From Haliscomenobacter hydrossis DSM 1100 (lineage in GTDB: Bacteria; Bacteroidota; Bacteroidia; Chitinophagales; Saprospiraceae), in assembly GCF_000212735.1 (NCBI RefSeq), contig NC_015510.1, forward strand, positions 4,465,001-4,529,000: a stretch of 64,000 nucleotides of DNA, in the 5' to 3' direction. Shown one piece after another: positions 1-64,000 of this stretch. The notes below the pieces were generated by a model. The model was not told where the DNA came from and made no database searches. It was given only the letters and a program-made list of their open reading frames with translations. Numbering within the stretch: the first letter of the stretch is position 1; the number at the start of each line of letters is the position of its first letter. The position numbers were made by a program, and so were the translations under genes.

Positions 1-145
1 TTCTGTAGAAACGGCGCTGGTTTTTGGAACCGCTTCGCCTCAGGACTTTGGAGTGGGCGGTGGCCCCAGATTTGAATTTATTCCGCCAGTAGCGTTGAAC
101 CTGAATTTCTGGGCACCCAAACGCGAAAGACGGATCATTAAATAG
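1..145 (+). CDS. 3' end of an unrecognised protein (partial)
   Basis: An open frame enters from the left edge (first full codon at base 2) and ends at a TAG at 143-145, giving 47 residues. The visible tail is rich in Gly, Phe and Pro and ends with basic residues (APKRERRIIK). Alternating hydrophobic residues would fit a beta-barrel or secreted protein, but no family is recognised. The next gene, a cytochrome c peroxidase, starts 23 bases later on the same strand, so the two probably share a transcript. Confidence 0.55.
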   Translation, partial: SVETALVFGTASPQDFGVGGGPRFEFIPPVALNLNFWAPKRERRIIK

Positions 146-168
146 AAACACACATAGCTCAATATCCT

Positions 169-1398
169 ATGAAAAAAATTACGCTACTCTCTACGCTTGT
201 GCTCGGCCTACTGATTGGCCTTACTGCCTGTTATGAAAAAATGGAGTTTGGCGATACCCTGGCCGAACCCAAGCTGCCTGATCAGGTATTGGATTATGCT
301 TCCATACAAATGCCGGAGCACATGAAGAATACTTTTTTGGGGTTCAGCAACAACATTTTTGGGGTCAACAATGGAAAACCTATTGATTCTTTTCCCATTA
401 ACAATCCCTTCCCCATTGATCCCAATACTGGCATCAACAATTTTGCCAATATCGGCCCCCCCAATCCCGTGGTGACCAACTATGGTGCAACCCTCGGGCG
501 GGTACTTTTTTACGACCCCCGTTTGTCCATCAACAACTCCATCTCTTGTGCTTCCTGCCACAAACAAGAATTGGCTTTTGCGGATAATGCTCAATTCAGC
601 AAAGGATTTGGGGGCAAACTCACTCCACGCAACTCTATGGCCATCCTCAACTCAGGACTGAACCACAACCTGTTTTGGGACTCACGCGTACATTCCGTGA
701 CCCAACTGGCGCTGGAACCCGTACGCAACCACATCGAAATGGGCATGGAATCGATGGAAGTGTTGGAGAAAAAACTGGGCAATACCACTTTTTATCCTGA
801 GCTCTTTGCCAAAGCTTTTGGCAACTCGCAGGTAAGTAGTGAAAAAATTGCCAACGCCATGGCACAGTTCGTTTGTTCGATCATTTCGAGCAATTCCAAA
901 TTTGACAAAGGAGTCTCCAAGGACTTTAGCAACTTCACCGAGTTGGAAAAAATGGGCAAAGCCTTGTTCTTCAGTGCTAAGACAAAATGTGCAGAGTGTC
1001 ATGCTGGCCAGAATTTCTCTGCTCCCGATAATCCGCATTCCAATGACCCTTATGGTATGCCCGGCATTGAGGGCACTGCCGTAATTGGCCTGGAGCTTTT
1101 TAGCAAAGACAAAGGCAAGGACAATGGAAATTTCCGCATTCCCAGCCTACGCAATATCGCCCTCACTGGCCCGTACATGCACGATGGCCGCTTCACTTCA
1201 CTTGATCAAGTGGTGGAACATTACAATAGTGGCATCCAAGCCCACCCTGAACTTGATCCAAAATTTATCGACCAGGACGGCAAACCCCTCAAGATGAATC
1301 TCAACGCCATCGAGAAAAAAGCCTTGGTGGCCTTCCTCCGGACTTTGACAGATGAGCAGATCACGAAGGATCAGCGTTATGCGAATCCGTTCAATTGA
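169..1398 (+). CDS. Di-haem cytochrome c peroxidase family lipoprotein (MauG/CcpA type)
   Basis: Periplasmic di-haem peroxidase-like protein of 409 residues. The N-terminus is a lipoprotein signal (hydrophobic stretch then LTAC, Cys at about residue 21), so it should be membrane-anchored. Two CxxCH haem-binding motifs are visible: CASCH at about residue 127 and CAECH at about 285, the spacing expected for the two cytochrome domains of this family. Conserved family stretches such as GRVLFYDPRLS and PYMHDGRF are present. The family reduces hydrogen peroxide or, in MauG-like members, oxidises a protein or small molecule. The substrate cannot be told here. A perfect hairpin follows directly at the stop codon. 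Confidence 0.9.
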   Translation: MKKITLLSTLVLGLLIGLTACYEKMEFGDTLAEPKLPDQVLDYASIQMPEHMKNTFLGFSNNIFGVNNGKPIDSFPINNPFPIDPNTGINNFANIGPPNPVVTNYGATLGRVLFYDPRLSINNSISCASCHKQELAFADNAQFSKGFGGKLTPRNSMAILNSGLNHNLFWDSRVHSVTQLALEPVRNHIEMGMESMEVLEKKLGNTTFYPELFAKAFGNSQVSSEKIANAMAQFVCSIISSNSKFDKGVSKDFSNFTELEKMGKALFFSAKTKCAECHAGQNFSAPDNPHSNDPYGMPGIEGTAVIGLELFSKDKGKDNGNFRIPSLRNIALTGPYMHDGRFTSLDQVVEHYNSGIQAHPELDPKFIDQDGKPLKMNLNAIEKKALVAFLRTLTDEQITKDQRYANPFN

Positions 1399-1440
1399 GG
1401 TTTTCAGCCGCAGGGTGTAACTGTCTCTGCGGCTGAAAAA
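1398..1440 (+). terminator. Hairpin terminator after the peroxidase gene
   Basis: Perfect 13-bp inverted repeat, TTTTCAGCCGCAG at 1401-1413 and its complement at 1427-1439, with a 13-nt loop. The stem starts 2 nt after the stop codon. The A/T ends of the stem give it U-rich flanks on either strand. Confidence 0.75.
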
Positions 1441-1463
1441 CCTGACAAATCGTGATTTGAACT

Positions 1464-1998
1464 TTATCGATCATCTTTTTGGTCCGGCAGTCGACTTAGC
1501 CTTTGCAGTATTTTTGGATCAGAAAGCAATTGCATTTGGTAAATGGCAACTTCATTGAGCTTCTCCAAACGTTCTTCGGGCTGAAATCCTTCTTTGATAA
1601 AATGAGCGTTTAAATTCTCCAGGTTGACCAATACCAAAAGCTAATGCAATATCCTTATGTACAAAGGTTCCACCACCATGACGGCCAGCTTTTGTCTTTA
1701 ATCCTACTGCTCCAGTTGATTCCGTCCATTTTCCAACGGATAAAGAAAAACGATTAGTTCCAGCTTCATTTTTAACCTGCTCGAATTCGAGTAGGTTAAA
1801 AATTGGATTATGCAGGATTTCCCAAGTTCCCAAGAATTCGATGGTATCTTTAAGCCTCAGCCAATTGTTTACGATAGATGCAGGATTGTCCTCATTCACC
1901 CGCTTAGCAATATCTGTCAAAGAAAAATAATCCTGTTGCTTCTCCATCAGTACAGATATATTGGTGTTTTGGACTGTAAGAATAGATTTTTTTGCCAT
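1464..1998 (-). pseudogene. KilA-N domain protein, internally deleted and frameshifted
   Basis: The N-terminal part is a KilA-N DNA-binding-type domain: the first ~115 residues carry YFSLTDIAKR, NWLRLKDTIEFLGTWE, and GRHGGGTFVHKDIALAFG. Straight after that motif the frame runs into unrelated residues and stops at 1552. In the shifted minus-strand frame from about 1640 down to a TAA at 1464, the sequence reads VNLENLNAHFIKEG, then ERLEKLNEVAIYQMQLL, which resembles the C-terminal end of the same family. The middle of the protein, normally around 100 residues, is missing. I infer a deletion of about 300 bp with a frame change. KilA-N genes are common in prophages and accessory regions; no other phage gene is seen here. 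Confidence 0.75.
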
Positions 1999-2021
1999 GT
2001 GATTTTTATTGAAAGGTTATT

Positions 2022-3290
2022 TTACTTCAAAATCGCATTCCCCACCGCACAATGCAAACACCTCCGCCCCTCACAATACTCCCGTTTCAAGTGCAAAAGT
2101 GCCTGTGAATTTCCCGCATCTTCGGGTACCACCCCCAATTTTTTCCAACCATCGATGATGTGATTTTCCTCTGGCGGCAATTCCTGCATCAGGAGCAGCG
2201 CCTGATCGCAGTAGCGCGTGTCCTGAGTATACACGCCGTAATAAAAGATGATGGGAATGCAGGCGTTGAGGATCAACAGCTCGATGAAATTCCCACCTAA
2301 ATGCTTCAGTTTTCGGGGCGATACTTTATCAAAAGTGTAATGCTCCGACCAGTATCCGTGCAGGGTGACCGAAAACAAATGGGCCAGTTCTTCAATGTCA
2401 CGAGCGGCCAGAATTTTGCTGAACAAGTTGCTGCCCTGGTACAACAGCACCGCAAATTGAGCCAGGCGCATGGTGGGGAAATTGGCGGGACGCATGCGCA
2501 AAAATTTCCAATTGCCCGCTGGCAAGGGTTCCAAACCATATTTTTGACGCAGAAAACGGTATTCTTGCTGGAGCTGGCGAGGGTATAAATCGGTAAATTC
2601 GACATCCAGTAGTCCAGCCTGGCCAAAAAACAAGGCCTCTATTTGCAAAAGGTTGTCGCGATGCCGGCCAATGAGTTTTAGCGGCAAACTACGCGCCACC
2701 TGTTCACAAGGATCCATATTGACTCGCAGGCCAAAATTGCGCAGCAGCACCTGATAGCACATTTCCTCCCAGTCCCCCCGGTTTTGCTCCAATAGACGAC
2801 CAACCACTTCCGTTTTTGCTTCCAGGCGCTCCACCATCAAACGTTCCAGCCACAGTTTTTTGGTCAGTTCTTTAACTTCGTGCCAATGGTTTTGACAAGG
2901 AATCCAGAGGGTGTTGTTGAGCATGCGGTAGTAAGCGCTGCACAAGTCGGGATCCAAAAGTCGACGCAACTCCAGGCAAGGTAACCTTTCACCATTAGTT
3001 CGATAAACGGGTTGATCATCGTCTAGCACTACATGCAGTACCACGTTGTTGTAGGCAGGGTCTTCTTCATGGTGGTGCGCCAACCAATCGGAGGACTTGA
3101 TGTGCACTTCAACGTTACCGGCCCAAAGTGTATCGCCGATGCGCAGTCGGGCATTGGTAAAGTCAGGACCAGCATGGCGATTGAGCTCACCTACGGCTAA
3201 AATCGACAGCGCCTGTCCTTGGGTAGTGTGTAAATGATGTGGCTGGAAGTGTTGATACCGCCAGGCGTAATGGAGAAAATCTTCAGTCAT
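2022..3290 (-). CDS. DUF2851 family protein
   Basis: Protein of 422 residues recognised by the N-terminal stretch MTEDFLHYAWRYQ, GELNRHAGPDFTNARLRIGD, WAGNVEVHIKSSDW and HVVLDDDQPV, typical of DUF2851 of Bacteroidota. No signal peptide or membrane segment. A Cys cluster at the C-terminus (EYCEGRRCLHC) could bind metal. Function is unknown. It is downstream of folA on the same strand, separated by 119 bp holding a hairpin and a promoter-like motif, so it may be transcribed on its own. Confidence 0.88.
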   Translation of the reverse strand: MTEDFLHYAWRYQHFQPHHLHTTQGQALSILAVGELNRHAGPDFTNARLRIGDTLWAGNVEVHIKSSDWLAHHHEEDPAYNNVVLHVVLDDDQPVYRTNGERLPCLELRRLLDPDLCSAYYRMLNNTLWIPCQNHWHEVKELTKKLWLERLMVERLEAKTEVVGRLLEQNRGDWEEMCYQVLLRNFGLRVNMDPCEQVARSLPLKLIGRHRDNLLQIEALFFGQAGLLDVEFTDLYPRQLQQEYRFLRQKYGLEPLPAGNWKFLRMRPANFPTMRLAQFAVLLYQGSNLFSKILAARDIEELAHLFSVTLHGYWSEHYTFDKVSPRKLKHLGGNFIELLILNACIPIIFYYGVYTQDTRYCDQALLLMQELPPEENHIIDGWKKLGVVPEDAGNSQALLHLKREYCEGRRCLHCAVGNAILK

Positions 3291-3365
3291 GTTCTCAGGT
3301 TTAAATGGTCAATAACCTGAGAATCATTGTTAAAAAAGGTGAGTACAAAAGAGGTCGTGGCCTCA

Positions 3366-3394
3366 ACTACAAAAATAAAACTTATTTTTGTAGT
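3366..3394 (-). terminator. AT-rich perfect hairpin between folA and the DUF2851 gene
   Basis: Perfect inverted repeat ACTACAAAAATAA (3366-3378) and complement (3382-3394) with a 3-nt loop. It lies 16 nt after the folA stop and could end that transcript. It overlaps the promoter-like motif of the next gene. Confidence 0.5.
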
Positions 3395-3399
3395 TCAAA
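3370..3399 (-). promoter_or_regulatory. Candidate Bacteroidota promoter for the DUF2851 gene
   Basis: On the minus strand TATTTTTG (3377-3370) matches the -7 consensus TAnnTTTG exactly, with TTTG at 3399-3396 as the -33 element, spacer 18 nt (consensus is 19-21). The start codon of the DUF2851 gene is about 80 nt downstream. Confidence 0.45.
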
Positions 3400-3409
3400 A
3401 TTTTTAGTC

Positions 3410-3913
3410 TTATTCTTTTGTTTCAATTCGATCATACACTTTAAACGTGTAATCCATTTCGTTTTTGTCATCGGCGCGATGGGGTTCTTTAAAGGTCAAA
3501 CGCCATTCTTTTAAGTTGATTTCAGGAAAAAAAACTTCTCCCTCCGGCTCCAGATTTACCTCAGTCAGGTAAATTTTGTCCCAATATTCCTGGCTCTGTT
3601 CATAAATCTGTCCACCGCCGATGATAAAAGCTTCCATTTCACCATTGTCATAAGCTAGTTCCAATGCTTCGTCAACCGAATGGGCCACCAGGCAATCCGT
3701 GGCAGCAAAAAAAATGTCCCGGGTCACGATGACGTTGGTTCGATTGGGCAGCGGCCTGCCAATGGAGTTAAACGTGTTGCGCCCCATGATGACATGATGG
3801 TTCGTAGTGATTTTTTTGAAGTATTTTAAATCCGCTGGCAAATACCAGGGGATTTGATTGTGCATCCCGATGACTCGGTTTTTGGCAGCAGCAACGATGA
3901 CGGATACTATCAC
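3410..3913 (-). CDS. folA: Dihydrofolate reductase
   Basis: NADPH-dependent reduction of dihydrofolate to tetrahydrofolate, in the cytoplasm. At 167 residues the protein has the usual length. Diagnostic stretches are VIVAAAKNRVIGMHNQIPWYLPADL (the substrate loop, given here in fragments: AKNRVIG, IPWYLPADL), HHVIMGRNTFNSIGRPLPNR for the cofactor site, and AFIIGGGQIYEQ. The gene starts 7 nt after the end of the CapA-like gene and so is probably in one operon with it and perhaps with the mre cluster. Confidence 0.96.
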   Translation of the reverse strand: MIVSVIVAAAKNRVIGMHNQIPWYLPADLKYFKKITTNHHVIMGRNTFNSIGRPLPNRTNVIVTRDIFFAATDCLVAHSVDEALELAYDNGEMEAFIIGGGQIYEQSQEYWDKIYLTEVNLEPEGEVFFPEINLKEWRLTFKEPHRADDKNEMDYTFKVYDRIETKE

Positions 3914-3920
3914 AACAAAT

Positions 3921-5114
3921 TTATTTTTTTTCGGCGGTTTGCAGCGAAATTTCCTTGGCGCTTATCTTGCGCTCAACGGCGCCGTGTTGGCTGAGGTTTT
4001 TACGGATGACATTGGCACTCAGCTTCATGGCGGCGCGGGTTGCTTCGGGCATGGGTTGAATGGCCTGCATTTCCCCATTTTCAAAAGCCGCAACCGGCAC
4101 GGTGGTATACACAGATTTGCCATTGGCACCTCGATAGATGTACCGATACACTGGAATATATTCTACTTTGCTAATCGAAGTTTGCGGATGGCTGATAGCT
4201 GATGGCTGACCGCTGACCGCTGTTTGCTGCGTATTTTTTTCCAATTCAATTTCCACCATCAAGCCAATATCCGTATAGGTTTTGGTTTGAGCGGAAATAA
4301 AATTGCCCATGGAATACACCACCAAACCATTGCGGGTACTGCCATTGGGTTCTTGAATTGGGTAATTTTTGATGGGTTGCACCACATGCGGGTGGGCGCC
4401 AATGACCATGGTAGAACCCCAGGCCAGCATCTTTTGCGCCAGGGCACGCTGTTTTTCGTTTTCTGCCAATTGGTATTCATCACCCCAGTGTACCACCGTG
4501 ATGATGGCATCGGGTTTATGGGCTTTGGCAGCTTCGATGTCGGCTTTAATGGCTTTTTCATCAATCAGATTCACCACGGCTGGTTTGGGCGTAGGGATCC
4601 CGTTGGTACCGTAGGTGTAGTTTAGAAAAGCCAATTTGAAATTTCCTTTGTACACGATCAGTGGATACAGTGCCGCCCGATGCGCAGAATCGATGAAGGT
4701 TCCGGTTTGGTAAAAACCATTTTTTTCAATGGTTCTGATGGTGTTTTGTACCCCGATCAAACCGCCGTCGTTGGAATGGTTGTTGGCCGTAACCAACAAG
4801 TCAAAGCCTGCTGCCCGCAATGCCAGGGGCAACTCGTCCGGGCTTTTGAAGGTTGGATATCCCGTATAGGGCGGTTTGCCCGGCAGGGTAAGTTCCAAAT
4901 TGCCAATGGCCAAATCAGCCTGCGCCAATAAAGGTGCAATGTATTGAAAACAAGGAGAATAGTCGTACAGCTTATTGGTCTCAATGGCGGCAGACTCAAT
5001 TTGTGGGCCGTGCCCCATGATGTCGCCAACAAAAATCATTTTGAGTTTATCCTGGGCATTCAAGTTCAGGAGGATGCTAAAGACCATCAAAAAAAGCAGC
5101 AGTGTTTTTTTCAT
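3921..5114 (-). CDS. CapA-like metallophosphoesterase (poly-gamma-glutamate synthesis family)
   Basis: Exported protein of 397 residues with a signal peptide (MKKTLLLFLMVFSILLNLNAQ). Metal-binding family motifs are seen in order: FVGDIMGHG at about 29, GNLELTL, TANNHSNDGG, VVHWGDEY and GAHPHVVQP. These are typical of the CapA/PgsA group of calcineurin-like phosphoesterases linked to cell-surface polymers, although the true reaction is unknown. The C-terminal part holds a low-complexity stretch (TAVSGQPSAISHPQTS) encoded by a heptamer array, described separately. It follows mrdA by 38 nt on the same strand, so a link with envelope growth is possible. Confidence 0.85.
   Translation of the reverse strand: MKKTLLLFLMVFSILLNLNAQDKLKMIFVGDIMGHGPQIESAAIETNKLYDYSPCFQYIAPLLAQADLAIGNLELTLPGKPPYTGYPTFKSPDELPLALRAAGFDLLVTANNHSNDGGLIGVQNTIRTIEKNGFYQTGTFIDSAHRAALYPLIVYKGNFKLAFLNYTYGTNGIPTPKPAVVNLIDEKAIKADIEAAKAHKPDAIITVVHWGDEYQLAENEKQRALAQKMLAWGSTMVIGAHPHVVQPIKNYPIQEPNGSTRNGLVVYSMGNFISAQTKTYTDIGLMVEIELEKNTQQTAVSGQPSAISHPQTSISKVEYIPVYRYIYRGANGKSVYTTVPVAAFENGEMQAIQPMPEATRAAMKLSANVIRKNLSQHGAVERKISAKEISLQTAEKK
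4184..4222. repeat. Heptanucleotide array inside the capA-like coding region
   Basis: Six degenerate 7-nt units in a row: GCGGATG, GCTGATA, GCTGATG, GCTGACC, GCTGACC, GCTG. They encode the odd linker AVSGQPSAISHP in the CapA-like protein. The unit style is the same as in the arms of the intergenic hairpins elsewhere in the window, but there is no inverted partner nearby. Confidence 0.7.
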
Positions 5115-5152
5115 AACAGGATGAACTATTGAATGACGTCAGCGCAATACAT

Positions 5153-7039
5153 TTATGGCTGGTCAGTTTTACCATTTTTGAGGGCTACCTCTCGAATGAT
5201 GTAATCTTTTTTCAAGACCATCTTTTCCATTTCCTTGCGCTGAGGGCTCCGAATTTCCCCTTTGAGGTATTTTTCGATCATCAAGCTGGCTACGGGTGCG
5301 GCCACCGAACCTCCAAAGCCAGCATTTTCAGCATATACTGCAATGGCAATGCGCGGATTGTCTTTGGGGGCAAAACAGAAAAAGATCGAGTGGTCTTCTC
5401 CAGAATTATTTTCTGCGGTTCCTGTTTTTCCACAGATGGGAATGTCGGGAATAAACGCACGGCGGGCAGTTCCGGCAATGGTTACCCGTTCCATACCATC
5501 CACCACTGGATCAAAATGTTTGCGGTCGATCCCTACGAGATTTTTTGTGCGGAATCGATTGCTTGTAGTGGTGCTTGAATCCCCAAAAGCTTTGAAGAAA
5601 TGGGGCGTATAGAAATGACCACGGTTGGCAATGATTGCTGCCAGGTTGGCCAATTGGATATTGGTGCAAAGCATTTCACCCTGCCCAATGCCCAAGGAGC
5701 GAATCCAAATCGATTTCCACTGGCCATCGCGGGCATACCAGCGGTCAAAAAATTCGGAAGTAGGAAAACGCCCGGATTGTTCGCCAGGATAATCTATGCC
5801 AAGTTTGCGGCCATAGCCAAATTTATTCAGGTAGTAATTGAGGGTGTCGAGTCCACGGTTGGGGTGTTTGTACCCATACATGTCAACAATCGTGCGAAAC
5901 AGGGTAACGAAGTAGGCATTACACGAATGCTGAATACCCGTGCGCAAATCGCTGCAGTATGCATGGCGGTGACAACCCAATCGAACTCCCGGTGCTACAT
6001 AAGCACCACCACAACTTACGCCTCGGTCTACATCCCAAACGCCAATTTGTTGCCCAATCAAGGCCAAAATGGTTTTGTGGATGGACCCAGGAGGATACTG
6101 CGCCATTACGGCGCGGTTGAACAAGGGGATATTGGGGTCGGCAGCCAGTTTTTTATATACATCACCCCGGGCGTTATTGGTGATGGTGAGTTCATTGGGG
6201 TCGTAATTGGGGGTCGTAACCATGGCGAGTATTTCCCCGGTTGAAGGTTCAATGGCCACTACTCCGGCCCGTTTATTACTCAGTAAATATTCAGCGTACT
6301 GCTGCAGATCAAGGTCTACAGTAGTTTTTATATCCTTGCCCGGAATTACAGGAATGTCATCTTTGCCATCGCGGTAAGCACCAGCATAACGGCCCAGCTT
6401 ATCGCGCAACACATAAGCAATCCCTTTTTTGCCCCGGAGTTCGTTCTCGTAGGTTTTTTCCAAACCACTCGCACCAATATAGTCACCAGGGGTGTACACA
6501 TCTGGCTGGGTTTTTACTTCCTCGCCATCTACTTCCCGAATATAGCCCAACAAATGTGCAGCTACCGGTGCCGGGTATTCACGGGCGTTGCGCAGTACAA
6601 TCTCGAAACCCGGAAACTCTGGCAAGGCTTCCTGAAAACGGGCGAATGCCTCAGCCGATATTTTACTTTTGAAAACGAAGGGCACCGAACGTGAAAAACG
6701 TCCGCTACGGAAATCCTTGTCTAATGCTTTTTTGTATTCATCGGGAGTAATCCCTACCAGAGCGCAAAAACGGTTAACATTTATGGAAGTATCCATTGCA
6801 TCTACCGTAACCATCAAGTCATACATAGGGTTGTTCACCACGAGTAACTTCCCTTTGCGGTCATAAATCAAACCCCTGGCCGGATAAATGGGGTAACGCG
6901 CTACTGCTCCACTGGCTTTATCTTGCTGTTTGAATTCTCCATTGACAACCTGTAATACAAATACCTTGACCAGCAGTAGGGCTGCTGCGGCAATAAACAC
7001 CATTTGAATAACCTGTTGACGATTGCTGCCAATATCCAT
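5153..7039 (-). CDS. mrdA: Penicillin-binding protein 2 (peptidoglycan D,D-transpeptidase)
   Basis: Class B penicillin-binding protein of the elongasome, 628 residues, with one N-terminal membrane segment (about 13-30) and a periplasmic body. The pedestal begins with GLIYDRKGKLLVVNNP. Catalytic motifs are all present: SxxK as PPGSIHKT near residue 318, SxN as HSCN near 371, and KTGTAE near 536. It cross-links peptidoglycan during side-wall growth together with MreBCD and RodA. The gene follows mreD by 21 nt. RodA, often next in this cluster, is not present in the window; the following gene is a CapA-like phosphoesterase. Confidence 0.96.
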   Translation of the reverse strand: MDIGSNRQQVIQMVFIAAAALLLVKVFVLQVVNGEFKQQDKASGAVARYPIYPARGLIYDRKGKLLVVNNPMYDLMVTVDAMDTSINVNRFCALVGITPDEYKKALDKDFRSGRFSRSVPFVFKSKISAEAFARFQEALPEFPGFEIVLRNAREYPAPVAAHLLGYIREVDGEEVKTQPDVYTPGDYIGASGLEKTYENELRGKKGIAYVLRDKLGRYAGAYRDGKDDIPVIPGKDIKTTVDLDLQQYAEYLLSNKRAGVVAIEPSTGEILAMVTTPNYDPNELTITNNARGDVYKKLAADPNIPLFNRAVMAQYPPGSIHKTILALIGQQIGVWDVDRGVSCGGAYVAPGVRLGCHRHAYCSDLRTGIQHSCNAYFVTLFRTIVDMYGYKHPNRGLDTLNYYLNKFGYGRKLGIDYPGEQSGRFPTSEFFDRWYARDGQWKSIWIRSLGIGQGEMLCTNIQLANLAAIIANRGHFYTPHFFKAFGDSSTTTSNRFRTKNLVGIDRKHFDPVVDGMERVTIAGTARRAFIPDIPICGKTGTAENNSGEDHSIFFCFAPKDNPRIAIAVYAENAGFGGSVAAPVASLMIEKYLKGEIRSPQRKEMEKMVLKKDYIIREVALKNGKTDQP

Positions 7040-7060
7040 AGCGTAGATTGGAAAAAATGA

Positions 7061-7582
7061 TTAATCTAACCCATTTAAAACACCAGCTAAAATTAGTGTA
7101 AAAAAAATGGAAACTGTAAAGCTGAGCAGGGTTTTAATGGTGATATCGATAAAATAGACGGGAGAAAAGAAGACCATTGAATAGTAGAAGACCAAATAGG
7201 CCAGCAAGCCCAAAGCTGCATACCGTAAAAAAGGAAAAAAGTCGAGCCGCTTGAGGGAAGGGATTAAATTATCATCCAAACCCCGTGGGATGACCCAGGA
7301 CAAAAAGGCATTGCGACAATAAGCCAGAAAAATTGAACTGGCGGCATGTACGCCCAGCGTATTGTAGGCACCGTCCATAATGAGTCCGGCCACAAAGGCA
7401 ATAATCAGCATCAAATTGATGTGTATGCCTACCGGAAGCAACAAGATGAACAAGGGATACACAAATGCTTCATAATGGTAAGTCCCCACCGGCCAAAACT
7501 GAAATTGTTTCAGCACAACGATTTGGAGTATCCAAATGATGATAAATTTGAGCAGAATGCGCAAAAAAGAGCTATTGTTCAT
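7061..7582 (-). CDS. mreD: Rod-shape-determining protein MreD
   Basis: Small integral membrane protein of 173 residues with several hydrophobic segments (WILQIVVLKQ, FVYPLFILLLPVGI, LMLIIAFVAGLIMDGAYN, LAYLVFYYSMVFF, LLSFTVSIFFTLIL). The motif GLIMDGAYNTLGVHA corresponds to the G-D-region seen in MreD. Position between mreC (11-nt overlap) and mrdA settles the assignment. It forms part of the elongasome in the inner membrane. Confidence 0.9.
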   Translation of the reverse strand: MNNSSFLRILLKFIIIWILQIVVLKQFQFWPVGTYHYEAFVYPLFILLLPVGIHINLMLIIAFVAGLIMDGAYNTLGVHAASSIFLAYCRNAFLSWVIPRGLDDNLIPSLKRLDFFPFLRYAALGLLAYLVFYYSMVFFSPVYFIDITIKTLLSFTVSIFFTLILAGVLNGLD

Positions 7583-8414
7583 CCTTACTGCTTGCTTCTA
7601 GTTGATTGATTTCATCGGCGTGCTTGTTCACCACAATTTGAGCATACCGTACTTTGGCCATGTTTACCTTGAGTTTCACTTGAATCAAGTGGTTGCTAGA
7701 ACCCGGTGGTATTTCGTGGTGAAACACGGTGCCAATGGTTACGCCCGGTGGATAGTAAGTAGAAAACCCGGTGGTTTCTACAATGTCTTCGTTGGAGCTG
7801 ATTTTGTTGTGCTTCGGAATATCGGTCAGGTACATCCGGCTCGGATCACGGCCCCTCCACACCAAAGAACCATAAAAACCCTTGCCTTTGATTTGAGCAC
7901 TGACCCGGCTGTCGGTATGCAGAATCGACATCACCAGGCAATAGTTGGTTGATACATAACGCACTACCCCCAAAACACCTTCTGCCGTGATGACGCCCAT
8001 ATTTTCCTTTACGCCATGTCGGCTGCCCCGATTGAGGGTGAGGTAATTTTTGGGTTTGTCAACCGAATTGTTGGTGACTGCGGCTTCAATGTATTCGTAG
8101 ATTTGAATCCGGTTGGAGTCAATTTTTTGCAAGGTATCCCGTACCAGTTGATCGTTGTACTGGTCTTGGGCCAATTGTCCGCGTAGTACGCTGATTTCGC
8201 GTTGCAACTTTTCGTTTTCCCGGCGCAGGTTGAAATAGCTCCAAACCGCATTGGCACCATTTCCAAAAACACCAAACACCATCCCCGCCGAATTCCAGAA
8301 TATTTTGCCTTGTGCATCATTGTTTCTCACAATCATAAAGAGTGAAATAGACAACAAAAGGGCAAACAATGCTCCGTGGTTGATTCGATTGAGTAGTTGC
8401 AGAAAAGTATTCAT
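7572..8414 (-). CDS. mreC: Rod-shape-determining protein MreC
   Basis: Periplasmic elongasome scaffold. I chose the ATG at 8414 (MNTFLQLLNRINHGALF), giving 280 residues; the frame is open further upstream but the extra residues do not look like protein of this family. A single N-terminal membrane segment (LFALLLSISLFMIV) is followed by a probable coiled coil (YFNLRRENEKLQREISVLRGQ) and a beta-rich domain with LTLNRGSRHGVKENMGVI and GVLGVVRYVS, which are MreC signatures. It is 100 nt after mreB and overlaps mreD by 11 nt. Confidence 0.94.
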   Translation of the reverse strand: MNTFLQLLNRINHGALFALLLSISLFMIVRNNDAQGKIFWNSAGMVFGVFGNGANAVWSYFNLRRENEKLQREISVLRGQLAQDQYNDQLVRDTLQKIDSNRIQIYEYIEAAVTNNSVDKPKNYLTLNRGSRHGVKENMGVITAEGVLGVVRYVSTNYCLVMSILHTDSRVSAQIKGKGFYGSLVWRGRDPSRMYLTDIPKHNKISSNEDIVETTGFSTYYPPGVTIGTVFHHEIPPGSSNHLIQVKLKVNMAKVRYAQIVVNKHADEINQLEASSKDEQ

Positions 8415-8514
8415 GCGGTGATTGGAAATCAAATTGGTGATGAATAAAACAACAGTACAATAGTGCTGCGATTGTGCTGCAGCCAATTATGATAATGTTG
8501 CCTTATTCATTGAA

Positions 8515-9552
8515 TCACACACTCTTGCGATCGATCAGGAACGAGAAGCGATCGGTATTCTTAAGTGCAATACCCGTGCCACGCACCACTGCACGCAGTG
8601 GATCATCGGCTACTTGTACCGGTAATTTGGTTTTTAAACTGATGCGTTTGTCCAGTCCACGTAGCAATGCACCACCTCCCGTAAGGTACAAACCTCTCCG
8701 GAAGATGTCAGCAGCCAATTCAGGTGGGGTAGACTCTAGTGCCTTAAGCACGGCGTCCTCAATTTTAGAAATGGATTTATCTAAAGAATGAGCTATTTCG
8801 CGGTAGCCTACTTTGATCTGTTTGGGTATGCCTGTCATGAGGTCGCGGCCATTCACGGCGTAGTCTTCTGGCGCGAGGTCTGGCTCCAATTCATGCAAGG
8901 CTGAACCAACGTGAATTTTAATTTGCTCGGCGGTGCGCTCACCAATTAGGATATTGTGTTGGCGCTTCATGTAGCTCACAATGTCGTTGGTGAATTCATC
9001 CCCCGCAATTCGAATCGATTGATCGCAGACAATCCCGGAAAGGGCAATTACCGCAATTTCGGTAGTACCTCCACCGATGTCGATGATCATGTTTCCTTCG
9101 GGCTCTTCAACGTCCAGCCCGATTCCCAACGCTGCCGCCATTGGTTCATGAATCAGGTAGGTTTCTTTGGAGTCAACATGATCCGCTGAGTCAAAAACAG
9201 CACGTTTCTCCACTTCGGTGATGCCTGAAGGGATACAAATGACCATTTTCATATGGGAAAAAAATCGACGACGGCCGTCAATCATGTTGATGAAACCCTC
9301 AATCATATTTTCAGCCGCTTGAAAATCGGCGATCACTCCATCTTTCAGTGGGCGAACGGTTTTAATATTTTCGTGCGTTTTTTCGTGCATTTGCATCGCT
9401 CGACGACCAACCGCAATAGTTTCGTTCGTTTTGCGATTGATGGCAACGATGGAAGGTTCGTCCACAACAATCTGATCATTTTGCATGATCAGGGTATTGG
9501 CAGTGCCAAGGTCAATGGCGAGTTCTTGTCTAAAAAAACTGAACAGCTTCAT
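8515..9552 (-). CDS. mreB: Rod-shape-determining protein MreB (bacterial actin)
   Basis: Actin-like cytoskeletal ATPase, 345 residues, normal length. Nucleotide-binding motifs are clear: LAIDLGTANTLIM near the start, IIDIGGGTTEIAV near residue 160, and LTGGGALLRGLDK near 290. It polymerises under the membrane and directs side-wall synthesis through MreC, MreD and PBP2, encoded downstream. The 210-bp region upstream (9553-9762) has no convincing -7 motif. An ATG close to the DLGTANT motif makes the start secure. Confidence 0.97.
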   Translation of the reverse strand: MKLFSFFRQELAIDLGTANTLIMQNDQIVVDEPSIVAINRKTNETIAVGRRAMQMHEKTHENIKTVRPLKDGVIADFQAAENMIEGFINMIDGRRRFFSHMKMVICIPSGITEVEKRAVFDSADHVDSKETYLIHEPMAAALGIGLDVEEPEGNMIIDIGGGTTEIAVIALSGIVCDQSIRIAGDEFTNDIVSYMKRQHNILIGERTAEQIKIHVGSALHELEPDLAPEDYAVNGRDLMTGIPKQIKVGYREIAHSLDKSISKIEDAVLKALESTPPELAADIFRRGLYLTGGGALLRGLDKRISLKTKLPVQVADDPLRAVVRGTGIALKNTDRFSFLIDRKSV

Positions 9553-9762
9553 TAATTTTCCTTACCTAAGAGTTTTTGTAAAAAAGGTTAAACGCGCTAC
9601 CCCGAGCTTTATTGTAAGTGAGTCTTTGGGCCAACTGCTCGGATTTCTCGCACGCAAAAGAAAGAAAATTTGGCGACATTTAAGCACATTACGCTTCGGC
9701 TTAACCAAAAAAAAGCGTTTTATGGCATAAAGTATCAAAAAGAAAGCGTTTTTTCCGTCCCT

Positions 9763-11049
9763 TTAGGCTTCCACTGCCCCTTTCCCCACGATTACTTCGC
9801 TCATTTTCTCGCGCAACAAATATTTTCTGGCGGTTTCCATGATGGACTCGGGCGTTACGGCCAAAGTGCGTTCCACGGAGGTACGCAGTTCCGTGAAGGG
9901 TAAATTTTCGGTTACGAGCAACCGTACCAACTCGGCTACATTGAATGGCCCATCAATCATGGTGAGGTAATTGCCCAGGATGTAGTTGCGCATCATTTCG
10001 AGCTCATCTTCATCGACCAACTCTTGTTGGAGCCGATCCATTTCCAGGTAAATTTGCGTCAGGGTATCCTGTACAAATTCATTGCCAACCTCGGTACCAA
10101 TGTAAAAGCAGCCGTCGAATTGCATGGCATCCAGCGTAGAATATATATTATACGTATATCCTTTCTCCTCGCGGATATTGGTCATCAAACGGGAACCAAA
10201 ATAGCCTCCAAGTACCAGATTCAGGATGGACAAATCGAAATAGTCGGGATGATGCCGATTGAAGGTACGGAAACCAATCCGAATGGCCGATTGCAAACTG
10301 TCCGGTTTTACAATCAGTTGACGTTGCGGGGGAGCTTCTTGTACATTAAGAATGGGCGTAATGATCTTCCCCGGACGAATCCCGTGCCCCAAACACTCAT
10401 TGAGTTGCTCCAGCACTTCTTTGGTCACCTTGCCACTGATGATGACTACACAATTGTCGGAAGTAAAGAGGCGTTCATGGTGCTCCACCAGATCATCGCG
10501 ATGCAGTTGAGTGTAGGTTTCGGCAGTGCTGTTGTAGCCATAAGGATGATCCGGCCCAAAGAACATTTCGGTAATCTGCCGATAGGCCACCACGTCGTTT
10601 TTACTCAAATCTACTTGCAAGTGTTGGACGCTGCGTTGAATAAAAGCTTGCAATTCATCTTCCGGGAAACTGGGCGTTTTGATGACTTCGCCCAACAAAG
10701 GAAGCACCTGGCTGAAGTGTTTGTTCAAGGACAATAAGGACAAACTCGCTGTATCGGTATGGTAAGGAGTAGCCAGGCTGCTCCCGTAATAATCGAGCTT
10801 TTCGGCCAATTCAGCTGAATTGTAATGTTGGGTTCCTTCCTTCAGGAGCGAACTGCTTCCGCGTGAGGCCAGTTTTTTGCGTTCATAAGGGCGCCCGCCC
10901 TGAAAAATCACTTCTACTTTGAGTACCTCCTGCGTACCCATGGCCACTACATACACCGGAATCCCGTTATCCAGGTGCAATACCTCAATATCCGGCATAT
11001 TGATGTCCGTAATGGTTTTTATTTTTGGCGCTTTCGAACGGTTTGGCAT
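9763..11049 (-). CDS. M16-family peptidase-like protein without the zinc motif
   Basis: The fold is that of the M16 (pitrilysin/processing peptidase) family: LDNGIPVYVV, LLSLNKHFSQVLPLL, GPDHPYGYN, RLFTSDNCVVIISGKV, LVLGGYFGSRLMTNIREEKGYTYNIYS. The last is the conserved substrate-binding R/Y region. However, the HxxEH zinc motif expected near residue 75 is replaced (SRGSSSLLKEGTQH), so this chain is probably the non-catalytic partner of a two-subunit protease. No catalytic partner is in the window. I place the start at 11049 (428 residues) because a good promoter lies inside the longer frame that begins at 11112. Confidence 0.86.
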   Translation of the reverse strand: MPNRSKAPKIKTITDINMPDIEVLHLDNGIPVYVVAMGTQEVLKVEVIFQGGRPYERKKLASRGSSSLLKEGTQHYNSAELAEKLDYYGSSLATPYHTDTASLSLLSLNKHFSQVLPLLGEVIKTPSFPEDELQAFIQRSVQHLQVDLSKNDVVAYRQITEMFFGPDHPYGYNSTAETYTQLHRDDLVEHHERLFTSDNCVVIISGKVTKEVLEQLNECLGHGIRPGKIITPILNVQEAPPQRQLIVKPDSLQSAIRIGFRTFNRHHPDYFDLSILNLVLGGYFGSRLMTNIREEKGYTYNIYSTLDAMQFDGCFYIGTEVGNEFVQDTLTQIYLEMDRLQQELVDEDELEMMRNYILGNYLTMIDGPFNVAELVRLLVTENLPFTELRTSVERTLAVTPESIMETARKYLLREKMSEVIVGKGAVEA

Positions 11050-11081
11050 GTGTCTGTACAAATGATTTTTGAAATAGGGGG

Positions 11082-11112
11082 CAAATATAGCAGCTTGGCG
11101 TTTGTAAAACAA
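11082..11112 (-). promoter_or_regulatory. Candidate promoter for the M16-like gene
   Basis: On the minus strand TTG (11112-11110), a 20-nt spacer, then TATATTTG (11089-11082), an exact fit to TAnnTTTG. The chosen start codon is 33 nt downstream of the -7 element. Its place decides the start of the gene. Confidence 0.6.
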
Positions 11113-11218
11113 GCCTGGTTAAAAAAGCCAATAGAGATTCGGTTTTAGCTGTAGAAATAGTCTTTGGCGTTGCTGGTTCTGTTTGGGTTCTGTATCTTGT
11201 TTCCAAACCCATCGTACC

Positions 11219-12811
11219 ATGCATCAATTCTATACTGCCTTACTATTGATCACCTTGTGTAATTTTCAGCAAATTTTTGCTCAGGATCGACCCAATATTT
11301 TATGGATTTCTGCCGAAGATTTGAGCCCTCACTTCGCCTCCTACGGCGACAACACGGTCAAAACACCCAATATCGACCGACTGGCGAAAGAGGGTATCGT
11401 GTATGAACGCGTGTACACCACTGCGGGAGTTTGCGCGCCTAGCCGCTGCGCCATCATCACGGGCAATTACCAAACCCGCGTTGGGGGGCACAACATGCGC
11501 ACCTTGAACAGCACTTATCCCGAAAAAACCGGATTGCCCAAAGAATACAATGTGGTGCCTCCTGCTGAAATCCGCTGCTTCCCGGAATACCTGCGAGCTG
11601 CGGGTTATTACACCTGCAACAACGAAAAAACCGATTACCAGTTTACTGCTCCTCCAACAGTGTGGGATGAATCCAGCAAAACCGCTTCCTGGCGCAAGCG
11701 CCCAGCGGGAAAGCCTTTTTTTGCCGTGATCAATTTTACCACTACCCACGAATCACAAGTATGGGCACGGAGTAAAAATCCCCTGCGGGTAGATCCGGCC
11801 AAAGTGCCTTTGCCACCCTATTACCCCGACAATGCCCTGGTGCGCACCGATGTAGCCCGGCATTACAGCAACCTCTCCGAACTGGATGACCAGGTAGGGG
11901 AGGTACTTCAGCAACTGGAAGCCGATGGATTGTTGGACAAAACCATCATCTTCTTCTGGACTGATCATGGCGATGGATTGCCTTTTTTCAAACGGGAAAT
12001 TTACCGCCGGGGCTTGCACATACCACTCATCATCCGTTTTCCCAATCGGGCTCAAGCGGGGACACGGAATCAATCCCTGATCAGTGCGATCGATTTCGGG
12101 CCTACGGTGCTTTCGCTGGCGGGTATTCCAACGCCACCCCAAATGGATGGCCGCGCCTTTTTGGGCAAATATGCGGCAAAAAAAGGGCGAAAATGGGTCT
12201 TCGCCGCCCGCGACCGCATGGATTCAGAATACGACCGCAGTCGCTCAGTTATGAACCAGCAGTTTCAGTATGTGCGTAATTTTTACCCCGAACGCCCCCG
12301 CTACCAGAACATTGAATACCGCACACAACAACCCGGAATGGCGGAGATGCTGCGCCTCAAAGCAGCAGGGCAGTTGCAAGGTGACCAGCTGTTGTGGTTT
12401 GAGCCAACCAAACCCCGTGAAGAATTGTACGATTGGGTCAAAGACCCTTTCCAATTACACAATCTGGCCGATCTACCAGAATACAGTACTACCCTGAAAA
12501 AAATGCGCAAGGTGATGGATCAGTGGCTGGTACAAACCAAGGACTTAGGCGGGATTCCCGAAAGAGAACTGGTCAAACAAATGTGGAACGGTGGAGACAA
12601 ACCACCCCTTACTTCCGCACCATCAATACAGATGACAAGCAATGAACTGCGCATCAGTTGCGCAACGCCCGGCGCTTCCATCGCTTTTCGGGAAAAAGGC
12701 AGCAGCACCTGGGAGGTATATACCCAACCTATCCCCAAGCCGCTAAAAACAATCGAGGCAATGGCGATGCGCATTGGATACACTGCCAGCGAGATCGTGA
12801 CTTTCAATTAA
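11219..12811 (+). CDS. Exported sulfatase (family S1)
   Basis: Formylglycine-dependent sulfatase of 530 residues. Start chosen at the ATG 11219 because it gives a clean signal peptide (MHQFYTALLLITLCNFQQIFAQ). The metal site begins with ILWISAEDLSPH, and the catalytic signature CAPSRCAIITGNY (C-x-P-S-R) is near residue 71, with the Cys to be oxidised. Later blocks include TDHGDGLPFFKREIYRRGLHIP for the second metal ligand set. The last ~65 residues resemble a chitobiase-type C-terminal beta domain (GASIAFREKGS, GYTASEIVTF). It starts a plus-strand run of sulfatase genes and is divergent from the M16-like gene. Confidence 0.93.
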   Translation: MHQFYTALLLITLCNFQQIFAQDRPNILWISAEDLSPHFASYGDNTVKTPNIDRLAKEGIVYERVYTTAGVCAPSRCAIITGNYQTRVGGHNMRTLNSTYPEKTGLPKEYNVVPPAEIRCFPEYLRAAGYYTCNNEKTDYQFTAPPTVWDESSKTASWRKRPAGKPFFAVINFTTTHESQVWARSKNPLRVDPAKVPLPPYYPDNALVRTDVARHYSNLSELDDQVGEVLQQLEADGLLDKTIIFFWTDHGDGLPFFKREIYRRGLHIPLIIRFPNRAQAGTRNQSLISAIDFGPTVLSLAGIPTPPQMDGRAFLGKYAAKKGRKWVFAARDRMDSEYDRSRSVMNQQFQYVRNFYPERPRYQNIEYRTQQPGMAEMLRLKAAGQLQGDQLLWFEPTKPREELYDWVKDPFQLHNLADLPEYSTTLKKMRKVMDQWLVQTKDLGGIPERELVKQMWNGGDKPPLTSAPSIQMTSNELRISCATPGASIAFREKGSSTWEVYTQPIPKPLKTIEAMAMRIGYTASEIVTFN

Positions 12812-12871
12812 ACCATTACATCGGAAACCAGCACTCAGCCTATCAAGCTGAATCAAAAGCAACCCACATGA

Positions 12872-13186
12872 CCCAATTCTGGATATTCACTTTGGCGGCG
12901 CGAGCCCCAAAATCGCTATTTTTGGAACATGAATTTTGGCAAAAGACCAAAAGAAGAGCTGTACCATCTAGCCAGCGATACAGATTGTATGAAAAACCTG
13001 GCCAATCATCCTAAATTTGTAAGTATTGCCCACGCAATGGAAAAAGAAATGGAAGCCAAACTTCGGGCGGAGGGCGATCTGCGGATGATCGGGTACGGGC
13101 ATCTTTACGAAAAATATCCCTTCACTAATGTAAATGGCTTTTACGAACGCCATCAAAAAGGTGAAAAACTCGAACAGCTTGGGTGA
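12872..13186 (+). pseudogene. Sulfatase C-terminal remnant (heparan N-sulfatase-like)
   Basis: An open frame without the catalytic half. It reads SGYSLWRR then NFGKRPKEELYHLASDTDC, MKNLANHP, and LRAEGDLRMIGYGHLYEKYPF, which follows the C-terminal end of sulfamidase-type sulfatases (FGKRPAEELYDL, GDPR type motifs). A stop codon at 12869-12871 closes the frame upstream, and there is no catalytic CxPSR. An ATG at 12929 could start an 85-residue product, but it would lack a known function. The gap between SGYSL and the FGKRP block is shorter than I would expect, suggesting an internal deletion as well. Confidence 0.7.
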
Positions 13187-13220
13187 AAGAAAGTGATTAT
13201 GAACCACAAAAAATTGAAGA

Positions 13221-14615
13221 ATGAAAAAATATTGGCTGTTGGCTTGGTTGTGCTGCCTAAGTCAAATGATTTGGGGACAAAAGGCGCTACCCAACATCAT
13301 CTACATCCTGGCCGATGACCTGGGCTACGCCGACCTGGGCTGTTTTGGCAGCAAACGCATCAAAACCCCAAACCTGGACCAGATGGCCGCAGAAGGCATC
13401 AAATTGACCCGCCATTACAGCACGGGGGTATGTGCGCCCAGTCGTGCCTGCCTTATGACGGGTCGACACCTCGGCCATTGTGAAATTCGGGGTAACCGGC
13501 AAGCAGCCAACGGCTATGGGCAATTGCCTTTGTCGGATACGGCCATTACTGTAGCCATGTTGCTCAAAAAAGCAGGCTACGCCACCGCCTTGGTGGGCAA
13601 ATGGGGCCTGGGGGAACCCGGCACTTCGGGCGACCCTTCGAAAAAAGGATTTGACCAGTATTTCGGCTACACCGATCAAGTACTGGCACACAATCATTTT
13701 CCGGAATACTTGCTGCGCAATGGCGAAAAGGTTTTTTTGAAAAACGAAGTGCAATACCAGGCTCCCAATTCCTGGGCTAAGGGGCGCGGGAGTGTGAGCG
13801 CTAAAAAAGTGGAATTTTCACAAGATTATTTTAGTCAGGAAGTGGCCAGTTTCATCACCCGGCACCGCAAGCAGCCTTTTTTTCTGTATTACACGCCCAT
13901 TATCCCGCACGACAACGGGGAAGCCCCCGCTGGCGAACAAATTGAATCGCCAACCACTGAGCCTTATACTCAAATGCCTTGGTCGGAAGACGAAAAACGC
14001 TACGCCGCTTCCATTACCTACCTGGATCGGGAAATTGGGAAATTACTGGCTCAACTTAAAAAGGAGGGCTTGGACAAAAAGACACTCGTCGTTTTTGTGA
14101 GCGACAACGGCCCTAAACAGCGCGATGCATTTGAAAGTACGGGTGGTTTGCGGGGCAAAAAGCGCGACATGTATGAGGGTGGCATCCGAGTGCCCTTCAT
14201 TGCCCGTTGGCCTGGGAAAATCAAGGCGGGCACGGTGAATGAAACACCTACGGCTTTGTGGGATTTTCTGCCAACAGCCTGTGCTTTGGCGGGTATTCGT
14301 AGCCCGGCAACTGATGGAATTTCATTCCTCCACTTGCTGCGCGGCAAAGCAGCCCCCTCACGAGAATACCTCTATTGGGAGCTTTTTGATGGTGGCGATA
14401 AACAAGCAGTGCTGATGGGTACCTGGAAAGCCATCCGCAATGGCTTGAAAGTAGGAGAATCACTCCCTCCCATCGAATTGTACAACCTGGCTACCGACCC
14501 CCAGGAACAAAACAATGTAGCCGCACAACAGCCGGATATCCTGAAAAAAATGGAAGAAATCATGCGCTCGGCTCGCTTTCCTTCCAAAACATTCCCTTTA
14601 CCGATGGATCGATGA
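13221..14615 (+). CDS. Exported arylsulfatase (family S1)
   Basis: Sulfatase of 464 residues with signal peptide MKKYWLLAWLCCLSQMIWGQ. The N-terminal metal site is NIIYILADDLGYADLGCFGS and the catalytic signature CAPSRACLMTGRHLG lies near residue 70. Further motifs are LVGKWGLGEPGT, PIIPHDNGEAP, VSDNGPKQRDAF and GGIRVPFIARWPG, all typical of arylsulfatase A-like enzymes. The C-terminus carries the common LYNLATDPQEQNNVA stretch. It should cleave sulfate esters from carbohydrates in the periplasm or outside. It starts 34 nt after the sulfatase remnant. Confidence 0.95.
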   Translation: MKKYWLLAWLCCLSQMIWGQKALPNIIYILADDLGYADLGCFGSKRIKTPNLDQMAAEGIKLTRHYSTGVCAPSRACLMTGRHLGHCEIRGNRQAANGYGQLPLSDTAITVAMLLKKAGYATALVGKWGLGEPGTSGDPSKKGFDQYFGYTDQVLAHNHFPEYLLRNGEKVFLKNEVQYQAPNSWAKGRGSVSAKKVEFSQDYFSQEVASFITRHRKQPFFLYYTPIIPHDNGEAPAGEQIESPTTEPYTQMPWSEDEKRYAASITYLDREIGKLLAQLKKEGLDKKTLVVFVSDNGPKQRDAFESTGGLRGKKRDMYEGGIRVPFIARWPGKIKAGTVNETPTALWDFLPTACALAGIRSPATDGISFLHLLRGKAAPSREYLYWELFDGGDKQAVLMGTWKAIRNGLKVGESLPPIELYNLATDPQEQNNVAAQQPDILKKMEEIMRSARFPSKTFPLPMDR

Positions 14616-14750
14616 GGGCTAGGAGATTAGTTGCCTCGTCCCAAAATTACCAAACACAGAAGGTTTATTACTTTATGTTTTTGTCCGGCCAATTGGCAAA
14701 TCCATAAAATTTATCAATCTTAGCAGAGTCTAAAACTCACTCAACGAACT

Positions 14751-15665
14751 ATGAACAGACGCAATGTACTCCAAACATTAGGGGCAGCCAGCATGGCCGC
14801 CGTATTACCTGTTGACATGCTGGCGGGTAGCGCCCTGAAAAAAACCAAGTTCCGCTTTTGCCTGAACACCAGTACCATCAGTGGCCAAAAACTGGGCATT
14901 GTCAAATACATTGAAATTGCCGCCGCTGCGGGCTACGATGGCATCGAGATTTGGCTACCTGATCTCAACGCCTACCTTAAAGATGGTGGCTCCATAACTG
15001 CATTGGCCCAAAAGGTCAAAGATGCCGGAATAACCGTTGAAGACGCCATTGCTTTCGCTCCCTGGATGGTGGAAGACGATGCCCAACGTGCAGGAGGTTT
15101 CAAACAACTGGAAGAAGAAATGAACCTCCTGGCTCAGCTTGGCTGCAGACGCATTGCCGCACCACCCGCAGGAGTAAAAAAAGACCCACCACTGGATTTA
15201 TTCAAGGCGGGTGAGCGCTACAAACAAGCCCTGGATTTGGGGCGAAAAACCGGTGTGATGCCACAATTGGAATTCTGGGGCGCTTCGGGCACTTTGTTTC
15301 ACCTGGGCCAAGCACTCGCCGTGGCCGCTGCCGCCAATGACCCAGATGCCCGCTTGTTGCCCGATATTTACCACTTGTTCAGGGGTGGGTCTGGATTTGA
15401 TGGCCTTCGTTTGTTGAGAGGGGAAACCGTAGAGATTTTCCACTTCAACGATTTTGTGAACTCAAAACCCGTCGCCGAACAAACCGACGCAGATCGCATC
15501 TATCCTGGCGACGGCGATGCGCCAATTGAGGGTGTGGTACAATTGTTAAAAGAAATGGGTGGTACCAAGGTCATCTCGCTTGAGCTGTTTAATCGGGATT
15601 ATTGGAAGCAGGATGCTTTGTTGGTGGCGAAGACGGGGCTACAAAAAATGCGTGCCTTGGTCTAA
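14751..15665 (+). CDS. Tat-exported sugar isomerase/epimerase-like TIM barrel protein
   Basis: Protein of 304 residues of the AP endonuclease 2/xylose isomerase-like TIM-barrel family. The N-terminus has a twin-arginine signal (MNRRNVLQTLGAASMAAVLP). Barrel motifs include AAAGYDGIEIWL, LLPDIYHLFRGGSG, EIFHFNDFVN and YPGDGDAPIEGVVQLL, with the conserved acidic and His metal ligands. Such genes are commonly found next to sulfatases and polysaccharide lyases. The substrate is unknown. A second Tat-type paralogue lies at 20657. Confidence 0.85.
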   Translation: MNRRNVLQTLGAASMAAVLPVDMLAGSALKKTKFRFCLNTSTISGQKLGIVKYIEIAAAAGYDGIEIWLPDLNAYLKDGGSITALAQKVKDAGITVEDAIAFAPWMVEDDAQRAGGFKQLEEEMNLLAQLGCRRIAAPPAGVKKDPPLDLFKAGERYKQALDLGRKTGVMPQLEFWGASGTLFHLGQALAVAAAANDPDARLLPDIYHLFRGGSGFDGLRLLRGETVEIFHFNDFVNSKPVAEQTDADRIYPGDGDAPIEGVVQLLKEMGGTKVISLELFNRDYWKQDALLVAKTGLQKMRALV

Positions 15666-15707
15666 TCGCTAATATGACATTGATTTTACGGCGACATAAG
15701 GCCATAA

Positions 15708-15750
15708 GCGGATGGCTCTCTTAATTTTGTGGCAGAAAGGAGTCATCCGC
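15708..15750 (+). terminator. Hairpin after the TIM-barrel gene
   Basis: GCGGATGGCTC at 15708-15718 pairs with GAGTCATCCGC at 15740-15750 with one mismatch. The loop is 21 nt and there is no clear U-tract, so a terminator role is only probable. Confidence 0.45.
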
Positions 15751-15778
15751 GTTGGTATAGAATAAAATACAGGCCTTA

Positions 15779-16234
15779 ATGTATCACCTGATTGTTACCC
15801 ACTCAATTTTGCGTTATCTCGTTTTACTGAGCGTACTCTTGGTCATTTATTTGGCCTGGGAAGGCTTAGTTTTTAAAAAACCATACACCCGCCTTCACCG
15901 CGTCGCTACCGCTAGCGCTTCAGGCATCAGCCAGCTGCAGATGTTGGTCGGATTTGCACTGTATTACTTCAGCCCTACTGCTCAATCGTTTTGGCAAACC
16001 AAATCGATGCGTTGGGGCGATGGCTTGTTTTTTGCCTTAGTGCATTTTGGACTCATGAGTGCAGCGATTGCCATTATCAGCGTTGGGGAGGCTTTGGCCA
16101 AACGTGAGGCTGACGAGCGCCGCAGGTTTCGGATTTTATTCAACTATTTTGTCCTCGCTTTATTCATTATTTTGGTCGCGATTCCCTGGCCGTTTTCGCC
16201 CTTGGCGCAACGCCCCTGGTTTCGTTCATTTTAA
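15779..16234 (+). CDS. Four-helix membrane protein of unknown function
   Basis: 151 residues with four likely membrane segments (about 11-28, 50-67, 83-103, 124-143). The N-terminus MYHLIVTHSILRYLVLL resembles a set of Bacteroidota membrane proteins sometimes labelled cytochrome b-like; conserved His residues at 4, 8 and 41 could bind a cofactor but that is not shown. The next gene, a DUF3817 membrane protein, starts 24 nt later, so they are probably cotranscribed. Confidence 0.75.
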   Translation: MYHLIVTHSILRYLVLLSVLLVIYLAWEGLVFKKPYTRLHRVATASASGISQLQMLVGFALYYFSPTAQSFWQTKSMRWGDGLFFALVHFGLMSAAIAIISVGEALAKREADERRRFRILFNYFVLALFIILVAIPWPFSPLAQRPWFRSF

Positions 16235-16257
16235 ACAAGCTCTTAAAATCACCCACT

Positions 16258-16557
16258 ATGTTTTCATTGCTTAAAACGCCACTGGGGCGCTTGCGTGTTA
16301 TTGCTTTCGCCGAAGGCATGTCCTTTTTGATTTTGCTGTTCGTGGCCATGCCATTGAAGTACATCTGGCAGTACCCACAGGCCGTTCGCAATTTTGGTTC
16401 CTTGCATGGACTACTGTTTGTGCTGTATATCCTGCTCGTGGTATTGTGCAGCATTGAGTACCGCTGGAAGTTCTGGAAGGTGGGGATTTTGTTGTTGATT
16501 TCCGTGATTCCGTTTGGAAACTTTTATGCAGATAAGCATTATTTGCGTGGTGCATAA
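16258..16557 (+). CDS. DUF3817 family membrane protein
   Basis: 99 residues with three membrane segments. The family pattern is visible: GRLRVIAFAEGMSFLILLF, then MPLKYIW, NFGSLHGLLFVLYI and PFGNFYADKHYL. DUF3817 proteins are small integral membrane proteins of unknown function; the YADKHYL end is a typical hallmark. It follows the four-helix membrane protein on the same strand. Confidence 0.88.
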   Translation: MFSLLKTPLGRLRVIAFAEGMSFLILLFVAMPLKYIWQYPQAVRNFGSLHGLLFVLYILLVVLCSIEYRWKFWKVGILLLISVIPFGNFYADKHYLRGA

Positions 16558-16645
16558 CCTTTTTTGTACATTACCTGTAAAAAACCTATCGATCGTGAAG
16601 TACTTGTTCCGCCTTTATTTCCTATTCCTCATATTAGGGATTTCA

Positions 16646-17869
16646 GGCGCTGCGCGACTAGATTATGGTAAAATCTGCGGTCGCCTAAACAATAATTCTT
16701 TGATGGTTAGCGGCTTGTCGATCAATCCTTGCGCCATAGCCGGGGTTCGATGTTGATATTTTGGGGTAAAAAGTGCTGCATTTGGGGTTATGCAGATTTT
16801 TAATCCATCATTACAACGAGTATAATTCATTACTTGGGCGGTAAAATCTATTTGCGCATCGTGGAAAATTGCCTTTTTGGAATGGCAAAGTGTGCGCCGA
16901 ATTAAACGCGCATCATCCTTACGAAACTTGCCATTCCTACTTTCCACATATACAGTATTGATGGTCTTGCACCGCTCCGCTTGTTTGAACACCTGCGCCA
17001 CGCTTTGAGGTGTGCCATAAATAATGTTGTAGTTGATCTCCTCCAAACGTCCCCGTTCATCCCGCTTTTTTTGAACCTGTACGTAGTTCAAATCTGCTAA
17101 TGGAATGCGTTTAGCCTTGGGATAACGGCCTCGACCAGCATAGGGAGGGTGAAAGTCCATCCCATAATGTTCCAGTAATGCCTTTTCATAAAACCAATCA
17201 TCGGAGGCAAACAAGGGGCTGGCCTGATCACTCTTGGCTTTGATTTTGCCTACAAATGCGGTGGCTTGCTCTAATGTTCGTTCTCCATGGTGCAACGTGT
17301 GGATGTAACTACTATCAGGCAAAATCCCTACAAACGTCCAACGATCACCTTGATTTGCAGCTATTTCTTTCGATGTTTGACCCGCTTCTTGTTCCACTTC
17401 ACTCAAGTTTTCTTTTTTTCGAATGAACGACCAGAACTCATCGATTTGCACTTGGCTCAGGTGCATGTCTTTTTGCATGTATTCGCTGAAAGCACTTACC
17501 TGTTCTGAGGCTAAGATGATCCAGGATCGAATGCTATCATTTGTTACTCCCTCGCTTCGACAGATGGCATTTTGCCCCATTCCTGAACATAGCAACCCAA
17601 GAATATGTACAATTTTATCGATGGGCGTCCGTAACCCATAAAACATCGTTCCTTTTCTCATCGCAAATGGCTTGCCTTTGCAACAATTACAATATCCTTG
17701 ACCGCTAGCAAAGCTATGTGTTTTGATATTGCCCCCTCCTACAATCCCGTATTTGGAACATGATTCGTTATCGCAATATTGATGCTTTTTCAGCTCCTCG
17801 AATTCTGCTTTTGTTAAGGGCATCCGATTTTTTTCCTAAAAGTACACCATTATTTAGTCGCGCAGCGCC
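16646..17869 (-). mobile_element. IS1-like insertion sequence, copy 1 (intact)
   Basis: 1224 bp bounded by terminal inverted repeats GGCGCTGCGCGACTA (16646-16660 and complement 17855-17869), extending to about 22 of 24 matching bases. Flanks are GGATTTCA (16638-16645) and GAATTTCA (17870-17877), an 8-bp target duplication with one substitution. It carries one transposase gene on the minus strand. A second copy at 54888-56112 is in the same orientation. The 8-bp duplication and the transposase motifs suggest the IS1 family, single-frame subgroup; the family name is an inference. Confidence 0.92.
16663..17823 (-). CDS. IS1-like transposase (copy 1, intact)
   Basis: 386 residues. The N-terminus has Cys pairs of a zinc-binding domain (YCDNESC, YCNCCKG), followed by a helix-turn-helix-like part (GMGQNAICRSEGVTNDSIRSW). 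The catalytic core fits an IS1-type DDE enzyme: Asp in QIDEFWSFI near residue 130, Asp in FASDDWFYE near 207, and Glu in YVESRNGKFRKDD near 300, as in IS1 InsB (DEQWSYV, TDGWPLYE, RIERHN). It catalyses cut or copy and insertion of the IS. At A7 (minus strand, 17413-17419) the frame is intact, unlike in copy 2. Confidence 0.88.
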   Translation of the reverse strand: MPLTKAEFEELKKHQYCDNESCSKYGIVGGGNIKTHSFASGQGYCNCCKGKPFAMRKGTMFYGLRTPIDKIVHILGLLCSGMGQNAICRSEGVTNDSIRSWIILASEQVSAFSEYMQKDMHLSQVQIDEFWSFIRKKENLSEVEQEAGQTSKEIAANQGDRWTFVGILPDSSYIHTLHHGERTLEQATAFVGKIKAKSDQASPLFASDDWFYEKALLEHYGMDFHPPYAGRGRYPKAKRIPLADLNYVQVQKKRDERGRLEEINYNIIYGTPQSVAQVFKQAERCKTINTVYVESRNGKFRKDDARLIRRTLCHSKKAIFHDAQIDFTAQVMNYTRCNDGLKICITPNAALFTPKYQHRTPAMAQGLIDKPLTIKELLFRRPQILP

Positions 17870-19617
17870 GAATTTCAAACCTGACCAGTTTTGGCCAAAA
17901 CACAAAATCAGGCCCTCAAAATGCTGATGTAATCGTTTATGGCGGCACCTCCGCCGCAATCATTGCCGCAGTACAAGTCAAAAAAATGGGAAAATCCGTC
18001 CTCGTGGTATCTCCGGATACCCATTTGGGGGGCTTATCTTCCGGTGGACTAGGCTTTACCGATACCGGCAACAAAGAGGTGATTGGGGGCCTGTCACGCG
18101 AGTTTTACCAGCGGCTCTATGCACACTACCAAAACACCGAATCCTGGAAATGGCAAAAAAAAGACGAGTACGGCAACAAAGGCCAGGGCACTCCCGCCAT
18201 TGACGGCACCAATCGGACCATGTGGATTTTTGAACCCCATGCCGCCGAAAAGGTCTTTGAAGACCTGGTCAAAGAAAACAACATCCGCGTTTACCGCAAT
18301 GAATGGCTGGATCGTTCGGAAAAGGGGGTGGCCAAAAAAGCGGGTAAGATCACTTCCTTTCGCACCTTGAGCGGCAAAGTTTTCCGCGGTAAAATGTTCA
18401 TCGATGCCACCTACGAAGGCGACCTGATGGCTGCTGCCGGCGTGAGTTACCACGTAGGCAGAGAAGCCAACAGCGTGTATGGCGAAAAATGGAACGGGGT
18501 ACAGACGGAAGTTTTCCAGCACGGACACCACTTCAAAGCTAAAGTCAGCCCCTACAAAATCCCCAATGACCCCAGCAGCGGACTGCTTCCGGAAGTCTCC
18601 GCGGAATCCCCAGGCGAATACGGCACGGGCGACAACAAAATCCAGGCCTATTGCTTCCGCATGTGCTTGAGCAATCACCCCGACAACCGCATCCCTTTTC
18701 CCAAACCAGAAGGATACGACCCAGCGCGTTACGAGTTGTATGCGCGGGTATTTGCGGCGGGCTGGCGCGAAACTTTTAACAAATTTGATCCGATTCCCAA
18801 TCGTAAAACGGATACCAACAACCACGGCCCCTTCAGTACGGATTACATTGGCAAAAATTACGAATATCCGGATGCTTCCTACGAAAGGAGAAAAGACATC
18901 ATCAAAGACCATGAATTGTACCAAAAGGGCTTGATGTATTTTTTACAAAATGATCCCCGTGTGCCCAGCGATGTACACGAACAAATGCAGCAATGGGGAT
19001 TGCCCAAAGACGAATTTACCGACAATGGCGGCTGGTCACATCAGCTATACATTCGTGAAGCCCGCCGCATGAAAGGCAAATTTGTAATGGTAGAAGGAGA
19101 TGCTCTGGGCAAAACCGTAGTGCCTCAGCCCGTCGGTATGGGGTCTTATGCCCTGGATTCACACAACATCCAGCGGTACGTCACCAAAGAAGGGTATGTA
19201 CAAAACGAAGGTGACATCGGTGTACATCCTGACAAACCCTATTCGATCGCCTACGGTTCGATTTTGCCCAAAGAAGAAGAATGCAAAAACCTGCTGGTGC
19301 CAGTTTGTGTATCCAGTTCACACATTGCCTATGGCTCGATCCGGATGGAACCGGTGTTTATGATTTTGGGGCAGTCCGCAGCGACCGCAGCGGTGCTGGC
19401 GATTAAAAACAAAGTCACGCCCCAACAGCTTCCCTACGAAAAACTGAGCGCTGTATTGATTCAGGACAAACAGATTCTGGAAAAATAATGCCATCAGTTA
19501 AGAAAGCCATAATGAAACGTTAAAGCCCTACCCCCTCGTAACAATCGCCATTGGAAATCGTCTTTGCATTATCCTCCTATTTTAAACCGATTTTTAACAC
19601 CAAAAAAAAACTTTCCA

Positions 19618-20448
19618 ATGGTTAAGCAATCGTGGTTTTCTGCCTTGGGCCTAATCGGCCTGCTTTTCCTTACGCTTAATGCTTGTACAAAAGATGAAGC
19701 AGAAGTTGTACTCAGTGAGGAAGAGACACTGGATATGGCCACCCGTACGCTCAAAAGTCAACAATTGATTGGCACTTCTTTTGGCATTGCTACCCGCGGC
19801 GCAGCCGAAGTGGATGGTCTGGTGAGCAACGTACCCGAAGTGCGCAGTTCTTGTGGAACCATTACTGTGACTCCGGCAGATTTAAAAACCTTCCCCAAAA
19901 CCGTAGTGGTAGACTTTGGCACGGGTTGCACCGATGTTGACGGCAAAAACAAAAGTGGCAAGGTGACCATGATCGTGGGCAAAATCTGGGAACCCAACTC
20001 CTTGGTCACCCTGCAATATGAAAATTACAGCGAAGACGGGGTGAAACTGGACGGCAAATTCAGCTTCAGCAACAATAGCTCCAACACTGCCGGAATTTAC
20101 CAGATCAAAGCGGATAAGGTAAAAATTACGGACGCCAAGAACGAAACCTGGACTTGGAGTGGAATACATGACTTTAAACAAACCCAAGGCCATGCTTCCT
20201 GGTGGAACTGGAACGACGACGTGTACGACGTGACGGGCAACATCGATGTGCTTTTTCCCAACAACGAGGTCGTTACCTGGAACATCAACTCGCCCCTGCT
20301 GAAGGCCAACAATTGTTATTGGGTGAGCAAAGGACTTGGCGTGTTGAAGTTGAACGGCACCGACATTCAAGTGGATTACGGTGACGGCAGTTGTGACAAC
20401 AACGCCATCGTTACCCTGAACGGCAAGACCTTTACGGTTAAGTTGTAA
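19618..20448 (+). CDS. Lipoprotein of unknown function
   Basis: 276 residues from the ATG at 19618, chosen because a lipoprotein signal follows directly (MVKQSWFSALGLIGLLFLTLNAC, with the lipid-carrying Cys). The mature part is beta-rich with many Gly, Asn and Asp, and holds stretches such as VVVDFGTGCTDVDGKNKSG, NYSEDGVKLDG and LNGTDIQVDYGDGSCDN. Similar lipoproteins with the VDFG-GC-D pattern are frequent in Bacteroidota but have no assigned role. Several conserved-looking Cys pairs may form disulfides. It stands alone between the IS-split gene and a hairpin repeat. Confidence 0.75.
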   Translation: MVKQSWFSALGLIGLLFLTLNACTKDEAEVVLSEEETLDMATRTLKSQQLIGTSFGIATRGAAEVDGLVSNVPEVRSSCGTITVTPADLKTFPKTVVVDFGTGCTDVDGKNKSGKVTMIVGKIWEPNSLVTLQYENYSEDGVKLDGKFSFSNNSSNTAGIYQIKADKVKITDAKNETWTWSGIHDFKQTQGHASWWNWNDDVYDVTGNIDVLFPNNEVVTWNINSPLLKANNCYWVSKGLGVLKLNGTDIQVDYGDGSCDNNAIVTLNGKTFTVKL

Positions 20449-20460
20449 GTAGGGATTATT

Positions 20461-20610
20461 TTAACACAAAGGACACCAAGGCTGCACAAAGGGCACAAAG
20501 TTAGACGTTGACGACGCTTGCTTTGTGTCCCTTGTGCTCCCTTGGTGTCCTTTGTGTTAAAGATGTCGTCGCTTTGGTGATGCGCTGAAAATCCGGGATG
20601 ATTGATGTTT
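20461..20610. repeat. ACAAAGG-type hairpin repeat, copy A
   Basis: Arms 20461-20500 and 20521-20560 pair at 36 of 40 positions. Each arm is made of units like CACAAAGGA. The right flank (GTCGTCGCTTTGG ... ATCCGGGATGATTGATGTTT) is shared with copies at 21797 and 33051. The left outer arm is missing here because the lipoprotein stop codon lies 13 nt away. Confidence 0.85.
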
Positions 20611-20656
20611 ACACAATTTTTTATACATTAGATGACCAAAATCAAATCGCATTGCC

Positions 20657-21589
20657 ATGACACCCAATCGCCGCCAATTCCTCAATTTAGTTGCGGGAGC
20701 TTCTGCTGCTACCGTATTGAGCGCTGCTCAAAGTGAAGCTTTTGCTCCCTATCCCTTTCCCATTTCCGCCAACTCCTACAACTGGCACACCTTTTACGGC
20801 CGGGACAATAAAAAATGGGGTGAAGACCTGGATGCCTGCCTTGCTGAATTTGCCAAAACGGGCCTCAAAGCCTACGAACCGAGCTTTAATGCTCCGGAAG
20901 AAGTCATCAAATTGGGTCCCGTGCTCAAAAAGCACGGCATCGCCATGCCTTCGGTATACGTCAATAGTGTGCTGCACAAAACCGAAGACGCCAGCAAATC
21001 CATTGCCCTGATTTTGGCCATTGCCGAAGAGGTCAAAAAACTGGGTACGAAGATCATCGTCACCAATCCCACCCCCATCCGTTGGGGCGGAGACGAGGTC
21101 AAATCGGATGCAGAACTACAGGTACAGGCCACCAGTCTGGACAAATTGGGGGCAGCCCTGCGCGCAAAAGGCCTGACCCTGGCCTACCACACCCACGATG
21201 TGGAGCTAAAAGCCGGAGCGCGGGAGTTTCACCACATGTTGCTCAATACCTCGCCGCTCAATATGTCGTTTTGCTTTGATGTACACTGGGTCTACCGGGG
21301 CTCGCAAAACTCGCAGCTGGCCGTTTTTGATGTGCTCAAATTGTATGGCAAACGGGTGGTAGAGCTGCACATTCGCCAGTCGAAAAACGGCATCTGGTCG
21401 GAAACTTTTGGCGATGGCGACATCGATTACCGCCGTTTTGCGGCAGAATTGAAAAAACTGAACCTGCGCCCACATTTGGTGATCGAGCAGTGTGTGGAAG
21501 ACAAATCCCCGCAGACGATGGATGCAGTGCAGGCGCATGTGCAAGATTTGGCAGCGATTAAGGAAGTGTTTAAGCCAATTTTGGGCTGA
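20657..21589 (+). CDS. Tat-exported sugar isomerase/epimerase-like TIM barrel protein
   Basis: 310 residues of the xylose isomerase-like TIM-barrel family with a twin-arginine signal (NRRQFLNLVAGASAATVLS). Barrel motifs: LKAYEPSFN, KIIVTNPTPIRWGG, LAYHTHDVEL, MSFCFDVHWVYRG, VVELHIRQSKNGIWSETFGDGDIDY and PHLVIEQC. His and Asp/Glu ligands typical for a divalent metal site are present. It is related to, but clearly different from, the paralogue at 14751. It lies upstream of the sigma/anti-sigma pair and may belong to the same glycan-degradation unit. Confidence 0.85.
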   Translation: MTPNRRQFLNLVAGASAATVLSAAQSEAFAPYPFPISANSYNWHTFYGRDNKKWGEDLDACLAEFAKTGLKAYEPSFNAPEEVIKLGPVLKKHGIAMPSVYVNSVLHKTEDASKSIALILAIAEEVKKLGTKIIVTNPTPIRWGGDEVKSDAELQVQATSLDKLGAALRAKGLTLAYHTHDVELKAGAREFHHMLLNTSPLNMSFCFDVHWVYRGSQNSQLAVFDVLKLYGKRVVELHIRQSKNGIWSETFGDGDIDYRRFAAELKKLNLRPHLVIEQCVEDKSPQTMDAVQAHVQDLAAIKEVFKPILG

Positions 21590-21796
21590 GTGAGCGTAGC
21601 GTTGTAGCGATTCTGCAAACAGACTGCCATCCACATAAACTCAGGGAACTCAACCTAACCGAAAGACTGCTCCAACAAATTTGACCTCGCGCTCTATAAG
21701 GGTGTCTTAGTATTTATTCGTCTACACCAATAGGGTTTTTCTTACTACTACTCAAAAAATCGATCCTCCCTTGGATAAGGGGCGATAAAAAAATAA
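21590..21796. other. Intergenic stretch with no gene seen
   Basis: Part of a 522-bp gap between the TIM-barrel gene and the sigma factor; the remainder is the nested palindrome (21797-22020). A short imperfect hairpin followed by AAAAAAA (about 21762-21793) could act as a terminator. I see no coding sequence. Confidence 0.4.
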
Positions 21797-22020
21797 GTGT
21801 TCATTTTGCCAAACATGAGTCATCCCGAATTTTTAAAAAGACCAAAGCGGATCAAAAAAAGTAGCACAAAGGACACAAAGGAAAGCACAAAGTGCACAAA
21901 AACAAGCGCTGCCTTGTGTTCTTTGTGCTTTCCTTTGTGTCCTTTGTGCTAAAAAAGTGTCGCTTTTGTTGTACTAAAAAATTCGGGATGACTCATGTTT
22001 GGCTCAGAAAAAATGAACAC
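21797..22020. repeat. Nested ACAAAGG-type palindrome, copy B (complete)
   Basis: A two-level palindrome of 224 bp. Outer arms: GTGTTCATTTT and CCAAACATGAGTCATCCCG (left, 21797-21835) answered by the complement at 21976-22020. Inner arms: 21863-21901 against 21912-21950, 35 of 39 paired, made of CACAAAGGA units. Between them AAAGCG at about 21844 pairs with CGCTTT at 21961. The complete form shows what the other two copies have lost. It ends 91 bp before the sigma-factor start codon. Confidence 0.88.
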
Positions 22021-22111
22021 TTATGTTTGCCCCACTACTTAAGCTTCCCTGGAGCCGGATCATTTTTTGTATATCTTGGCCGCTATTGTTTACCTGTATA
22101 AATTGACTGCA

Positions 22112-22696
22112 ATGAATCGAAACGGGTATTCTGATGCAGAGTTACTGAACGCGCTAAAGGCTGATGATGAATTGGCTTTCAAGGAATTGTATGACCGATA
22201 CTGGCATAAAATGTACAGCATTGCCTTGCGTAAATTGGGACGCAAGGAAGTAGCCGAAGAATTGGCTCAAGAGTTATTTGTGATGCTCTGGCAAAAACGT
22301 GCTACCCTACGCATCATCAATTTGAATGCTTTTTTGCAGGTTTCGCTCAAAAACCTGAGTATAGATTACATCCGGCACCACATTCAGGAAGAACATTATC
22401 TGGACTCACTCAAACAGTATTTCCCGCTTGAAATCATGACCACTACGGACATGGTCTATTTTAATGAACTGACCGAGGCCCTGCAAAAAGCGCTGGCCGA
22501 ATTGCCCGAAAAAACCCGGCAAATATTTATGCTCAATCGCTTCGAGCGCCTGACCATTCGGGAAATTGCTGTTCAACTCAACCTTTCTGAAAAGTCCATT
22601 GAGTACCATCTCTCCCGCTCTACGACTTATTTGCGGCAGCACCTGCGCGAGTACAATGCGTATGGACTTACCTTTCTCGCATTCCTCCTTTATTAA
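22112..22696 (+). CDS. ECF-type RNA polymerase sigma factor
   Basis: 194 residues from the ATG at 22112 (MNRNGYSDAELLNALKADDE). Region 2: AFKELYDRYWHKMYSIALRKLG and EELAQELFVMLWQKR. Region 4: ALAELPEKTRQIFMLNRFERLTIREIAVQLNLSEKSIEYHLSRS. It belongs to the Bacteroidota group of ECF factors that pair with FecR-like anti-sigma proteins and TonB-dependent receptors. It should direct transcription of the susC/susD-type genes that follow when the receptor senses its glycan. The frame is open further upstream, but the common start motif favours 22112. The FecR gene begins 100 nt downstream. Confidence 0.95.
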   Translation: MNRNGYSDAELLNALKADDELAFKELYDRYWHKMYSIALRKLGRKEVAEELAQELFVMLWQKRATLRIINLNAFLQVSLKNLSIDYIRHHIQEEHYLDSLKQYFPLEIMTTTDMVYFNELTEALQKALAELPEKTRQIFMLNRFERLTIREIAVQLNLSEKSIEYHLSRSTTYLRQHLREYNAYGLTFLAFLLY

Positions 22697-22796
22697 ATGT
22701 ATTTTTTATTTTTTTTAAAAAATAAAAAAACTGCCAAACCCATTTAGGGAAAAAAATTACTCACCCGTCTACCAGTATATAATTCGGTAAACAGGC

Positions 22797-23804
22797 ATGA
22801 GTAAAGAAAAATATCAGGCATTATTGGCAAAATACTTAAACGGTGAGTGTTCTGACGAGGAGCGAGCACTATTAGACCAATGGTACGAAGCCTTACATGC
22901 GCGCACTGAAAACAATAAAGACATTGATCCGGAAAGCAAAACCAGCTTTTTAGAACGGAACTGGGAAGCCCTGCTGGCCAAAACTCATCCAGAAGAGCAA
23001 GAACCGAAGCCCTTGTTCAAATGGTGGCCTTGGATGGTGGCAGCCTCTCTCGTAATGGCCATTAGTGTCACGTATTTTTGGGGAAATGGATGGTGGCCGT
23101 ATTCTGCCCAACCGATCGCCCAGACCCAATCCGGCACCATAAAATCCAACCACTCCAACCAGCCACAAACCATCAGCTTACCCGATGGCAGTACGGTGGT
23201 CTTGGAAAAAAATGCCAGTCTCGTTATGGCCAACGATTTTGGCAAGCAACAGCGTACGGTTTACCTGGAAGGTGGAGCATTTTTTAGTGTCAAACCCAAT
23301 GCCAAGCTTCCTTTTTTGGTACACGCTGGCGATGTTGTCACCGAAGTACTCGGCACCAGTTTCCGTATTCAACCCTTGGTCAATACTCGAGACATAGAAG
23401 TGTCGGTCAATACTGGACGTGTATCGGTATACACCCTGGAAAAGGACAAACTAAAAAAACGGAATGGGGTAATCCTCACGCCCAATCAAAAGGCTGTCAT
23501 CAGCACCGAACTCAAAACCATCCAGCAGGGTATCGTTGAACGCCCTACGCTGGTGGACAAAGGTATCCCCGAATCCAGCTTCATTTTTGAGGAAGCCACC
23601 TTTGATCAGGCTCTCAAATCCATCCAAAATGCTTATGGAATCGAGATCGTCGTGGTCAATCCTGCCGTAAAAGCATGTGCATTTACGGGGGATTTGAACG
23701 GGCTGGAGCTGTTTCAACAACTTGAATTGATGTGTGGTACCATCAATGCAAAATTTGAAACCCGTGGAACAGCCATTTTTATTCTTGGAAAAGGCTGCGA
23801 TTGA
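22797..23804 (+). CDS. FecR-family anti-sigma factor
   Basis: 335 residues. The cytoplasmic N-terminus (YQALLAKYLNGECSDEERALLDQWYE) binds the sigma factor; one membrane segment (WPWMVAASLVMAISVTYFW) is near residues 75-94. The periplasmic FecR domain has TISLPDGSTVVLEKNASLVM, VYLEGGAFFSVKPNAKLPFLVHAG and VVTEVLGTSFRI. The C-terminal domain (FEEATFDQALKSIQNAYGIEIVV, FTGDLNG) is the DUF4974 type, which contacts the STN domain of the receptor. It follows the sigma gene and precedes susC, so this is a complete sigma/anti-sigma/receptor relay. Confidence 0.95.
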   Translation: MSKEKYQALLAKYLNGECSDEERALLDQWYEALHARTENNKDIDPESKTSFLERNWEALLAKTHPEEQEPKPLFKWWPWMVAASLVMAISVTYFWGNGWWPYSAQPIAQTQSGTIKSNHSNQPQTISLPDGSTVVLEKNASLVMANDFGKQQRTVYLEGGAFFSVKPNAKLPFLVHAGDVVTEVLGTSFRIQPLVNTRDIEVSVNTGRVSVYTLEKDKLKKRNGVILTPNQKAVISTELKTIQQGIVERPTLVDKGIPESSFIFEEATFDQALKSIQNAYGIEIVVVNPAVKACAFTGDLNGLELFQQLELMCGTINAKFETRGTAIFILGKGCD

Positions 23805-23950
23805 TCAGCTTTTGCTGCAATCGTAGAACGCACTATTTACTATAGAGCCTACATCTGCCAAATCGAATAAGGGAATGAATGTCGGCTAAAAACAGGAAAT
23901 TTCTTTACAGAACCATTTGGTATTCACTCAAATCCAAAACATTACAGTTT

Positions 23951-26900
23951 ATGAAAACATCGCTACAAATTTTGCCGATGCTTTGTAAAATGCTCAAACT
24001 GCCTTTGTTTCATGTGTTGACCCTCATGCTGTTTTGTGGGTTTGCACATGCCCACAAAGGCTTTGGCCAAGACATCCTCAACACCCCTTTGACCCTTAAT
24101 GTCAAAGATGTTGAAGTCAAAAAAGCACTTCAACTCATTGAAAAACAGGTTGAAGTAAAATTTGTCTACAGCTCGAGTGCCATTGATGCTACCCACAAGG
24201 TTTCTATCAATGCCAACAGCAAAAAACTGGAATTGATCCTGAATGAGTTGCTCAATCCCCTGGAAGTGAGTTACGTGATCGCCAAGAATCGTATCCTGCT
24301 CAAAAAAGAGAGCCTGGGGATGGTTCCCAAAATCGAGAAAACCCAGCTGGAAGAACCTGTACAGATGATTGCGCAGACTGTGAAAGGTAAAATAACCGAT
24401 GAAAAAGGAGAACTGCTCATTGGCGCAAACATCCTCCTGAAAGGCACCACATCGGGTACCGTTACCAACATAGACGGTTACTACGAACTCCAGGTACCGG
24501 ATGCAAATGCTGTTTTGGTCATTTCCTATACCGGATTTGTCACCCAGGAGGTAGTGGTGGGCAACCGCACCGAAGTGGACATCATTCTGGTATCGGACGC
24601 AAGAGCTCTGGATGAAGTGGTAGTGATTGGGTATGGTACCCAGAAAAAAGAAAACCTGACCGGTGCTGTGTCTACAATTGACTCCAAAGCCATCGAAAAC
24701 CGTCCGGTCAGTAATGTGGCCAATGCATTACAAGGGCTCGCTTCGGGTCTGGTAATTACCCGAGGTACCGGACAGCCAGGCAGTGAGGGCATCGGTATCC
24801 AGATCCGTGGCGCTACTTCCGCCAACGGCAACGTGGAACCACTGGTGATTTTGGACGGGGTTACCGTTTCCAGCTTTACCCTGCAGACACTCAATCCCAA
24901 CGACATTGAAAACATCAGTGTGTTGAAAGATGCCGCCGCTGCCGCCATCTATGGTGCTCAAGCGGCTGGAGGGGTCATTTTGATCACGACCAAAAAAGGC
25001 AAATCGGGCAAAACCGTTTTTGATTATTCCAACCAGATCGGGGTAGATTGGGCACTGAATGTACCCGAAAGACTCCCTCTGCTCGAAGAAGCCGAATACG
25101 CCAACCTGGCGCGCAAAAACGCGGGTTCCGGCCCGGAATACAACGATCAGGAAATGCAACGCATCCGCGACAACATTCCGTACGTGGTCAATCCCAGTGA
25201 CACCACCCGCTATATTTTTTACAACCAGGAAGACCTCATCAGTCAGGTTGTTCGCGACTATACGCCCATGCAAACCCATAACCTTTCGGCCAGAGGCGGG
25301 AACGACAAAACAAATTTCCTGATTTCTCTGGGCTATTATGGCAAACAAGGCGCTTTCAAAGTAGGTTCCGATCGTTTGGATCGCTACAACTTGCGCATCA
25401 ACCTGGGCACACAACTGACGAAACATTTGTCGCTGGATTCGCGCATTGCTTATACTTTACAACAACAACAAGCGCCATCCACTGGCGCCGACGGGAGCGG
25501 CCTGCTGTATCAAGTGTACCGCTTGCGCACTCGTTACCCCATCTTCACGCCCGAAGGAAGACTGAATGGAGGTGCTGGTTCTTCGGCCAACAACACTTAT
25601 GCTCTGCTGCGGGAAGGAGGCTACAACAACATCGACCGCAATTTCTTCGATGGGGTATTTACGTTCACTGCCGCCAACTTCATTAAAGGGCTGAAGTTAA
25701 AGGCCGTTTTAGGTCAACAATACCGTTTTGGACAAAGAGAATTTTTCGCCCGTACGGTGGAGTTATGGGGCCGCTTTACCCCAATTTTTTACCTCAATAA
25801 CCCCAACTCGTTCTCGCGTACCAATGAATTGACCAAAAACACCAACTTACAGTACCTGGCCGATTATGATCTGGCCCTGGGTAAAAACAAGTTTCATATC
25901 CTGGCTGGTTACCAGTGGGAAGACAACCGTTTTGAAGGCGTAACGACCAGTTCCAACTCGCTCGTGAGCAATGACCGCCCTACCCTTAACCTGGGCAATG
26001 ACCTCACCAAGTCCAACAGCGAAACCATCAATACTTATGCCTTCCAATCCGTTTTTGGCCGCTTCAATTATTCCTTTAACGACAAATACCTGGTTGAAGC
26101 GACTGTACGGGTAGATGAAAGTTCACGTTTGGCTCCAGGCTTGCGCACCAAAACCTTCCCTTCTGCTTCGGTGGGCTGGAATTTGCACCGCGAACCCTGG
26201 TTCAACAAGACCCTGCCTTTTGTTTCCGGCTTCAAACTCAGGGCTTCCTGGGGTCGCTTGGGCAACGCTTTGGGCATTGGTTTGTACGACTATTTGAGCC
26301 TGCTTACCCGTGGTTCTGCGCTGGTGCTTGGAGGCTCCGAAGCCCGTACTTCTTACTTTTTTGAAAACACGGTTCCCTCTTCCGAATTATCATGGGAAAC
26401 CATTGAAACCAGCAACGGCGGATTAGACATTGCCCTGCTGAAAAATCGTTTGCAAATCAGCGCAGATTATTACGTGAAGTTCAACAAGAACATGCTGACC
26501 CCACTACAGTTGCCAGCAACCTTTGGTGTAGGCACCCCCCGCATCAACAATGGTGAGCTGAAATCCTGGGGATGGGAAACCGAGTTGAATTACCGCAGTA
26601 AAGCAGGCGCCAAGTTTACCTACTCGGTGGGCGTCAATGTATCCGACAACCAAAACGAACTCATCAGTTATGCTGGACGCCGGGTATTGAACGCGGGTTC
26701 AGTGAGTTTGCTCGAAGGATACCCGCTGAATACCTTCTGGGGTTACCTCACCGATGGGTATTTTCAGAATGCGGATGATGTTACCGCCCATGCTTTTCAA
26801 GATAGCCGCACCGGTGCTGGTGATGTCAAATTCATTGACCGGAATGGTGACGGAAGACTAACGGTGGGCAAAGGTTCTCCCGAAGATCCTGGTGATTTGG

Positions 26901-27403
26901 TCTTGTTGGGTACTGATCAGCCCCGTTTTACCTTTGGTTTGAACCTGAGCCTTCAGTGGAAGGGGATTGATTTTTCGGCCTTCATTCAAGGTGTAGGCAA
27001 GCGCAACTTCCTGCCCAATGGCGAAGCACTGCAACCACTTTCCCAATCCTGGAAGCAGCCGCTGGCTATCCACCGCGATTACTGGACACCGGAGAACCCT
27101 AATGCGGCATTCCCTCGGCCATTCCTTCAAGGTGCTTTCCGGTACTTGCCTTCCGATAAGTGGATCATGAATGGCCAATACGCCCGTTTGAAAAACATTC
27201 AAATTGGTTACACTTTGCCTGCTAACTTGTTGAAGAAGGTTAAACTTTCCCGGGCCAGAATTTTCGTAACCGGTCAGGATTTGTTCACCGTATCACAATT
27301 GGGCATTTTTGACAACTATTTCAATCCCGAACAACGCAGTGGGGTAGAAAACGACTATCCATTTTTTGGCACTGCCGCTGTGGGCCTGAATTTGTCCTTT
27401 TAA
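23951..27403 (+). CDS. SusC/RagA-type TonB-dependent receptor with STN signalling domain
   Basis: Outer-membrane glycan importer, 1150 residues from the ATG at 23951 (MKTSLQILPMLCKMLKLPLF, signal peptide ending near GFAHA). Domains in order: an STN domain (LTLNVKDVEVKKALQLIEKQ) for signalling to FecR; a carboxypeptidase-like beta domain (GKITDEKGELLIGANILLKG); a TonB-box/plug region (LDEVVVIGYGTQKKENLTGAV, IQIRGATSANGNVEPLVILDG); and the 22-strand barrel. The STN domain fits the sigma/FecR pair just upstream. The 22-nt distance to the SusD gene indicates one transcript. It would take up oligosaccharides released by the lyases and sulfatases. Confidence 0.96.
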   Translation: MKTSLQILPMLCKMLKLPLFHVLTLMLFCGFAHAHKGFGQDILNTPLTLNVKDVEVKKALQLIEKQVEVKFVYSSSAIDATHKVSINANSKKLELILNELLNPLEVSYVIAKNRILLKKESLGMVPKIEKTQLEEPVQMIAQTVKGKITDEKGELLIGANILLKGTTSGTVTNIDGYYELQVPDANAVLVISYTGFVTQEVVVGNRTEVDIILVSDARALDEVVVIGYGTQKKENLTGAVSTIDSKAIENRPVSNVANALQGLASGLVITRGTGQPGSEGIGIQIRGATSANGNVEPLVILDGVTVSSFTLQTLNPNDIENISVLKDAAAAAIYGAQAAGGVILITTKKGKSGKTVFDYSNQIGVDWALNVPERLPLLEEAEYANLARKNAGSGPEYNDQEMQRIRDNIPYVVNPSDTTRYIFYNQEDLISQVVRDYTPMQTHNLSARGGNDKTNFLISLGYYGKQGAFKVGSDRLDRYNLRINLGTQLTKHLSLDSRIAYTLQQQQAPSTGADGSGLLYQVYRLRTRYPIFTPEGRLNGGAGSSANNTYALLREGGYNNIDRNFFDGVFTFTAANFIKGLKLKAVLGQQYRFGQREFFARTVELWGRFTPIFYLNNPNSFSRTNELTKNTNLQYLADYDLALGKNKFHILAGYQWEDNRFEGVTTSSNSLVSNDRPTLNLGNDLTKSNSETINTYAFQSVFGRFNYSFNDKYLVEATVRVDESSRLAPGLRTKTFPSASVGWNLHREPWFNKTLPFVSGFKLRASWGRLGNALGIGLYDYLSLLTRGSALVLGGSEARTSYFFENTVPSSELSWETIETSNGGLDIALLKNRLQISADYYVKFNKNMLTPLQLPATFGVGTPRINNGELKSWGWETELNYRSKAGAKFTYSVGVNVSDNQNELISYAGRRVLNAGSVSLLEGYPLNTFWGYLTDGYFQNADDVTAHAFQDSRTGAGDVKFIDRNGDGRLTVGKGSPEDPGDLVLLGTDQPRFTFGLNLSLQWKGIDFSAFIQGVGKRNFLPNGEALQPLSQSWKQPLAIHRDYWTPENPNAAFPRPFLQGAFRYLPSDKWIMNGQYARLKNIQIGYTLPANLLKKVKLSRARIFVTGQDLFTVSQLGIFDNYFNPEQRSGVENDYPFFGTAAVGLNLSF

Positions 27404-27425
27404 TCATTCAAAAAGCTTTTTCATC

Positions 27426-29045
27426 ATGAAAAATACCTTTAAATTTTTCTTCATCGTGCTGATTATGGGGCTCTTTAATGCCTGCGATGTAGATCGTTTG
27501 CCTGAAACCCAGCTCAGTGACCCGGCTTTTTGGAAAACTGAAGCCGACCTACAAACTGCCGCCAACTACCTCTATACCTTTTTTCCGGGGCTGCCCAATA
27601 CCGACGACAACTGGTCGGATGAAACCTATGCCCGTGCTCCAAATGGCATCAGCGATGGGTCGCGGATTGCCACGGCTACCGATGGCGGTTACAATACGCC
27701 CTATCGTTTGATTCGGGCCGCCAACAACATCATTACCAAAGGGCCGCAGGCCTCAGCAACGGGCGTTTCTGCTGCTACGATCGACCGTTACGTGGGTGAA
27801 GCACAATTTTTCAGGGCCTGGGCCTATTTTTCCTTGTTGCAACGTTACGGCGAAGTTCCGCTGATTTTGACGACACTTAGGGAGGATTCACCAGAATTGG
27901 AAGCCCCTGCCGCCAACCGGGATGCCATTTTGAATGCCATCTACCAGGATCTTGATTTTGCGGCAGCTAAATTGCCTACGCCCAAAACATTGGGTGCTAC
28001 CGGGTACGGCCGCATTTCCAACACTGCCGCTTTGGCTTTCAAAGCCAGGGTAGCTTTATTTGAAGGTACACGCGCCAAATTTCATGCTTATGGCGAACCC
28101 AATAAGCACTTGGCCTTGGCCGTAGCTGCTTCCAAAGCAGTCATCGATAGCAAAGAGCACAGCCTTTTTGGCAACTATTACAACCTGTTCCAATTAGCCG
28201 GCGAAGGGCCTTCGAACAAGGAGAATATCCTGGTGCGCAAATACGGCGTGAGCCTTGCCGACAATGTATCGACCCACAATGCTGCGCGTAACCTCGAAAA
28301 CGGTTCGGCTAGCCCCACCAAAAGTCTGGTAGATGAATACCTGATGACCGACGGTTTGCCGACTACCAAGTCTCCTTTATACCAGGCACCCGTGGCCTCC
28401 ATTGATGTGTTTAAAAACCGCGACGAGCGGCTATCCGCTACCATTATGAAAAGAGGAGATGCTTATATCGGCTCGGCTCCGGTGTTTGGTATCGCGCCAT
28501 TGGTGTTCAATTTTACAGGATTTTGCTCGCGCAAATATTTCAACATCGACGACTGGACCAACCAGCGCTCGTACATCGACGGCATTTTGATCCGTTATGC
28601 AGAAGTGTTGCTCATTTACGCCGAGGCCAAATTTGAATTGGAGGGTAGCATCAGCGATGCCGATTTGGACTTGAGTGTAAACCTCTTGCGCACCCGGGGC
28701 AAAATTGCCAAGCTGAGCAATGCCTTTGTCACGGCTAATGGCCTGGATATGCGCACCGAACTTCGCCGCGAGCGCCGGGTAGAACTGGCCGTAGAAGGCT
28801 TCCGCTATTGGGACCTCAACCGTTGGAAAACGGCGGAAATCGAGCTGGTGAAGCCGATTCTGGGGAATTATTTCTTCAAAACCGAGTTTGGTACGGCCAC
28901 TACCGTGAAGCTCACCCCGGATAACTTTATTTTGGTACAGGATGCCAACTTCCGCAAGTTTAATCCGACCAAAGATTACCTCTGGCCCTTGCCAATCAAC
29001 GAAATTGGATTGAATCCTTCCTTGAAGCAAAATCCGGGTTGGTAA
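27426..29045 (+). CDS. SusD/RagB-family glycan-binding lipoprotein
   Basis: 539 residues with a lipoprotein signal (MKNTFKFFFIVLIMGLFNAC). The SusD fold shows in LPETQLSDPAFWKTEADLQTAANYLY, AQFFRAWAYFSLLQRYGEVPLI, YAEVLLIYAEAKFE, LRRERRVELAVEGFRYWDLNRWK and the final LWPLPINEIGLNPSLKQNPGW. It caps the SusC barrel on the cell surface and binds the polysaccharide. It is followed by a strong hairpin, then by the heparinase-type genes. Confidence 0.96.
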   Translation: MKNTFKFFFIVLIMGLFNACDVDRLPETQLSDPAFWKTEADLQTAANYLYTFFPGLPNTDDNWSDETYARAPNGISDGSRIATATDGGYNTPYRLIRAANNIITKGPQASATGVSAATIDRYVGEAQFFRAWAYFSLLQRYGEVPLILTTLREDSPELEAPAANRDAILNAIYQDLDFAAAKLPTPKTLGATGYGRISNTAALAFKARVALFEGTRAKFHAYGEPNKHLALAVAASKAVIDSKEHSLFGNYYNLFQLAGEGPSNKENILVRKYGVSLADNVSTHNAARNLENGSASPTKSLVDEYLMTDGLPTTKSPLYQAPVASIDVFKNRDERLSATIMKRGDAYIGSAPVFGIAPLVFNFTGFCSRKYFNIDDWTNQRSYIDGILIRYAEVLLIYAEAKFELEGSISDADLDLSVNLLRTRGKIAKLSNAFVTANGLDMRTELRRERRVELAVEGFRYWDLNRWKTAEIELVKPILGNYFFKTEFGTATTVKLTPDNFILVQDANFRKFNPTKDYLWPLPINEIGLNPSLKQNPGW

Positions 29046-29052
29046 GGCAACC

Positions 29053-29110
29053 ACCAACCCCAGAACCCCGAAAGTCTCAAAACTTTCGAGAAGAGGGTTC
29101 TGGGGTTGGT
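29053..29110 (+). terminator. Two-part hairpin after the SusD gene
   Basis: A 16-bp perfect outer stem (29053-29068 with 29095-29110) and a 7-bp inner stem (CGAAAGT at 29069-29075 with 29082-29088), with a 6-nt bulge on the right side. It begins 8 nt after the stop codon and lies 24 nt before the next gene. No U-tract follows, so it may act as an attenuator or mRNA end stabiliser between susD and the lyase genes instead of a full terminator. Confidence 0.7.
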
Positions 29111-29133
29111 GCTAAGTCTCTAAAAACGACAAC

Positions 29134-30975
29134 ATGAAAAGAGCGCCTGCCTTTGGCCTCAGTTGGTATTCCCTGACCATCCTGGCCTTGCTGAGTTTTT
29201 TTTCTTGCATCAAAGAGGCGGAACCGGTCACGGAACCAGTGCTGTTCACCGGTTTTTTGGCCAATATAAAAAAAGACCATCCTCGTTTGCTACTGTTGGA
29301 TAGTCGAATCGATGAACTCAAACAACTCCGCAAATCCGACGCTCTCCTCGATCAATACGTCAGCGCTTGCCTCAGTCGGGCCAATTCCTATTTGACCAGG
29401 CCCATGCTGGAAAGGGTACTGATCGGTCCGCGTTTGTTGTCGGTAAGCCGGGAATTGTTGATCCGCTCGTACTGCCTCTCTTTTGCCTACCGTTTCACGG
29501 GCGACAGAAAATACTTCGACGCCGCACTCAACAACCTCAAGGCCGTTTGTGCATTTTCCGATTGGAACCCATCCCATTTCCTGGACGTAGCTGAAATGTT
29601 ACACGGTGTAGCGATTGGTTATGATTGGCTGTACGCCGACCTCAGCAAAGCCGATCGCGAAATCCTGCGTGAAGCCATGAAGAAACACGGTTTGAATGAA
29701 TTCCAAAAACGCGGCGGCGAGTGGTGGAACAAAGCGGAAAACAACTGGAACCAGGTGTGTAACGGTGGCTTGATCGTCGGGGCGCTCGCTTTGGCCGAAA
29801 CCGATCCCATTTACGCAGAGGAACTGGTGCCTAAAGCCATCAGCAACTTGGCCGTAGCCCTGAAGAATTACGCCCCGGATGGCCTGTGGTACGAAGGCCC
29901 CGCCTATTGGAGTTACGCCACCGAATACCTGAGCTACGGCATGGCTGCCCTGGAATCAGCGTTGGGTAGTATGCAAGGTCTCGATCAGTACCCCGGATTG
30001 CGGGAAACGGGATTAGTGCCGATGGTTTGCGCTTCGCCCAACTACAGCTTTCTCAACTTTGCCGATGCCGGAGAAAACAGCCGCTCAGATGCCTCTCCCG
30101 CCTTTATGTTTTTGGCAAAAACTTACCACAATGCCAATATTTCCAATTATTACCATGAGATCATCAAAGCGCGCAACTTGCTGCCGCACCCGTTAGGCGT
30201 AGTTTGGTATCAAGCACCTAGCAGTAGTGCCGCGCCCCGCAAGCTGGATCAGTTTTTTCGGGGAAAAGTAGAAGCGGTCATTTTTCGTTCGGCCTGGAAT
30301 GACCCCAAAGCACTGTGGTTGGGCATCAAAGGGGGCATCAATGGCTCGGAACACTCCCATCTTGATTTGGGTAATTTTGAACTGGAAGCGGGCGGCGTCC
30401 GTTGGGCTAAAGACCTGGGATCGGATGATTACAATCTGCCTGGCTATTGGACGATGGGGGTAAATGGCCAACGCTGGACCTATTACCGCCTCAATTCCTT
30501 TAGTCACAACGTGCCCTTGCTGGGCAACCAAAACCAGTACCCATTGGCCAAGGCACAGTTCAGTGAGGTGGAACTGAATACCTCAACCCCTTTTGCCATC
30601 CTCGACTTGACGGAAGCCTATCGCGATTTTGCCAGCAAAAGCACGCGTAAAGTGAGTTTGATCAACCAGCGTAGTGCTTTTTTGATCGAAGATGAATTTG
30701 TTTTGACCAAAAATACTGAAGTTGCCTGGGGAATGATGACGGCCAACAGCATTGAAGTCCAGAAAGGAGGAAAGGCCATTTTGCGCAACTCCACGATTAC
30801 CACACGTACCCTGGAAGCGGAGGTCGTTTCACCCCAAAGCGCAGAATTCAGCGTTGAATCCGCTACACAAAAATCACCTGAAAAATTGAACACTGGCCAT
30901 TCGCGCTTGATGATTCGTTTGCCCAATCAAACTGGAAATGTCAAAGTCATCGTGAAACTTACGCCGAAAGGTTAA
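29134..30975 (+). CDS. Heparinase II/III-family polysaccharide lyase (lipoprotein)
   Basis: 613 residues with a lipoprotein-like signal (LAL LSFFSC, Cys near residue 25). The N-terminal half is an alpha-toroid: HPRLLLLDSRIDELKQL, LHGVAIGYDWLY, NNWNQVCNGGLIVGALA and GLWYEGPAYWSYATEYL. The C-terminal beta-sheet domain has SEHSHLDLGNFELEAGGVRW and KDLGSDDYNLPGY near residues 405-430, and NSFSHNVPLL, as in the heparinase II/III group. Conserved His and Tyr suitable for beta-elimination are there. The substrate is a uronate-containing glycan; which one cannot be told. A second family member follows 28 nt later. Confidence 0.9.
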   Translation: MKRAPAFGLSWYSLTILALLSFFSCIKEAEPVTEPVLFTGFLANIKKDHPRLLLLDSRIDELKQLRKSDALLDQYVSACLSRANSYLTRPMLERVLIGPRLLSVSRELLIRSYCLSFAYRFTGDRKYFDAALNNLKAVCAFSDWNPSHFLDVAEMLHGVAIGYDWLYADLSKADREILREAMKKHGLNEFQKRGGEWWNKAENNWNQVCNGGLIVGALALAETDPIYAEELVPKAISNLAVALKNYAPDGLWYEGPAYWSYATEYLSYGMAALESALGSMQGLDQYPGLRETGLVPMVCASPNYSFLNFADAGENSRSDASPAFMFLAKTYHNANISNYYHEIIKARNLLPHPLGVVWYQAPSSSAAPRKLDQFFRGKVEAVIFRSAWNDPKALWLGIKGGINGSEHSHLDLGNFELEAGGVRWAKDLGSDDYNLPGYWTMGVNGQRWTYYRLNSFSHNVPLLGNQNQYPLAKAQFSEVELNTSTPFAILDLTEAYRDFASKSTRKVSLINQRSAFLIEDEFVLTKNTEVAWGMMTANSIEVQKGGKAILRNSTITTRTLEAEVVSPQSAEFSVESATQKSPEKLNTGHSRLMIRLPNQTGNVKVIVKLTPKG

Positions 30976-31003
30976 ATTTGTAGTCAAATAAAGCCTTATC
31001 AAC

Positions 31004-32929
31004 ATGAAACAGATCGCTAGCGCCCTGCTATTTCTTAGCCTGTCCATCAGCTTGTTTTCACAGGTTACCCAGCGCAACATCCTGGCCAACAAATACAACC
31101 TGCTGGCTGTTCAACAGTCTTTGGTCCCCAAAAATCAATGGAAGCCGTATCCACTAACGCCCGAAGAATGGCGCAAAAAGCTCCCCGATTCCACGTTTAA
31201 CAAGTTGATTAAAACCGGAGAAACCGCGCTCAAATACAAATTTGAACCCATTTCCGCTACTACTTCACTGGATTTTGTCCGTTCGGGTGACCGCCAGCAA
31301 CACAGCAACATCTCTTTTGGCAAACGAAACGCCCTCATGAATCTGGTACTGGCCGAAAGTGCCGAAAACCAGGGCCGTTTTACCGAGGCCATCATGAACG
31401 GCGTGTGGTCGATTTGTGAAGAAAGTTATTGGGGGGTTCCCGCACACATCAGCGGCACCGGTTTGCCCGATGTGGAAAATCCCGTGGTTGATCTTTTTGC
31501 CGCTGAAACCGCCGCCGTACTGGCTTTAACCGATTATTTTGTCGGAGAAAAACTGGACAAAATCAACCGCCTCTTGCGCAGCCGTATCTACTACGAAACC
31601 AAACAACGCATTTTTACCCCCATGGCTAAAAATGGCGACAAATACGGCTGGATGAGCCAAACCAGACCCGTCAACAACTGGAATCCCTGGATCATGTCCA
31701 ACTGGATTATGGCCATTTTACTCTTGGAAAAAGACGAAAAACAACGCGCTGAAATGCTCCATCATTCCATGCGCGGACTGGATCGTTACCTCAACAGCCT
31801 GGGCGACGATGGTGGTTGTGACGAAGGGCCCAGCTATTGGTTTGCCGCCGGAGCTTCGGTGTACGACTGTCTGGAATTGTACACTGGCGCCACCAACAAC
31901 AAGGTCAACATTTACAGCGAGCCGCTGATTCAAAAAATGGCCTCGTATGTGTACAAAACCCATATCGCCGACAACTATTTCGTCAATTTCGCCGATGCCG
32001 ATCCCAAGCTAACGCCCGATGGTTTGATGCTGTACCGTTTTGGCAAGGCTATCAATGATCCAACCATGATCCAGTTTGGGCAGTGGGCTTTCAGTAAATT
32101 CCCGGCGGCCTCTACCGCTGTATCTGGGCACCACCGCCCCCGCAAACTCTACAACATCTTGACCATCGTCCAACTGGCCAATAACAACTTTAATTATACG
32201 CCGTCCAGCGATGCCTGGTTTTCGGACATTCAGGTAATGACTTCCCGCAGCGCGAATGGGGTATACCTGGCCACACACGGCGGTCACAATGCCGAAAGCC
32301 ACAACCACAACGACGTAGGCGATTTCATCATCTACCTGGATGGCAAACCCATGATTGTGGATGCAGGGCGGGGCAATTACACCGCCCGTACGTTCTCCAG
32401 TAAACGTTACGAACTGTGGTTTACCCAATCCGAATACCACAACCTGCCCATCATCAATGGTTTTGGTCAAAAAGCAGGGCTCGAATACACGGCAAAAAAT
32501 GTCAATCGGGTCAGCAATGCCAAAGAGAGTGTGCTCACGATGGACATTGCCCCTGCCTATCCTGCCGAGGCGGGCATCCAAACCTGGAACCGCATGGTCA
32601 AACAGAAAAAATCGAACGGCGACGTCGAAATCATCGATGAATACCTGCTGAAGCAAAAACCGAACAACCTCCAGCAAGTCTTCATGACCATCTGCAACGT
32701 GGATGTATCCGAAGCCGGGAAAATTGTCTTTTCTGATCAGAGCCAAGTCCTGACCTTGCAATACGATGCCAAAAAATGGACAGCCAGTACCGATCTACCC
32801 TCTACCGAAGGCATGGAGTACAGCAGCTTCAAAACCAAGTGGGACAGCAAACCCGTGCGCCGGGTTTTGTTGACGCACAAGGCGCCCGAAGCCAAAGGGA
32901 AATTGGAGTACAACATCAAACGGGGATAA
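31004..32929 (+). CDS. Heparinase II/III-family polysaccharide lyase
   Basis: 641 residues with an ordinary signal peptide (MKQIASALLFLSLSISLFSQ), so probably periplasmic. Family motifs: ESYWGVPAHISG, NNWNPWIMSNWIMAILLLE, GDDGGCDEGPSYWFAAGASVYD, and in the C-terminal domain HGGHNAESHNHNDVGDFIIY followed by GKPMIVDAGRGNYTARTF near residues 425-465. The last pattern is the hallmark of this lyase group. It differs much from the neighbouring lyase, so the two may act on different linkages or on polymer and oligomer respectively. Confidence 0.93.
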   Translation: MKQIASALLFLSLSISLFSQVTQRNILANKYNLLAVQQSLVPKNQWKPYPLTPEEWRKKLPDSTFNKLIKTGETALKYKFEPISATTSLDFVRSGDRQQHSNISFGKRNALMNLVLAESAENQGRFTEAIMNGVWSICEESYWGVPAHISGTGLPDVENPVVDLFAAETAAVLALTDYFVGEKLDKINRLLRSRIYYETKQRIFTPMAKNGDKYGWMSQTRPVNNWNPWIMSNWIMAILLLEKDEKQRAEMLHHSMRGLDRYLNSLGDDGGCDEGPSYWFAAGASVYDCLELYTGATNNKVNIYSEPLIQKMASYVYKTHIADNYFVNFADADPKLTPDGLMLYRFGKAINDPTMIQFGQWAFSKFPAASTAVSGHHRPRKLYNILTIVQLANNNFNYTPSSDAWFSDIQVMTSRSANGVYLATHGGHNAESHNHNDVGDFIIYLDGKPMIVDAGRGNYTARTFSSKRYELWFTQSEYHNLPIINGFGQKAGLEYTAKNVNRVSNAKESVLTMDIAPAYPAEAGIQTWNRMVKQKKSNGDVEIIDEYLLKQKPNNLQQVFMTICNVDVSEAGKIVFSDQSQVLTLQYDAKKWTASTDLPSTEGMEYSSFKTKWDSKPVRRVLLTHKAPEAKGKLEYNIKRG

Positions 32930-33050
32930 ACTTTAATTTTTTTGGACGGCTTGTTGCAGCATGACAAACTGGTAGCCGGGAAAAAATAATTGATTGGTGA
33001 TGTAGTTCGGCGTGAATTCTTAGCTATTTTAGGGCTTTGTTCTTAAAAGG

Positions 33051-33227
33051 TCGTCATTCCGAATTTTGATTAACCAAAAGTGGATCAAAAAATAACACAA
33101 AGGACACAAAGGGAAGCACAAAGGACACAAAGACGAGCGCCACTTCGTGTTCCTTGTGCTTTCCTTTGTGTCCTTTGTGTTAAAAAATGTCGCTTTTGAG
33201 CCATTATGAAATTCGGGATGCTCATGC
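33051..33227. repeat. ACAAAGG-type hairpin repeat, copy C
   Basis: Inner arms 33093-33132 and 33143-33182, 36 of 40 paired. The outer part is partly kept: GTCATTCCGAATTTTGAT on the left and ATGAAATTCGGGATGCTCATG on the right. Shared internal words with copy B are GGATCAAAAAA and TGTCGCTTTTG. It lies between the second lyase and the PQQ dehydrogenase, ending 17 nt before the latter's start codon. Nothing coding is seen in the rest of the 315-bp gap. Confidence 0.85.
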
Positions 33228-33244
33228 CATCAACTGCCTGCATC

Positions 33245-35359
33245 ATGAAACGAATACTACCTTTTTCCCTGCTCGGACTACTCATCTGCGTGCTCGTTGC
33301 CTTCCTCCTCACCGATGTAGAACCTGCGGGCGATGATTGGCCCGAATACCTCGGCGGGCCCGACCGCAACCACTATTCTACGCTGACCGACATTGGCCCG
33401 GATAATGTCACCAAACTCAAGATCGCCTGGCGGTATTTCACCCCCGATTCCGGGCAAATGCAAGTCAGCCCCATCGTCATCGATGGCGTGTTGTACGGCG
33501 TTACGTCCAGTGTGCAGGCTTTTGCGCTGAATGCCGCTACCGGTAAAGAAATCTGGCGCTTTGGCGACCCGCTCAAAAGTTGGGAGAGCACCAGTCGTGG
33601 CGTCACCTACTGGCGTGACGGCGAGGATCAACGTATTCTTTACACCGTTGGACCCAACCTCTGGGCACTCAACGCCAAAACGGGCAAACCCATTAGCAGT
33701 TTTGGCGATGGTGGCAAAGTAGACCTGCATACGGGATTGCCCGAGGTTTCACAAAAAAAATCGATCGTTTCCAATACGCCAGGTACGCTGTTTGAAGATT
33801 TAATCATCATGCCCCTACGCCTCTCCGAAGGAGCAGATGCGGCACCTGGCGACATTCGCGCTTTCAATGTACGTACCGGAAAATTGGAGTGGACTTTCCA
33901 CACCATTCCTTATCCGGGTGAATATGGGTACAAAACCTTCCCCAAGGACGCCTACAAAAACACCTATACCGGAGCCGCCAACAACTGGGCAGGGATGTCC
34001 ATCGACCGCAAACGCGGCATTGTGTACGTACCCACTGGTTCGGCCGGTTTTGATTTTTACGGGGGTAACCGCAAAGGACAAAACCTGTTTGCCAATTGCC
34101 TGCTGGCCCTGGATGCCCGCACGGGCAAACGAATCTGGCATTACCAGACTACTCACCACGACATCTGGGACCGCGATTTACCCGCTCCTCCCAATTTGGT
34201 GACGCTGCAAATGGGTGGGAAAACAATTGATGCCGTAGCGCAAATTTCTAAACAAGGTTTTGTTTTTGTATTTGATCGCGTAACTGGTAAACCGCTGTTT
34301 CCCATCAACGAAGTACCTGTTGCACCCTCTGATTTAAAAGGGGAAAAGGCCTGGAAAACCCAACCTGTCCCAAGTTTACCGCTGCCCTATGCCCGTCAAT
34401 CGAATGCCTTGACCGAAAACGACATCAACCCTCATTCCGAAAACCGGGAGGAGTTGTTGCAACGATTCAGAACCTATAAGAAAGGTTTTTATGATCCACC
34501 CAGCAAACAAGGGACGATCATTTTTCCAGGTTTTGACGGTGGTGGCGAATGGGGTGGTGCAGCAGCCGATCCCGATGGGATTTTGTACGTCAACAGCAAC
34601 GAGATGGCCTGGATACTCACCATGGTAGACAAACCCGCAGCAACCCAAATGGCCAACGCCAGCCCGGGTGAACGAATTTACCTGACGACATGTGCTTCTT
34701 GTCATGGGGTGGATCGAAAAGGAAACCCCCAAAGCAATTTTCCTTCCCTGGTTGGCATTGAAAAAAAACGTGATAAGGGGTATGTGACCCAAATTATTAC
34801 CGCAGGCAAGGGGATGATGCCCGGTTTTACTGCCCTTTCAGCCGAACAAAAACAGGCCTTGGTCGCCTATTTGTTCGGCGATGAGAAAAAGGAAATGGGC
34901 GCAGCCGCCGGGACTTATAAGCCGGTGCAACTGCCTTACACCATTACGGGCTACAACAAATTTTTGGACAACAAGGGGCTACCCGCCATCGGCCCGCCCT
35001 GGGGAACCCTCAACGCCATCAACCTGAACACGGGAGAATACCTCTGGCAAGTTCCGCTCGGCGAAGAACCTGCACTGGTGGCCAAAGGCATCCGCAATAC
35101 GGGGGTGGAAAACTACGGCGGACCGGTGATCACCGCGAGTGGTTTGCTCTTCATCGCCGCTACCAAAGACGGCATGTTCCGGGCGTTTGACAAACGTACG
35201 GGTGAGGTGCTTTGGGAAACCAAGTTGCCCGCAGCTTCGTTTGCGACGCCCGCTACCTACATGGCCGATGGCAAACAGTACATCGTGCTGGCTTGTGGGG
35301 GTACCAAGTTGGGTACACCAAAGGGGAATCAATACGTGGCTTTTGCCTTGCCTGATTAA
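33245..35359 (+). CDS. PQQ-dependent dehydrogenase with fused cytochrome c domain
   Basis: 704 residues from the ATG at 33245, with one N-terminal membrane/signal segment (ILPFSLLGLLICVLVAFLL). An eight-bladed propeller of the quinoprotein type is indicated by DWPEYLGGPDRNHYSTL, FALNAATGKEIWRF, LLALDARTGKRIWHYQTTHHD, LPAPPNLV and a C-terminal blade FRAFDKRTGEVLWETKLP. A cytochrome c module is inserted in the second half: CASCHG near residue 483 with Met in MMPGFTALS as likely axial ligand. It would oxidise a sugar or alcohol in the periplasm and pass electrons to the haem. The location next to the lyases suggests oxidation of released sugars. Confidence 0.92.
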   Translation: MKRILPFSLLGLLICVLVAFLLTDVEPAGDDWPEYLGGPDRNHYSTLTDIGPDNVTKLKIAWRYFTPDSGQMQVSPIVIDGVLYGVTSSVQAFALNAATGKEIWRFGDPLKSWESTSRGVTYWRDGEDQRILYTVGPNLWALNAKTGKPISSFGDGGKVDLHTGLPEVSQKKSIVSNTPGTLFEDLIIMPLRLSEGADAAPGDIRAFNVRTGKLEWTFHTIPYPGEYGYKTFPKDAYKNTYTGAANNWAGMSIDRKRGIVYVPTGSAGFDFYGGNRKGQNLFANCLLALDARTGKRIWHYQTTHHDIWDRDLPAPPNLVTLQMGGKTIDAVAQISKQGFVFVFDRVTGKPLFPINEVPVAPSDLKGEKAWKTQPVPSLPLPYARQSNALTENDINPHSENREELLQRFRTYKKGFYDPPSKQGTIIFPGFDGGGEWGGAAADPDGILYVNSNEMAWILTMVDKPAATQMANASPGERIYLTTCASCHGVDRKGNPQSNFPSLVGIEKKRDKGYVTQIITAGKGMMPGFTALSAEQKQALVAYLFGDEKKEMGAAAGTYKPVQLPYTITGYNKFLDNKGLPAIGPPWGTLNAINLNTGEYLWQVPLGEEPALVAKGIRNTGVENYGGPVITASGLLFIAATKDGMFRAFDKRTGEVLWETKLPAASFATPATYMADGKQYIVLACGGTKLGTPKGNQYVAFALPD

Positions 35360-35368
35360 TTTAACAAG

Positions 35369-35476
35369 GGTTGAGGAGGTTGAGAAGTTGAGGCTACCGC
35401 GAGCGATTCGGTCACCGAGCGGAGCCGAGGTGCCCGAATCGCTCGCGGTAGCCTCAACTTCTCAACCTCCTCAACC
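35369..35476. repeat. Perfect 42-bp-arm palindrome (GTTGAGG type)
   Basis: Arms 35369-35410 and 35435-35476 are perfectly complementary over 42 bp; the outer half of each arm is built of GTTGAGGAG-like units and the inner half is unique (CTACCGCGAGCGATTCG). The 24-nt loop carries a small palindrome, CACC-gagcggagccga-GGTG, also present in altered form in the hairpin at 62921. It begins 10 nt after the PQQ dehydrogenase stop. Confidence 0.92.
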
Positions 35477-35504
35477 TCCTCAACTATAACAAACATTCAA
35501 CTTT

Positions 35505-35933
35505 ATGAAAAAAACAATCCTCTGCCTGCTTTTTGCTGGCTTAGCCGCCGCAGGTTTTGCCCAATCCAAGGCCGAACAACAAGTGGCCGACGCCGTATCT
35601 GCCTGGCGCAAAGCCATGATCGACGCGGATAAAACTGCCCTGGACGGCCTTTTGGCCGCAGAACTCAGCTACGGCCATTCATCTGGTAAAATTGAAGACA
35701 AGGCCATGCTCCTTACCTCCATTTCCACCGGACAATCGGACTTCATCACGATGGATCTGACCGAACAAACCATCAAAATGGCCGGCAAAACGGCCATAGT
35801 ACGCCACAAACTGGCTGGCGACATCCAGGATGGGGGTAAACCCGGTAACGTCAAATTGTTGGTGTTACAGATTTGGCAAAAACAGGGAGCGGGCTGGAAA
35901 TTACTGGCGCGGCAGGCCGTGCGGCAGCCCTGA
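35505..35933 (+). CDS. Exported NTF2-like protein (DUF4440 type)
   Basis: 142 residues with a signal peptide (MKKTILCLLFAGLAAAGFAQ). The mature part is a single NTF2-like cone: VADAVSAWRKAMIDADKTAL, LLAAELSYGHSSGKIEDKAML and a final LQIWQKQGAGWKLLARQAV. Proteins of this fold with a GHSSG-like turn are common in Bacteroidota; some are steroid-isomerase-like enzymes, but no catalytic assignment can be made. It is between two hairpins and therefore may be transcribed with the PQQ gene. Confidence 0.85.
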   Translation: MKKTILCLLFAGLAAAGFAQSKAEQQVADAVSAWRKAMIDADKTALDGLLAAELSYGHSSGKIEDKAMLLTSISTGQSDFITMDLTEQTIKMAGKTAIVRHKLAGDIQDGGKPGNVKLLVLQIWQKQGAGWKLLARQAVRQP

Positions 35934-35946
35934 ACAAAACAGGATT

Positions 35947-36017
35947 CGTCATCCCGAAATTTAGTGTTCAATCGCTCTAATGCTGAACACAACTTTGATT
36001 AAAAATCTGGGGTGACG
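35947..36017. repeat. Hairpin related to the outer arm of the ACAAAGG repeat
   Basis: CGTCATCCC (35947-35955) pairs with GGGGTGACG (36009-36017), 8 of 9; inside, GTGTTCA (35964-35970) pairs with TGAACAC (35984-35990). The left word GTCATCCCGAAATTT is like the outer arm of repeat copies B and C, so this may be a fourth, coreless relative. It begins 14 nt after the NTF2-like gene. Confidence 0.6.
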
Positions 36018-36023
36018 CTAGGG

Positions 36024-36102
36024 TTTCTCAGGTTTCTTAGGTGGTAAAAAAGAAAAAACTGCGTAGCAGGGTATTCTTTCACCACTTAAGAAACCTGAGA
36101 AA
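36024..36102. repeat. Hairpin of GGTTTCTCA-type units
   Basis: Left arm 36024-36045 and right arm 36081-36102 pair at 21 of 22 positions. The right side carries a further unit (about 36106-36121) with no left partner. The loop is A-rich. It stands directly after the preceding hairpin and 64 nt before the next sulfatase gene. Confidence 0.8.
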
Positions 36103-36165
36103 CTTAAGGAACCACCTAAGGAATTACCCGCACCCTGGTGATCAATCATCAGCAACCCAAGTTTT

Positions 36166-37680
36166 ATGCTCAGGAGAATCGCCTTCATTTGCCTATCCCT
36201 GCTTTCTACCGTGTTTTCCCTACACGCCCAAAAGCAACAAACGCCCAATGTGGTCATCATTTATGCCGATGACATTGGCTACGGAGATTTTAGTTGCTAC
36301 TATCCCCAGAATAAGGTCAAAACGCCCAATGTAGACAAATTGGCCAAAGAGAGCTTGCGTTTCACCCGAGCCTACTGCACGGGTGCGACTTGTACACCTT
36401 CACGCTTTTCTTTGCTGACGGGGCAGTATCCCTGGCGGCAAACGGGGGTGAGTGTTCTGGCCGGGGATGCCACGGCACTCATTCGTTCAGATCGACCCAC
36501 GCTGGCTTCGGTGTTTAATGCTGCGGGCTATCAAACCGGGGTGGTGGGAAAATGGCACCTGGGTTTGGGCGATGACCGTGGCCCCGATTGGAATGGGCAG
36601 ATCCAGCAATGCCCCAATGACGTGGGTTTTACCTATTCCTACATCATGGCCGCCACGGGCGATCGGGTGCCCACCGTGTATGTGGAAAATGGGCGGGTCG
36701 TCAACCTCGACCCTAAAGATCCCATTCAGGTCAGCTACAAAGAAAAAATCGGCAATGAGCCCACCGGGCGCGACAATCCCGAACTGCTCAAAATGAAACA
36801 TTCCCACGGCCACGATTTTACGATTGTGAATGGGGTAGGGCGCATTGGCTACATGACTGGTGGCCAATCGGCCCGCTGGATTGATGAAGACATGGCGGAT
36901 GTGTTCACCCAAAAAGCCGTACAGTTTATCCAAAATAACCAGACCAAGCCCTTTCTACTCTATTTTGCCACCCACGACGTCCATGTACCGCGGGTACCCC
37001 ATCCACGTTTTGCGGGCAAAAGTGGCATGGGTCCCCGGGGCGATGCTTTGCTCGAATTCGACTGGTCGGTGGGTGAAATATTGCAGGCGCTGGAAAAAAA
37101 TGGCCTGAGCAAAAACACCCTGGTCATCCTCAGCAGCGACAATGGCCCGGTGATCGACGATGGTTACCAGGATCAGGCGGTGGCCTTGTTGGGTGACCAT
37201 AAAGCGGCGGGACCCTTGCGGGGCGGAAAGTACAGCATTTTTGAGGCGGGAACCCGGGTTCCTTTTATGGTGAAATACCCCCGAAAAGTAAAACCGGGAG
37301 TCTCGAATGCCCTGTTTAGTCAAGTGGATTTGGTAGCTTCTTTGGCGGCCTTGATTGGCCAACCCAGTCCCGCACAAGCCCGCGATAGCCAAAATCACCT
37401 CCCTGCTTTATTGGGAAAAGACAAAAAAGGGCGCAGCGAAGTGCTCATCCATACGCAGTCCGGTAATTCCTTGGCCATCGTGGAGGAGACCTGGAAGTAC
37501 ATTGCCCCGAGTAAAGGCCCAAAAATGAGTGCCGCAACAAATACTGAGCTTGGCAACAACCCGCAGCCACAGTTGTACAACCTGAAAACGGATGTTTATG
37601 AAACCCAAAATGTGGCTGAGAAGTACCCGGAGATTCGGGAGAGGTTGGAAAAAAGATTGGCGGAGCTGAGGGGGAATTGA
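36166..37680 (+). CDS. Exported sulfatase (family S1)
   Basis: 504 residues with signal peptide MLRRIAFICLSLLSTVFSLHAQ. Metal site NVVIIYADDIGYGDFSCY, catalytic signature CTPSRFSLLTGQYPWR near residue 75 (C-x-P-S-R), then VVGKWHLGLG, FATHDVHVPRVPHPRF, LSSDNGPVIDDGYQ and GGKYSIFEAGTRVPFMV. This is the third intact sulfatase; its sequence is closest to arylsulfatase A types. It closes the plus-strand polysaccharide region. Convergent with the E2 gene, about 106 bp apart, with no strong hairpin between. Confidence 0.95.
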   Translation: MLRRIAFICLSLLSTVFSLHAQKQQTPNVVIIYADDIGYGDFSCYYPQNKVKTPNVDKLAKESLRFTRAYCTGATCTPSRFSLLTGQYPWRQTGVSVLAGDATALIRSDRPTLASVFNAAGYQTGVVGKWHLGLGDDRGPDWNGQIQQCPNDVGFTYSYIMAATGDRVPTVYVENGRVVNLDPKDPIQVSYKEKIGNEPTGRDNPELLKMKHSHGHDFTIVNGVGRIGYMTGGQSARWIDEDMADVFTQKAVQFIQNNQTKPFLLYFATHDVHVPRVPHPRFAGKSGMGPRGDALLEFDWSVGEILQALEKNGLSKNTLVILSSDNGPVIDDGYQDQAVALLGDHKAAGPLRGGKYSIFEAGTRVPFMVKYPRKVKPGVSNALFSQVDLVASLAALIGQPSPAQARDSQNHLPALLGKDKKGRSEVLIHTQSGNSLAIVEETWKYIAPSKGPKMSAATNTELGNNPQPQLYNLKTDVYETQNVAEKYPEIRERLEKRLAELRGN

Positions 37681-37786
37681 ATCGTCTAATCATTGTACTT
37701 CACACACAACAAGCGCCTGCCCGGTTCCCCAGACAAGCGCTCATCAAATCTATAATCGAGTATATTTTCCCAAAATTAAGCCCGCA

Positions 37787-39112
37787 TCACACCGCCCGCT
37801 CCACATCAAATCCCTCCAAATAATCCGCCACGCGCTTCAGGAAGGATCCCCCGAGGAAACCATCCACCACGCGGTGGTCATAAGACATCGAGAGGAACAT
37901 CATGTGGCGCACCGCGATGATGTCGCCGTACTCCGTTTCCAGTACCGCCGGTTTTTTGCGAATGGCTCCAACTGCCATTATGGCCACTTGTGGCTGATTG
38001 ATGATGGGGGTGCCCATCACGTTGCCAAAGGTACCCACGTTGGTGATGGTAAAAGTACCACCCTGGATGTCTTCCGGTTTGAGTTGGTTGTTACGGGCGC
38101 GGTTGGCTAGATCGTTCACCGATTTGGTTAAACCCGTGAGGTTCAGTTGGTCGGCCCCTTTGATGACGGGCACGATCAGGTTGCCACTGGGCAGCGCGGC
38201 GGCCATGCCGATGTTCACATCCTTGCGTACGACGATGTTGGTGCCGTCCACCGAGATGTTGATCATCGGAAAATCGCGGATGGCACGGGCTACCGCCTCA
38301 ATGAATACCGGCGTATAGGTGATTTTTTCGTTGTATTTTTTCTGAAAAACGTCTTTGACCTTTTCGCGCCACTTGACGATGTTGGTCACGTCTACTTCCA
38401 CAAAGGAGGTGACGTGCGGCGACACGTGCTTCGACATCACCATGTGCTCGGCGATGAGTTTGCGCATGCGGTCCATTTCTATAATTTCCACATTGCCATC
38501 CAGGCTGACTGCGGGAGCGGTGTAGTTCACCTGAACCGGGCTGCCTTTGCTGGGCGCGGTGCCGGGCTTGATAGCCGGGCTGCTGGCCGGGCCTTCTTTG
38601 CGGTCTTCCAAATAAGAAAAGATGTCTTTTTTGGTGACGCGGCCCTGCATGCCGGAACCCGTAATCAGCTCCAGTTCTTGTAGGCTGATGTTTTCCTGTT
38701 GGGCGATGTTGCGCACCAGAGGCGAGTAAAAACGGCTCCCTTCCCCTTTTCCGATTGGCTGAGCGCTGCTGGCCGGTGCGCCATTGCTGGCTGCGGCAGC
38801 CGGAGTTTGGCCATTGATCTGCGGAGTCGGTTCCGCCAGGGCTGGTGAAGCCTTGGGTTCGGCGGTAGTACTTTCTGTTTCAATCAGGGCAATGACCTTG
38901 CCGATGGGCACGGTGTCGTTTTCGGCAAAAAGCACCTGAACCACTTTGCCCGCAACGGGTGAGGGCACTTCAGAGTCTACTTTGTCCGTAGCGATCTCCA
39001 CGATGGTTTCGTCCAACTCTATCTGATCGCCCACGTTTTTCACCCATTTCAGGATGGTGGCCTCCATGATGCTTTCCCCCATCTTGGGCATGATCAATTC
39101 GAACTGCGCCAT
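37787..39112 (-). CDS. 2-oxo acid dehydrogenase E2 component (dihydrolipoamide acyltransferase)
   Basis: 441 residues from the ATG at 39112. A lipoyl domain (1-75) carries the lipoyl Lys in ATDKVDSE (about K44). An Ala/Pro-rich linker leads to a subunit-binding domain (FYSPLVRNIAQQENISLQEL, GSGMQGRVTKKDIFSYL). The catalytic domain (from about 215) includes VTSFVEVDVTNIVKWREK and ends with SMSYDHRVVDGFLGG, which has the catalytic His. Whether it serves pyruvate, branched-chain or 2-oxoglutarate dehydrogenase is not decided by the sequence; E1 and E3 genes are not adjacent. A nested hairpin lies 22 nt upstream of the start. Confidence 0.93.
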   Translation of the reverse strand: MAQFELIMPKMGESIMEATILKWVKNVGDQIELDETIVEIATDKVDSEVPSPVAGKVVQVLFAENDTVPIGKVIALIETESTTAEPKASPALAEPTPQINGQTPAAAASNGAPASSAQPIGKGEGSRFYSPLVRNIAQQENISLQELELITGSGMQGRVTKKDIFSYLEDRKEGPASSPAIKPGTAPSKGSPVQVNYTAPAVSLDGNVEIIEMDRMRKLIAEHMVMSKHVSPHVTSFVEVDVTNIVKWREKVKDVFQKKYNEKITYTPVFIEAVARAIRDFPMINISVDGTNIVVRKDVNIGMAAALPSGNLIVPVIKGADQLNLTGLTKSVNDLANRARNNQLKPEDIQGGTFTITNVGTFGNVMGTPIINQPQVAIMAVGAIRKKPAVLETEYGDIIAVRHMMFLSMSYDHRVVDGFLGGSFLKRVADYLEGFDVERAV

Positions 39113-39134
39113 GTTGTTTGGTTTCTTGTAAAAA

Positions 39135-39276
39135 TTTAGCACCCGCCTTTGGCGGGAAAGAAGATAATTTCACCACGGATTCCACAGATTAACACAGATT
39201 TTCATCGTAACGAATAAAATCGGTGTTAATCTGTGGAATCTGTGGTGAAAAAAGACCGCTAGAGGCGGGTGCTAAA
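39135..39276. repeat. Two-level palindrome of CACAGATT units
   Basis: Outer arms TTTAGCACCCGCC... at 39135-39155 and 39256-39276 match at 19 of 21 positions. Inner arms 39169-39202 and 39216-39249 match at 32 of 34 and consist of CCACAGATT/AACACAGATT units. The 13-nt loop is at 39203-39215. It lies between the cinA stop and the E2 start, so it would be in the E2 leader or the cinA 3' end. Confidence 0.88.
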
Positions 39277-39347
39277 CAATTACGGTTTCTTATTAATTTG
39301 GATTATTTGGTGCCGCAAAGTTACCAAATAATCCAATAAGTGCTCGC

Positions 39348-40589
39348 CTAGAGCTGCTTTAAGAATTGTCTGATCTGGTTCAAAGCATGAATCGTGAAAT
39401 ACTGGATGTTTTTATCCCGGTCTTTTCCCGCCCGAATGCTGAAAGTTCTGGTCTTTTGGCCGTTGCTGACCGCTATCCAGGCCAGTCCGACCGGCTTGGT
39501 ATCGGAGCCACCGCCGGGGCCGGCAATCCCTGAAATGGAAATGGCGATATCGGCAGGTAGTACCTTGACGGCCCCTTCGGCCATTTCGATCACGGTCTGT
39601 TCACTGACCGCGCCGTGGGTATCCAGGGTTGCAGCGCTTACCCCCAGCACCTGCATTTTGACTTCGTTGGCATAAGCAATGACGCTGCCCACAAAATAAT
39701 CCGATGCGCCAGCCACGGAAGTGATGCGGTGTGCGAGGTAGCCACCAGTACAACTTTCAGCAGTAGCCAATTTTAAACCCCGTTCTTTGAGCATCACGCC
39801 AATGGCACCCTCCAGGGTATCGGTGCCAAAACCGTAGATGATGTCGGCAAAACGCGACCTGATGATCTCGGCTTTTTCGTCCAAAATCCGGTGTAAGGTG
39901 GCTTCATCGGCAAGCGAACCCGTAATGCGCAGGCGCACTTGGGCAATGTGGGGCAGGTAAGCCAATTTAAAACCTTCGGGCAGACCCTCTTCGAAATCTT
40001 CCAGTTTTTCGGCAATATGACTTTCTCCTTCTCCCACCGTAAGAATGGTGCGATGCGCAATGGGTTGCCCCTGGAATTTTTGCCTCAATTTGGGCAGCAC
40101 TTCATTTTCCATGAGGTACTGCATCTCGTACGGCACCCCGGGCATCGACACGATGACTTTGCCTGCGTATTCCATCCACATGCCGGGAGCAGTGCCCATT
40201 TTATTGGTCAAAATCTCTGCATTGGCGGGCATGTAGCACTGGAGGCGGTGGGCTTCGTTCATAGGGCGACCCCACACCTCAAACATCTTGGTGATGCGCT
40301 GGAAGGTGAGCTCGTGAAAAACCATGTCTACCCCCATGTATTCGGACAGGGCTTTTTTGGTGATGTCGTCTTTGGTTGGCCCCAGACCACCCGTCATCAG
40401 GATGACATCAGCCTGTTCCAGGGCTTCGCGCAAGCCGGTATGGATGGCCTCCATGGTGTCCCCTACGGTGATGATCGTCACGACACGAGCACCAGTAAGG
40501 TTGAGTTGTTGGCCCATCCAGGCCGAATTCGTATCGACAATTTGCCCAATGAGGATTTCATCGCCGACGGTTAGGATTGAGATTTTCAT
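39348..40589 (-). CDS. cinA: CinA family protein (nicotinamide-nucleotide amidase / ADP-ribose pyrophosphatase type)
   Basis: 413 residues from the ATG at 40589 (MKISILTVGDEILIGQIVDTNS). The longer open frame upstream codes only for hairpin sequence and is rejected. The N-terminal MoeA/COG1058 domain has VGDEILIGQIVDTN, MTGGLGPTKDD and VSMPGVPYEM; the C-terminal amidase domain has LATAESCTGGYLAHRIT and ISISGIAGPGGGSDTKPVGLAWIAV. It takes part in recycling of damaged or spent pyridine nucleotides in the cytoplasm. birA is upstream on the same strand across a long hairpin. Confidence 0.95.
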   Translation of the reverse strand: MKISILTVGDEILIGQIVDTNSAWMGQQLNLTGARVVTIITVGDTMEAIHTGLREALEQADVILMTGGLGPTKDDITKKALSEYMGVDMVFHELTFQRITKMFEVWGRPMNEAHRLQCYMPANAEILTNKMGTAPGMWMEYAGKVIVSMPGVPYEMQYLMENEVLPKLRQKFQGQPIAHRTILTVGEGESHIAEKLEDFEEGLPEGFKLAYLPHIAQVRLRITGSLADEATLHRILDEKAEIIRSRFADIIYGFGTDTLEGAIGVMLKERGLKLATAESCTGGYLAHRITSVAGASDYFVGSVIAYANEVKMQVLGVSAATLDTHGAVSEQTVIEMAEGAVKVLPADIAISISGIAGPGGGSDTKPVGLAWIAVSNGQKTRTFSIRAGKDRDKNIQYFTIHALNQIRQFLKQL

Positions 40590-40604
40590 GTTTATTGGGT
40601 TCGG

Positions 40605-40708
40605 GGGGTTGAGGGTTCTAGGGTTCGGGGGTTCGACGTTCGAGGGTTTGCACACAATCTTGCAAACCCTCGAACGTCGAACCCTCGAACTCACGAACCC
40701 TCGAACCC
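40605..40708. repeat. GGTTCG-type hairpin overlapping the birA 3' end
   Basis: Arms 40605-40652 and 40661-40708 pair at about 42 of 48 positions, with an uninterrupted inner stem of about 24 bp. Units are GGGTTCGA-like, 8 nt long. The right arm covers the birA stop codon (40691-40693) and its last five codons. Confidence 0.9.
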
Positions 40709-41470
40709 TGATATACTGACTTGTTTAAGTTCAAACGCCTCTTCCCCACCTTCTTCCACCCTGATCAACAGCTTCCCCGTCTCCGAGATGCCACTGATGC
40801 TGCCCCAAAAGACCTCGCCATTGCTGCGTTGAAACAGGGTGGGCTGCTGGTAGCGGTACAAGTGTTGCAGGTATTCAGCGTCCAAATTGGCAAACTGTCC
40901 GGATTTGAGACGAAGGTACATCGCCTCTACATGATGACAAAGCAGTGGGATAAGTGTAGGCAAATCATATTCTTTTCCATTTTCCAGTTGCAAAGAGCTG
41001 GGATTAGGAATATCTTTGGAAAAAATTGTCTGATTCACATTGACCCCAATGCCTACAATAGTGGAGGCAAGGGTGGTGCGGTTCAGGCTATTTTGGATCA
41101 GAATACCACAGATTTTCCGCGTCCCAACGTAAATGTCGTTGGGCCACTTGATCCAAACGGGCTGTAGCTGAACCAATTCAGCAATGAAATGGCGAACAGC
41201 AAGGGCTACCGCTTTGTTCAAGGCAAAATTTTGCTGAGGAGGCAAAAAGTCGGGATAAAGGATGATACTTAAAGTGAGGTTCTTGTCGGGTTCACTTTCC
41301 CATTTACTGCCAACCTGGCCACGCCCCTGGGGTTGGCGAAAGGTCGAAATGACAGTTCCTTCAATTGGCTTGCTTTTTGCTATCAATTCCTGGGCATAAG
41401 TATTGGTTGAAGGCAATTCTTCATGATGTAGGAGAACCTTTCCGATAAAAAGTGTGTTTTGCTGTTGCAA
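40691..41470 (-). CDS. birA: Biotin-[acetyl-CoA carboxylase] ligase
   Basis: 259 residues. The catalytic domain has the biotin/ATP motif GRGQVGSKWESEPDKNL, then VWIKWPNDIYVGTRKICGILI and a short C-terminal SH3-like domain. There is no N-terminal DNA-binding domain, so it acts only as ligase and not as a repressor. It attaches biotin to carboxylase carrier proteins in the cytoplasm. The last residues (GFEGS) are encoded by an arm of the intergenic hairpin, so the native end of the protein seems to have been replaced. Divergent from rsfS. Confidence 0.95.
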   Translation of the reverse strand: MQQQNTLFIGKVLLHHEELPSTNTYAQELIAKSKPIEGTVISTFRQPQGRGQVGSKWESEPDKNLTLSIILYPDFLPPQQNFALNKAVALAVRHFIAELVQLQPVWIKWPNDIYVGTRKICGILIQNSLNRTTLASTIVGIGVNVNQTIFSKDIPNPSSLQLENGKEYDLPTLIPLLCHHVEAMYLRLKSGQFANLDAEYLQHLYRYQQPTLFQRSNGEVFWGSISGISETGKLLIRVEEGGEEAFELKQVSISGFEGS

Positions 41471-41531
41471 TCGTGGTATTTTTTGTAACTTAAAGCAAGA
41501 TTCATCAATCGGATTCCAGAACTGAATACGA

Positions 41532-41561
41532 TTGCCTGATCTTTCACCTAATTTATATTCG
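41532..41561 (+). promoter_or_regulatory. Candidate promoter for rsfS-ftsH
   Basis: TTG at 41532-41534, a 19-nt spacer, then TATATTCG at 41554-41561, one mismatch to TAnnTTTG. The rsfS start codon is 21 nt further on. Confidence 0.5.
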
Positions 41562-41582
41562 CAAAACTAATAAAATCTGGAT

Positions 41583-41969
41583 TTGAGTACGCAAGTAAAA
41601 GTCAAAAGACGCAGCAAGCTCGTTGCCGAAGAGCTAACGGATCTGATTGTTGACAGCATCCAGGAAATCAAAGGCAAAAACATTGTAAAACTTGATCTCC
41701 GCCTTTTAGAAGATGCACCCACCGATTTCTTCATCATCTGTGAAGGTACTTCTACAACTCAGGTCAAGGGTATTTCAGACAATATCCAACGGCGTTTAAA
41801 AGAAACAGGCCTATTGGCCAGTCACGTGGAAGGTGAACGCAATGCCCTCTGGATTTGTCTGGACTACTTCACCGTGGTGGTGCATGTTTTTTACCCCGAA
41901 ACTCGTCATTTCTACGAATTGGAAGATTTGTGGGGCGATGCAACAATAACGCAGTACGGTAGTTTATAG
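41583..41969 (+). CDS. rsfS: Ribosomal silencing factor RsfS (YbeB/Iojap)
   Basis: 128 residues starting at a TTG (41583); no in-frame ATG exists before the conserved part. Family motifs: LTDLIVDSIQEIKGKNIVKLDLR, DFFIICEGTSTTQVKGISDNI, VEGERNALWICLDYFTVVVHVF and RHFYELEDLWGDA. It binds ribosomal protein L14 of the large subunit and prevents subunit joining when nutrients are low. ftsH follows after 109 nt on the same strand, an arrangement often seen in Bacteroidota. Confidence 0.94.
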   Translation: MSTQVKVKRRSKLVAEELTDLIVDSIQEIKGKNIVKLDLRLLEDAPTDFFIICEGTSTTQVKGISDNIQRRLKETGLLASHVEGERNALWICLDYFTVVVHVFYPETRHFYELEDLWGDATITQYGSL

Positions 41970-42078
41970 AAATGTATCGGCATTTGGTCGAACAAAAGCA
42001 ACGATTTCTAGTGCTATCGCGTTTAGTATTCATTTGTAACGCAAGTTTTAATTGCTCATCCTGTAAGGAAAAAGTTTT

Positions 42079-44076
42079 ATGGAAAATAACGAAAATAACA
42101 ATAAGCGAGATAATGGTGGGGGCGGGGGCGGCTCTAGGTTCAGTTCATTCTGGATTTATGGCATCATCGCGGTTATCTTCTTGGGTTTAAACCTCGTGGC
42201 AATGGAAGGCTCGCAAGATCCTTTGCCCAGAAATCGTTTGGGGCAAATGCTCCAAAACGGTGACATCGAAAAGATCGAGGTGATCAACAAGGAGGTGGCT
42301 CATATTTACCTTAAGAAGGACGCCTTAAGCAAGTCTGAATACAAGGACGCTGCAAAAACGACCTTTGGCGGTGATCGTTACCATTATCATACCGAGATTG
42401 GGAGTGTAGAAACTTTTGAAAAGTATCTGCAAGAAAAGTCCAATCAAGAGGGGCAAAGCCTTATCTATCCGATCTACCTGACCAAGAACAATTACCTGAT
42501 GCAGGTGTTGGCCTGGTTGCTTCCTTTTTTGCTCATCATTCTGGTCTGGATCTTCATCATGCGCCGGGTAGGTGGTGGTGGTGGTGGCCCAGGTGGTCAA
42601 ATTTTCAACATTGGCAAATCAAAAGCCGCCTTGTTTGATCAAAACAGCAAGGTGAACATCACTTTTGCCGATGTGGCAGGTTTGGACGAAGCCAAAGAAG
42701 AGGTCGTGGAAGTCGTGGATTTCCTCAAAAACCCTAAAAAATATACCGCATTGGGTGGTAAAATCCCCAAAGGTGTATTGCTAGTTGGTCCTCCAGGAAC
42801 AGGTAAAACCCTGCTGGCCAAAGCCGTTGCTGGTGAAGCAGGTGTACCATTCTTCTCCATCTCGGGTTCTGATTTTGTGGAAATGTTTGTAGGGGTGGGC
42901 GCCTCACGGGTGCGCGACCTTTTTAAACAAGCCCGCGAAAAAGCACCTTGTATTGTCTTCATCGACGAAATTGACGCCATTGGCCGTGCCCGTGGACGCA
43001 ACAATTTCCAGGGGGGCAACGACGAACGTGAAAATACCCTCAACCAGTTGCTGGTTGAAATGGACGGGTTCAGTACCGATAAGGGCGTAATCCTGATGGG
43101 TGCGACCAACCGCCCGGATATTTTGGATACGGCGTTGATGCGGCCAGGTCGTTTTGACCGCCAAATTAGCATCGACCGCCCAGATCTCAATGGCCGTGAA
43201 GCCATCTTCAAGGTCCACCTCAAAACCATCAAAACATCTGACGACATCAGCGCTTGGGCTTTGTCGGAGATGACCCCTGGTTTTGCGGGTGCGGATATCG
43301 CCAACATCTGTAACGAGGCAGCGCTCATCGCGGCCCGCCGTGACAAGAAGTGGGTTGATATGGACGATTTCAATTACGCACTCGACCGGGTAATTGGAGG
43401 TTTGGAGAAAAAGAACAAACTCATTTCGCCGGACGAAAAGAAGATCATTGCTTACCATGAGGCTGGCCACGCGGTATGCGGTTGGTACCTGGAGCATGCT
43501 TCTCCACTGGTAAAAGTGACGATTGTGCCCCGGGGCATTGGTACCCTGGGTTATGCGCAGTATTTGCCCAAAGAAGAAAACATCACCCGCACCGAGCAAT
43601 TGCTCGACCGGATGTGTATGACCTTCGGTGGCCGCGCTGCGGAAAACAACGTCTTCAGCAAAATATCTACCGGTGCTCAAAATGACCTGGATCAGGTAAC
43701 CAAAATGGCTTACAGCATGATCAGCATTTTTGGCATGAACGAAAAAGTGGGCCAGGTATCATTCTATGGCATGTCCAACGAATCTTACCAAAAGCCTTAC
43801 TCTGATGAGACCGCAACCCTGATTGATGAAGAGGTACGCCGCATGGTGAATTCTCAGTACGAGCGGGCCAAGGAGTTGTTGCGCGAGCACCGCAATGAAC
43901 TGGAAATCATCGCACAGGCCTTATTGGAAAAAGAAGTATTGCATAAATCGGACCTGGAGCGCCTCATTGGCCCTCGTCCCTATGCAAATGAAGAAAAAGC
44001 AAAATCGAATGGACACAGCACTTCAGAGCCAATTGCACCGGTAGGTGACCATGGTGATATTGTGCCGAATCCATAG
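42079..44076 (+). CDS. ftsH: ATP-dependent zinc metalloprotease FtsH
   Basis: Membrane AAA+ protease of 665 residues. Two membrane segments (about 18-36 and 137-157) enclose a short periplasmic domain. The AAA module has Walker A GPPGTGKT near residue 236, Walker [12 protein letters not shown], and the second region of homology [19 protein letters not shown]. The zinc site is HEAGH near residue 460, with the third ligand further on. It degrades membrane and regulatory proteins. The glycine-rich start ([12 protein letters not shown]) and GGGGGGPGG after the second membrane segment are normal for Bacteroidota FtsH. Ends at a bidirectional terminator. Confidence 0.98.
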
Positions 44077-44101
44077 GTGAGCAGTTTTGTATAAAAAGGA
44101 A

Positions 44102-44137
44102 GGGGCTGGTTGCAGTAATGCAATCAGCCCCTTTTTT
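44102..44137. terminator. Bidirectional terminator between ftsH and hemD
   Basis: Stem GGGGCTGGTTGC (44102-44113) with 44120-44131, 12 bp including one G-T pair, loop of 6, followed by TTTTTT on the plus strand and by a T-rich stretch on the minus strand. It fits intrinsic termination for both convergent genes. Confidence 0.88.
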
Positions 44138-44156
44138 ATACGCTATCAACAAAGAC

Positions 44157-44936
44157 TTAAATATCTTTGTTAGACTTTTGCAAGTAATTTTCCAAAGCCT
44201 TGGTCATGGAAGGTACTTCCGGTGCCGGAGCGTTGATGTTCACATTGAGTCCCCGATCTTCTACAGCTTGGCGGGTGAGGTTGCCATATACAGCAATCCG
44301 GGTATCGTTTTGTTTGAAATCCGGAAAATTGTCGTACAGGGACTGAATACACAGCGGGCTGAAGAACACCAGTACATCGTAAGTTACGTCACTGAGGTCG
44401 GACAAGTCCGAGCTCACGGTGTGGTACATGATCGCATCTTTCCAATCGAGATTCATGTCGTCCAGAAATTTGGTAATTTCCTTCGCGCCAAGATTGGAAC
44501 AAGGGAGCAAAAACTTTTCACCCTTGTGTTTTTTCAAGTAAGCCCCCAATTCTTCAATGCTGCGGGTACCTACGAATACTTTGCGTTTCCGATACAGGAT
44601 GAATTTTTGCAGGTAATTTGCAATTGTTTCCGTCAGGCAGAAATATTTGGTTTCTGGTGACATTTTTACCCGCATTTCTTCGCAAAGGCGAAAGAAATGG
44701 TCAACTGAGTTTTTGCTGGAAAGGATGATTGCAGTGAATTCGTCGGGACGGATGCGCTGTTTTCTAAAGTCCTTTGCTTCCAGGCCCTCTACATGGCTAA
44801 AGGGCCTCCAGTCAATTTGTAGGTTGTACCTTTTCTCCAATTCGTAGTACGGAGAGCGTTCAGGTTTGGGCTGCGAAACAAGGATGGTCTTTACTTTTTT
44901 GAAAGTTTCCTCCTTGGCTTGTCCGTTTGCTGCCAT
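44157..44936 (-). CDS. hemD: Uroporphyrinogen-III synthase
   Basis: 259 residues. The diverged family is recognised by KTILVSQPKPERSPYYELEKRYNLQIDWRPF, AIILSSKNSVDHFFRLCEE, KYFCLTETIANYLQKF and VLVFFSPLCIQSLYDNF. The neighbouring DUF4271 gene supports it, since hemD and DUF4271 occur together in Bacteroidota. It closes hydroxymethylbilane with inversion of ring D in haem synthesis. No signal peptide; cytoplasmic. The upstream gene on the same strand ends 44 nt before. Confidence 0.9.
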   Translation of the reverse strand: MAANGQAKEETFKKVKTILVSQPKPERSPYYELEKRYNLQIDWRPFSHVEGLEAKDFRKQRIRPDEFTAIILSSKNSVDHFFRLCEEMRVKMSPETKYFCLTETIANYLQKFILYRKRKVFVGTRSIEELGAYLKKHKGEKFLLPCSNLGAKEITKFLDDMNLDWKDAIMYHTVSSDLSDLSDVTYDVLVFFSPLCIQSLYDNFPDFKQNDTRIAVYGNLTRQAVEDRGLNVNINAPAPEVPSMTKALENYLQKSNKDI

Positions 44937-44980
44937 TCACGATTATTTTGGTAACCTACTTTCGTTTTCCTGTTTGGTTT

Positions 44981-45940
44981 TTACTGTTGATTCAAAATAA
45001 ATTTGACCACAGTGAGAACAGGAGCGATTTCGACAGTGCAAATATACAACAAAAAGTGAAATTGGTGTGATGCAAAAATACGGCCCGCCTGCCACAGGCT
45101 GCGGACGGATCTGAATGCATAAACCAATCCAACTATGCTAATGGTTCCCCACAGTAAAAATTCGTGCAGATGTTCGGGGCCGTAAGCGAGTAAGATGTTA
45201 ACCGGCCCCAGTAAAAACCCTAAACTTGCGCCAAAAATGAGCATGATGAAATTGTAACGAGATATTTCGCGGCTTACCGGAAATATCACCCCAATCAGCC
45301 ACAATACCAGGTGTTTGAAGCCAAATCCGAGGAGGACCCCACCCACACAAATGCCTAATTGCAGCACATGCCCGAAGCCAAAATTGGCTTGGAAGTGGCG
45401 CAACAAGTAGAACAAAAATATCCCGAAATAAATCAGGAATGCTATGTACAAGATGGCATACACGCCAAATCCACGGCCTTCGCGCTCGCGGAAAAGCTGA
45501 TTGAAGGCATTTTCATTGGCAAAACCTTGAAATACTTTGCCAATAGTGCCGATCAATAGGGTCATGAAAAACGCCAGTGTGAGTAAAATGAAGGTGGTGA
45601 CGCCAAAATTAAGGCGTTGGAGTACGGCCGTTGGGCTCAAATTGAACTTGAAATCCAGTTCAGGCATTTTCCATTCCCGTCTTTTTTTTATGGGCTTGGC
45701 TGCTTCGGTTGGAAGCAGTAACGCCGTAGCAGATGGGCGAGCTAAAAGATCAAAAGGATTATTCAAAACCGCAGAGTCGACAGGTAGTGCGCTGGGCTTG
45801 ATGCCCTTACGGTGCAGCAACTCAAAAGGATTCTCACTGCTTTGAGCCGAAAGAATATTCGGCACAACCAGGAGAAACATAAAATAAAAAAGTAAAAATA
45901 TAATCTTCTGCTTCAAGTTTGCTGCCTTTTTCAGCTGCAA
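44981..45940 (-). CDS. DUF4271 family membrane protein
   Basis: 319 residues. An N-terminal hydrophobic segment (IIFLLFYFMFLLVVPNILSAQ) is probably a signal peptide, then an exposed stretch of about 80 residues, then about six to seven membrane helices with FGFGHVLQLGICVGGVLLGFGFKHLVLWLIG and a C-terminal FHFLLYICTVEIAPVLTVVKF. The last is typical of DUF4271. Function is unknown; conserved linkage with hemD suggests a role near haem or envelope metabolism, which is only an inference. Confidence 0.88.
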   Translation of the reverse strand: MQLKKAANLKQKIIFLLFYFMFLLVVPNILSAQSSENPFELLHRKGIKPSALPVDSAVLNNPFDLLARPSATALLLPTEAAKPIKKRREWKMPELDFKFNLSPTAVLQRLNFGVTTFILLTLAFFMTLLIGTIGKVFQGFANENAFNQLFREREGRGFGVYAILYIAFLIYFGIFLFYLLRHFQANFGFGHVLQLGICVGGVLLGFGFKHLVLWLIGVIFPVSREISRYNFIMLIFGASLGFLLGPVNILLAYGPEHLHEFLLWGTISIVGLVYAFRSVRSLWQAGRIFASHQFHFLLYICTVEIAPVLTVVKFILNQQ

Positions 45941-45972
45941 AGGTAGTAAGCATTTGTGAATGAATCAAAAAA

Positions 45973-46095
45973 AGTTGAAAGGTTGAAGAGTTGAAAGGTT
46001 GAAGAGAAGTTGTAAAGTATGAAAGACTAATAGACTTTCATACTTACAAACTTTTGAACTTCTCTTCAACTCTTCAACCTTTCAACTCTTCAACT
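45973..46095. repeat. GTTGAAGA-type hairpin after the DUF1573 gene
   Basis: Left arm from 45973 (AGTTGAAAG, GTTGAAGA, GTTGAAAG units) to 46025; right arm 46036-46095. The inner part (GTATGAAAG and complement) pairs perfectly; the arms differ by an insertion of about 8-9 nt on the right. The right arm abuts the DUF1573 stop codon (46096-46098). Confidence 0.88.
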
Positions 46096-46536
46096 TTAGT
46101 TCGCGGGCTGTTCCACCTTTCCTTTCAAACGCAGCAGCACTTGTTCTTCACTCAGGTTGGTGTTTACGACCACTTGTTTGTTGAACTCACCAGGAGCCAG
46201 TGCATTGTAGGTTGCCGTGATTTCGCCGGTTTTGCCTGGAGCAATGGGTTCTTTGGTGTAGGTAGGGGTAGTACATCCGCAAGAGGCACTCACCGAAGTA
46301 AAAATCAAGGGTGTTTTGCTCTTGTTTTTGATTTTGAATACCGCCGTAACTGGCTTCCCTTGAGGAATGGCGCCAAAATCGTGCTCAATTTTGTCCCAAA
46401 TAAGGGCCGGTGCTTTTTTAGCCTTACTTTTGGCAGAAGCTTCATTCTTTTTGATTTTAGCTTCCGCAGTGGTGCTTTGTGCCGCAAGGGTACCCAAACC
46501 ACCCAGGATTAGCAACACAACGACAAAATATTTCAT
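46096..46536 (-). CDS. DUF1573 domain protein
   Basis: 146 residues with a signal peptide (MKYFVVVLLILGGLGTLAAQ), then a Lys/Ala-rich linker and one DUF1573 beta-sandwich: HDFGAIPQGKPVTAVFKIKNKSKTPLIF, SASCGCTTPTYTKEPIAPGKTGEI and VLLRLKGKV. The SCGCTTP motif is the family signature. Exported; role unknown, perhaps surface or periplasmic binding. Its stop codon lies within 1 nt of a long hairpin. Confidence 0.92.
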   Translation of the reverse strand: MKYFVVVLLILGGLGTLAAQSTTAEAKIKKNEASAKSKAKKAPALIWDKIEHDFGAIPQGKPVTAVFKIKNKSKTPLIFTSVSASCGCTTPTYTKEPIAPGKTGEITATYNALAPGEFNKQVVVNTNLSEEQVLLRLKGKVEQPAN

Positions 46537-46636
46537 GTCAATTCGTTTTTGTTCCGCCGCGACGCGGAAGTTAATGGATCAATACAAAGGTAGCATAAGC
46601 CCAATATTTACACTGTTAATGGTATGCTAATGTCTA

Positions 46637-48037
46637 TTACTCCAATCCAAACTTATCCAGGAGATACACCAGGGCGGTCATGGCAGCTGTGCCCAACTCC
46701 AGTTCCCGTTTGTTGACCGTTTCAAAAGTATCGATGGCGGTATGGTGGTAGTCAAAGTAACGTTGGGAGTCGGGTTCAAAACCAAACAGCACGCCCTTTT
46801 GTGAGCGCAGTGGGCCGATGTCTGCCCCTGATCCCCCTCTTTTGAAACTCAATCCATAAGCCTCTAATAGGGGCGACCATTCCATAATCTGCTTGTATTT
46901 TTTGTCAAAGGCCCGGTTTTCGGACTCACAGGTAAAGCCCCTTGGTGTGAATCCACCCCGGTCTGATTCGATGGCTGCCAGGTGAAATTCTTTTTTGCGG
47001 TTGGATACCTCCGCGTAGGCCTGGCCACCTTTCAAGCCATTTTCCTCATTCATAAACAAGACACAACGAATGGTGCGTTTGGGCCGGTAATTCAAGCGCT
47101 TCAAGACTTGCAGTACATCCATGGCTTGTACGCAGCCAGCTCCGTCGTCGTGAGCACCTGTACCTACGTCCCATGAATCAAGGTGCCCACCAATGAGGAT
47201 GATTTCTTCGGGCTTTTCACTCCCCCTGATTTCCCCAATGACGTTGTGGGAAGGTTTCATGCCCATCATGTGGCTCGTGTTGCGGATATAAACGCGTACG
47301 GGTTCTTCTTTGAGCAAACGACTCAACAACTCAGCGTCGTTGGTGCTGATGCCGAGTGCCGGAATTGGCGTAACTCCCGGTTCATAAGTGGAACTTCCGG
47401 TGTGGGGTACATCATCGAGCCGGGTGGTCATGGAACGTACCAAAACGGCCAGGGCACCATATTTTGAAGCGCGTGATGCCCCCAAACCACGCTGGTCTAC
47501 TGCTCCGCCGTATGCCGCAAAAGTATTGAGTTGGGTAGGATCCATCGGACGGTTGAAAAATACGATTTTTCCCGCCAGGCGTTCCCGTCCCAGACTTTCC
47601 AGTTCATCCAGGCGTTTAACCTCGATGACTTCAGCCGCCAATCCGTTGGGACCAGTTCCTTCTGAATTGCCCAGTGCCAGCGCTTTGAGGTCAAAGCTGC
47701 CCATTTTGGAGTGGGTGATGCGCACGATTTCTTTTTCTCCACGGTTCCAGTGAGGCACCATACAGGGCTGAAGCCATACCGAGTCCAAGCCCATGGTATC
47801 CAGCATTTGGCGCGTATATTCCACGGCAGAAGCTGCTTGGGGGGTGCCACTCAGGCGGGCACCAATGCGGTTGCAGAGGTACTCCAACCAGGGGTATGAC
47901 TTACCTTTGGTCAGGGCTACATTGTAAATTTCGCGGATGTAGAAGGCATCAGCGTCCGATTTTGGGTTTGATTGGGCATGTAAACCAACCAATTGATATC
48001 CAAATACAAGGAACAAAGCCATTAATTTCAGCTTCAT
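46637..48037 (-). CDS. M28-family metallopeptidase (carboxypeptidase Q-like)
   Basis: 466 residues from the ATG at 48037, which gives a signal peptide (MKLKLMALFLVFGYQLVGLHAQ). The di-zinc site is clear: GGHLDSWDVGTGAHDDGAG (His, Asp), NEENGLKG (Glu), AAIESDRGGFTP (Asp) and YHHTAIDTFETV (His). A protease-associated-type insert precedes it (GKIVFFNRPMD). It probably trims exported dipeptides or peptides in the periplasm. Transcribed after, and in the same direction as, the M1 peptidase, but 473 bp away. Confidence 0.94.
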   Translation of the reverse strand: MKLKLMALFLVFGYQLVGLHAQSNPKSDADAFYIREIYNVALTKGKSYPWLEYLCNRIGARLSGTPQAASAVEYTRQMLDTMGLDSVWLQPCMVPHWNRGEKEIVRITHSKMGSFDLKALALGNSEGTGPNGLAAEVIEVKRLDELESLGRERLAGKIVFFNRPMDPTQLNTFAAYGGAVDQRGLGASRASKYGALAVLVRSMTTRLDDVPHTGSSTYEPGVTPIPALGISTNDAELLSRLLKEEPVRVYIRNTSHMMGMKPSHNVIGEIRGSEKPEEIILIGGHLDSWDVGTGAHDDGAGCVQAMDVLQVLKRLNYRPKRTIRCVLFMNEENGLKGGQAYAEVSNRKKEFHLAAIESDRGGFTPRGFTCESENRAFDKKYKQIMEWSPLLEAYGLSFKRGGSGADIGPLRSQKGVLFGFEPDSQRYFDYHHTAIDTFETVNKRELELGTAAMTALVYLLDKFGLE

Positions 48038-48451
48038 AGATCGAAAGGTATTAGCATGTGATGTGTGAATTGAAAAAAAGTTCAAAAAGGGCAAAAAAAA
48101 ATTTATTTCCCTGTTTTAGAAATAAATTTTCTATTTCGAGAAAAAAGCAAATAATCATTGCCGAAAAGGGGGGTTTGCTTAGCATAAAATTTTTTTTTGA
48201 AAAAGGAGCTTTGTTTAAAAATGAAACAAAGTACCTTTTTGGAAAAAAGATTTGATTTTTTCAAAAAAAGCCCATATTTTAGCGCTATCAATTAAAAAGA
48301 ACGATGAGTTATTGAAAAATTTGTAATTGTACTTTTTACAATAACTTCGTTTGGTTTCTCAAAGTCGAAGAAGTTTTTCGAAAAATATAATTTGGTTTTA
48401 TTTGGTTAGGGCTGAGGTAGTGCTGTGGTAGCGCTGCCTCCTTTTTTTTTA
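48038..48451. other. AT-rich non-coding region with several hairpins
   Basis: Upstream of the M28 gene. No convincing gene. It holds a hairpin CTTTGTTT/AAACAAAG (48209-48231) with outer AAAAAGG/CCTTTTT, a second one GTTATTG.../CAATAAC at about 48310-48348, and a GC-richer hairpin followed by a T-run (about 48415-48450). The mixture could be the M28 leader or a small RNA, but no clear promoter was found. Confidence 0.4.
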
Positions 48452-48506
48452 GGGTTCATTGGTTCGTGGGTTCGAAAGTTCGTCGAACCCACGAACCCAC
48501 GAACCC
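48452..48506. repeat. GGTTCG-type hairpin after the M1 peptidase gene
   Basis: Arms 48452-48475 and 48483-48506 pair at 22 of 24 positions, loop of 7 nt. Units are GGGTTCGT-like, 8 nt. It lies 3 nt beyond the stop codon (48510-48512) of the M1 peptidase gene. Confidence 0.9.
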
Positions 48507-48509
48507 ACG

Positions 48510-50897
48510 TCACGGTTTTGCCTTTTTCCCCTTTGCCTTCTGCATCGGATTTGGACCTTCCTCTACTTTATGCGCTTTGAATACCTGAAAACGGGTTGGT
48601 ACTTGTTTCACAGGCCAATTGTTGTTGCTTTCGTCAATGTCTGCCGTTTCGCGGAAAGGATCAAGACGCACGGCTTTGACCATTTTGTCTTTTACAAACA
48701 CCTTCTTGAACTGGTTTTCATTTTTGCGCCAAATCTCGGCAGGGATGCGATCGACCTGCGTGGTGCCGTCGGCAAAGGTCCATTCCAGCACAATGGGCAT
48801 GATCAAGCCACCTTTGTTGCTGAATTGTAGCTCGTAGTAATGCTTGTCGCCAAATTTCTTGGACTTTTCTTCTTTGCTATACGGCTGGTCGTAAAGATAA
48901 ACCTTGGTTTGTTGCACAGAGTCAGCGCTTTCCCAGGGACGATATGTGGTATAAAAATCTTTCAGGCTTGTATCGCGTTCGATCAAGGGTACTTTCCCAG
49001 CCTGTTTGTTGTTCCGTTTGTTGATGTCGTCAAAAGGTTTTTCCAGTTTGGTCGACTCCGTGATTTCCTCACGTTTTGGATTGTTGTCCAAATCAACCCG
49101 GTAGTATTTGATGCTATCCAGGGAGATGTCAACCGCATCTACAGTATAGAACCAGCCCCGCCAAAACCAGTCGAGGTCTACGCCACTGGCGTCTTCCATG
49201 GTTCGGAAAAAATCAGCAGGCGTGGGATGTTTAAACGCCCAGCGGCGGCAGTACTCCTTAAAGGCATAGTCAAAAAGCTCGCGCCCCATGACCGTTTCGC
49301 GCAAGATGTTGAGTGCCGTAGCGGGCTTGCGGTAGGCGTTGGCAAAAAAGTCAACGATGTTGTCACTGTTGGTCATGATCGGCTCCAACTGGTCTTTGGG
49401 CATCTTCATGTAGTCCACAATTTGATGGGCGGGCCCAAACCAGGGCTTGTAGTCGTTGTCCATCTCGCGCTCGGCCACAAACTGTACAAAACTGTTGAGT
49501 CCTTCATCAAACCAACTCCATTGGCGCTCGTCGCTGTTGATGATCATCGGGAAATAATTGTGACCCACCTCGTGAATGATGGTGGAAACGGCATCGATTT
49601 TGGTCGCTTCGGAGTAGGTTCCATCCGGTTCAGCTCGACCGGGATTGAAGCAAATCATCGGGTATTCCATACCATTGGCGGCTTCTACGGAGATGGCCGT
49701 TGGGTAAGGAAAAGGAATTGTATATTTCGAATAGGTATTAATGGTATGTTGGATGGCTTTGGTAGAATAGCGACGGTAAATGGGGTAAGCCTCTTTGGCG
49801 TAGTAACTCATGCACATCACCTTTTTGCCTTCCTCGGTGGTATTGGCCAGGGCATCCCACACGAATTTTCGGCTGGCGCCCCAGGCAAAGTCACGCACAT
49901 TGTCGGCTTTGTAAATCCAGGTTTTGAGCTCGGTGCTGCGTTTGGCCTTTTCATTCTTTTTGGCTTCATCCAATGTCACAATCTCGATCGGCTCTTTGGC
50001 TTGCTGGGCTTGTTGCCACCGGGCGTATTGAGCAGGGCTTAGCAGGGTAGAATAATTGAGACATTCCCCCGTGGCGGCCACCACATAATCGGTAGGCAAG
50101 GTCATTTTGACCACAAAATTGCCAAAGCTGAGGGCGAATTCGGCACGGCCGGTGAATTGTTTGTTCTGCCATCCGGCAAAATCGCTGTACACGCACAAAC
50201 GTGGATACCACTGCGTGATGGTAAAAATGTAGTTGTCTTCCTCTGAAAAATATTCGTAGCCGCCCCGCGCGAGGTTGGTCGCGCTGTTGCTGGCAATCTT
50301 GGCAATGTTGATGCGGTCTACCAAATAATAATGCCATTTGATGCGGAAAGAAAAAGCAGCTCCGGGTTTGAGGGGTTCGGGCAACTCAATGCGCATCATG
50401 GTTTGGTTGATCGAGTATTTGAGGGGTTTGCCATTGGCATCGATGACTTCCTGGATTTTGCAGCCAAATTTATCCTTGCCTTTTCCGGCTTCCAGACCCT
50501 GCATTTGGTTTTCGCTCATGGTCCCGTTGATGCTGGTGGGATCAAAAACCTGGTTGGGGTTGTTGGCATCATGCTGATTTTCGTCGAGCTGCAACCAGAG
50601 GTAGCGCAGGGTTTGAGGCGATTGGTTGTGGTAGCTGATCAATTCGCTGCCGTTGAGGCGCAGGTTGTTCACATCGAGGGTACATTCAATATCGTAATCA
50701 CAACGTTGCTGCCAGTACTCAGCACCCGGGGCACCATCTACGTTGCGGTAGTTGTTGGGATCGGGTAGGAGGTCAGTGAGCTGTTCAAATTTATTGCCGT
50801 GGTTGGAAACGGGTTGGGCAAACATATTCACGCTGCCTAGCAACGTCAAAAGGCTAAGGCTAATCCAGATGGGCTGGATGGAGGGCTTTTTGAGCAT
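48510..50897 (-). CDS. M1-family metallopeptidase
   Basis: 795 residues with a signal peptide (LSLLTLLGSVNMFAQ). The active site HEVGHNYFPMIINSDERQWSWFDEGLNSF (here HEVGH near residue 443 and the Glu of WFDEGLN 19 residues after) fits gluzincins. A substrate-binding loop like GxMEN appears as ANGMEYPMICF. The N-terminal beta domain is QRCDYDIECTLDVNNLRLNGSE. It should act on peptides in the periplasm or outside. The last residues are Lys-rich (KAKGKKAKP). Confidence 0.93.
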   Translation of the reverse strand: MLKKPSIQPIWISLSLLTLLGSVNMFAQPVSNHGNKFEQLTDLLPDPNNYRNVDGAPGAEYWQQRCDYDIECTLDVNNLRLNGSELISYHNQSPQTLRYLWLQLDENQHDANNPNQVFDPTSINGTMSENQMQGLEAGKGKDKFGCKIQEVIDANGKPLKYSINQTMMRIELPEPLKPGAAFSFRIKWHYYLVDRINIAKIASNSATNLARGGYEYFSEEDNYIFTITQWYPRLCVYSDFAGWQNKQFTGRAEFALSFGNFVVKMTLPTDYVVAATGECLNYSTLLSPAQYARWQQAQQAKEPIEIVTLDEAKKNEKAKRSTELKTWIYKADNVRDFAWGASRKFVWDALANTTEEGKKVMCMSYYAKEAYPIYRRYSTKAIQHTINTYSKYTIPFPYPTAISVEAANGMEYPMICFNPGRAEPDGTYSEATKIDAVSTIIHEVGHNYFPMIINSDERQWSWFDEGLNSFVQFVAEREMDNDYKPWFGPAHQIVDYMKMPKDQLEPIMTNSDNIVDFFANAYRKPATALNILRETVMGRELFDYAFKEYCRRWAFKHPTPADFFRTMEDASGVDLDWFWRGWFYTVDAVDISLDSIKYYRVDLDNNPKREEITESTKLEKPFDDINKRNNKQAGKVPLIERDTSLKDFYTTYRPWESADSVQQTKVYLYDQPYSKEEKSKKFGDKHYYELQFSNKGGLIMPIVLEWTFADGTTQVDRIPAEIWRKNENQFKKVFVKDKMVKAVRLDPFRETADIDESNNNWPVKQVPTRFQVFKAHKVEEGPNPMQKAKGKKAKP

Positions 50898-50976
50898 AAA
50901 ACGTAGATTTTTAAAAACGGAAAAGTGTGGCTAGTGTAAAGTTCAATAATTTCTGGACTTTTTAGGGTAAAAACTT

Positions 50977-50984
50977 TAATTTTG
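50977..50984 (+). promoter_or_regulatory. Candidate -7 element of the PIN toxin-antitoxin operon
   Basis: TAATTTTG fits TAnnTTTG exactly and lies 28 nt before the antitoxin start codon. A weak -33 (CTGG-like) is at the right distance. Confidence 0.45.
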
Positions 50985-51011
50985 TAAACAAGTATTTGAA
51001 AATAGATAGAG

Positions 51012-51242
51012 ATGACTCAAACAATCCCTCAACCCTTAAATGAGATGCAATTGGAAATTTTGCAGCTTTTTAACCGGGAAATGAGCGAAGAAGATATGCT
51101 GGCCATTAAGCGATTCATTGTGCGATATTTTGCACAAAAGGCAATTGGTGCGGCCAACCAAAAATGGGATGAAAATGCCTGGACAGTTGAGGATGAAGAA
51201 CGGCTGTTGAACCTGCATGAACGTACTCCTTATCATAGGTAG
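51012..51242 (+). CDS. Putative antitoxin of a PIN toxin pair
   Basis: 76 residues, no known DNA-binding fold plainly visible. Predicted helical; LNEMQLEILQLFNREMSEEDMLAIKRFIVRYFAQKA is typical of small partner proteins found upstream of PIN genes in Bacteroidota. The toxin gene starts 12 nt after its stop. It would bind and neutralise the toxin and perhaps repress the operon. The assignment rests mainly on position. Confidence 0.72.
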   Translation: MTQTIPQPLNEMQLEILQLFNREMSEEDMLAIKRFIVRYFAQKAIGAANQKWDENAWTVEDEERLLNLHERTPYHR

Positions 51243-51254
51243 CCCTAGTATAGT

Positions 51255-51674
51255 ATGAAAATTGTACTGGATACCAATGTCTTATTGACTTCTATATCTG
51301 AACGGTCTTCTATTCACAGCATTTTTTCGGGTTTTCTCGATGAAGGATATGAACTTTGTGTCACCACTGATATCCTGATTGAATACGAAGAAATCATAAC
51401 TCGCCATTTGGGTTCAAATGTAGCCTCTGCTGTATTACAAGTCATTGAAAATGCGCCTAATGTCAAATGGATAACGCGTTACTACGTTTGGCGGCTCATT
51501 GAAGCAGATCCGGATGATAATAAATTTGTCGATTGTGCCATTGCAGCAAACGCCACTTATATTGTGAGTGAAGATCGTCACTTTGGAATCTTGCAACAAA
51601 TCCCCTATCCAAAGTTGAACGTAATCAAAGCAAAGGTTTTTCAACAGCTACTCAAAGACCAGGAGGGTGTTTAA
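51255..51674 (+). CDS. PIN-domain ribonuclease toxin
   Basis: 139 residues. A PIN domain of the COG1569 type: VLDTNVLLTSIS at the start (first Asp), EYEEIITRHLG (Glu), then DPDDNKFVDCAIAANATYIVSEDRHF (Asp residues). The four acids expected for a magnesium-dependent ribonuclease are present. With its small upstream partner it forms a toxin-antitoxin pair. A perfect 11-bp hairpin follows 7 nt after the stop. Confidence 0.88.
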   Translation: MKIVLDTNVLLTSISERSSIHSIFSGFLDEGYELCVTTDILIEYEEIITRHLGSNVASAVLQVIENAPNVKWITRYYVWRLIEADPDDNKFVDCAIAANATYIVSEDRHFGILQQIPYPKLNVIKAKVFQQLLKDQEGV

Positions 51675-51681
51675 AAAAAAC

Positions 51682-51709
51682 GCCCGCCAGAACAATTCTT
51701 CTGGCGGGC
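51682..51709 (+). terminator. Hairpin after the PIN toxin gene
   Basis: Perfect 11-bp stem GCCCGCCAGAA (51682-51692) with 51699-51709, loop of 6 nt, preceded by an A8 run, so on the minus strand it has a full intrinsic-terminator shape. On the plus strand the U-tract is weak. Confidence 0.7.
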
Positions 51710-51947
51710 TACTAAGCCGTTTTACCTCATCTTACTTCATCCAAAATGTGATCAGGATGATCCTGATTACAAAAGGAGGTGTTTGGGACGAGGGATTGTG
51801 TTCCAGGTTTTGGAAAGTTTTTTAAAAATTCTTTGAAAAAAAAACTTATACATACTTATTCGACTTTGTCTAATGAACATTGTACCTTATTTTGCAAATA
51901 GAAATGAAGCTGATAAAAGTTTAAGTCCTAACAAAAAGAAACTACCC

Positions 51948-53555
51948 ATGTCTACCTTAGCCCTACAATTAATCGAAAAAGAAAAACAAGAAAAAACTGG
52001 CATTCTGGACCTAGGAAATTGTGGTTTAACCCAACTGCCAGAAGAACTGTTTGAATTAGAATGGCTTGAAGTGCTTTATTTGAATTACGATCATTATGAT
52101 TGGGATAAAAAGATCTGGATACCTAGTCAAAATAAAGGGAAGCTTAACCAGATAGAGATATTAACTGATGGATTTTTACAACTTATTAATCTGAAAGAAC
52201 TTCAAATTCATGAGCAGGAGATCAAAGACTTTACGATTATTGGAAAATCTAAAAGATTAAAGCATATAAACATATATGGTTCTTTAATTAAAGATGCTTC
52301 CTTTTTGCAAGGATTGAGCGCTTTGCAAACATTAGATTTGAGGTCTAACCGGATCGAGGACACCTCCTTTTTGCAAGGATTGAGCGCTTTGCAAACTTTA
52401 GATTTGAGTTCTAACCGGATCGAGGACATCTCCTATTTGCAAGGATTGAGCGCTTTGCAAACTTTAGATTTGAGTTCTAACCGAATCGGGGACTTCTCCT
52501 ATTTGCAAGGATTGAGCGCTTTGCAAACTTTATATTTGCGTGATAACCGAATCGAGGACATCTCCTATTTGCAAGGATTGAGCGCTTTGCAAACTTTAGA
52601 TTTGAGGTCTAACCGAATCGAGGGCATCTCCTATTTGCAAGGATTGAGCGCTTTGCAAACTTTACATTTGCGTGATAACCAAATCGAGGACATTTCCTAT
52701 TTGCAAGGATTGAGCGCTTTGCAAACATTAGATTTGAGTTCTAACCGAATCGAGGGCATCTCCTATTTGCAAGGATTGAGCGCTTTGCAAACTTTAGATT
52801 TGAGTGCTAACCAAATCGAGGACATTTCCTATTTGCAAGGATTGAGCGCTTTGCAAACATTAGATTTGAGTTCTAACCGAATCGAGGATATCTCCTATTT
52901 GCAAGGATTGAGCGCTTTGCAAACATTATATTTGAGTGCTAACCAAATCGAGGACATCTCCTATTTGCAAGGATTGAGCGCTTTAAAAACATTATATTTG
53001 AGTAATAGCCAAATCCATAACATCTCCTATTTGCAGGGATTGAGCGCTTTGCAAACTTTAGATTTGAGTAATAGCCAAATCCATAACATCTCCTATTTGC
53101 AGGGATTGAGTGCTTTGCAAACTTTACGTTTGAGTAATAGCCAAATCCATAACATCTCCTATTTGCAAGGATTGAGCGCTTTGCGAACATTGGATTTGAG
53201 TTTTAACCAAATCGAGGATATCTCCTATTTGCAAGGATTGAGCGCTTTGCGAACTTTAGATTTGAGTTATAACCAAATCCAGGACATCTCCTATTTGCAA
53301 GGATTGAACGTTTTGCAAACTTTAAATTTGAGGTCTAACCACGTCCAGGATATCTCCTATTTGCAGGGATTGAGCGCTTTGCAAACTTTAGATTTGAGGT
53401 CTAACCAAATCCAGAATATTAATCCACTTGTACCTTTACTTTCACATCTTGACCTAACTTGGAATAATCACTCTAAAAAAGCAATAGTCATTGGCAATAA
53501 CCCATTAAACACCCCCCACCTGAAATTGTCAAAGAAGGAAAAGATGCTGTATTAA
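51948..53555 (+). CDS. Roco fragment 1: leucine-rich repeat domain
   Basis: 535 residues. After an N-terminal capping region (GILDLGNCGLTQLPEELFELEWLEVLYLN) there are about 17 leucine-rich repeats of 22 residues, of consensus LQGLSALQTLDLSSNxIEDI. The type is SDS22-like. Past base 53517 the frame reads a short unrelated end (HLKLSKKEKMLY) owing to the lost base. If translated it would give a free LRR protein without the GTPase. This may still be made, since the ORF is intact. Confidence 0.8.
   Translation: MSTLALQLIEKEKQEKTGILDLGNCGLTQLPEELFELEWLEVLYLNYDHYDWDKKIWIPSQNKGKLNQIEILTDGFLQLINLKELQIHEQEIKDFTIIGKSKRLKHINIYGSLIKDASFLQGLSALQTLDLRSNRIEDTSFLQGLSALQTLDLSSNRIEDISYLQGLSALQTLDLSSNRIGDFSYLQGLSALQTLYLRDNRIEDISYLQGLSALQTLDLRSNRIEGISYLQGLSALQTLHLRDNQIEDISYLQGLSALQTLDLSSNRIEGISYLQGLSALQTLDLSANQIEDISYLQGLSALQTLDLSSNRIEDISYLQGLSALQTLYLSANQIEDISYLQGLSALKTLYLSNSQIHNISYLQGLSALQTLDLSNSQIHNISYLQGLSALQTLRLSNSQIHNISYLQGLSALRTLDLSFNQIEDISYLQGLSALRTLDLSYNQIQDISYLQGLNVLQTLNLRSNHVQDISYLQGLSALQTLDLRSNQIQNINPLVPLLSHLDLTWNNHSKKAIVIGNNPLNTPHLKLSKKEKMLY
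52305..53426 (+). repeat. 17 tandem 66-bp repeats encoding LRR units
   Basis: Unit length is exactly 66 bp from 52305 to 53426, starting with TTGCAAGGATTGAGCGC. Most units differ at only a few bases, which cluster in codons for residues after TL, around the Asn, and before SY. The array must have grown recently by unequal crossing-over or slippage. Confidence 0.95.
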
Positions 53556-54887
53556 GATATTTTGAAGAATTAGAAAAACAAGGACAGACACAATTGTATG
53601 AAGCAAAAATGCTCATCGTAGGAGAAGGAGGTGTAGGAAAAACGACCTTGGTAAAGAAAATAAAAAATGCAAACGCTGATATGCCTCCAGAAAGTGCAAC
53701 GACTAGAGGGATTGATATTCACCAATTTTCTTTTCAGACCAATGAGGGCAATAATTTTATCATCAATATGTGGGATTTTGGTGGGCAGGAAATATACCAT
53801 TCTACGCACCAGTTTTTTTTAACCAAGCGCTCCTTATATGTTTTAGTTGACGACACACGTAAGGATGATAAAACGGTACACGATGCTTCATTCAATTACT
53901 GGTTACAGACTATTGATTTATTTGGCGCAGGTAGTCCCCTATTGATTGTACAGAATGAAAAAGGAGACCGAAGCAAAGATTTAGATATTAAGGGTATGCA
54001 AGCCCGATTTGGTGAAATGATCAAAGAAAGACTCACAACCAATTTATTAACTAATCGAGGGCTACAAAAAATTAAAGACGCCATCGTTTACCAAATCCAA
54101 AGATTGCCTCACGTAGGACATACTTTACCCAAAAAATGGGCCGAAATAAGACTGAATTTGGTAGAACTTGAAAAAACTGGTAAGCCCTATATTACCCTAG
54201 ATAGGTACTACGAAATTTGTGAGAAACATACAATTTCGGAAAAAGAAAGAGCATTGTGGTTGAGCAAGTATCTCCACGATTTAGGTGTATTTCTCCACTT
54301 CCAGGAAGATGCTATACTTAGAAAAACCATTGTCCTTAACAACGAATGGGCCACGGAGGCTGTATACAAAGTCATTGACGACGAAAAAGTAAAAAGCCAA
54401 AAAGGAAGATTTTTAAAATCTGATGCTTATAAAATCTGGGGGGAAAGTCAGTATTGTGATATGCATGAAGAATTGCTGGCTTTGATGAAAAAATTTGAAC
54501 TCTGCTATGAAGTTCAAGATGCTGAGTTCAACCAATACCTGATTCCTCAATTGATGCCCATCGCTCAAACTGAGTATGATTGGGAACTGACTAAAAATTT
54601 GCACCTAAGATACGAATACGAGTTTATGCCCAAAGGCTTATTGAGCCGTTTTATGGTTCGCCTCAATCGGCACATCAAGCAACCTGAATTGGCTTGGAGA
54701 ACGGGAGTGATTTTAGAAAAAGAAGATGCAAAAGCTGAAGTTATTGAAACATATGGGCGGCGTGAAATCACTATCCGAGCAGTTGGGAGCAATCGTAAGG
54801 CCCTGATGACCATAATATCCGATGAATTAGATGAGTTGAATCGCAAGTTTGAAGGCTTAAAAGTAAAAAAACTTATTCCCTGTAATT
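53516..54887 (+). CDS. Roco fragment 2: Roc GTPase and COR domains
   Basis: Open frame from 53516 up to the IS. The first residues are PPEIVKEGKDAVLRYFEELEKQ. The Roc G domain has G1 VGEGGVGKTTL, G3 MWDFGGQEIYHSTH, and G4 VQNEKGDRSKD. The COR domain follows (KKWAEIRLNLVELEKTG, YEICEKHTISEKERALWLSKYLHDLGVFLHF, NEWATEAVYKVIDDE). The first Met in this frame (53609 region; MYEAKMLIVGEGG starts at 53594) could start a GTPase without LRR. The frame now ends within the IS (CNWRCATRLW). Confidence 0.85.
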
Positions 54888-56112
54888 GGCGCTGCGCGAC
54901 TAGATTATGGTAAAATCTGCGGTCGCCTAAACAATAATTCTTTGATGGTTAGCGGCTTGTCGATCAATCCTTGCGCCATAGCCGGGGTTCGATGTTGATA
55001 TTTTGGGGTAAAAAGTGCTGCATTTGGGGTTATGCAGATTTTTAATCCATCATTACAACGAGTATAATTCATTACTTGGGCGGTAAAATCTATTTGCGCA
55101 TCGTGGAAAATTGCCTTTTTGGAATGGCAAAGTGTGCGCCGAATTAAACGCGCATCATCCTTACGAAACTTGCCATTCCTACTTTCCACATATACAGTAT
55201 TGATGGTCTTGCACCGCTCCGCTTGTTTGAACACCTGCGCCACGCTTTGAGGTGTGCCATAAATAATGTTGTAGTTGATCTCCTCCAAACGTCCCCGTTC
55301 ATCCCGCTTTTTTTGAACCTGTACGTAGTTCAAATCTGCTAATGGAATGCGTTTAGCCTTGGGATAACGGCCTCGACCAGCATAGGGAGGGTGAAAGTCC
55401 ATCCCATAATGTTCCAGTAATGCCTTTTCATAAAACCAATCATCGGAGGCAAACAAGGGGCTGGCCTGATCACTCTTGGCTTTGATTTTGCCTACAAATG
55501 CGGTGGCTTGCTCTAATGTTCGTTCTCCATGGTGCAACGTGTGGATGTAACTACTATCAGGCAAAATCCCTACAAACGTCCAACGATCACCTTGATTTGC
55601 AGCTATTTCTTTCGATGTTTGACCCGCTTCTTGTTCCACTTCACTCAAGTTTTCTTTTTTTTCGAATGAACGACCAGAACTCATCGATTTGCACTTGGCT
55701 CAGGTGCATGTCTTTTTGCATGTATTCGCTGAAAGCACTTACCTGTTCTGAGGCTAAGATGATCCAGGATCGAATGCTATCATTTGTTACTCCCTCGCTT
55801 CGACAGATGGCATTTTGCCCCATTCCTGAACATAGCAACCCAAGAATATGTACAATTTTATCGATGGGCGTCCGTAACCCATAAAACATCGTTCCTTTTC
55901 TCATCGCAAATGGCTTGCCTTTGCAACAATTACAATATCCTTGACCGCTAGCAAAGCTATGTGTTTTGATATTGCCCCCTCCTACAATCCCGTATTTGGA
56001 ACATGATTCGTTATCGCAATATTGATGCTTTTTCAGCTCCTCGAATTCTGCTTTTGTTAAGGGCATCCGATTTTTTTCCTAAAAGTACACCATTATTTAG
56101 TCGCGCAGCGCC
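54888..56112 (-). mobile_element. IS1-like insertion sequence, copy 2
   Basis: 1225 bp, terminal repeats GGCGCTGCGCGACTA at 54888-54902 and complement at 56098-56112. Perfect 8-bp target duplication CTGTAATT at 54880-54887 and 56113-56120. By reading, it is the same as copy 1 apart from one extra T in a T-run (T8 at 55655-55662 versus T7), which accounts for the whole length difference. Same orientation as copy 1. The perfect target duplication and near-identity suggest a recent insertion. Confidence 0.94.
54905..56066 (-). pseudogene. IS1-like transposase, copy 2 (frameshifted)
   Basis: Same protein as the copy at 16663, but the coding strand has A8 instead of A7, so the frame breaks after FIRKK (RKLE then stop at 55641). 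The first part holds the zinc domain and the first catalytic Asp; the second part (to 54905) has the other catalytic residues. Slippage on the A8 run could still give some full-length protein. Alternatively the added base is a sequencing or assembly error, since it is in a homopolymer. Confidence 0.85.
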
Positions 56113-56120
56113 CTGTAATT

Positions 56121-56896
56121 GTACTACGTGCAAAAAATTGAATCACCCCTATTTTCATGAGTTTGCTAACTTAGCTTATCGAAAAAGCAAAGGCAAATCG
56201 ACCGTTGAATGCGGAATAAGTTTCGATAATGTAGATGTGTTAGGGCTCATCGACGATGTAATTGATATTCCGATTTTGAGAAATGAAGGAATCAAGGAAG
56301 AAGAATTTGATCAACGCTTCAAGCATTATTTTGAGGAATGGTCAAAAGGGAAATTTCCTGAAATTCATATCCACAATGAAAATGTGGTCAAACCAGAAAT
56401 TATCGTAGAAAATACCAATCATCAGGAAGTTCAGGAAGAAACATCACCCATACAACCACAGCTAAAAAATATCCTTGAAGAACCTCCTCATATTCCTCCA
56501 GTGAAAAAACTTTATGATTTTCACTGGGTCAAAAGCTTGGGGAAAGCAGCCTTGATTACTATTCCAGTGGCAATAATTCTTAATTTTTTGAAAAGAGCCG
56601 AAATATTTAGCTTACCAAACTTATGGGAAGGAGTCATCATTACCTTTTGCTTAGCCGCACTATTCTTCATCAATCAAGATCCTAAATACAAATTTTACCG
56701 TGCAGCAATGTGGTGCTTGGCAGGGATAGGTATTGTTAATGTTTTACCCTTAATCGATAGTCAATTTCACTGGACGGAATCCTATGAAAATGGGGAAATG
56801 GATTTTTTATTCAAACTGGGCATACAAGACAATTGGTATATAAGTGTCGTTTTGGGTGTTGTCACATTATATTTGCTTTACCGACAAAAAGACTAA
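56121..56896 (+). CDS. Roco fragment 3: C-terminal region with membrane segments
   Basis: The remaining 258 residues of the Roco protein. CNCTTCKKLNHPYFHEFANLAYR and KSTVECGISFDNVDVLGLID are typical of the region after COR in bacterial Roco proteins; the Cys cluster may bind metal. A Pro/Glu-rich linker leads to at least three or four hydrophobic segments (AALITIPVAIILNFL, GVIITFCLAALFFI, AAMWCLAGIGIVNVLPL, ISVVLGVVTLYLLY), indicating a membrane anchor. The frame is open into the IS, which offers an ATG at 56003, so an IS-started fusion product of 297 residues is possible. Confidence 0.78.
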
Positions 56897-56923
56897 TAAT
56901 CTATCTTGTCATGTTTTTTCGTT

Positions 56924-58432
56924 TCAAAACTTCACCACATCCGCAATTTGCTCAATGATGTACACCAGCAAAATTTCTCCCTTGGCACTTGTTTCGGTGC
57001 CCAGTAAAAAAACCTCTTCGGCATTGATCTGGCGGCAATGCTGGGTAGCGAGGATAGCGTTGGGGCGCTGAGCAAATTTGGATTGGAATGGGCGCGTTTC
57101 CAGGCGACCAATTTCTTTCATTTCCACCAAAAAAGCCCGGCCCGGTGTATCGGTGCGCAGCTTTTTACCCCGGTCGTCGGTAGCGCCATTGTTGGGATCA
57201 ACAAAAATGAAGAAGTACTTATCGCCTTGCCGGAAGTAAAAGCCCGACAAAAAACCCTGCGCAAAATCTCCCGCGCGTTGTTGGGCAAAAGAGAAGGGGG
57301 TGGGCACCACCCGGATGCGGTGCAAGCCCATGTCGGGGCGGATATCAATGACCAGTGTGTTGTCGCGGCGGCCCGCTACCAGCGCATAACTGCCGTCGGG
57401 GTCTGCGAATAATTTACCCAAATCGTACCCAAAGAGGGTGCGATCCATTTGCCCCCGGCTGAGGAATTTGTCCTCCGAACCAATATTGAGCGCAGTAGCA
57501 AAGGTCTTTTTGTCAATCATATTCAGCCGCTGGATGGTCTGGTTGGCCTCGGCCGAAATTTTGATGGTAAAAATGCCTCGGTACTCTGAAGTTTCAGTTT
57601 TGCGGAAAAAACCCGTGGCGACCATATCGCCATTGCGGTTCATGGAGTAGGTCAAATTGGCCAGGCTGTATTCCCCCAATTCAAGCTTGATGAGGTCGAC
57701 CTTGCTGGTTTTGCCCGACATGAGCAAAATCAAGCGATCGATGTTTTTTTCCTGCACCTGGGTATTGGATGTAAATTTTTCGGAATAATTTTCCCCAAAG
57801 ATAAAGGCGCTCCCATCGTTGCGCATCAAGCAGCCCAAAACCAGAAAATTGCGGTTGGCGTACCCGAGTACGTACTTCCTGGACCAGAGCGACTCCATTT
57901 TTTGATCAAAAACTTGTACCAATAAGTTCACGGAATCCTGCGGAGGTCCAATTGGCCAATTGAAAAACATCATTTTGGAGCTATCGGGAGAGATGCTGTA
58001 CCCACAAAAAGCGTAAACGGGGATGGGAGGGGTACGCACTTTGCCAAAGGATTTGACCAAGACCGTTTTGAGACTGTCGAGGCTCAATTGGACCAGCTCA
58101 TAAGCAGTACTGCGCTGTGCGGGGTAATAATGTGCGAGCAACAAATTGAGCCGATTGCCCCATTTGAATGTCGATTCAACCTTGGTACGAGCGCCCTCAG
58201 TGTGCAAATTCAGTTCGGTATGAGCAAGTTCTTTCCCCCCTTTTCCCAAAATCTGCAGATCAATTAAATTTGGAAACTTAAGGTCGTTTTGCCGAATCAA
58301 TGCCACCAGGCTTCCCCCTAAAGGCAAAGCTTCGCGGAATTGAAATTCTGCGGTTTGGGCAAATACCTGGGCAGCAATACAACTGGATAAAGTCAGGAGA
58401 AGGTAAAACTTTTTCATGCTGGGCTTATTCAT
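56924..58432 (-). CDS. Exported protein of unknown function
   Basis: About 500 residues. Start at 58432 (MNKPSMKKFYLLL) or 58417 (MKKFYLLLTLSSC); both give a signal peptide ending near AAQVFAQ. The mature part looks beta-rich with repeated blade-like stretches (YSISPDSSKMMFFNW, TYSMNRNGDMVATGFFRKT, YALVAGRRDNTLVIDIRPD), which suggests a propeller, but no family is recognised. The stop codon is 27 nt from the Roco remnant's end, convergent to it. The gene lies 19-34 nt after dnaX on the same strand, so they probably share a transcript. Confidence 0.75.
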   Translation of the reverse strand: MNKPSMKKFYLLLTLSSCIAAQVFAQTAEFQFREALPLGGSLVALIRQNDLKFPNLIDLQILGKGGKELAHTELNLHTEGARTKVESTFKWGNRLNLLLAHYYPAQRSTAYELVQLSLDSLKTVLVKSFGKVRTPPIPVYAFCGYSISPDSSKMMFFNWPIGPPQDSVNLLVQVFDQKMESLWSRKYVLGYANRNFLVLGCLMRNDGSAFIFGENYSEKFTSNTQVQEKNIDRLILLMSGKTSKVDLIKLELGEYSLANLTYSMNRNGDMVATGFFRKTETSEYRGIFTIKISAEANQTIQRLNMIDKKTFATALNIGSEDKFLSRGQMDRTLFGYDLGKLFADPDGSYALVAGRRDNTLVIDIRPDMGLHRIRVVPTPFSFAQQRAGDFAQGFLSGFYFRQGDKYFFIFVDPNNGATDDRGKKLRTDTPGRAFLVEMKEIGRLETRPFQSKFAQRPNAILATQHCRQINAEEVFLLGTETSAKGEILLVYIIEQIADVVKF

Positions 58433-58451
58433 ATTACGGCTTGTTAAATTT

Positions 58452-60221
58452 TTAATCCCCGTCAAAACGCAGGCCGAATTTTTCAGCCAAGTCTTTCACC
58501 TGGGGGTTTTTTTCGTACATCGCCAGCAAACGTTCTTTGTTGTTGAGTGGTCGGACGGGTTTGGTTTTTTCGCTGGCCAAAGTTTTTTCCAGGTCAATTT
58601 GTAAAATGAGGTCTTTGCGGCCAAAAACCTGGCGCAGGTGTTCCATCAAGTTGCGTTCCTGGCGCAAGGTACTTTCAACCAGATTTGAGCCAACTTTGGC
58701 GGTTAAGACTGGATCAGCCCAATGCAATGGAATGTTGTTCAGGATATTGCGGGTAGTTTCTTGTTCAACTTTGGTAAGGTATCCGGCCCAGGCTTTTTCG
58801 ATACTTTCCTGCGTGATGACGAGTACGGGTTGGGCGGCGGAATGTTCCGTTTCGGCGTGTACCTCCGCCATGAGGTCATCCAAACGTCCAATGCGGGGTG
58901 TCGAAACCAAATGTGCGGGTGTTGGCTCGGTTTGTTGACTGGGTGTAGCGCTGGAACCTTGCTCCGGGACGGTTTCATTGCGCTCAGCAGGGGCGCTATT
59001 GCCCGTTTTTTTGGCCGGTATGTTTGGAGCCGTTGTTGTCTGGATAGGCGTACTTGAAACTGGTTCAATGGGCGTTACATCGGACTCAGGATTTTTTTTT
59101 TCAGCCGCGCCTGCGGAAATTTCTACTGCCCGATTGATGTAAGTCATTTTGATGAGGGCCATTTCCACATGCAATCGCCTGTTGCGGGCCATGCGGTAAT
59201 TGATGTCACAATCGTTGCAGAGATTCAGCGCAGTGAGCAAAAAGGAGCTGGGTGAAATGTGTGCCTGGGTGCGGTAACGTTCCTTTAAATTATCGGTAAG
59301 CTCCAGCAAACTGATGGTTTGGGGATCTTTACACATGAGTACATTCCGCAAATGTTCGGCCAGGCCATTGATAAAAATATCAGATTCAAAACCCTTGTTC
59401 AGGATCTCGTCAAACAGCAACATCACTTGAGCCAGGTCTTCTACCAGCAGGGCATCTACAATTTTGAAATAATAATCGTAGTCCAATACGTTGAGATTCA
59501 GGATCACATCTTCATAGTTGATGTGGCTTCCCGAGTAGGATACAATACGGTCAAAAATAGACAGGGCATCGCGTAAGGCTCCATCGGCTTTTTGGGCAAT
59601 GACGTGCAAGGCTTCTTCGTTGGCGGTTATGTTCTCTTTGGTGCTGATGCCTTGCAAATGCCGCACCATCGCGGGAGCCTGAATGCGTTTGAAATCAAAA
59701 ATCTGACACCGGGATAGAATGGTCGGAATGATTTTGTGTTTTTCGGTAGTCGCCAGAATAAAAATGGCGTAGCTCGGTGGTTCTTCCAGGGTTTTTAAAA
59801 AAGCATTAAAAGCCTGTTGAGAAAGCATGTGCACCTCGTCAATGATAAATACTTTATACTTACCTTGCTGAGGTTGAAAACGCACCTGTTCAATCAGGGC
59901 CCGGATGTGCTCCACACTATTGTTGGAGGCCGCATCCAATTCCGAAATGTTGAAAGAAGCATTGTCATTGAAAGAAGTACAAGAAGAGCAAGTATTGCAA
60001 GGCTCCAGCTCTGGGCTGGGGTTTTGACAGTTGATGACTTTGGCCAGGATCCGGGCACATGTCGTTTTGCCTACCCCCCTTGGGCCGCAAAACAAAAACG
60101 CATGCGCCAGGTGATCATTGCGCAGGGCATTTTTGAGGGTATTGGTCACGTGTTCTTGACCCACGACATCCTCGAAGGTGACTGGGCGATACTTGCGAGC
60201 CGAAACGACAAAATTACTCAT
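58452..60221 (-). CDS. dnaX: DNA polymerase III subunit gamma/tau
   Basis: 589 residues from the ATG at 60221 (MSNFVVSARKYRPVTFEDVVGQEHV). Clamp-loader motor with Walker A GPRGVGKTT near residue 46, a zinc-binding Cys cluster (CQNPSPELEPCNTCSSC), Walker B IIDEVHMLS and sensor region SRCQIFDFKRI. A Pro/Thr-rich linker (about 375-450) leads to the tau-specific C-terminus. It loads the sliding clamp during replication. There is no clear slippage site for a short gamma form. Confidence 0.96.
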   Translation of the reverse strand: MSNFVVSARKYRPVTFEDVVGQEHVTNTLKNALRNDHLAHAFLFCGPRGVGKTTCARILAKVINCQNPSPELEPCNTCSSCTSFNDNASFNISELDAASNNSVEHIRALIEQVRFQPQQGKYKVFIIDEVHMLSQQAFNAFLKTLEEPPSYAIFILATTEKHKIIPTILSRCQIFDFKRIQAPAMVRHLQGISTKENITANEEALHVIAQKADGALRDALSIFDRIVSYSGSHINYEDVILNLNVLDYDYYFKIVDALLVEDLAQVMLLFDEILNKGFESDIFINGLAEHLRNVLMCKDPQTISLLELTDNLKERYRTQAHISPSSFLLTALNLCNDCDINYRMARNRRLHVEMALIKMTYINRAVEISAGAAEKKNPESDVTPIEPVSSTPIQTTTAPNIPAKKTGNSAPAERNETVPEQGSSATPSQQTEPTPAHLVSTPRIGRLDDLMAEVHAETEHSAAQPVLVITQESIEKAWAGYLTKVEQETTRNILNNIPLHWADPVLTAKVGSNLVESTLRQERNLMEHLRQVFGRKDLILQIDLEKTLASEKTKPVRPLNNKERLLAMYEKNPQVKDLAEKFGLRFDGD

Positions 60222-60341
60222 TGAACCGATTTTGATGTACTTGAGCATAGCTGCACGAGTACAGTTTGCAAACTTACAAAATTAGAACCGTGCGGGAAAG
60301 TACTTCCGCAGGTGAGGCCGAAAATTTTATTTGACCCTTAG

Positions 60342-60373
60342 TTTGACTTTTAAACTAAGTTAACTTATTTTTG
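60342..60373 (+). promoter_or_regulatory. Promoter of the ADP-ribosylglycohydrolase-nadE operon
   Basis: TTTG at 60342-60345, a 20-nt spacer, then TATTTTTG at 60366-60373. Both parts fit the Bacteroidota consensus TTTG-N19-21-TAnnTTTG without mismatch. The start codon of the first gene is 19 nt downstream. This is the best promoter match in the window. Confidence 0.75.
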
Positions 60374-60392
60374 AACCATTAAAAAAGAACTT

Positions 60393-61274
60393 ATGCTTCT
60401 AGAGGGTGCCATTGGAGATGCATATGGAGCGGGGTTTGAATTTGTATCTCGTCTGATTATTCGACGACGGAACAAACTGGAGAAATACAAACGCCATCCT
60501 TTTTATCGAACCATTTGTGGTCATTATACCGATGATACCCAAATGGCTTTGGCCCTAGCCGAACTTATTGTTGAAGGGATTGAATGGACTCGTTTGAGTG
60601 TTGCCAATAAATTCGTGGAAGTGTTCAAACGGGACATGCGTCAGGGCTATGCCTTTCGTTTTTTTGGGTTGCTCCAGGAAGTGAGTTCCGGTCAGGATTT
60701 ATTGGACAAAATTATTCCAAACAGTGAGCGCAACGGCTCTGCCATGCGCGCCTATCCCATTGGCATTCTGGACACCGAGACAAAAGTTTTGGAGAAAGCT
60801 GAACTCCAGGCACGCATCACCCACGATACCGAATGGGGCGTGTGGTCTGCACAAGCCATCGCACTGAGTGCCCACTTTTTTTTATACAAAAAAGGAGCGA
60901 AAATCCAGCTCACCCAATATTTGGAGGATTGGCAAAAAATAAAGTGGCCGATCAACTGGCAAGGTGAGGTGCCCATGAAAGGAAAAGAAACCGTAGAGGC
61001 TGTATTGAGCCTGGTAGTACAGGGGGATCGAATGAGCAAAATTCTGATGGAGGCGGTGAATTTGGGAGGTGATGCAGATACCGTAGCCTCCCTGGCTCTG
61101 GCCTTAAGCAGTGTTTGCCTGGAAATTGAAAAAGATTTGCCCGACTGGATGTTTGATCAGTTGGAAAATGGCCCTTATGGCCGCAGTTTTATCGAAGAAC
61201 TTGATCAAAAACTTCTGGCGCAATTGCCGGGAGTAGGTGCAGTTCTACCTTCATTTGTCAATCGAAATTTGTAA
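60393..61274 (+). CDS. ADP-ribosylglycohydrolase family protein
   Basis: 293 residues. The magnesium-site motifs are all visible: LLEGAIGDAYGAGFEF at the start, GHYTDDTQMALALAE near residue 46, ERNGSAMRAYPIG near 113, and VNLGGDADTVASLALAL near 224. Members remove ADP-ribose from proteins, nucleic acids or small molecules. The N-terminus begins directly at the first motif, so the start is sure. nadE starts 2 nt after its stop, so the two are translated from the same message; the link with NAD synthesis may be the recycling of ADP-ribose. Confidence 0.92.
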   Translation: MLLEGAIGDAYGAGFEFVSRLIIRRRNKLEKYKRHPFYRTICGHYTDDTQMALALAELIVEGIEWTRLSVANKFVEVFKRDMRQGYAFRFFGLLQEVSSGQDLLDKIIPNSERNGSAMRAYPIGILDTETKVLEKAELQARITHDTEWGVWSAQAIALSAHFFLYKKGAKIQLTQYLEDWQKIKWPINWQGEVPMKGKETVEAVLSLVVQGDRMSKILMEAVNLGGDADTVASLALALSSVCLEIEKDLPDWMFDQLENGPYGRSFIEELDQKLLAQLPGVGAVLPSFVNRNL

Positions 61275-61276
61275 AT

Positions 61277-62914
61277 ATGCGTATTGCTATCGCCCAATTC
61301 AACGCCCATATCGGCAACTTTGAAGGCAATTTGACCAAAATGCTCCAGATGACCGAAGACGCCAAACAACAAGGGGCGGACATCATCTGTTTTCCCGAAT
61401 TGGCCACTTGTGGCTATCCGGCGCGAGATTTTTTAGAGTTTGACGACTTTATCCACCAGGCCGACGCCAGCATTCATACGCTGGCCAAAGCAGCTCAGGG
61501 TATCGCCATTGTGGTGGGTTCGCCCACCCGAAACCCACAGATTGAGGGAAAAGATTTGTACAACTCGGTGTACTTCCTGGCTTATGGCCGGGTGGAATTT
61601 GTGCAGCACAAAGCCTTGTTGCCTACTTACGATGTGTTTGATGAATACCGCTATTTCCAACCCGCATCGGAATTCAAGATCGTCGAATACATGGGCAAAC
61701 GCATTGCCCTCACGGTTTGTGAAGACATTTGGAACGTAGGCAACGAAAATCCGCTTTACACCATTTGTCCTATGGACGAAATGATGCCCTACCAGCCGGA
61801 GTTGATGATCAACGTATCGGCTTCACCCTTTTCTCATGATCACGCACCGGAACGCATCCACGTCGTGCGGGCTAATGTAGAGCGTTACAATGTGCCGATT
61901 TTTTACGTCAATCACGTAGGCGGGCAAACCGAATTGCTGTTTGACGGAGGCTCGGTAGTGATGTCGCCCAATGGCAATGTACACGATGAGATGCCCTTTT
62001 TTGAAGAATGCATCCGGGTATACGAGCTGGACGAAGTGATGGCTGGTCAAAAACAAGTAGAACAGACGCGCAACAAAATAGCTTTGATGCACGACGCCTT
62101 GCTGATGGGCATCCGCGATTATTTTGGAAAATTGGGACTCAAAAAAGCCATCTTGGGGCTTTCCGGAGGAATTGACTCCGCCGTTACGGTGGTGTTGGCC
62201 GCCCGTGCCCTTGGCGCTGATAACGTGCGGGTGCTCCTGATGCCTTCGCAATACTCTTCCGATCACTCCGTCAATGATGCCCGAAAACTGGCGGAAAACC
62301 TGGGTGTACAGTACGATTTATTGGCTGTGGAACCCATGTATCAAGCTTACATGGAAACCCTCAAGCCGCACTTTTGGGGCTTCCCATTCAACATCACCGA
62401 AGAAAACTTGCAAGCACGGATCCGGGGTATGTTGCTAATGGCTTTTTCCAACAAGTTTGGACACATCCTGCTCAATACCAGCAATAAAAGTGAAATGGCG
62501 GTGGGTTACGGCACCCTTTATGGCGACATGTGTGGCGGGCTTTCGGTGCTCGGCGATGTGTACAAAACCGAGGTGTACGAACTGGCGCACTACATCAATA
62601 AAGATGGGGAAGTGATCCCCGAAAACTCTATCACCAAGCCACCTTCAGCCGAATTGCGCCCCGACCAAAAAGACAGCGATAGTCTTCCGGACTACGATAT
62701 TCTCGATGCCGTGTTGTACAATTACATCGAACGCCATCAGGGGCCAAAAGAATTGATTGAAATGGGTTTTGACGATGCCCTGGTACGCCGGGTATTGCGC
62801 CTGGTCAACATCAACGAATTCAAACGCCACCAGACAGCACCAGTATTGCGGGTATCCGCCAAGGCATTTGGAATGGGACGGCGGATGCCGATTGTGGGGA
62901 AATATCTTTCGTAG
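61277..62914 (+). CDS. nadE: Glutamine-dependent NAD+ synthetase
   Basis: 545 residues, two domains. The N-terminal nitrilase-type glutaminase has its Glu-Lys-Cys triad in CFPELATCGYP, VQHKALLPTYDVFDEYRYF and LTVCEDIW (Cys near residue 147). The C-terminal synthetase has the ATP P-loop LGLSGGIDSAVTVVLAARALG near residue 294 and NKSEMAVGYGTLYGDMCGG. It makes NAD+ from nicotinate adenine dinucleotide using glutamine. The next feature downstream is a long hairpin shared with the convergent NIPSNAP gene. Confidence 0.97.
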   Translation: MRIAIAQFNAHIGNFEGNLTKMLQMTEDAKQQGADIICFPELATCGYPARDFLEFDDFIHQADASIHTLAKAAQGIAIVVGSPTRNPQIEGKDLYNSVYFLAYGRVEFVQHKALLPTYDVFDEYRYFQPASEFKIVEYMGKRIALTVCEDIWNVGNENPLYTICPMDEMMPYQPELMINVSASPFSHDHAPERIHVVRANVERYNVPIFYVNHVGGQTELLFDGGSVVMSPNGNVHDEMPFFEECIRVYELDEVMAGQKQVEQTRNKIALMHDALLMGIRDYFGKLGLKKAILGLSGGIDSAVTVVLAARALGADNVRVLLMPSQYSSDHSVNDARKLAENLGVQYDLLAVEPMYQAYMETLKPHFWGFPFNITEENLQARIRGMLLMAFSNKFGHILLNTSNKSEMAVGYGTLYGDMCGGLSVLGDVYKTEVYELAHYINKDGEVIPENSITKPPSAELRPDQKDSDSLPDYDILDAVLYNYIERHQGPKELIEMGFDDALVRRVLRLVNINEFKRHQTAPVLRVSAKAFGMGRRMPIVGKYLS

Positions 62915-62920
62915 GGTGTG

Positions 62921-63046
62921 AGGGTTCGGGGGTTCGAAGGTTCGGGAGTTCGTGGGTTCCACGATGGTCGCCGAGCTGGTCACTGAGCGAAGCCGAAGTG
63001 GAGGTGTCCGTCTTGGAACCCACGAACTCCCGAACCCCCGAACCCT
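62921..63046. repeat. GGTTCG-type hairpin with a REP-like core
   Basis: Left arm 62921-62960, right arm 63015-63046, made of GGGTTCGG-like 8-nt units. The left arm has one more unit (about 62936-62943) than the right. The core holds CACT-gagcgaagccga-AGTG (62981-63000), the counterpart of the loop motif at 35413. It lies 7 nt after the nadE stop and 3 nt from the stop of the convergent NIPSNAP gene. Confidence 0.9.
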
Positions 63047-63049
63047 CTT

Positions 63050-63811
63050 CTATTTCATCGGCGAAAAATCCAGCGCTTTCAAATACAAAGACTCCACCTT
63101 GACGGTGAGCGAGCCTCCGGCTTTGTCTTCTGATTCTTTGCGCACTTTGATCCATTCAGGATCGTTGCGAAAATCGGTGAAAGCTTTTAAACCTGCTTCC
63201 TGACTGGGATGGGAGAGGATATAAATGAGTGTTTCTTGAGCGGGGTAGGCATCTACAACCGTCCAGTACCAGAGGTTGGTCATGCCGTACTTTTCAAAAA
63301 GTTTGCAGGTATGATTGCGGAAGCGTGCCAGAAGGTTGGGCAATTTGCCGGGCGTGGCATTGTACGTGCGCAGCTCAAAAACCCGACCTTTAACGCCAGA
63401 ATTGGCAAATCTTTCTTTTGAGAAATCAGTGGGACTTAAGAAATGCCTTTCAGTTTTGGCTTCCAGTCTGCCTACCGATTCGGATTCTTCAATGCCTTTT
63501 TTCCATTTTGGATCGCGCAAAAAATCTTTAGTGGCGCGCAACCAGGCTGCCTGGTTGTAATAGGACAAAATGCAGACAATGCGCTCATCATTGGGGTCTA
63601 CTGGTGACCAAAAACCTTCAACTTGGACATTGTGCTTGCGGTAGAGTGGTACAGCAAAACGGCGGTAGCGATTCTGCAAATACTTGAGTCGCCCTGGCTC
63701 GGCGTAGTGAATTTGGATTTCGTAGTAGCGGGGTAATTTTTCGCTGATCGTTTTTTCACCTACCGTAAAAAGGCTGGAAATACAAAAGAATAAGGTGTAA
63801 ACCATTCCCAT
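63050..63811 (-). CDS. NIPSNAP family protein (exported)
   Basis: 253 residues with a signal peptide (MVYTLFFCISSLFTVG). Two ferredoxin-like NIPSNAP domains: the first has RYYEIQIHYAEPGRLKYLQNRYRRFAVPLYRKHNVQVEGFW, given here as YYEIQIHYAEPG and KHNVQVEGFW, and the second VFELRTYNATPGKLPNLLARF and YGMTNLWYW with IYILSHPSQEAGLKAFTDFRNDPEW. The family's biochemical role is poorly known. It stands alone, convergent to nadE. Confidence 0.92.
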   Translation of the reverse strand: MGMVYTLFFCISSLFTVGEKTISEKLPRYYEIQIHYAEPGRLKYLQNRYRRFAVPLYRKHNVQVEGFWSPVDPNDERIVCILSYYNQAAWLRATKDFLRDPKWKKGIEESESVGRLEAKTERHFLSPTDFSKERFANSGVKGRVFELRTYNATPGKLPNLLARFRNHTCKLFEKYGMTNLWYWTVVDAYPAQETLIYILSHPSQEAGLKAFTDFRNDPEWIKVRKESEDKAGGSLTVKVESLYLKALDFSPMK

Positions 63812-63889
63812 ATTGACACACTTTTATGCCAAACTACAATTTAGTTGGGGAATCGCCAAATACAGGATTAAGGTTATGTGCTATTTTAA

Positions 63890-64000
63890 TCATTTCCTGG
63901 GAAAAATACTCCCATCATTTTTCAAAATACTCCCTTCCGCCACATATCCACGCACCGGGCACAAGGGATAAATCACCGCATCTCGCCCCACAATTGTTCC
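63890..64000 (-). CDS. 3' end of a gene running off the window (partial)
   Basis: An open frame on the minus strand enters at 64000 and ends at a TGA (63892-63890), giving 36 residues: GRDAVIYPLCPVRGYV and EGSILKNDGSIFPRK are visible. The pattern is compatible with the last coil of a hexapeptide-repeat type protein, but the family cannot be settled from this piece. Confidence 0.5.
   Translation of the reverse strand, partial: GTIVGRDAVIYPLCPVRGYVAEGSILKNDGSIFPRK

Follow-up and report, generated by a model that had tools for sequence, protein, structure and literature searches.

Long hairpins built from iterated short units occupy gene junctions in Haliscomenobacter hydrossis and differ between close relatives

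RESULTS

Long hairpins between consecutive genes are numerous in the sludge bacterium Haliscomenobacter hydrossis and in some of its close relatives. We favor, with modest confidence, the view that they are multiplying mobile palindromes whose behavior plays out at the level of DNA: they would settle in slots and there undergo turnover through expansion of repeats, copying between arms, and homogenization between loci.

The hairpin population

Our search of 1.2 Mb of the H. hydrossis chromosome returned 168 inverted repeats with a score of at least 18, against none in a single control sequence resampled by first-order transitions in 1-kb blocks (n = 1). The arms measure ∼18–50 nt and are assembled from iterated 7–10-nt units, by which two classes can be told apart. 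Class A hairpins carry GGTTCG, GTTGARG, AGYGAA, and other units; class B hairpins carry CACAAAGG, CAGATT, and others, lie farther from stop codons than class A, and are often nested within other palindromes. In-register identity between the arms is 0.93 and 0.95, values that are inflated by the way the hairpins were detected.

Within the window (the whole stretch of H. hydrossis DNA under analysis, 64,000 nucleotides), a sequence-only reading had named 12 hairpins with arms made mostly of degenerate direct repeats. Inverted repeats are present at all of these positions (12/12), and 7–10-nt repeats are the building blocks of most arms (Table 1). The weak pair are those at 29053 (score 17, arms of 17 bp, no iterated units) and 35947 (an imperfect remnant, seen in the fold alone), and the structures at 21797 and 39135 are nested. 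A 201-base query around the hairpin at 20460 has 78 matches in its own genome (both strands, self included). The 187-bp element occurs in at least 12 copies of at least 90% identity, the copy at 21811 included (12 of 157 candidates were scored), and 7 of these 12 copies, judged by eye, lie inside other palindromes. The class B hairpin at window positions 21850–21960 finds no match among 72,556 plasmid records. Many relatives of the GGTTTCTTAGGTGG hairpin, among the matches listed, come from the congeners G001, G002, and G004, and a TAGTGGGGCAAAAATAAGTGTTCATTTT-family member near window position 23841 is present in G004 and missing from H. hydrossis.

Table 1. Hairpins and palindromic elements of the window, with the content of the orthologous slot in congeners where compared
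Feature	Coordinates	Strand	Details	Orthologous slot
Class B hairpin, CACAAAGG units	20460..20561	.	Arms 41 nt; ∼11 nt past stop at 20448	
Outer palindrome, TAGTGGGGCAAAAATAAGTGTTCATTTT family	21795..22022	.	Loop contains 187-bp element	
187-bp palindromic element AACATGAGTCATCCCGAATTTTT...AAAAATTCGGGATGACTCATGTT	21811..21999	.	Encloses CACAAAGG hairpin	
Inner CACAAAGG hairpin	21862..21951	.	Arms 38 nt	
Hairpin without iterated units	29052..29111	.	Perfect 17-bp arms and inner stem; 6 nt past stop at 29045	GAGGGGC U-tailed hairpin in G002, apparently also in G004
CACAAAGG hairpin	33093..33182	.	Arms 40 nt; within diverged (∼83%) copy of 187-bp element family	
Class A hairpin, GTTGAGG units, CTACCGCGAGCG and GGTCACCGAGCGGAGCCGAGGTG core	35369..35476	.	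Arms 48 nt; 9 nt past stop at 35359	Empty in G004; other hairpins in G001 and G002
Imperfect palindrome, remnant of GTCATCCCGAA element	35947..36018	.	Fold	
GGTTTCTTAGGTGG hairpin	36023..36103	.	Arms 27 nt	
Outer REP-like hairpin pair (GCACCCGCCTTTGGCGGG ... CCGCTAGAGGCGGGTGC)	39135..39272	.	Around CAGATT hairpin; fold	
Class B hairpin, CACAGATT units	39168..39250	.		CTAAGGTG hairpin in G002 and G004
Class A hairpin, GGTTCG units	40605..40708	.	Overlaps stop (40691) of minus-strand gene	GGTTCC (G004), GGGTTTTAGG (G002), GGATTTAGG (G001)
Class A hairpin, GTTGAAGAG units	45970..46097	.	Abuts stop (46096) of minus-strand gene	GTTTAGAAGTTGAGG units in G001 and G002
Class A hairpin, GGTTCG units	48452..48506	.	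3 nt from stop (48510) of minus-strand gene	No such hairpin in G001, G002, or G004; G004 without GGTTCC hairpin
Class A hairpin, GGTTCG units, GGTCACTGAGCGAAGCCGAAGTGG core	62921..63045	.	Fills convergent gap between stops 62914 and 63050	

Placement at stop codons

Eight of the 12 hairpins begin no more than 15 nt from a stop codon or overlap one (20461, 29053, 35369, 35947, 40605, which is the overlapping case, 45973, 48452, and 62921), with distances that rest on the gene calls made in this analysis. Those at 21797, 33051, 36024, and 39135 do neither, the stop nearest to the 39135 structure being 76–97 nt off. Enrichment at stop codons holds across the 1.2 Mb examined: among hairpins of all classes, 95 of 158 lie within 20 nt of a stop, compared with a mean of 72.4 when each is placed at random within its own gap (200 draws, S.D. 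4.8, maximum 85), and the excess over this same-gap null is thus moderate. Class A sits chiefly at tight gene junctions, and in 62/74 cases it starts in the interval −10 to +20, counted from the stop codon's first base. It is also present in 6 of the 73 tandem gaps of 251–1000 nt, so tight gaps are preferred but are not its only setting. Divergent gaps hold 8 of 166 hairpins, where ∼24% would be expected by bases (gaps of at least 80 nt). Hairpin cores point in the direction of transcription in 7 cases and against it in 5, numbers too small to judge.

Shared slots, exchanged units, and empty sites

Gaps orthologous between four congeners tend to be occupied together. Among 181 unordered gap pairs (score 18 on both sides, all hairpin classes), both members hold a hairpin in 32, one in 29, and neither in 120; occupancy is 0.69 if the orthologous partner is occupied versus 0.11 if it is empty. 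These comparisons have species and slots in common and so are not independent of one another. Such sharing could come in part from repeated insertion at few tolerated sites, and like unit types at one slot could come from a type-specific preference for a kind of gap. The hairpin sequence at those sites is a different one in the relatives, and stop-codon enrichment holds, so that neither outcome named as refuting the sequence-only reading was encountered. Identity within orthologous slots is 0.59 for the hairpin and 0.89 for the flanks, and random hairpin pairs reach 0.44 (flanks of at least 85% identity were required, and some slots are counted twice).

The units themselves are exchanged. The GGTTCG pattern has 622 matches in H. 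hydrossis and none in four congeners, G004 has 604 matches to GGTTCC, and 4 of the 5 GGTTCG slots compared carry GGTTCC in G004. The number of units varies between arms and between species, with extra units on a single side in 6 of 77 class A hairpins, and the abundance of unit families differs strongly from species to species. No iterated hairpins were found in the 98 kb sampled from G003 or in the G020 sample.

Whole hairpins also come and go between congeners. The GGTTCG hairpin at C1:4304956 is missing in G002, and the two genes there are 3 nt apart. The GTTGAGG hairpin on contig C495 of G004 is likewise missing in G002, in a divergent gap with flanks 91–94% identical. There is no target duplication at either of these class A empty sites; a TA duplication, considered for class A in view of its flanks, is not seen at either.

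These comparisons lend partial support to each of two earlier proposals. That the hairpins are mobile palindromes gains from their presence or absence as whole units among congeners, from the near-identical copies of the 187-bp element, and from family abundances particular to each species; that they target transcript ends agrees with their position but not with the second empty site, which is off any stop. Renewal by repeat expansion with copying from one arm to the other is supported insofar as units are replaced while the orthologous slot stays occupied, and arm-to-arm copying is what we infer from this.

Alternative explanations

Could each species simply re-insert its own active families at few tolerated post-stop sites, without rewriting in place, by REP/REPIN-like transposition with a RAYT or other transposase acting in trans? 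We regard this as possible but doubtful. The empty sites and the species-specific abundance of families agree with it, and H. hydrossis has 7 Y1_Tnp matches, yet the 2.5 kb on either side of these RAYT domains contain no class A hairpin (0/7); two of the seven have a CGGATT (class B) hairpin 1.8–2 kb off, and some lie directly beside other palindromes. A further scan of 10 of 30 loci took in one H. hydrossis locus again and 9 of the 29 RAYT loci of relatives, with flanks of up to 1.5 kb; none of these nine has a class A or B hairpin, the single loci scanned in G001, G002, and G004 among them, and the scans tie no mobilizing enzyme to the hairpins. G003, with 9 Y1_Tnp matches, shows no iterated hairpins in its sample. 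Passages of PMC3733652 report flanking ORFs whose TAG stop codon comes from the GTAG end of a REP sequence, which would fit the placement seen here; slot sharing above baseline and the matching of GGTTCG slots by GGTTCC slots speak against this explanation.

A different reading, which we think unlikely, is genome-wide rewriting, in which fixed post-stop slots would serve as acceptors and a current unit type would overwrite both arms at a great number of loci. Sister species would keep their slots and swap the sequence, in a search-and-replace for palindromes. Its driver might be a template acting in trans, or the cleavage of hairpins followed by their repair from others, and its travelling form would be the class B units, which are common to several phyla.

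Selected mRNA 3′ ends (terminators or stabilizers), whose sequence drifts freely while pairing is kept, had been proposed as well and are quite improbable. The downstream position, the near-absence from divergent gaps, the strong folding predicted for the hairpins of the window, and the slots common to several species all suit this explanation. Even so, the hairpins have little resemblance to RNA terminators kept by selection, because the stems of those in tandem gaps have 57 G·U versus 73 A·C mismatches, compared with 32 versus 8 in a positive control of 41 short U-tailed stems from the same genome (Fisher p = 6 × 10−5), and because a U-tract (at least 5 T within 8 nt past the 3′ arm) follows 9/74 class A hairpins; for class B the count is 5/40. 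Class B alone has 22 G·U versus 17 A·C, which is not significant (p = 0.52). At gathering scores the window has no Rfam match, no such hairpins were found in the G003 and G020 samples, and drift does not produce one unit common to a whole genome.

Local minisatellite-like turnover alone, with slippage and arm correction in each hairpin and no exchange between loci, would explain why arms and species differ in unit number but is very improbable, as it would hardly put one new unit at very many loci of a single genome while leaving the relatives without it.

DISCUSSION

If the hairpins are multiplying mobile palindromes, as we prefer to think, they would insert between genes, for the most part at a stop codon where neighboring genes lie close together, and the slot would often be inherited while the hairpin within it is rewritten. 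Units of 7–10 nt would expand, contract, and be replaced, and both arms would stay complementary because one is recopied from the other by template switching during replication, a step suggested by the end states. Unit variants would spread between loci by gene conversion or by re-insertion into existing hairpins, a transfer likewise deduced from end states, so that each genome would come to have its own version; the pattern itself is seen in GGTTCG here and GGTTCC in G004. Class B hairpins would be composites, formed by palindromes inserted into the loops of other palindromes. The main force would then be something other than selection on RNA hairpins.

Accounts of dispersed palindromes in bacteria usually treat them as copies of a single consensus. 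Here the place is often common to several species and the sequence is not, and two sister genomes each have their own unit. If this is confirmed, very short palindromes scattered through a bacterial genome would be evolving in concert, tight gene junctions would be filled by self-rewriting DNA, and there would be a natural system in which to measure template switching and exchange between loci. It also advises caution, in that a hairpin past a stop codon is not necessarily a terminator.

Integron attC sites have the polarity RYYYAAC ... GTTRRRY, and the sequence of the GTTGARG arms runs in the opposite polarity. None of six unit sequences occurs in the open-license PMC papers searched, and in that literature (mainly titles and abstracts) on stop-codon palindromes, concerted evolution, stem-loop families, and Haliscomenobacter palindromes we recognized no description of such hairpins.

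Several known systems share some of their features. The TAACTGA heptamers of Beggiatoaceae, cyanobacteria, and Bacteroidetes are, in the relevant passages of PMC4679880, also short iterated intergenic units, patchy across phyla and with some stop-codon overlap, but they are direct repeats found mostly upstream of start codons and form no hairpins. Replication template switching can make and repair inverted-repeat arms, according to portions of PMC8794818 and PMC8604942, which deal with RNA genes and yeast coding sequence, whereas mobile intergenic families are concerned here. The GTGGGGCAAAAATAAG and AGGAATGGAAATAAAG palindromes near class A hairpins resemble MITEs such as ERIC and Nezha, which are named in PMC3733652, and one of them, a AGGAATGG palindrome, has a 9-bp duplication; class A itself, unlike MITEs, lacks target duplication at the two empty sites and has arms that vary by repeat units.

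Closest are the REP, BIME, and REPIN sequences, which in parts of PMC3733652 and PMC3116915 appear as dispersed intergenic palindromes, mostly in tandem or convergent gaps downstream of genes, with many families per genome, ends able to supply a stop codon, and some members inside other palindromes. Inspection by eye of hairpin flanks (74 in class A, 40 in class B) shows no constant GTAG/CGTC end tag of the REP/REPIN kind. G-T pairing is frequent in REP stems (PMC3733652, in part), and there is no G·U excess here. Also unlike REP/REPIN, class A is absent beside the organism's own RAYT genes, its arms are made of iterated 7–10-nt units, and those units are replaced at orthologous slots.

Census and placement of the hairpins

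An inverted repeat is present at all 12 hairpin positions of the sequence-only reading. We sampled 1.2 Mb (C1:4100001-5300000, about 14%) of the 8,371,686-base chromosome, the genome as a whole comprising 8,771,651 bases in 4 contigs, and found 168 inverted repeats of score ≥18, versus 0 in one resampled control. The hairpin set is a real, unusual and measurable phenomenon. The gaps of 166 repeats are oriented ++ (59), -- (59), +- (40) and -+ (8, far below the share of gap bases in such divergent gaps), and 2 lie in no gap. Using unit motifs picked by eye from the hairpin listing, we divided the repeats into class A (GGTTCG, GTTGARG, AGYGAA, TGACGAAT, ATCAGC and GGTTTTAG, among others), class B (CACAAAGG, CAGATT, ACGACG, GCGGAGTT and CGGATT, among others) and a remainder; 46 carry no motif.

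The proposed association with stop codons holds in this sample for class A; class B mostly starts at 21-100. All distances depend on 860 genes called with a purpose-built hexamer model. Counted from the first base of the stop, 62 of the 74 class A hairpins with a stop-bearing neighbor have their start at -10 to +20, 7 start further upstream and 5 are further away; the class B starts fall within this range in 9/40 cases, at 21-100 in 25/40 and beyond in 6/40. Class A prefers tight junctions: with hairpin length subtracted from gap size, it occupies 16/87 tandem gaps of 0-20 nt, 21/109 of 21-60 nt, 5/131 of 61-120 nt, 3/137 of 121-250 nt and 6/73 of 251-1000 nt, and 7/17 convergent gaps below 0 nt and 6/31 of 0-20 nt.

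Orthologous gaps in congeners

For H. hydrossis (G000) and the congeners G001, G002 and G004, the comparison took in every orthologous gap that was located and is bordered by a stop on one side, with an equal threshold for both members of a pair and all hairpin classes counted. At score 18, 181 unordered gap pairs are occupied in both members (32), in one (29) or in neither (120). Occupancy is 0.69 if the partner is occupied versus 0.11 if it is empty (0.67 versus 0.12 for the 106 pairs with flanks ≥85%). A second comparison, which begins from post-stop hairpins and allows weaker partner stems (score 11), found the partner slot occupied in 59/72 ordered and 42/55 unordered cases, the latter counting some slots twice and including 3 short stems of doubtful kind among the 42 (slot 48452), and in 25/32 with flanks ≥85%; 1 of 107 comparisons hit an N-gap and was excluded.

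Presence or absence of hairpins, which the sequence-only reading had left to related strains, is seen among the four congeners, and slots are often shared. Hairpin sequence is replaced slot by slot: where flanks are ≥85%, identity is 0.89 in flanks, 0.59 in hairpins and 0.44 in random hairpin pairs. Arms from the same slot resemble each other more than they do other hairpins (mean rank 0.23; random = 0.5), an effect that may in part reflect unit types favoring a certain kind of gap. By eye, one slot bounded in all four genomes by the same stop and start codons holds AGATGAAAG units in G002, GTGAAAAG in G004, GATGAGTGATGAAC in G001 and AGCAATCAGC in H. hydrossis; another retains GTTGAG-type units in all four genomes. 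The N run at G001 C46 suggests that drafts may under-report these hairpins.

Individual loci in H. hydrossis and its congeners
Feature	Location	Observation
GGTTCG hairpin	C1:4304956	Absent in G002, genes 3 nt apart there; flanks 78-79%
GTTGAGG hairpin	G004 C495 versus G002 C42	Present in G004, absent in G002; flanks 91-94%; divergent gap, no stop concerned
GTTGAAG hairpin (L140)	C1:367430	Several units in one arm, about two in the other; 187-bp element between arms
Slot orthologous to window 48452 (L184)	G004 C399 3334-3487	Tandem CCCACGACAAAA units; no long hairpin formed
N run (L259)	G001 C46	In place of GTTGAGG hairpin carried by G002 and G004
AGGAATGGAAATAAAATAAAG palindrome, ~158 bp (L187, L188)	G004 C109 near 10305; C428 near 3570	One copy with 9-bp duplication, one directly 3' of stop codon; MITE-like
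TTGGATTATTTGGT hairpin	window 39298-39336	Adjoins CAGATT element; 12 nt past minus-strand gene's stop at 39348; beginning of sequence kept in G002 and G004; resembles an ordinary conserved 3' hairpin

Gain, loss and nesting of hairpins

From one congener to another, entire hairpins have been gained or lost, in keeping with mobile palindromes as suggested from sequence alone; the targeting of transcript ends does not extend to one of two empty sites, the GTTGAGG hairpin. The other, the GGTTCG hairpin, is placed at a stop codon and by eye forms a new stop. Neither site shows a target duplication. Immediately 3' of a stop, at a position that is empty in G004, G001 has a hairpin lacking iterated units; of the sites of a nearby AGGAATGG palindrome, one shows a 9-bp duplication and another lies immediately 3' of a stop. 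A 187-bp element with a CACAAAGG hairpin inside occurs in at least 12 copies at ≥90% identity, window copy included (12 of 157 candidates scored). By eye, 7 of the 12 lie inside other palindromes, namely the TGTTCATTTT palindrome (four), which may have moved together with the element, and CAGAT-, GTTGAAG- and CACAAATT-type hairpins (one each).

Units across genomes

GGGTTCGNGGGTTCG gives 299+323 matches in H. hydrossis, where one hairpin can give several, and none in the 16 other genomes, four of them congeners. Extrapolated from the 19 such hairpins of the 1.2-Mb sample, the chromosome would hold roughly 130. Of 395 Bacteroidota genomes sampled, H. hydrossis alone has the hairpin form of this pattern. 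With ≤1 mismatch, and at a strictness different from that for GGGTTCGNGGGTTCG, GGTTCCANGGTTCCA matches 604 times in G004, 60 in G002, 17 in G001 and 15 in H. hydrossis; the reversed-pattern control gives 141 in G004, and GGTTCC arrays can themselves yield such matches. GGTTCG slots carry GGTTCC in G004 in 4/5 cases, slot 48452 being without such a hairpin; in G002 these four hold GTTGA-type (two), GGGTTTTAGG-type (one) or no hairpin (one).

No iterated hairpins are apparent in samples of the genomes G003 (98 kb, 4 inverted repeats) and G020 (40 kb, 1), so the trait may belong to some lineages. Class B units spread further: the CACAAAGG array pattern occurs in at least 120 stretches of the species-genome collection, 61 of 128 listed matches being part of inverted repeats scoring ≥12, with some matches entered for each strand. 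Among the matches listed, carriers sorted by record title, many of them metagenome bins, presumably belong to Bacteroidota, Acidobacteriota, Planctomycetota, Chloroflexota, Pseudomonadota, Kiritimatiellota, Armatimonadota and others. Some matches, including most Calothrix ones, are plain direct arrays, and a number across phyla share a similar outer TTTTA(A/C)CAC end (L274-L393).

Origin of the matching arms

In-register arm agreement is 0.93 in class A (n = 61) and 0.95 in class B (n = 39), values raised by hairpin detection itself; at the best 6-12-nt shift it is 0.70 and 0.55, respectively. Units inside one arm therefore differ, and the arm match is not just that of two arrays of one exact unit. 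We infer, as the best account, arm copying together with spread between loci.

Selection at the RNA level is disfavored. Were RNA pairing selected, G.U mismatches should outnumber A.C, as they do (32 versus 8) in 41 short U-tailed control stems from gaps without such hairpins. Hairpin stems in tandem gaps have 57 G.U versus 73 A.C (p 0.19; class A, 28/40; class B, 22/17; rest, 7/16) and differ from this control (Fisher p 6e-5). A U-tract follows 9 of 74 class A hairpins.

A link between class A and RAYT as mobilizing enzyme was not borne out: the 2.5 kb on either side of each of the 7 Y1_Tnp matches in the own genome contain no class A hairpin, and neither class was found in the short flanks of nine relatives' RAYT loci scanned. 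A CGGATT hairpin lies 1.8-2 kb from 2 of the 7; palindromes close by are of other kinds, e.g. GACCTCTCCGAGGTC or ACCCCGAAGGGGTGACATGATTATAG. Own RAYT loci L130, L131, L132 and L134 have their own REP-like or longer palindromes nearby, and a cluster of L130-type palindromes occupies the slot of G002 that corresponds to window 35369.

Comparison with REPs

The open-licence PMC literature searched yielded no description of hairpins that combine iterated arms with shared slots and with units specific to each species. REPs are the known comparison. According to PMC3733652, they are located between tandem and convergent ORFs, their ends supply TAG stops, G-T pairs are frequent in them, and REP dimers are found inserted in other palindromes; a 1988 review cited there asks in its title whether REPs evolve by gene conversion. 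Stop-codon overlap and gene conversion are thus already existing ideas for REPs.
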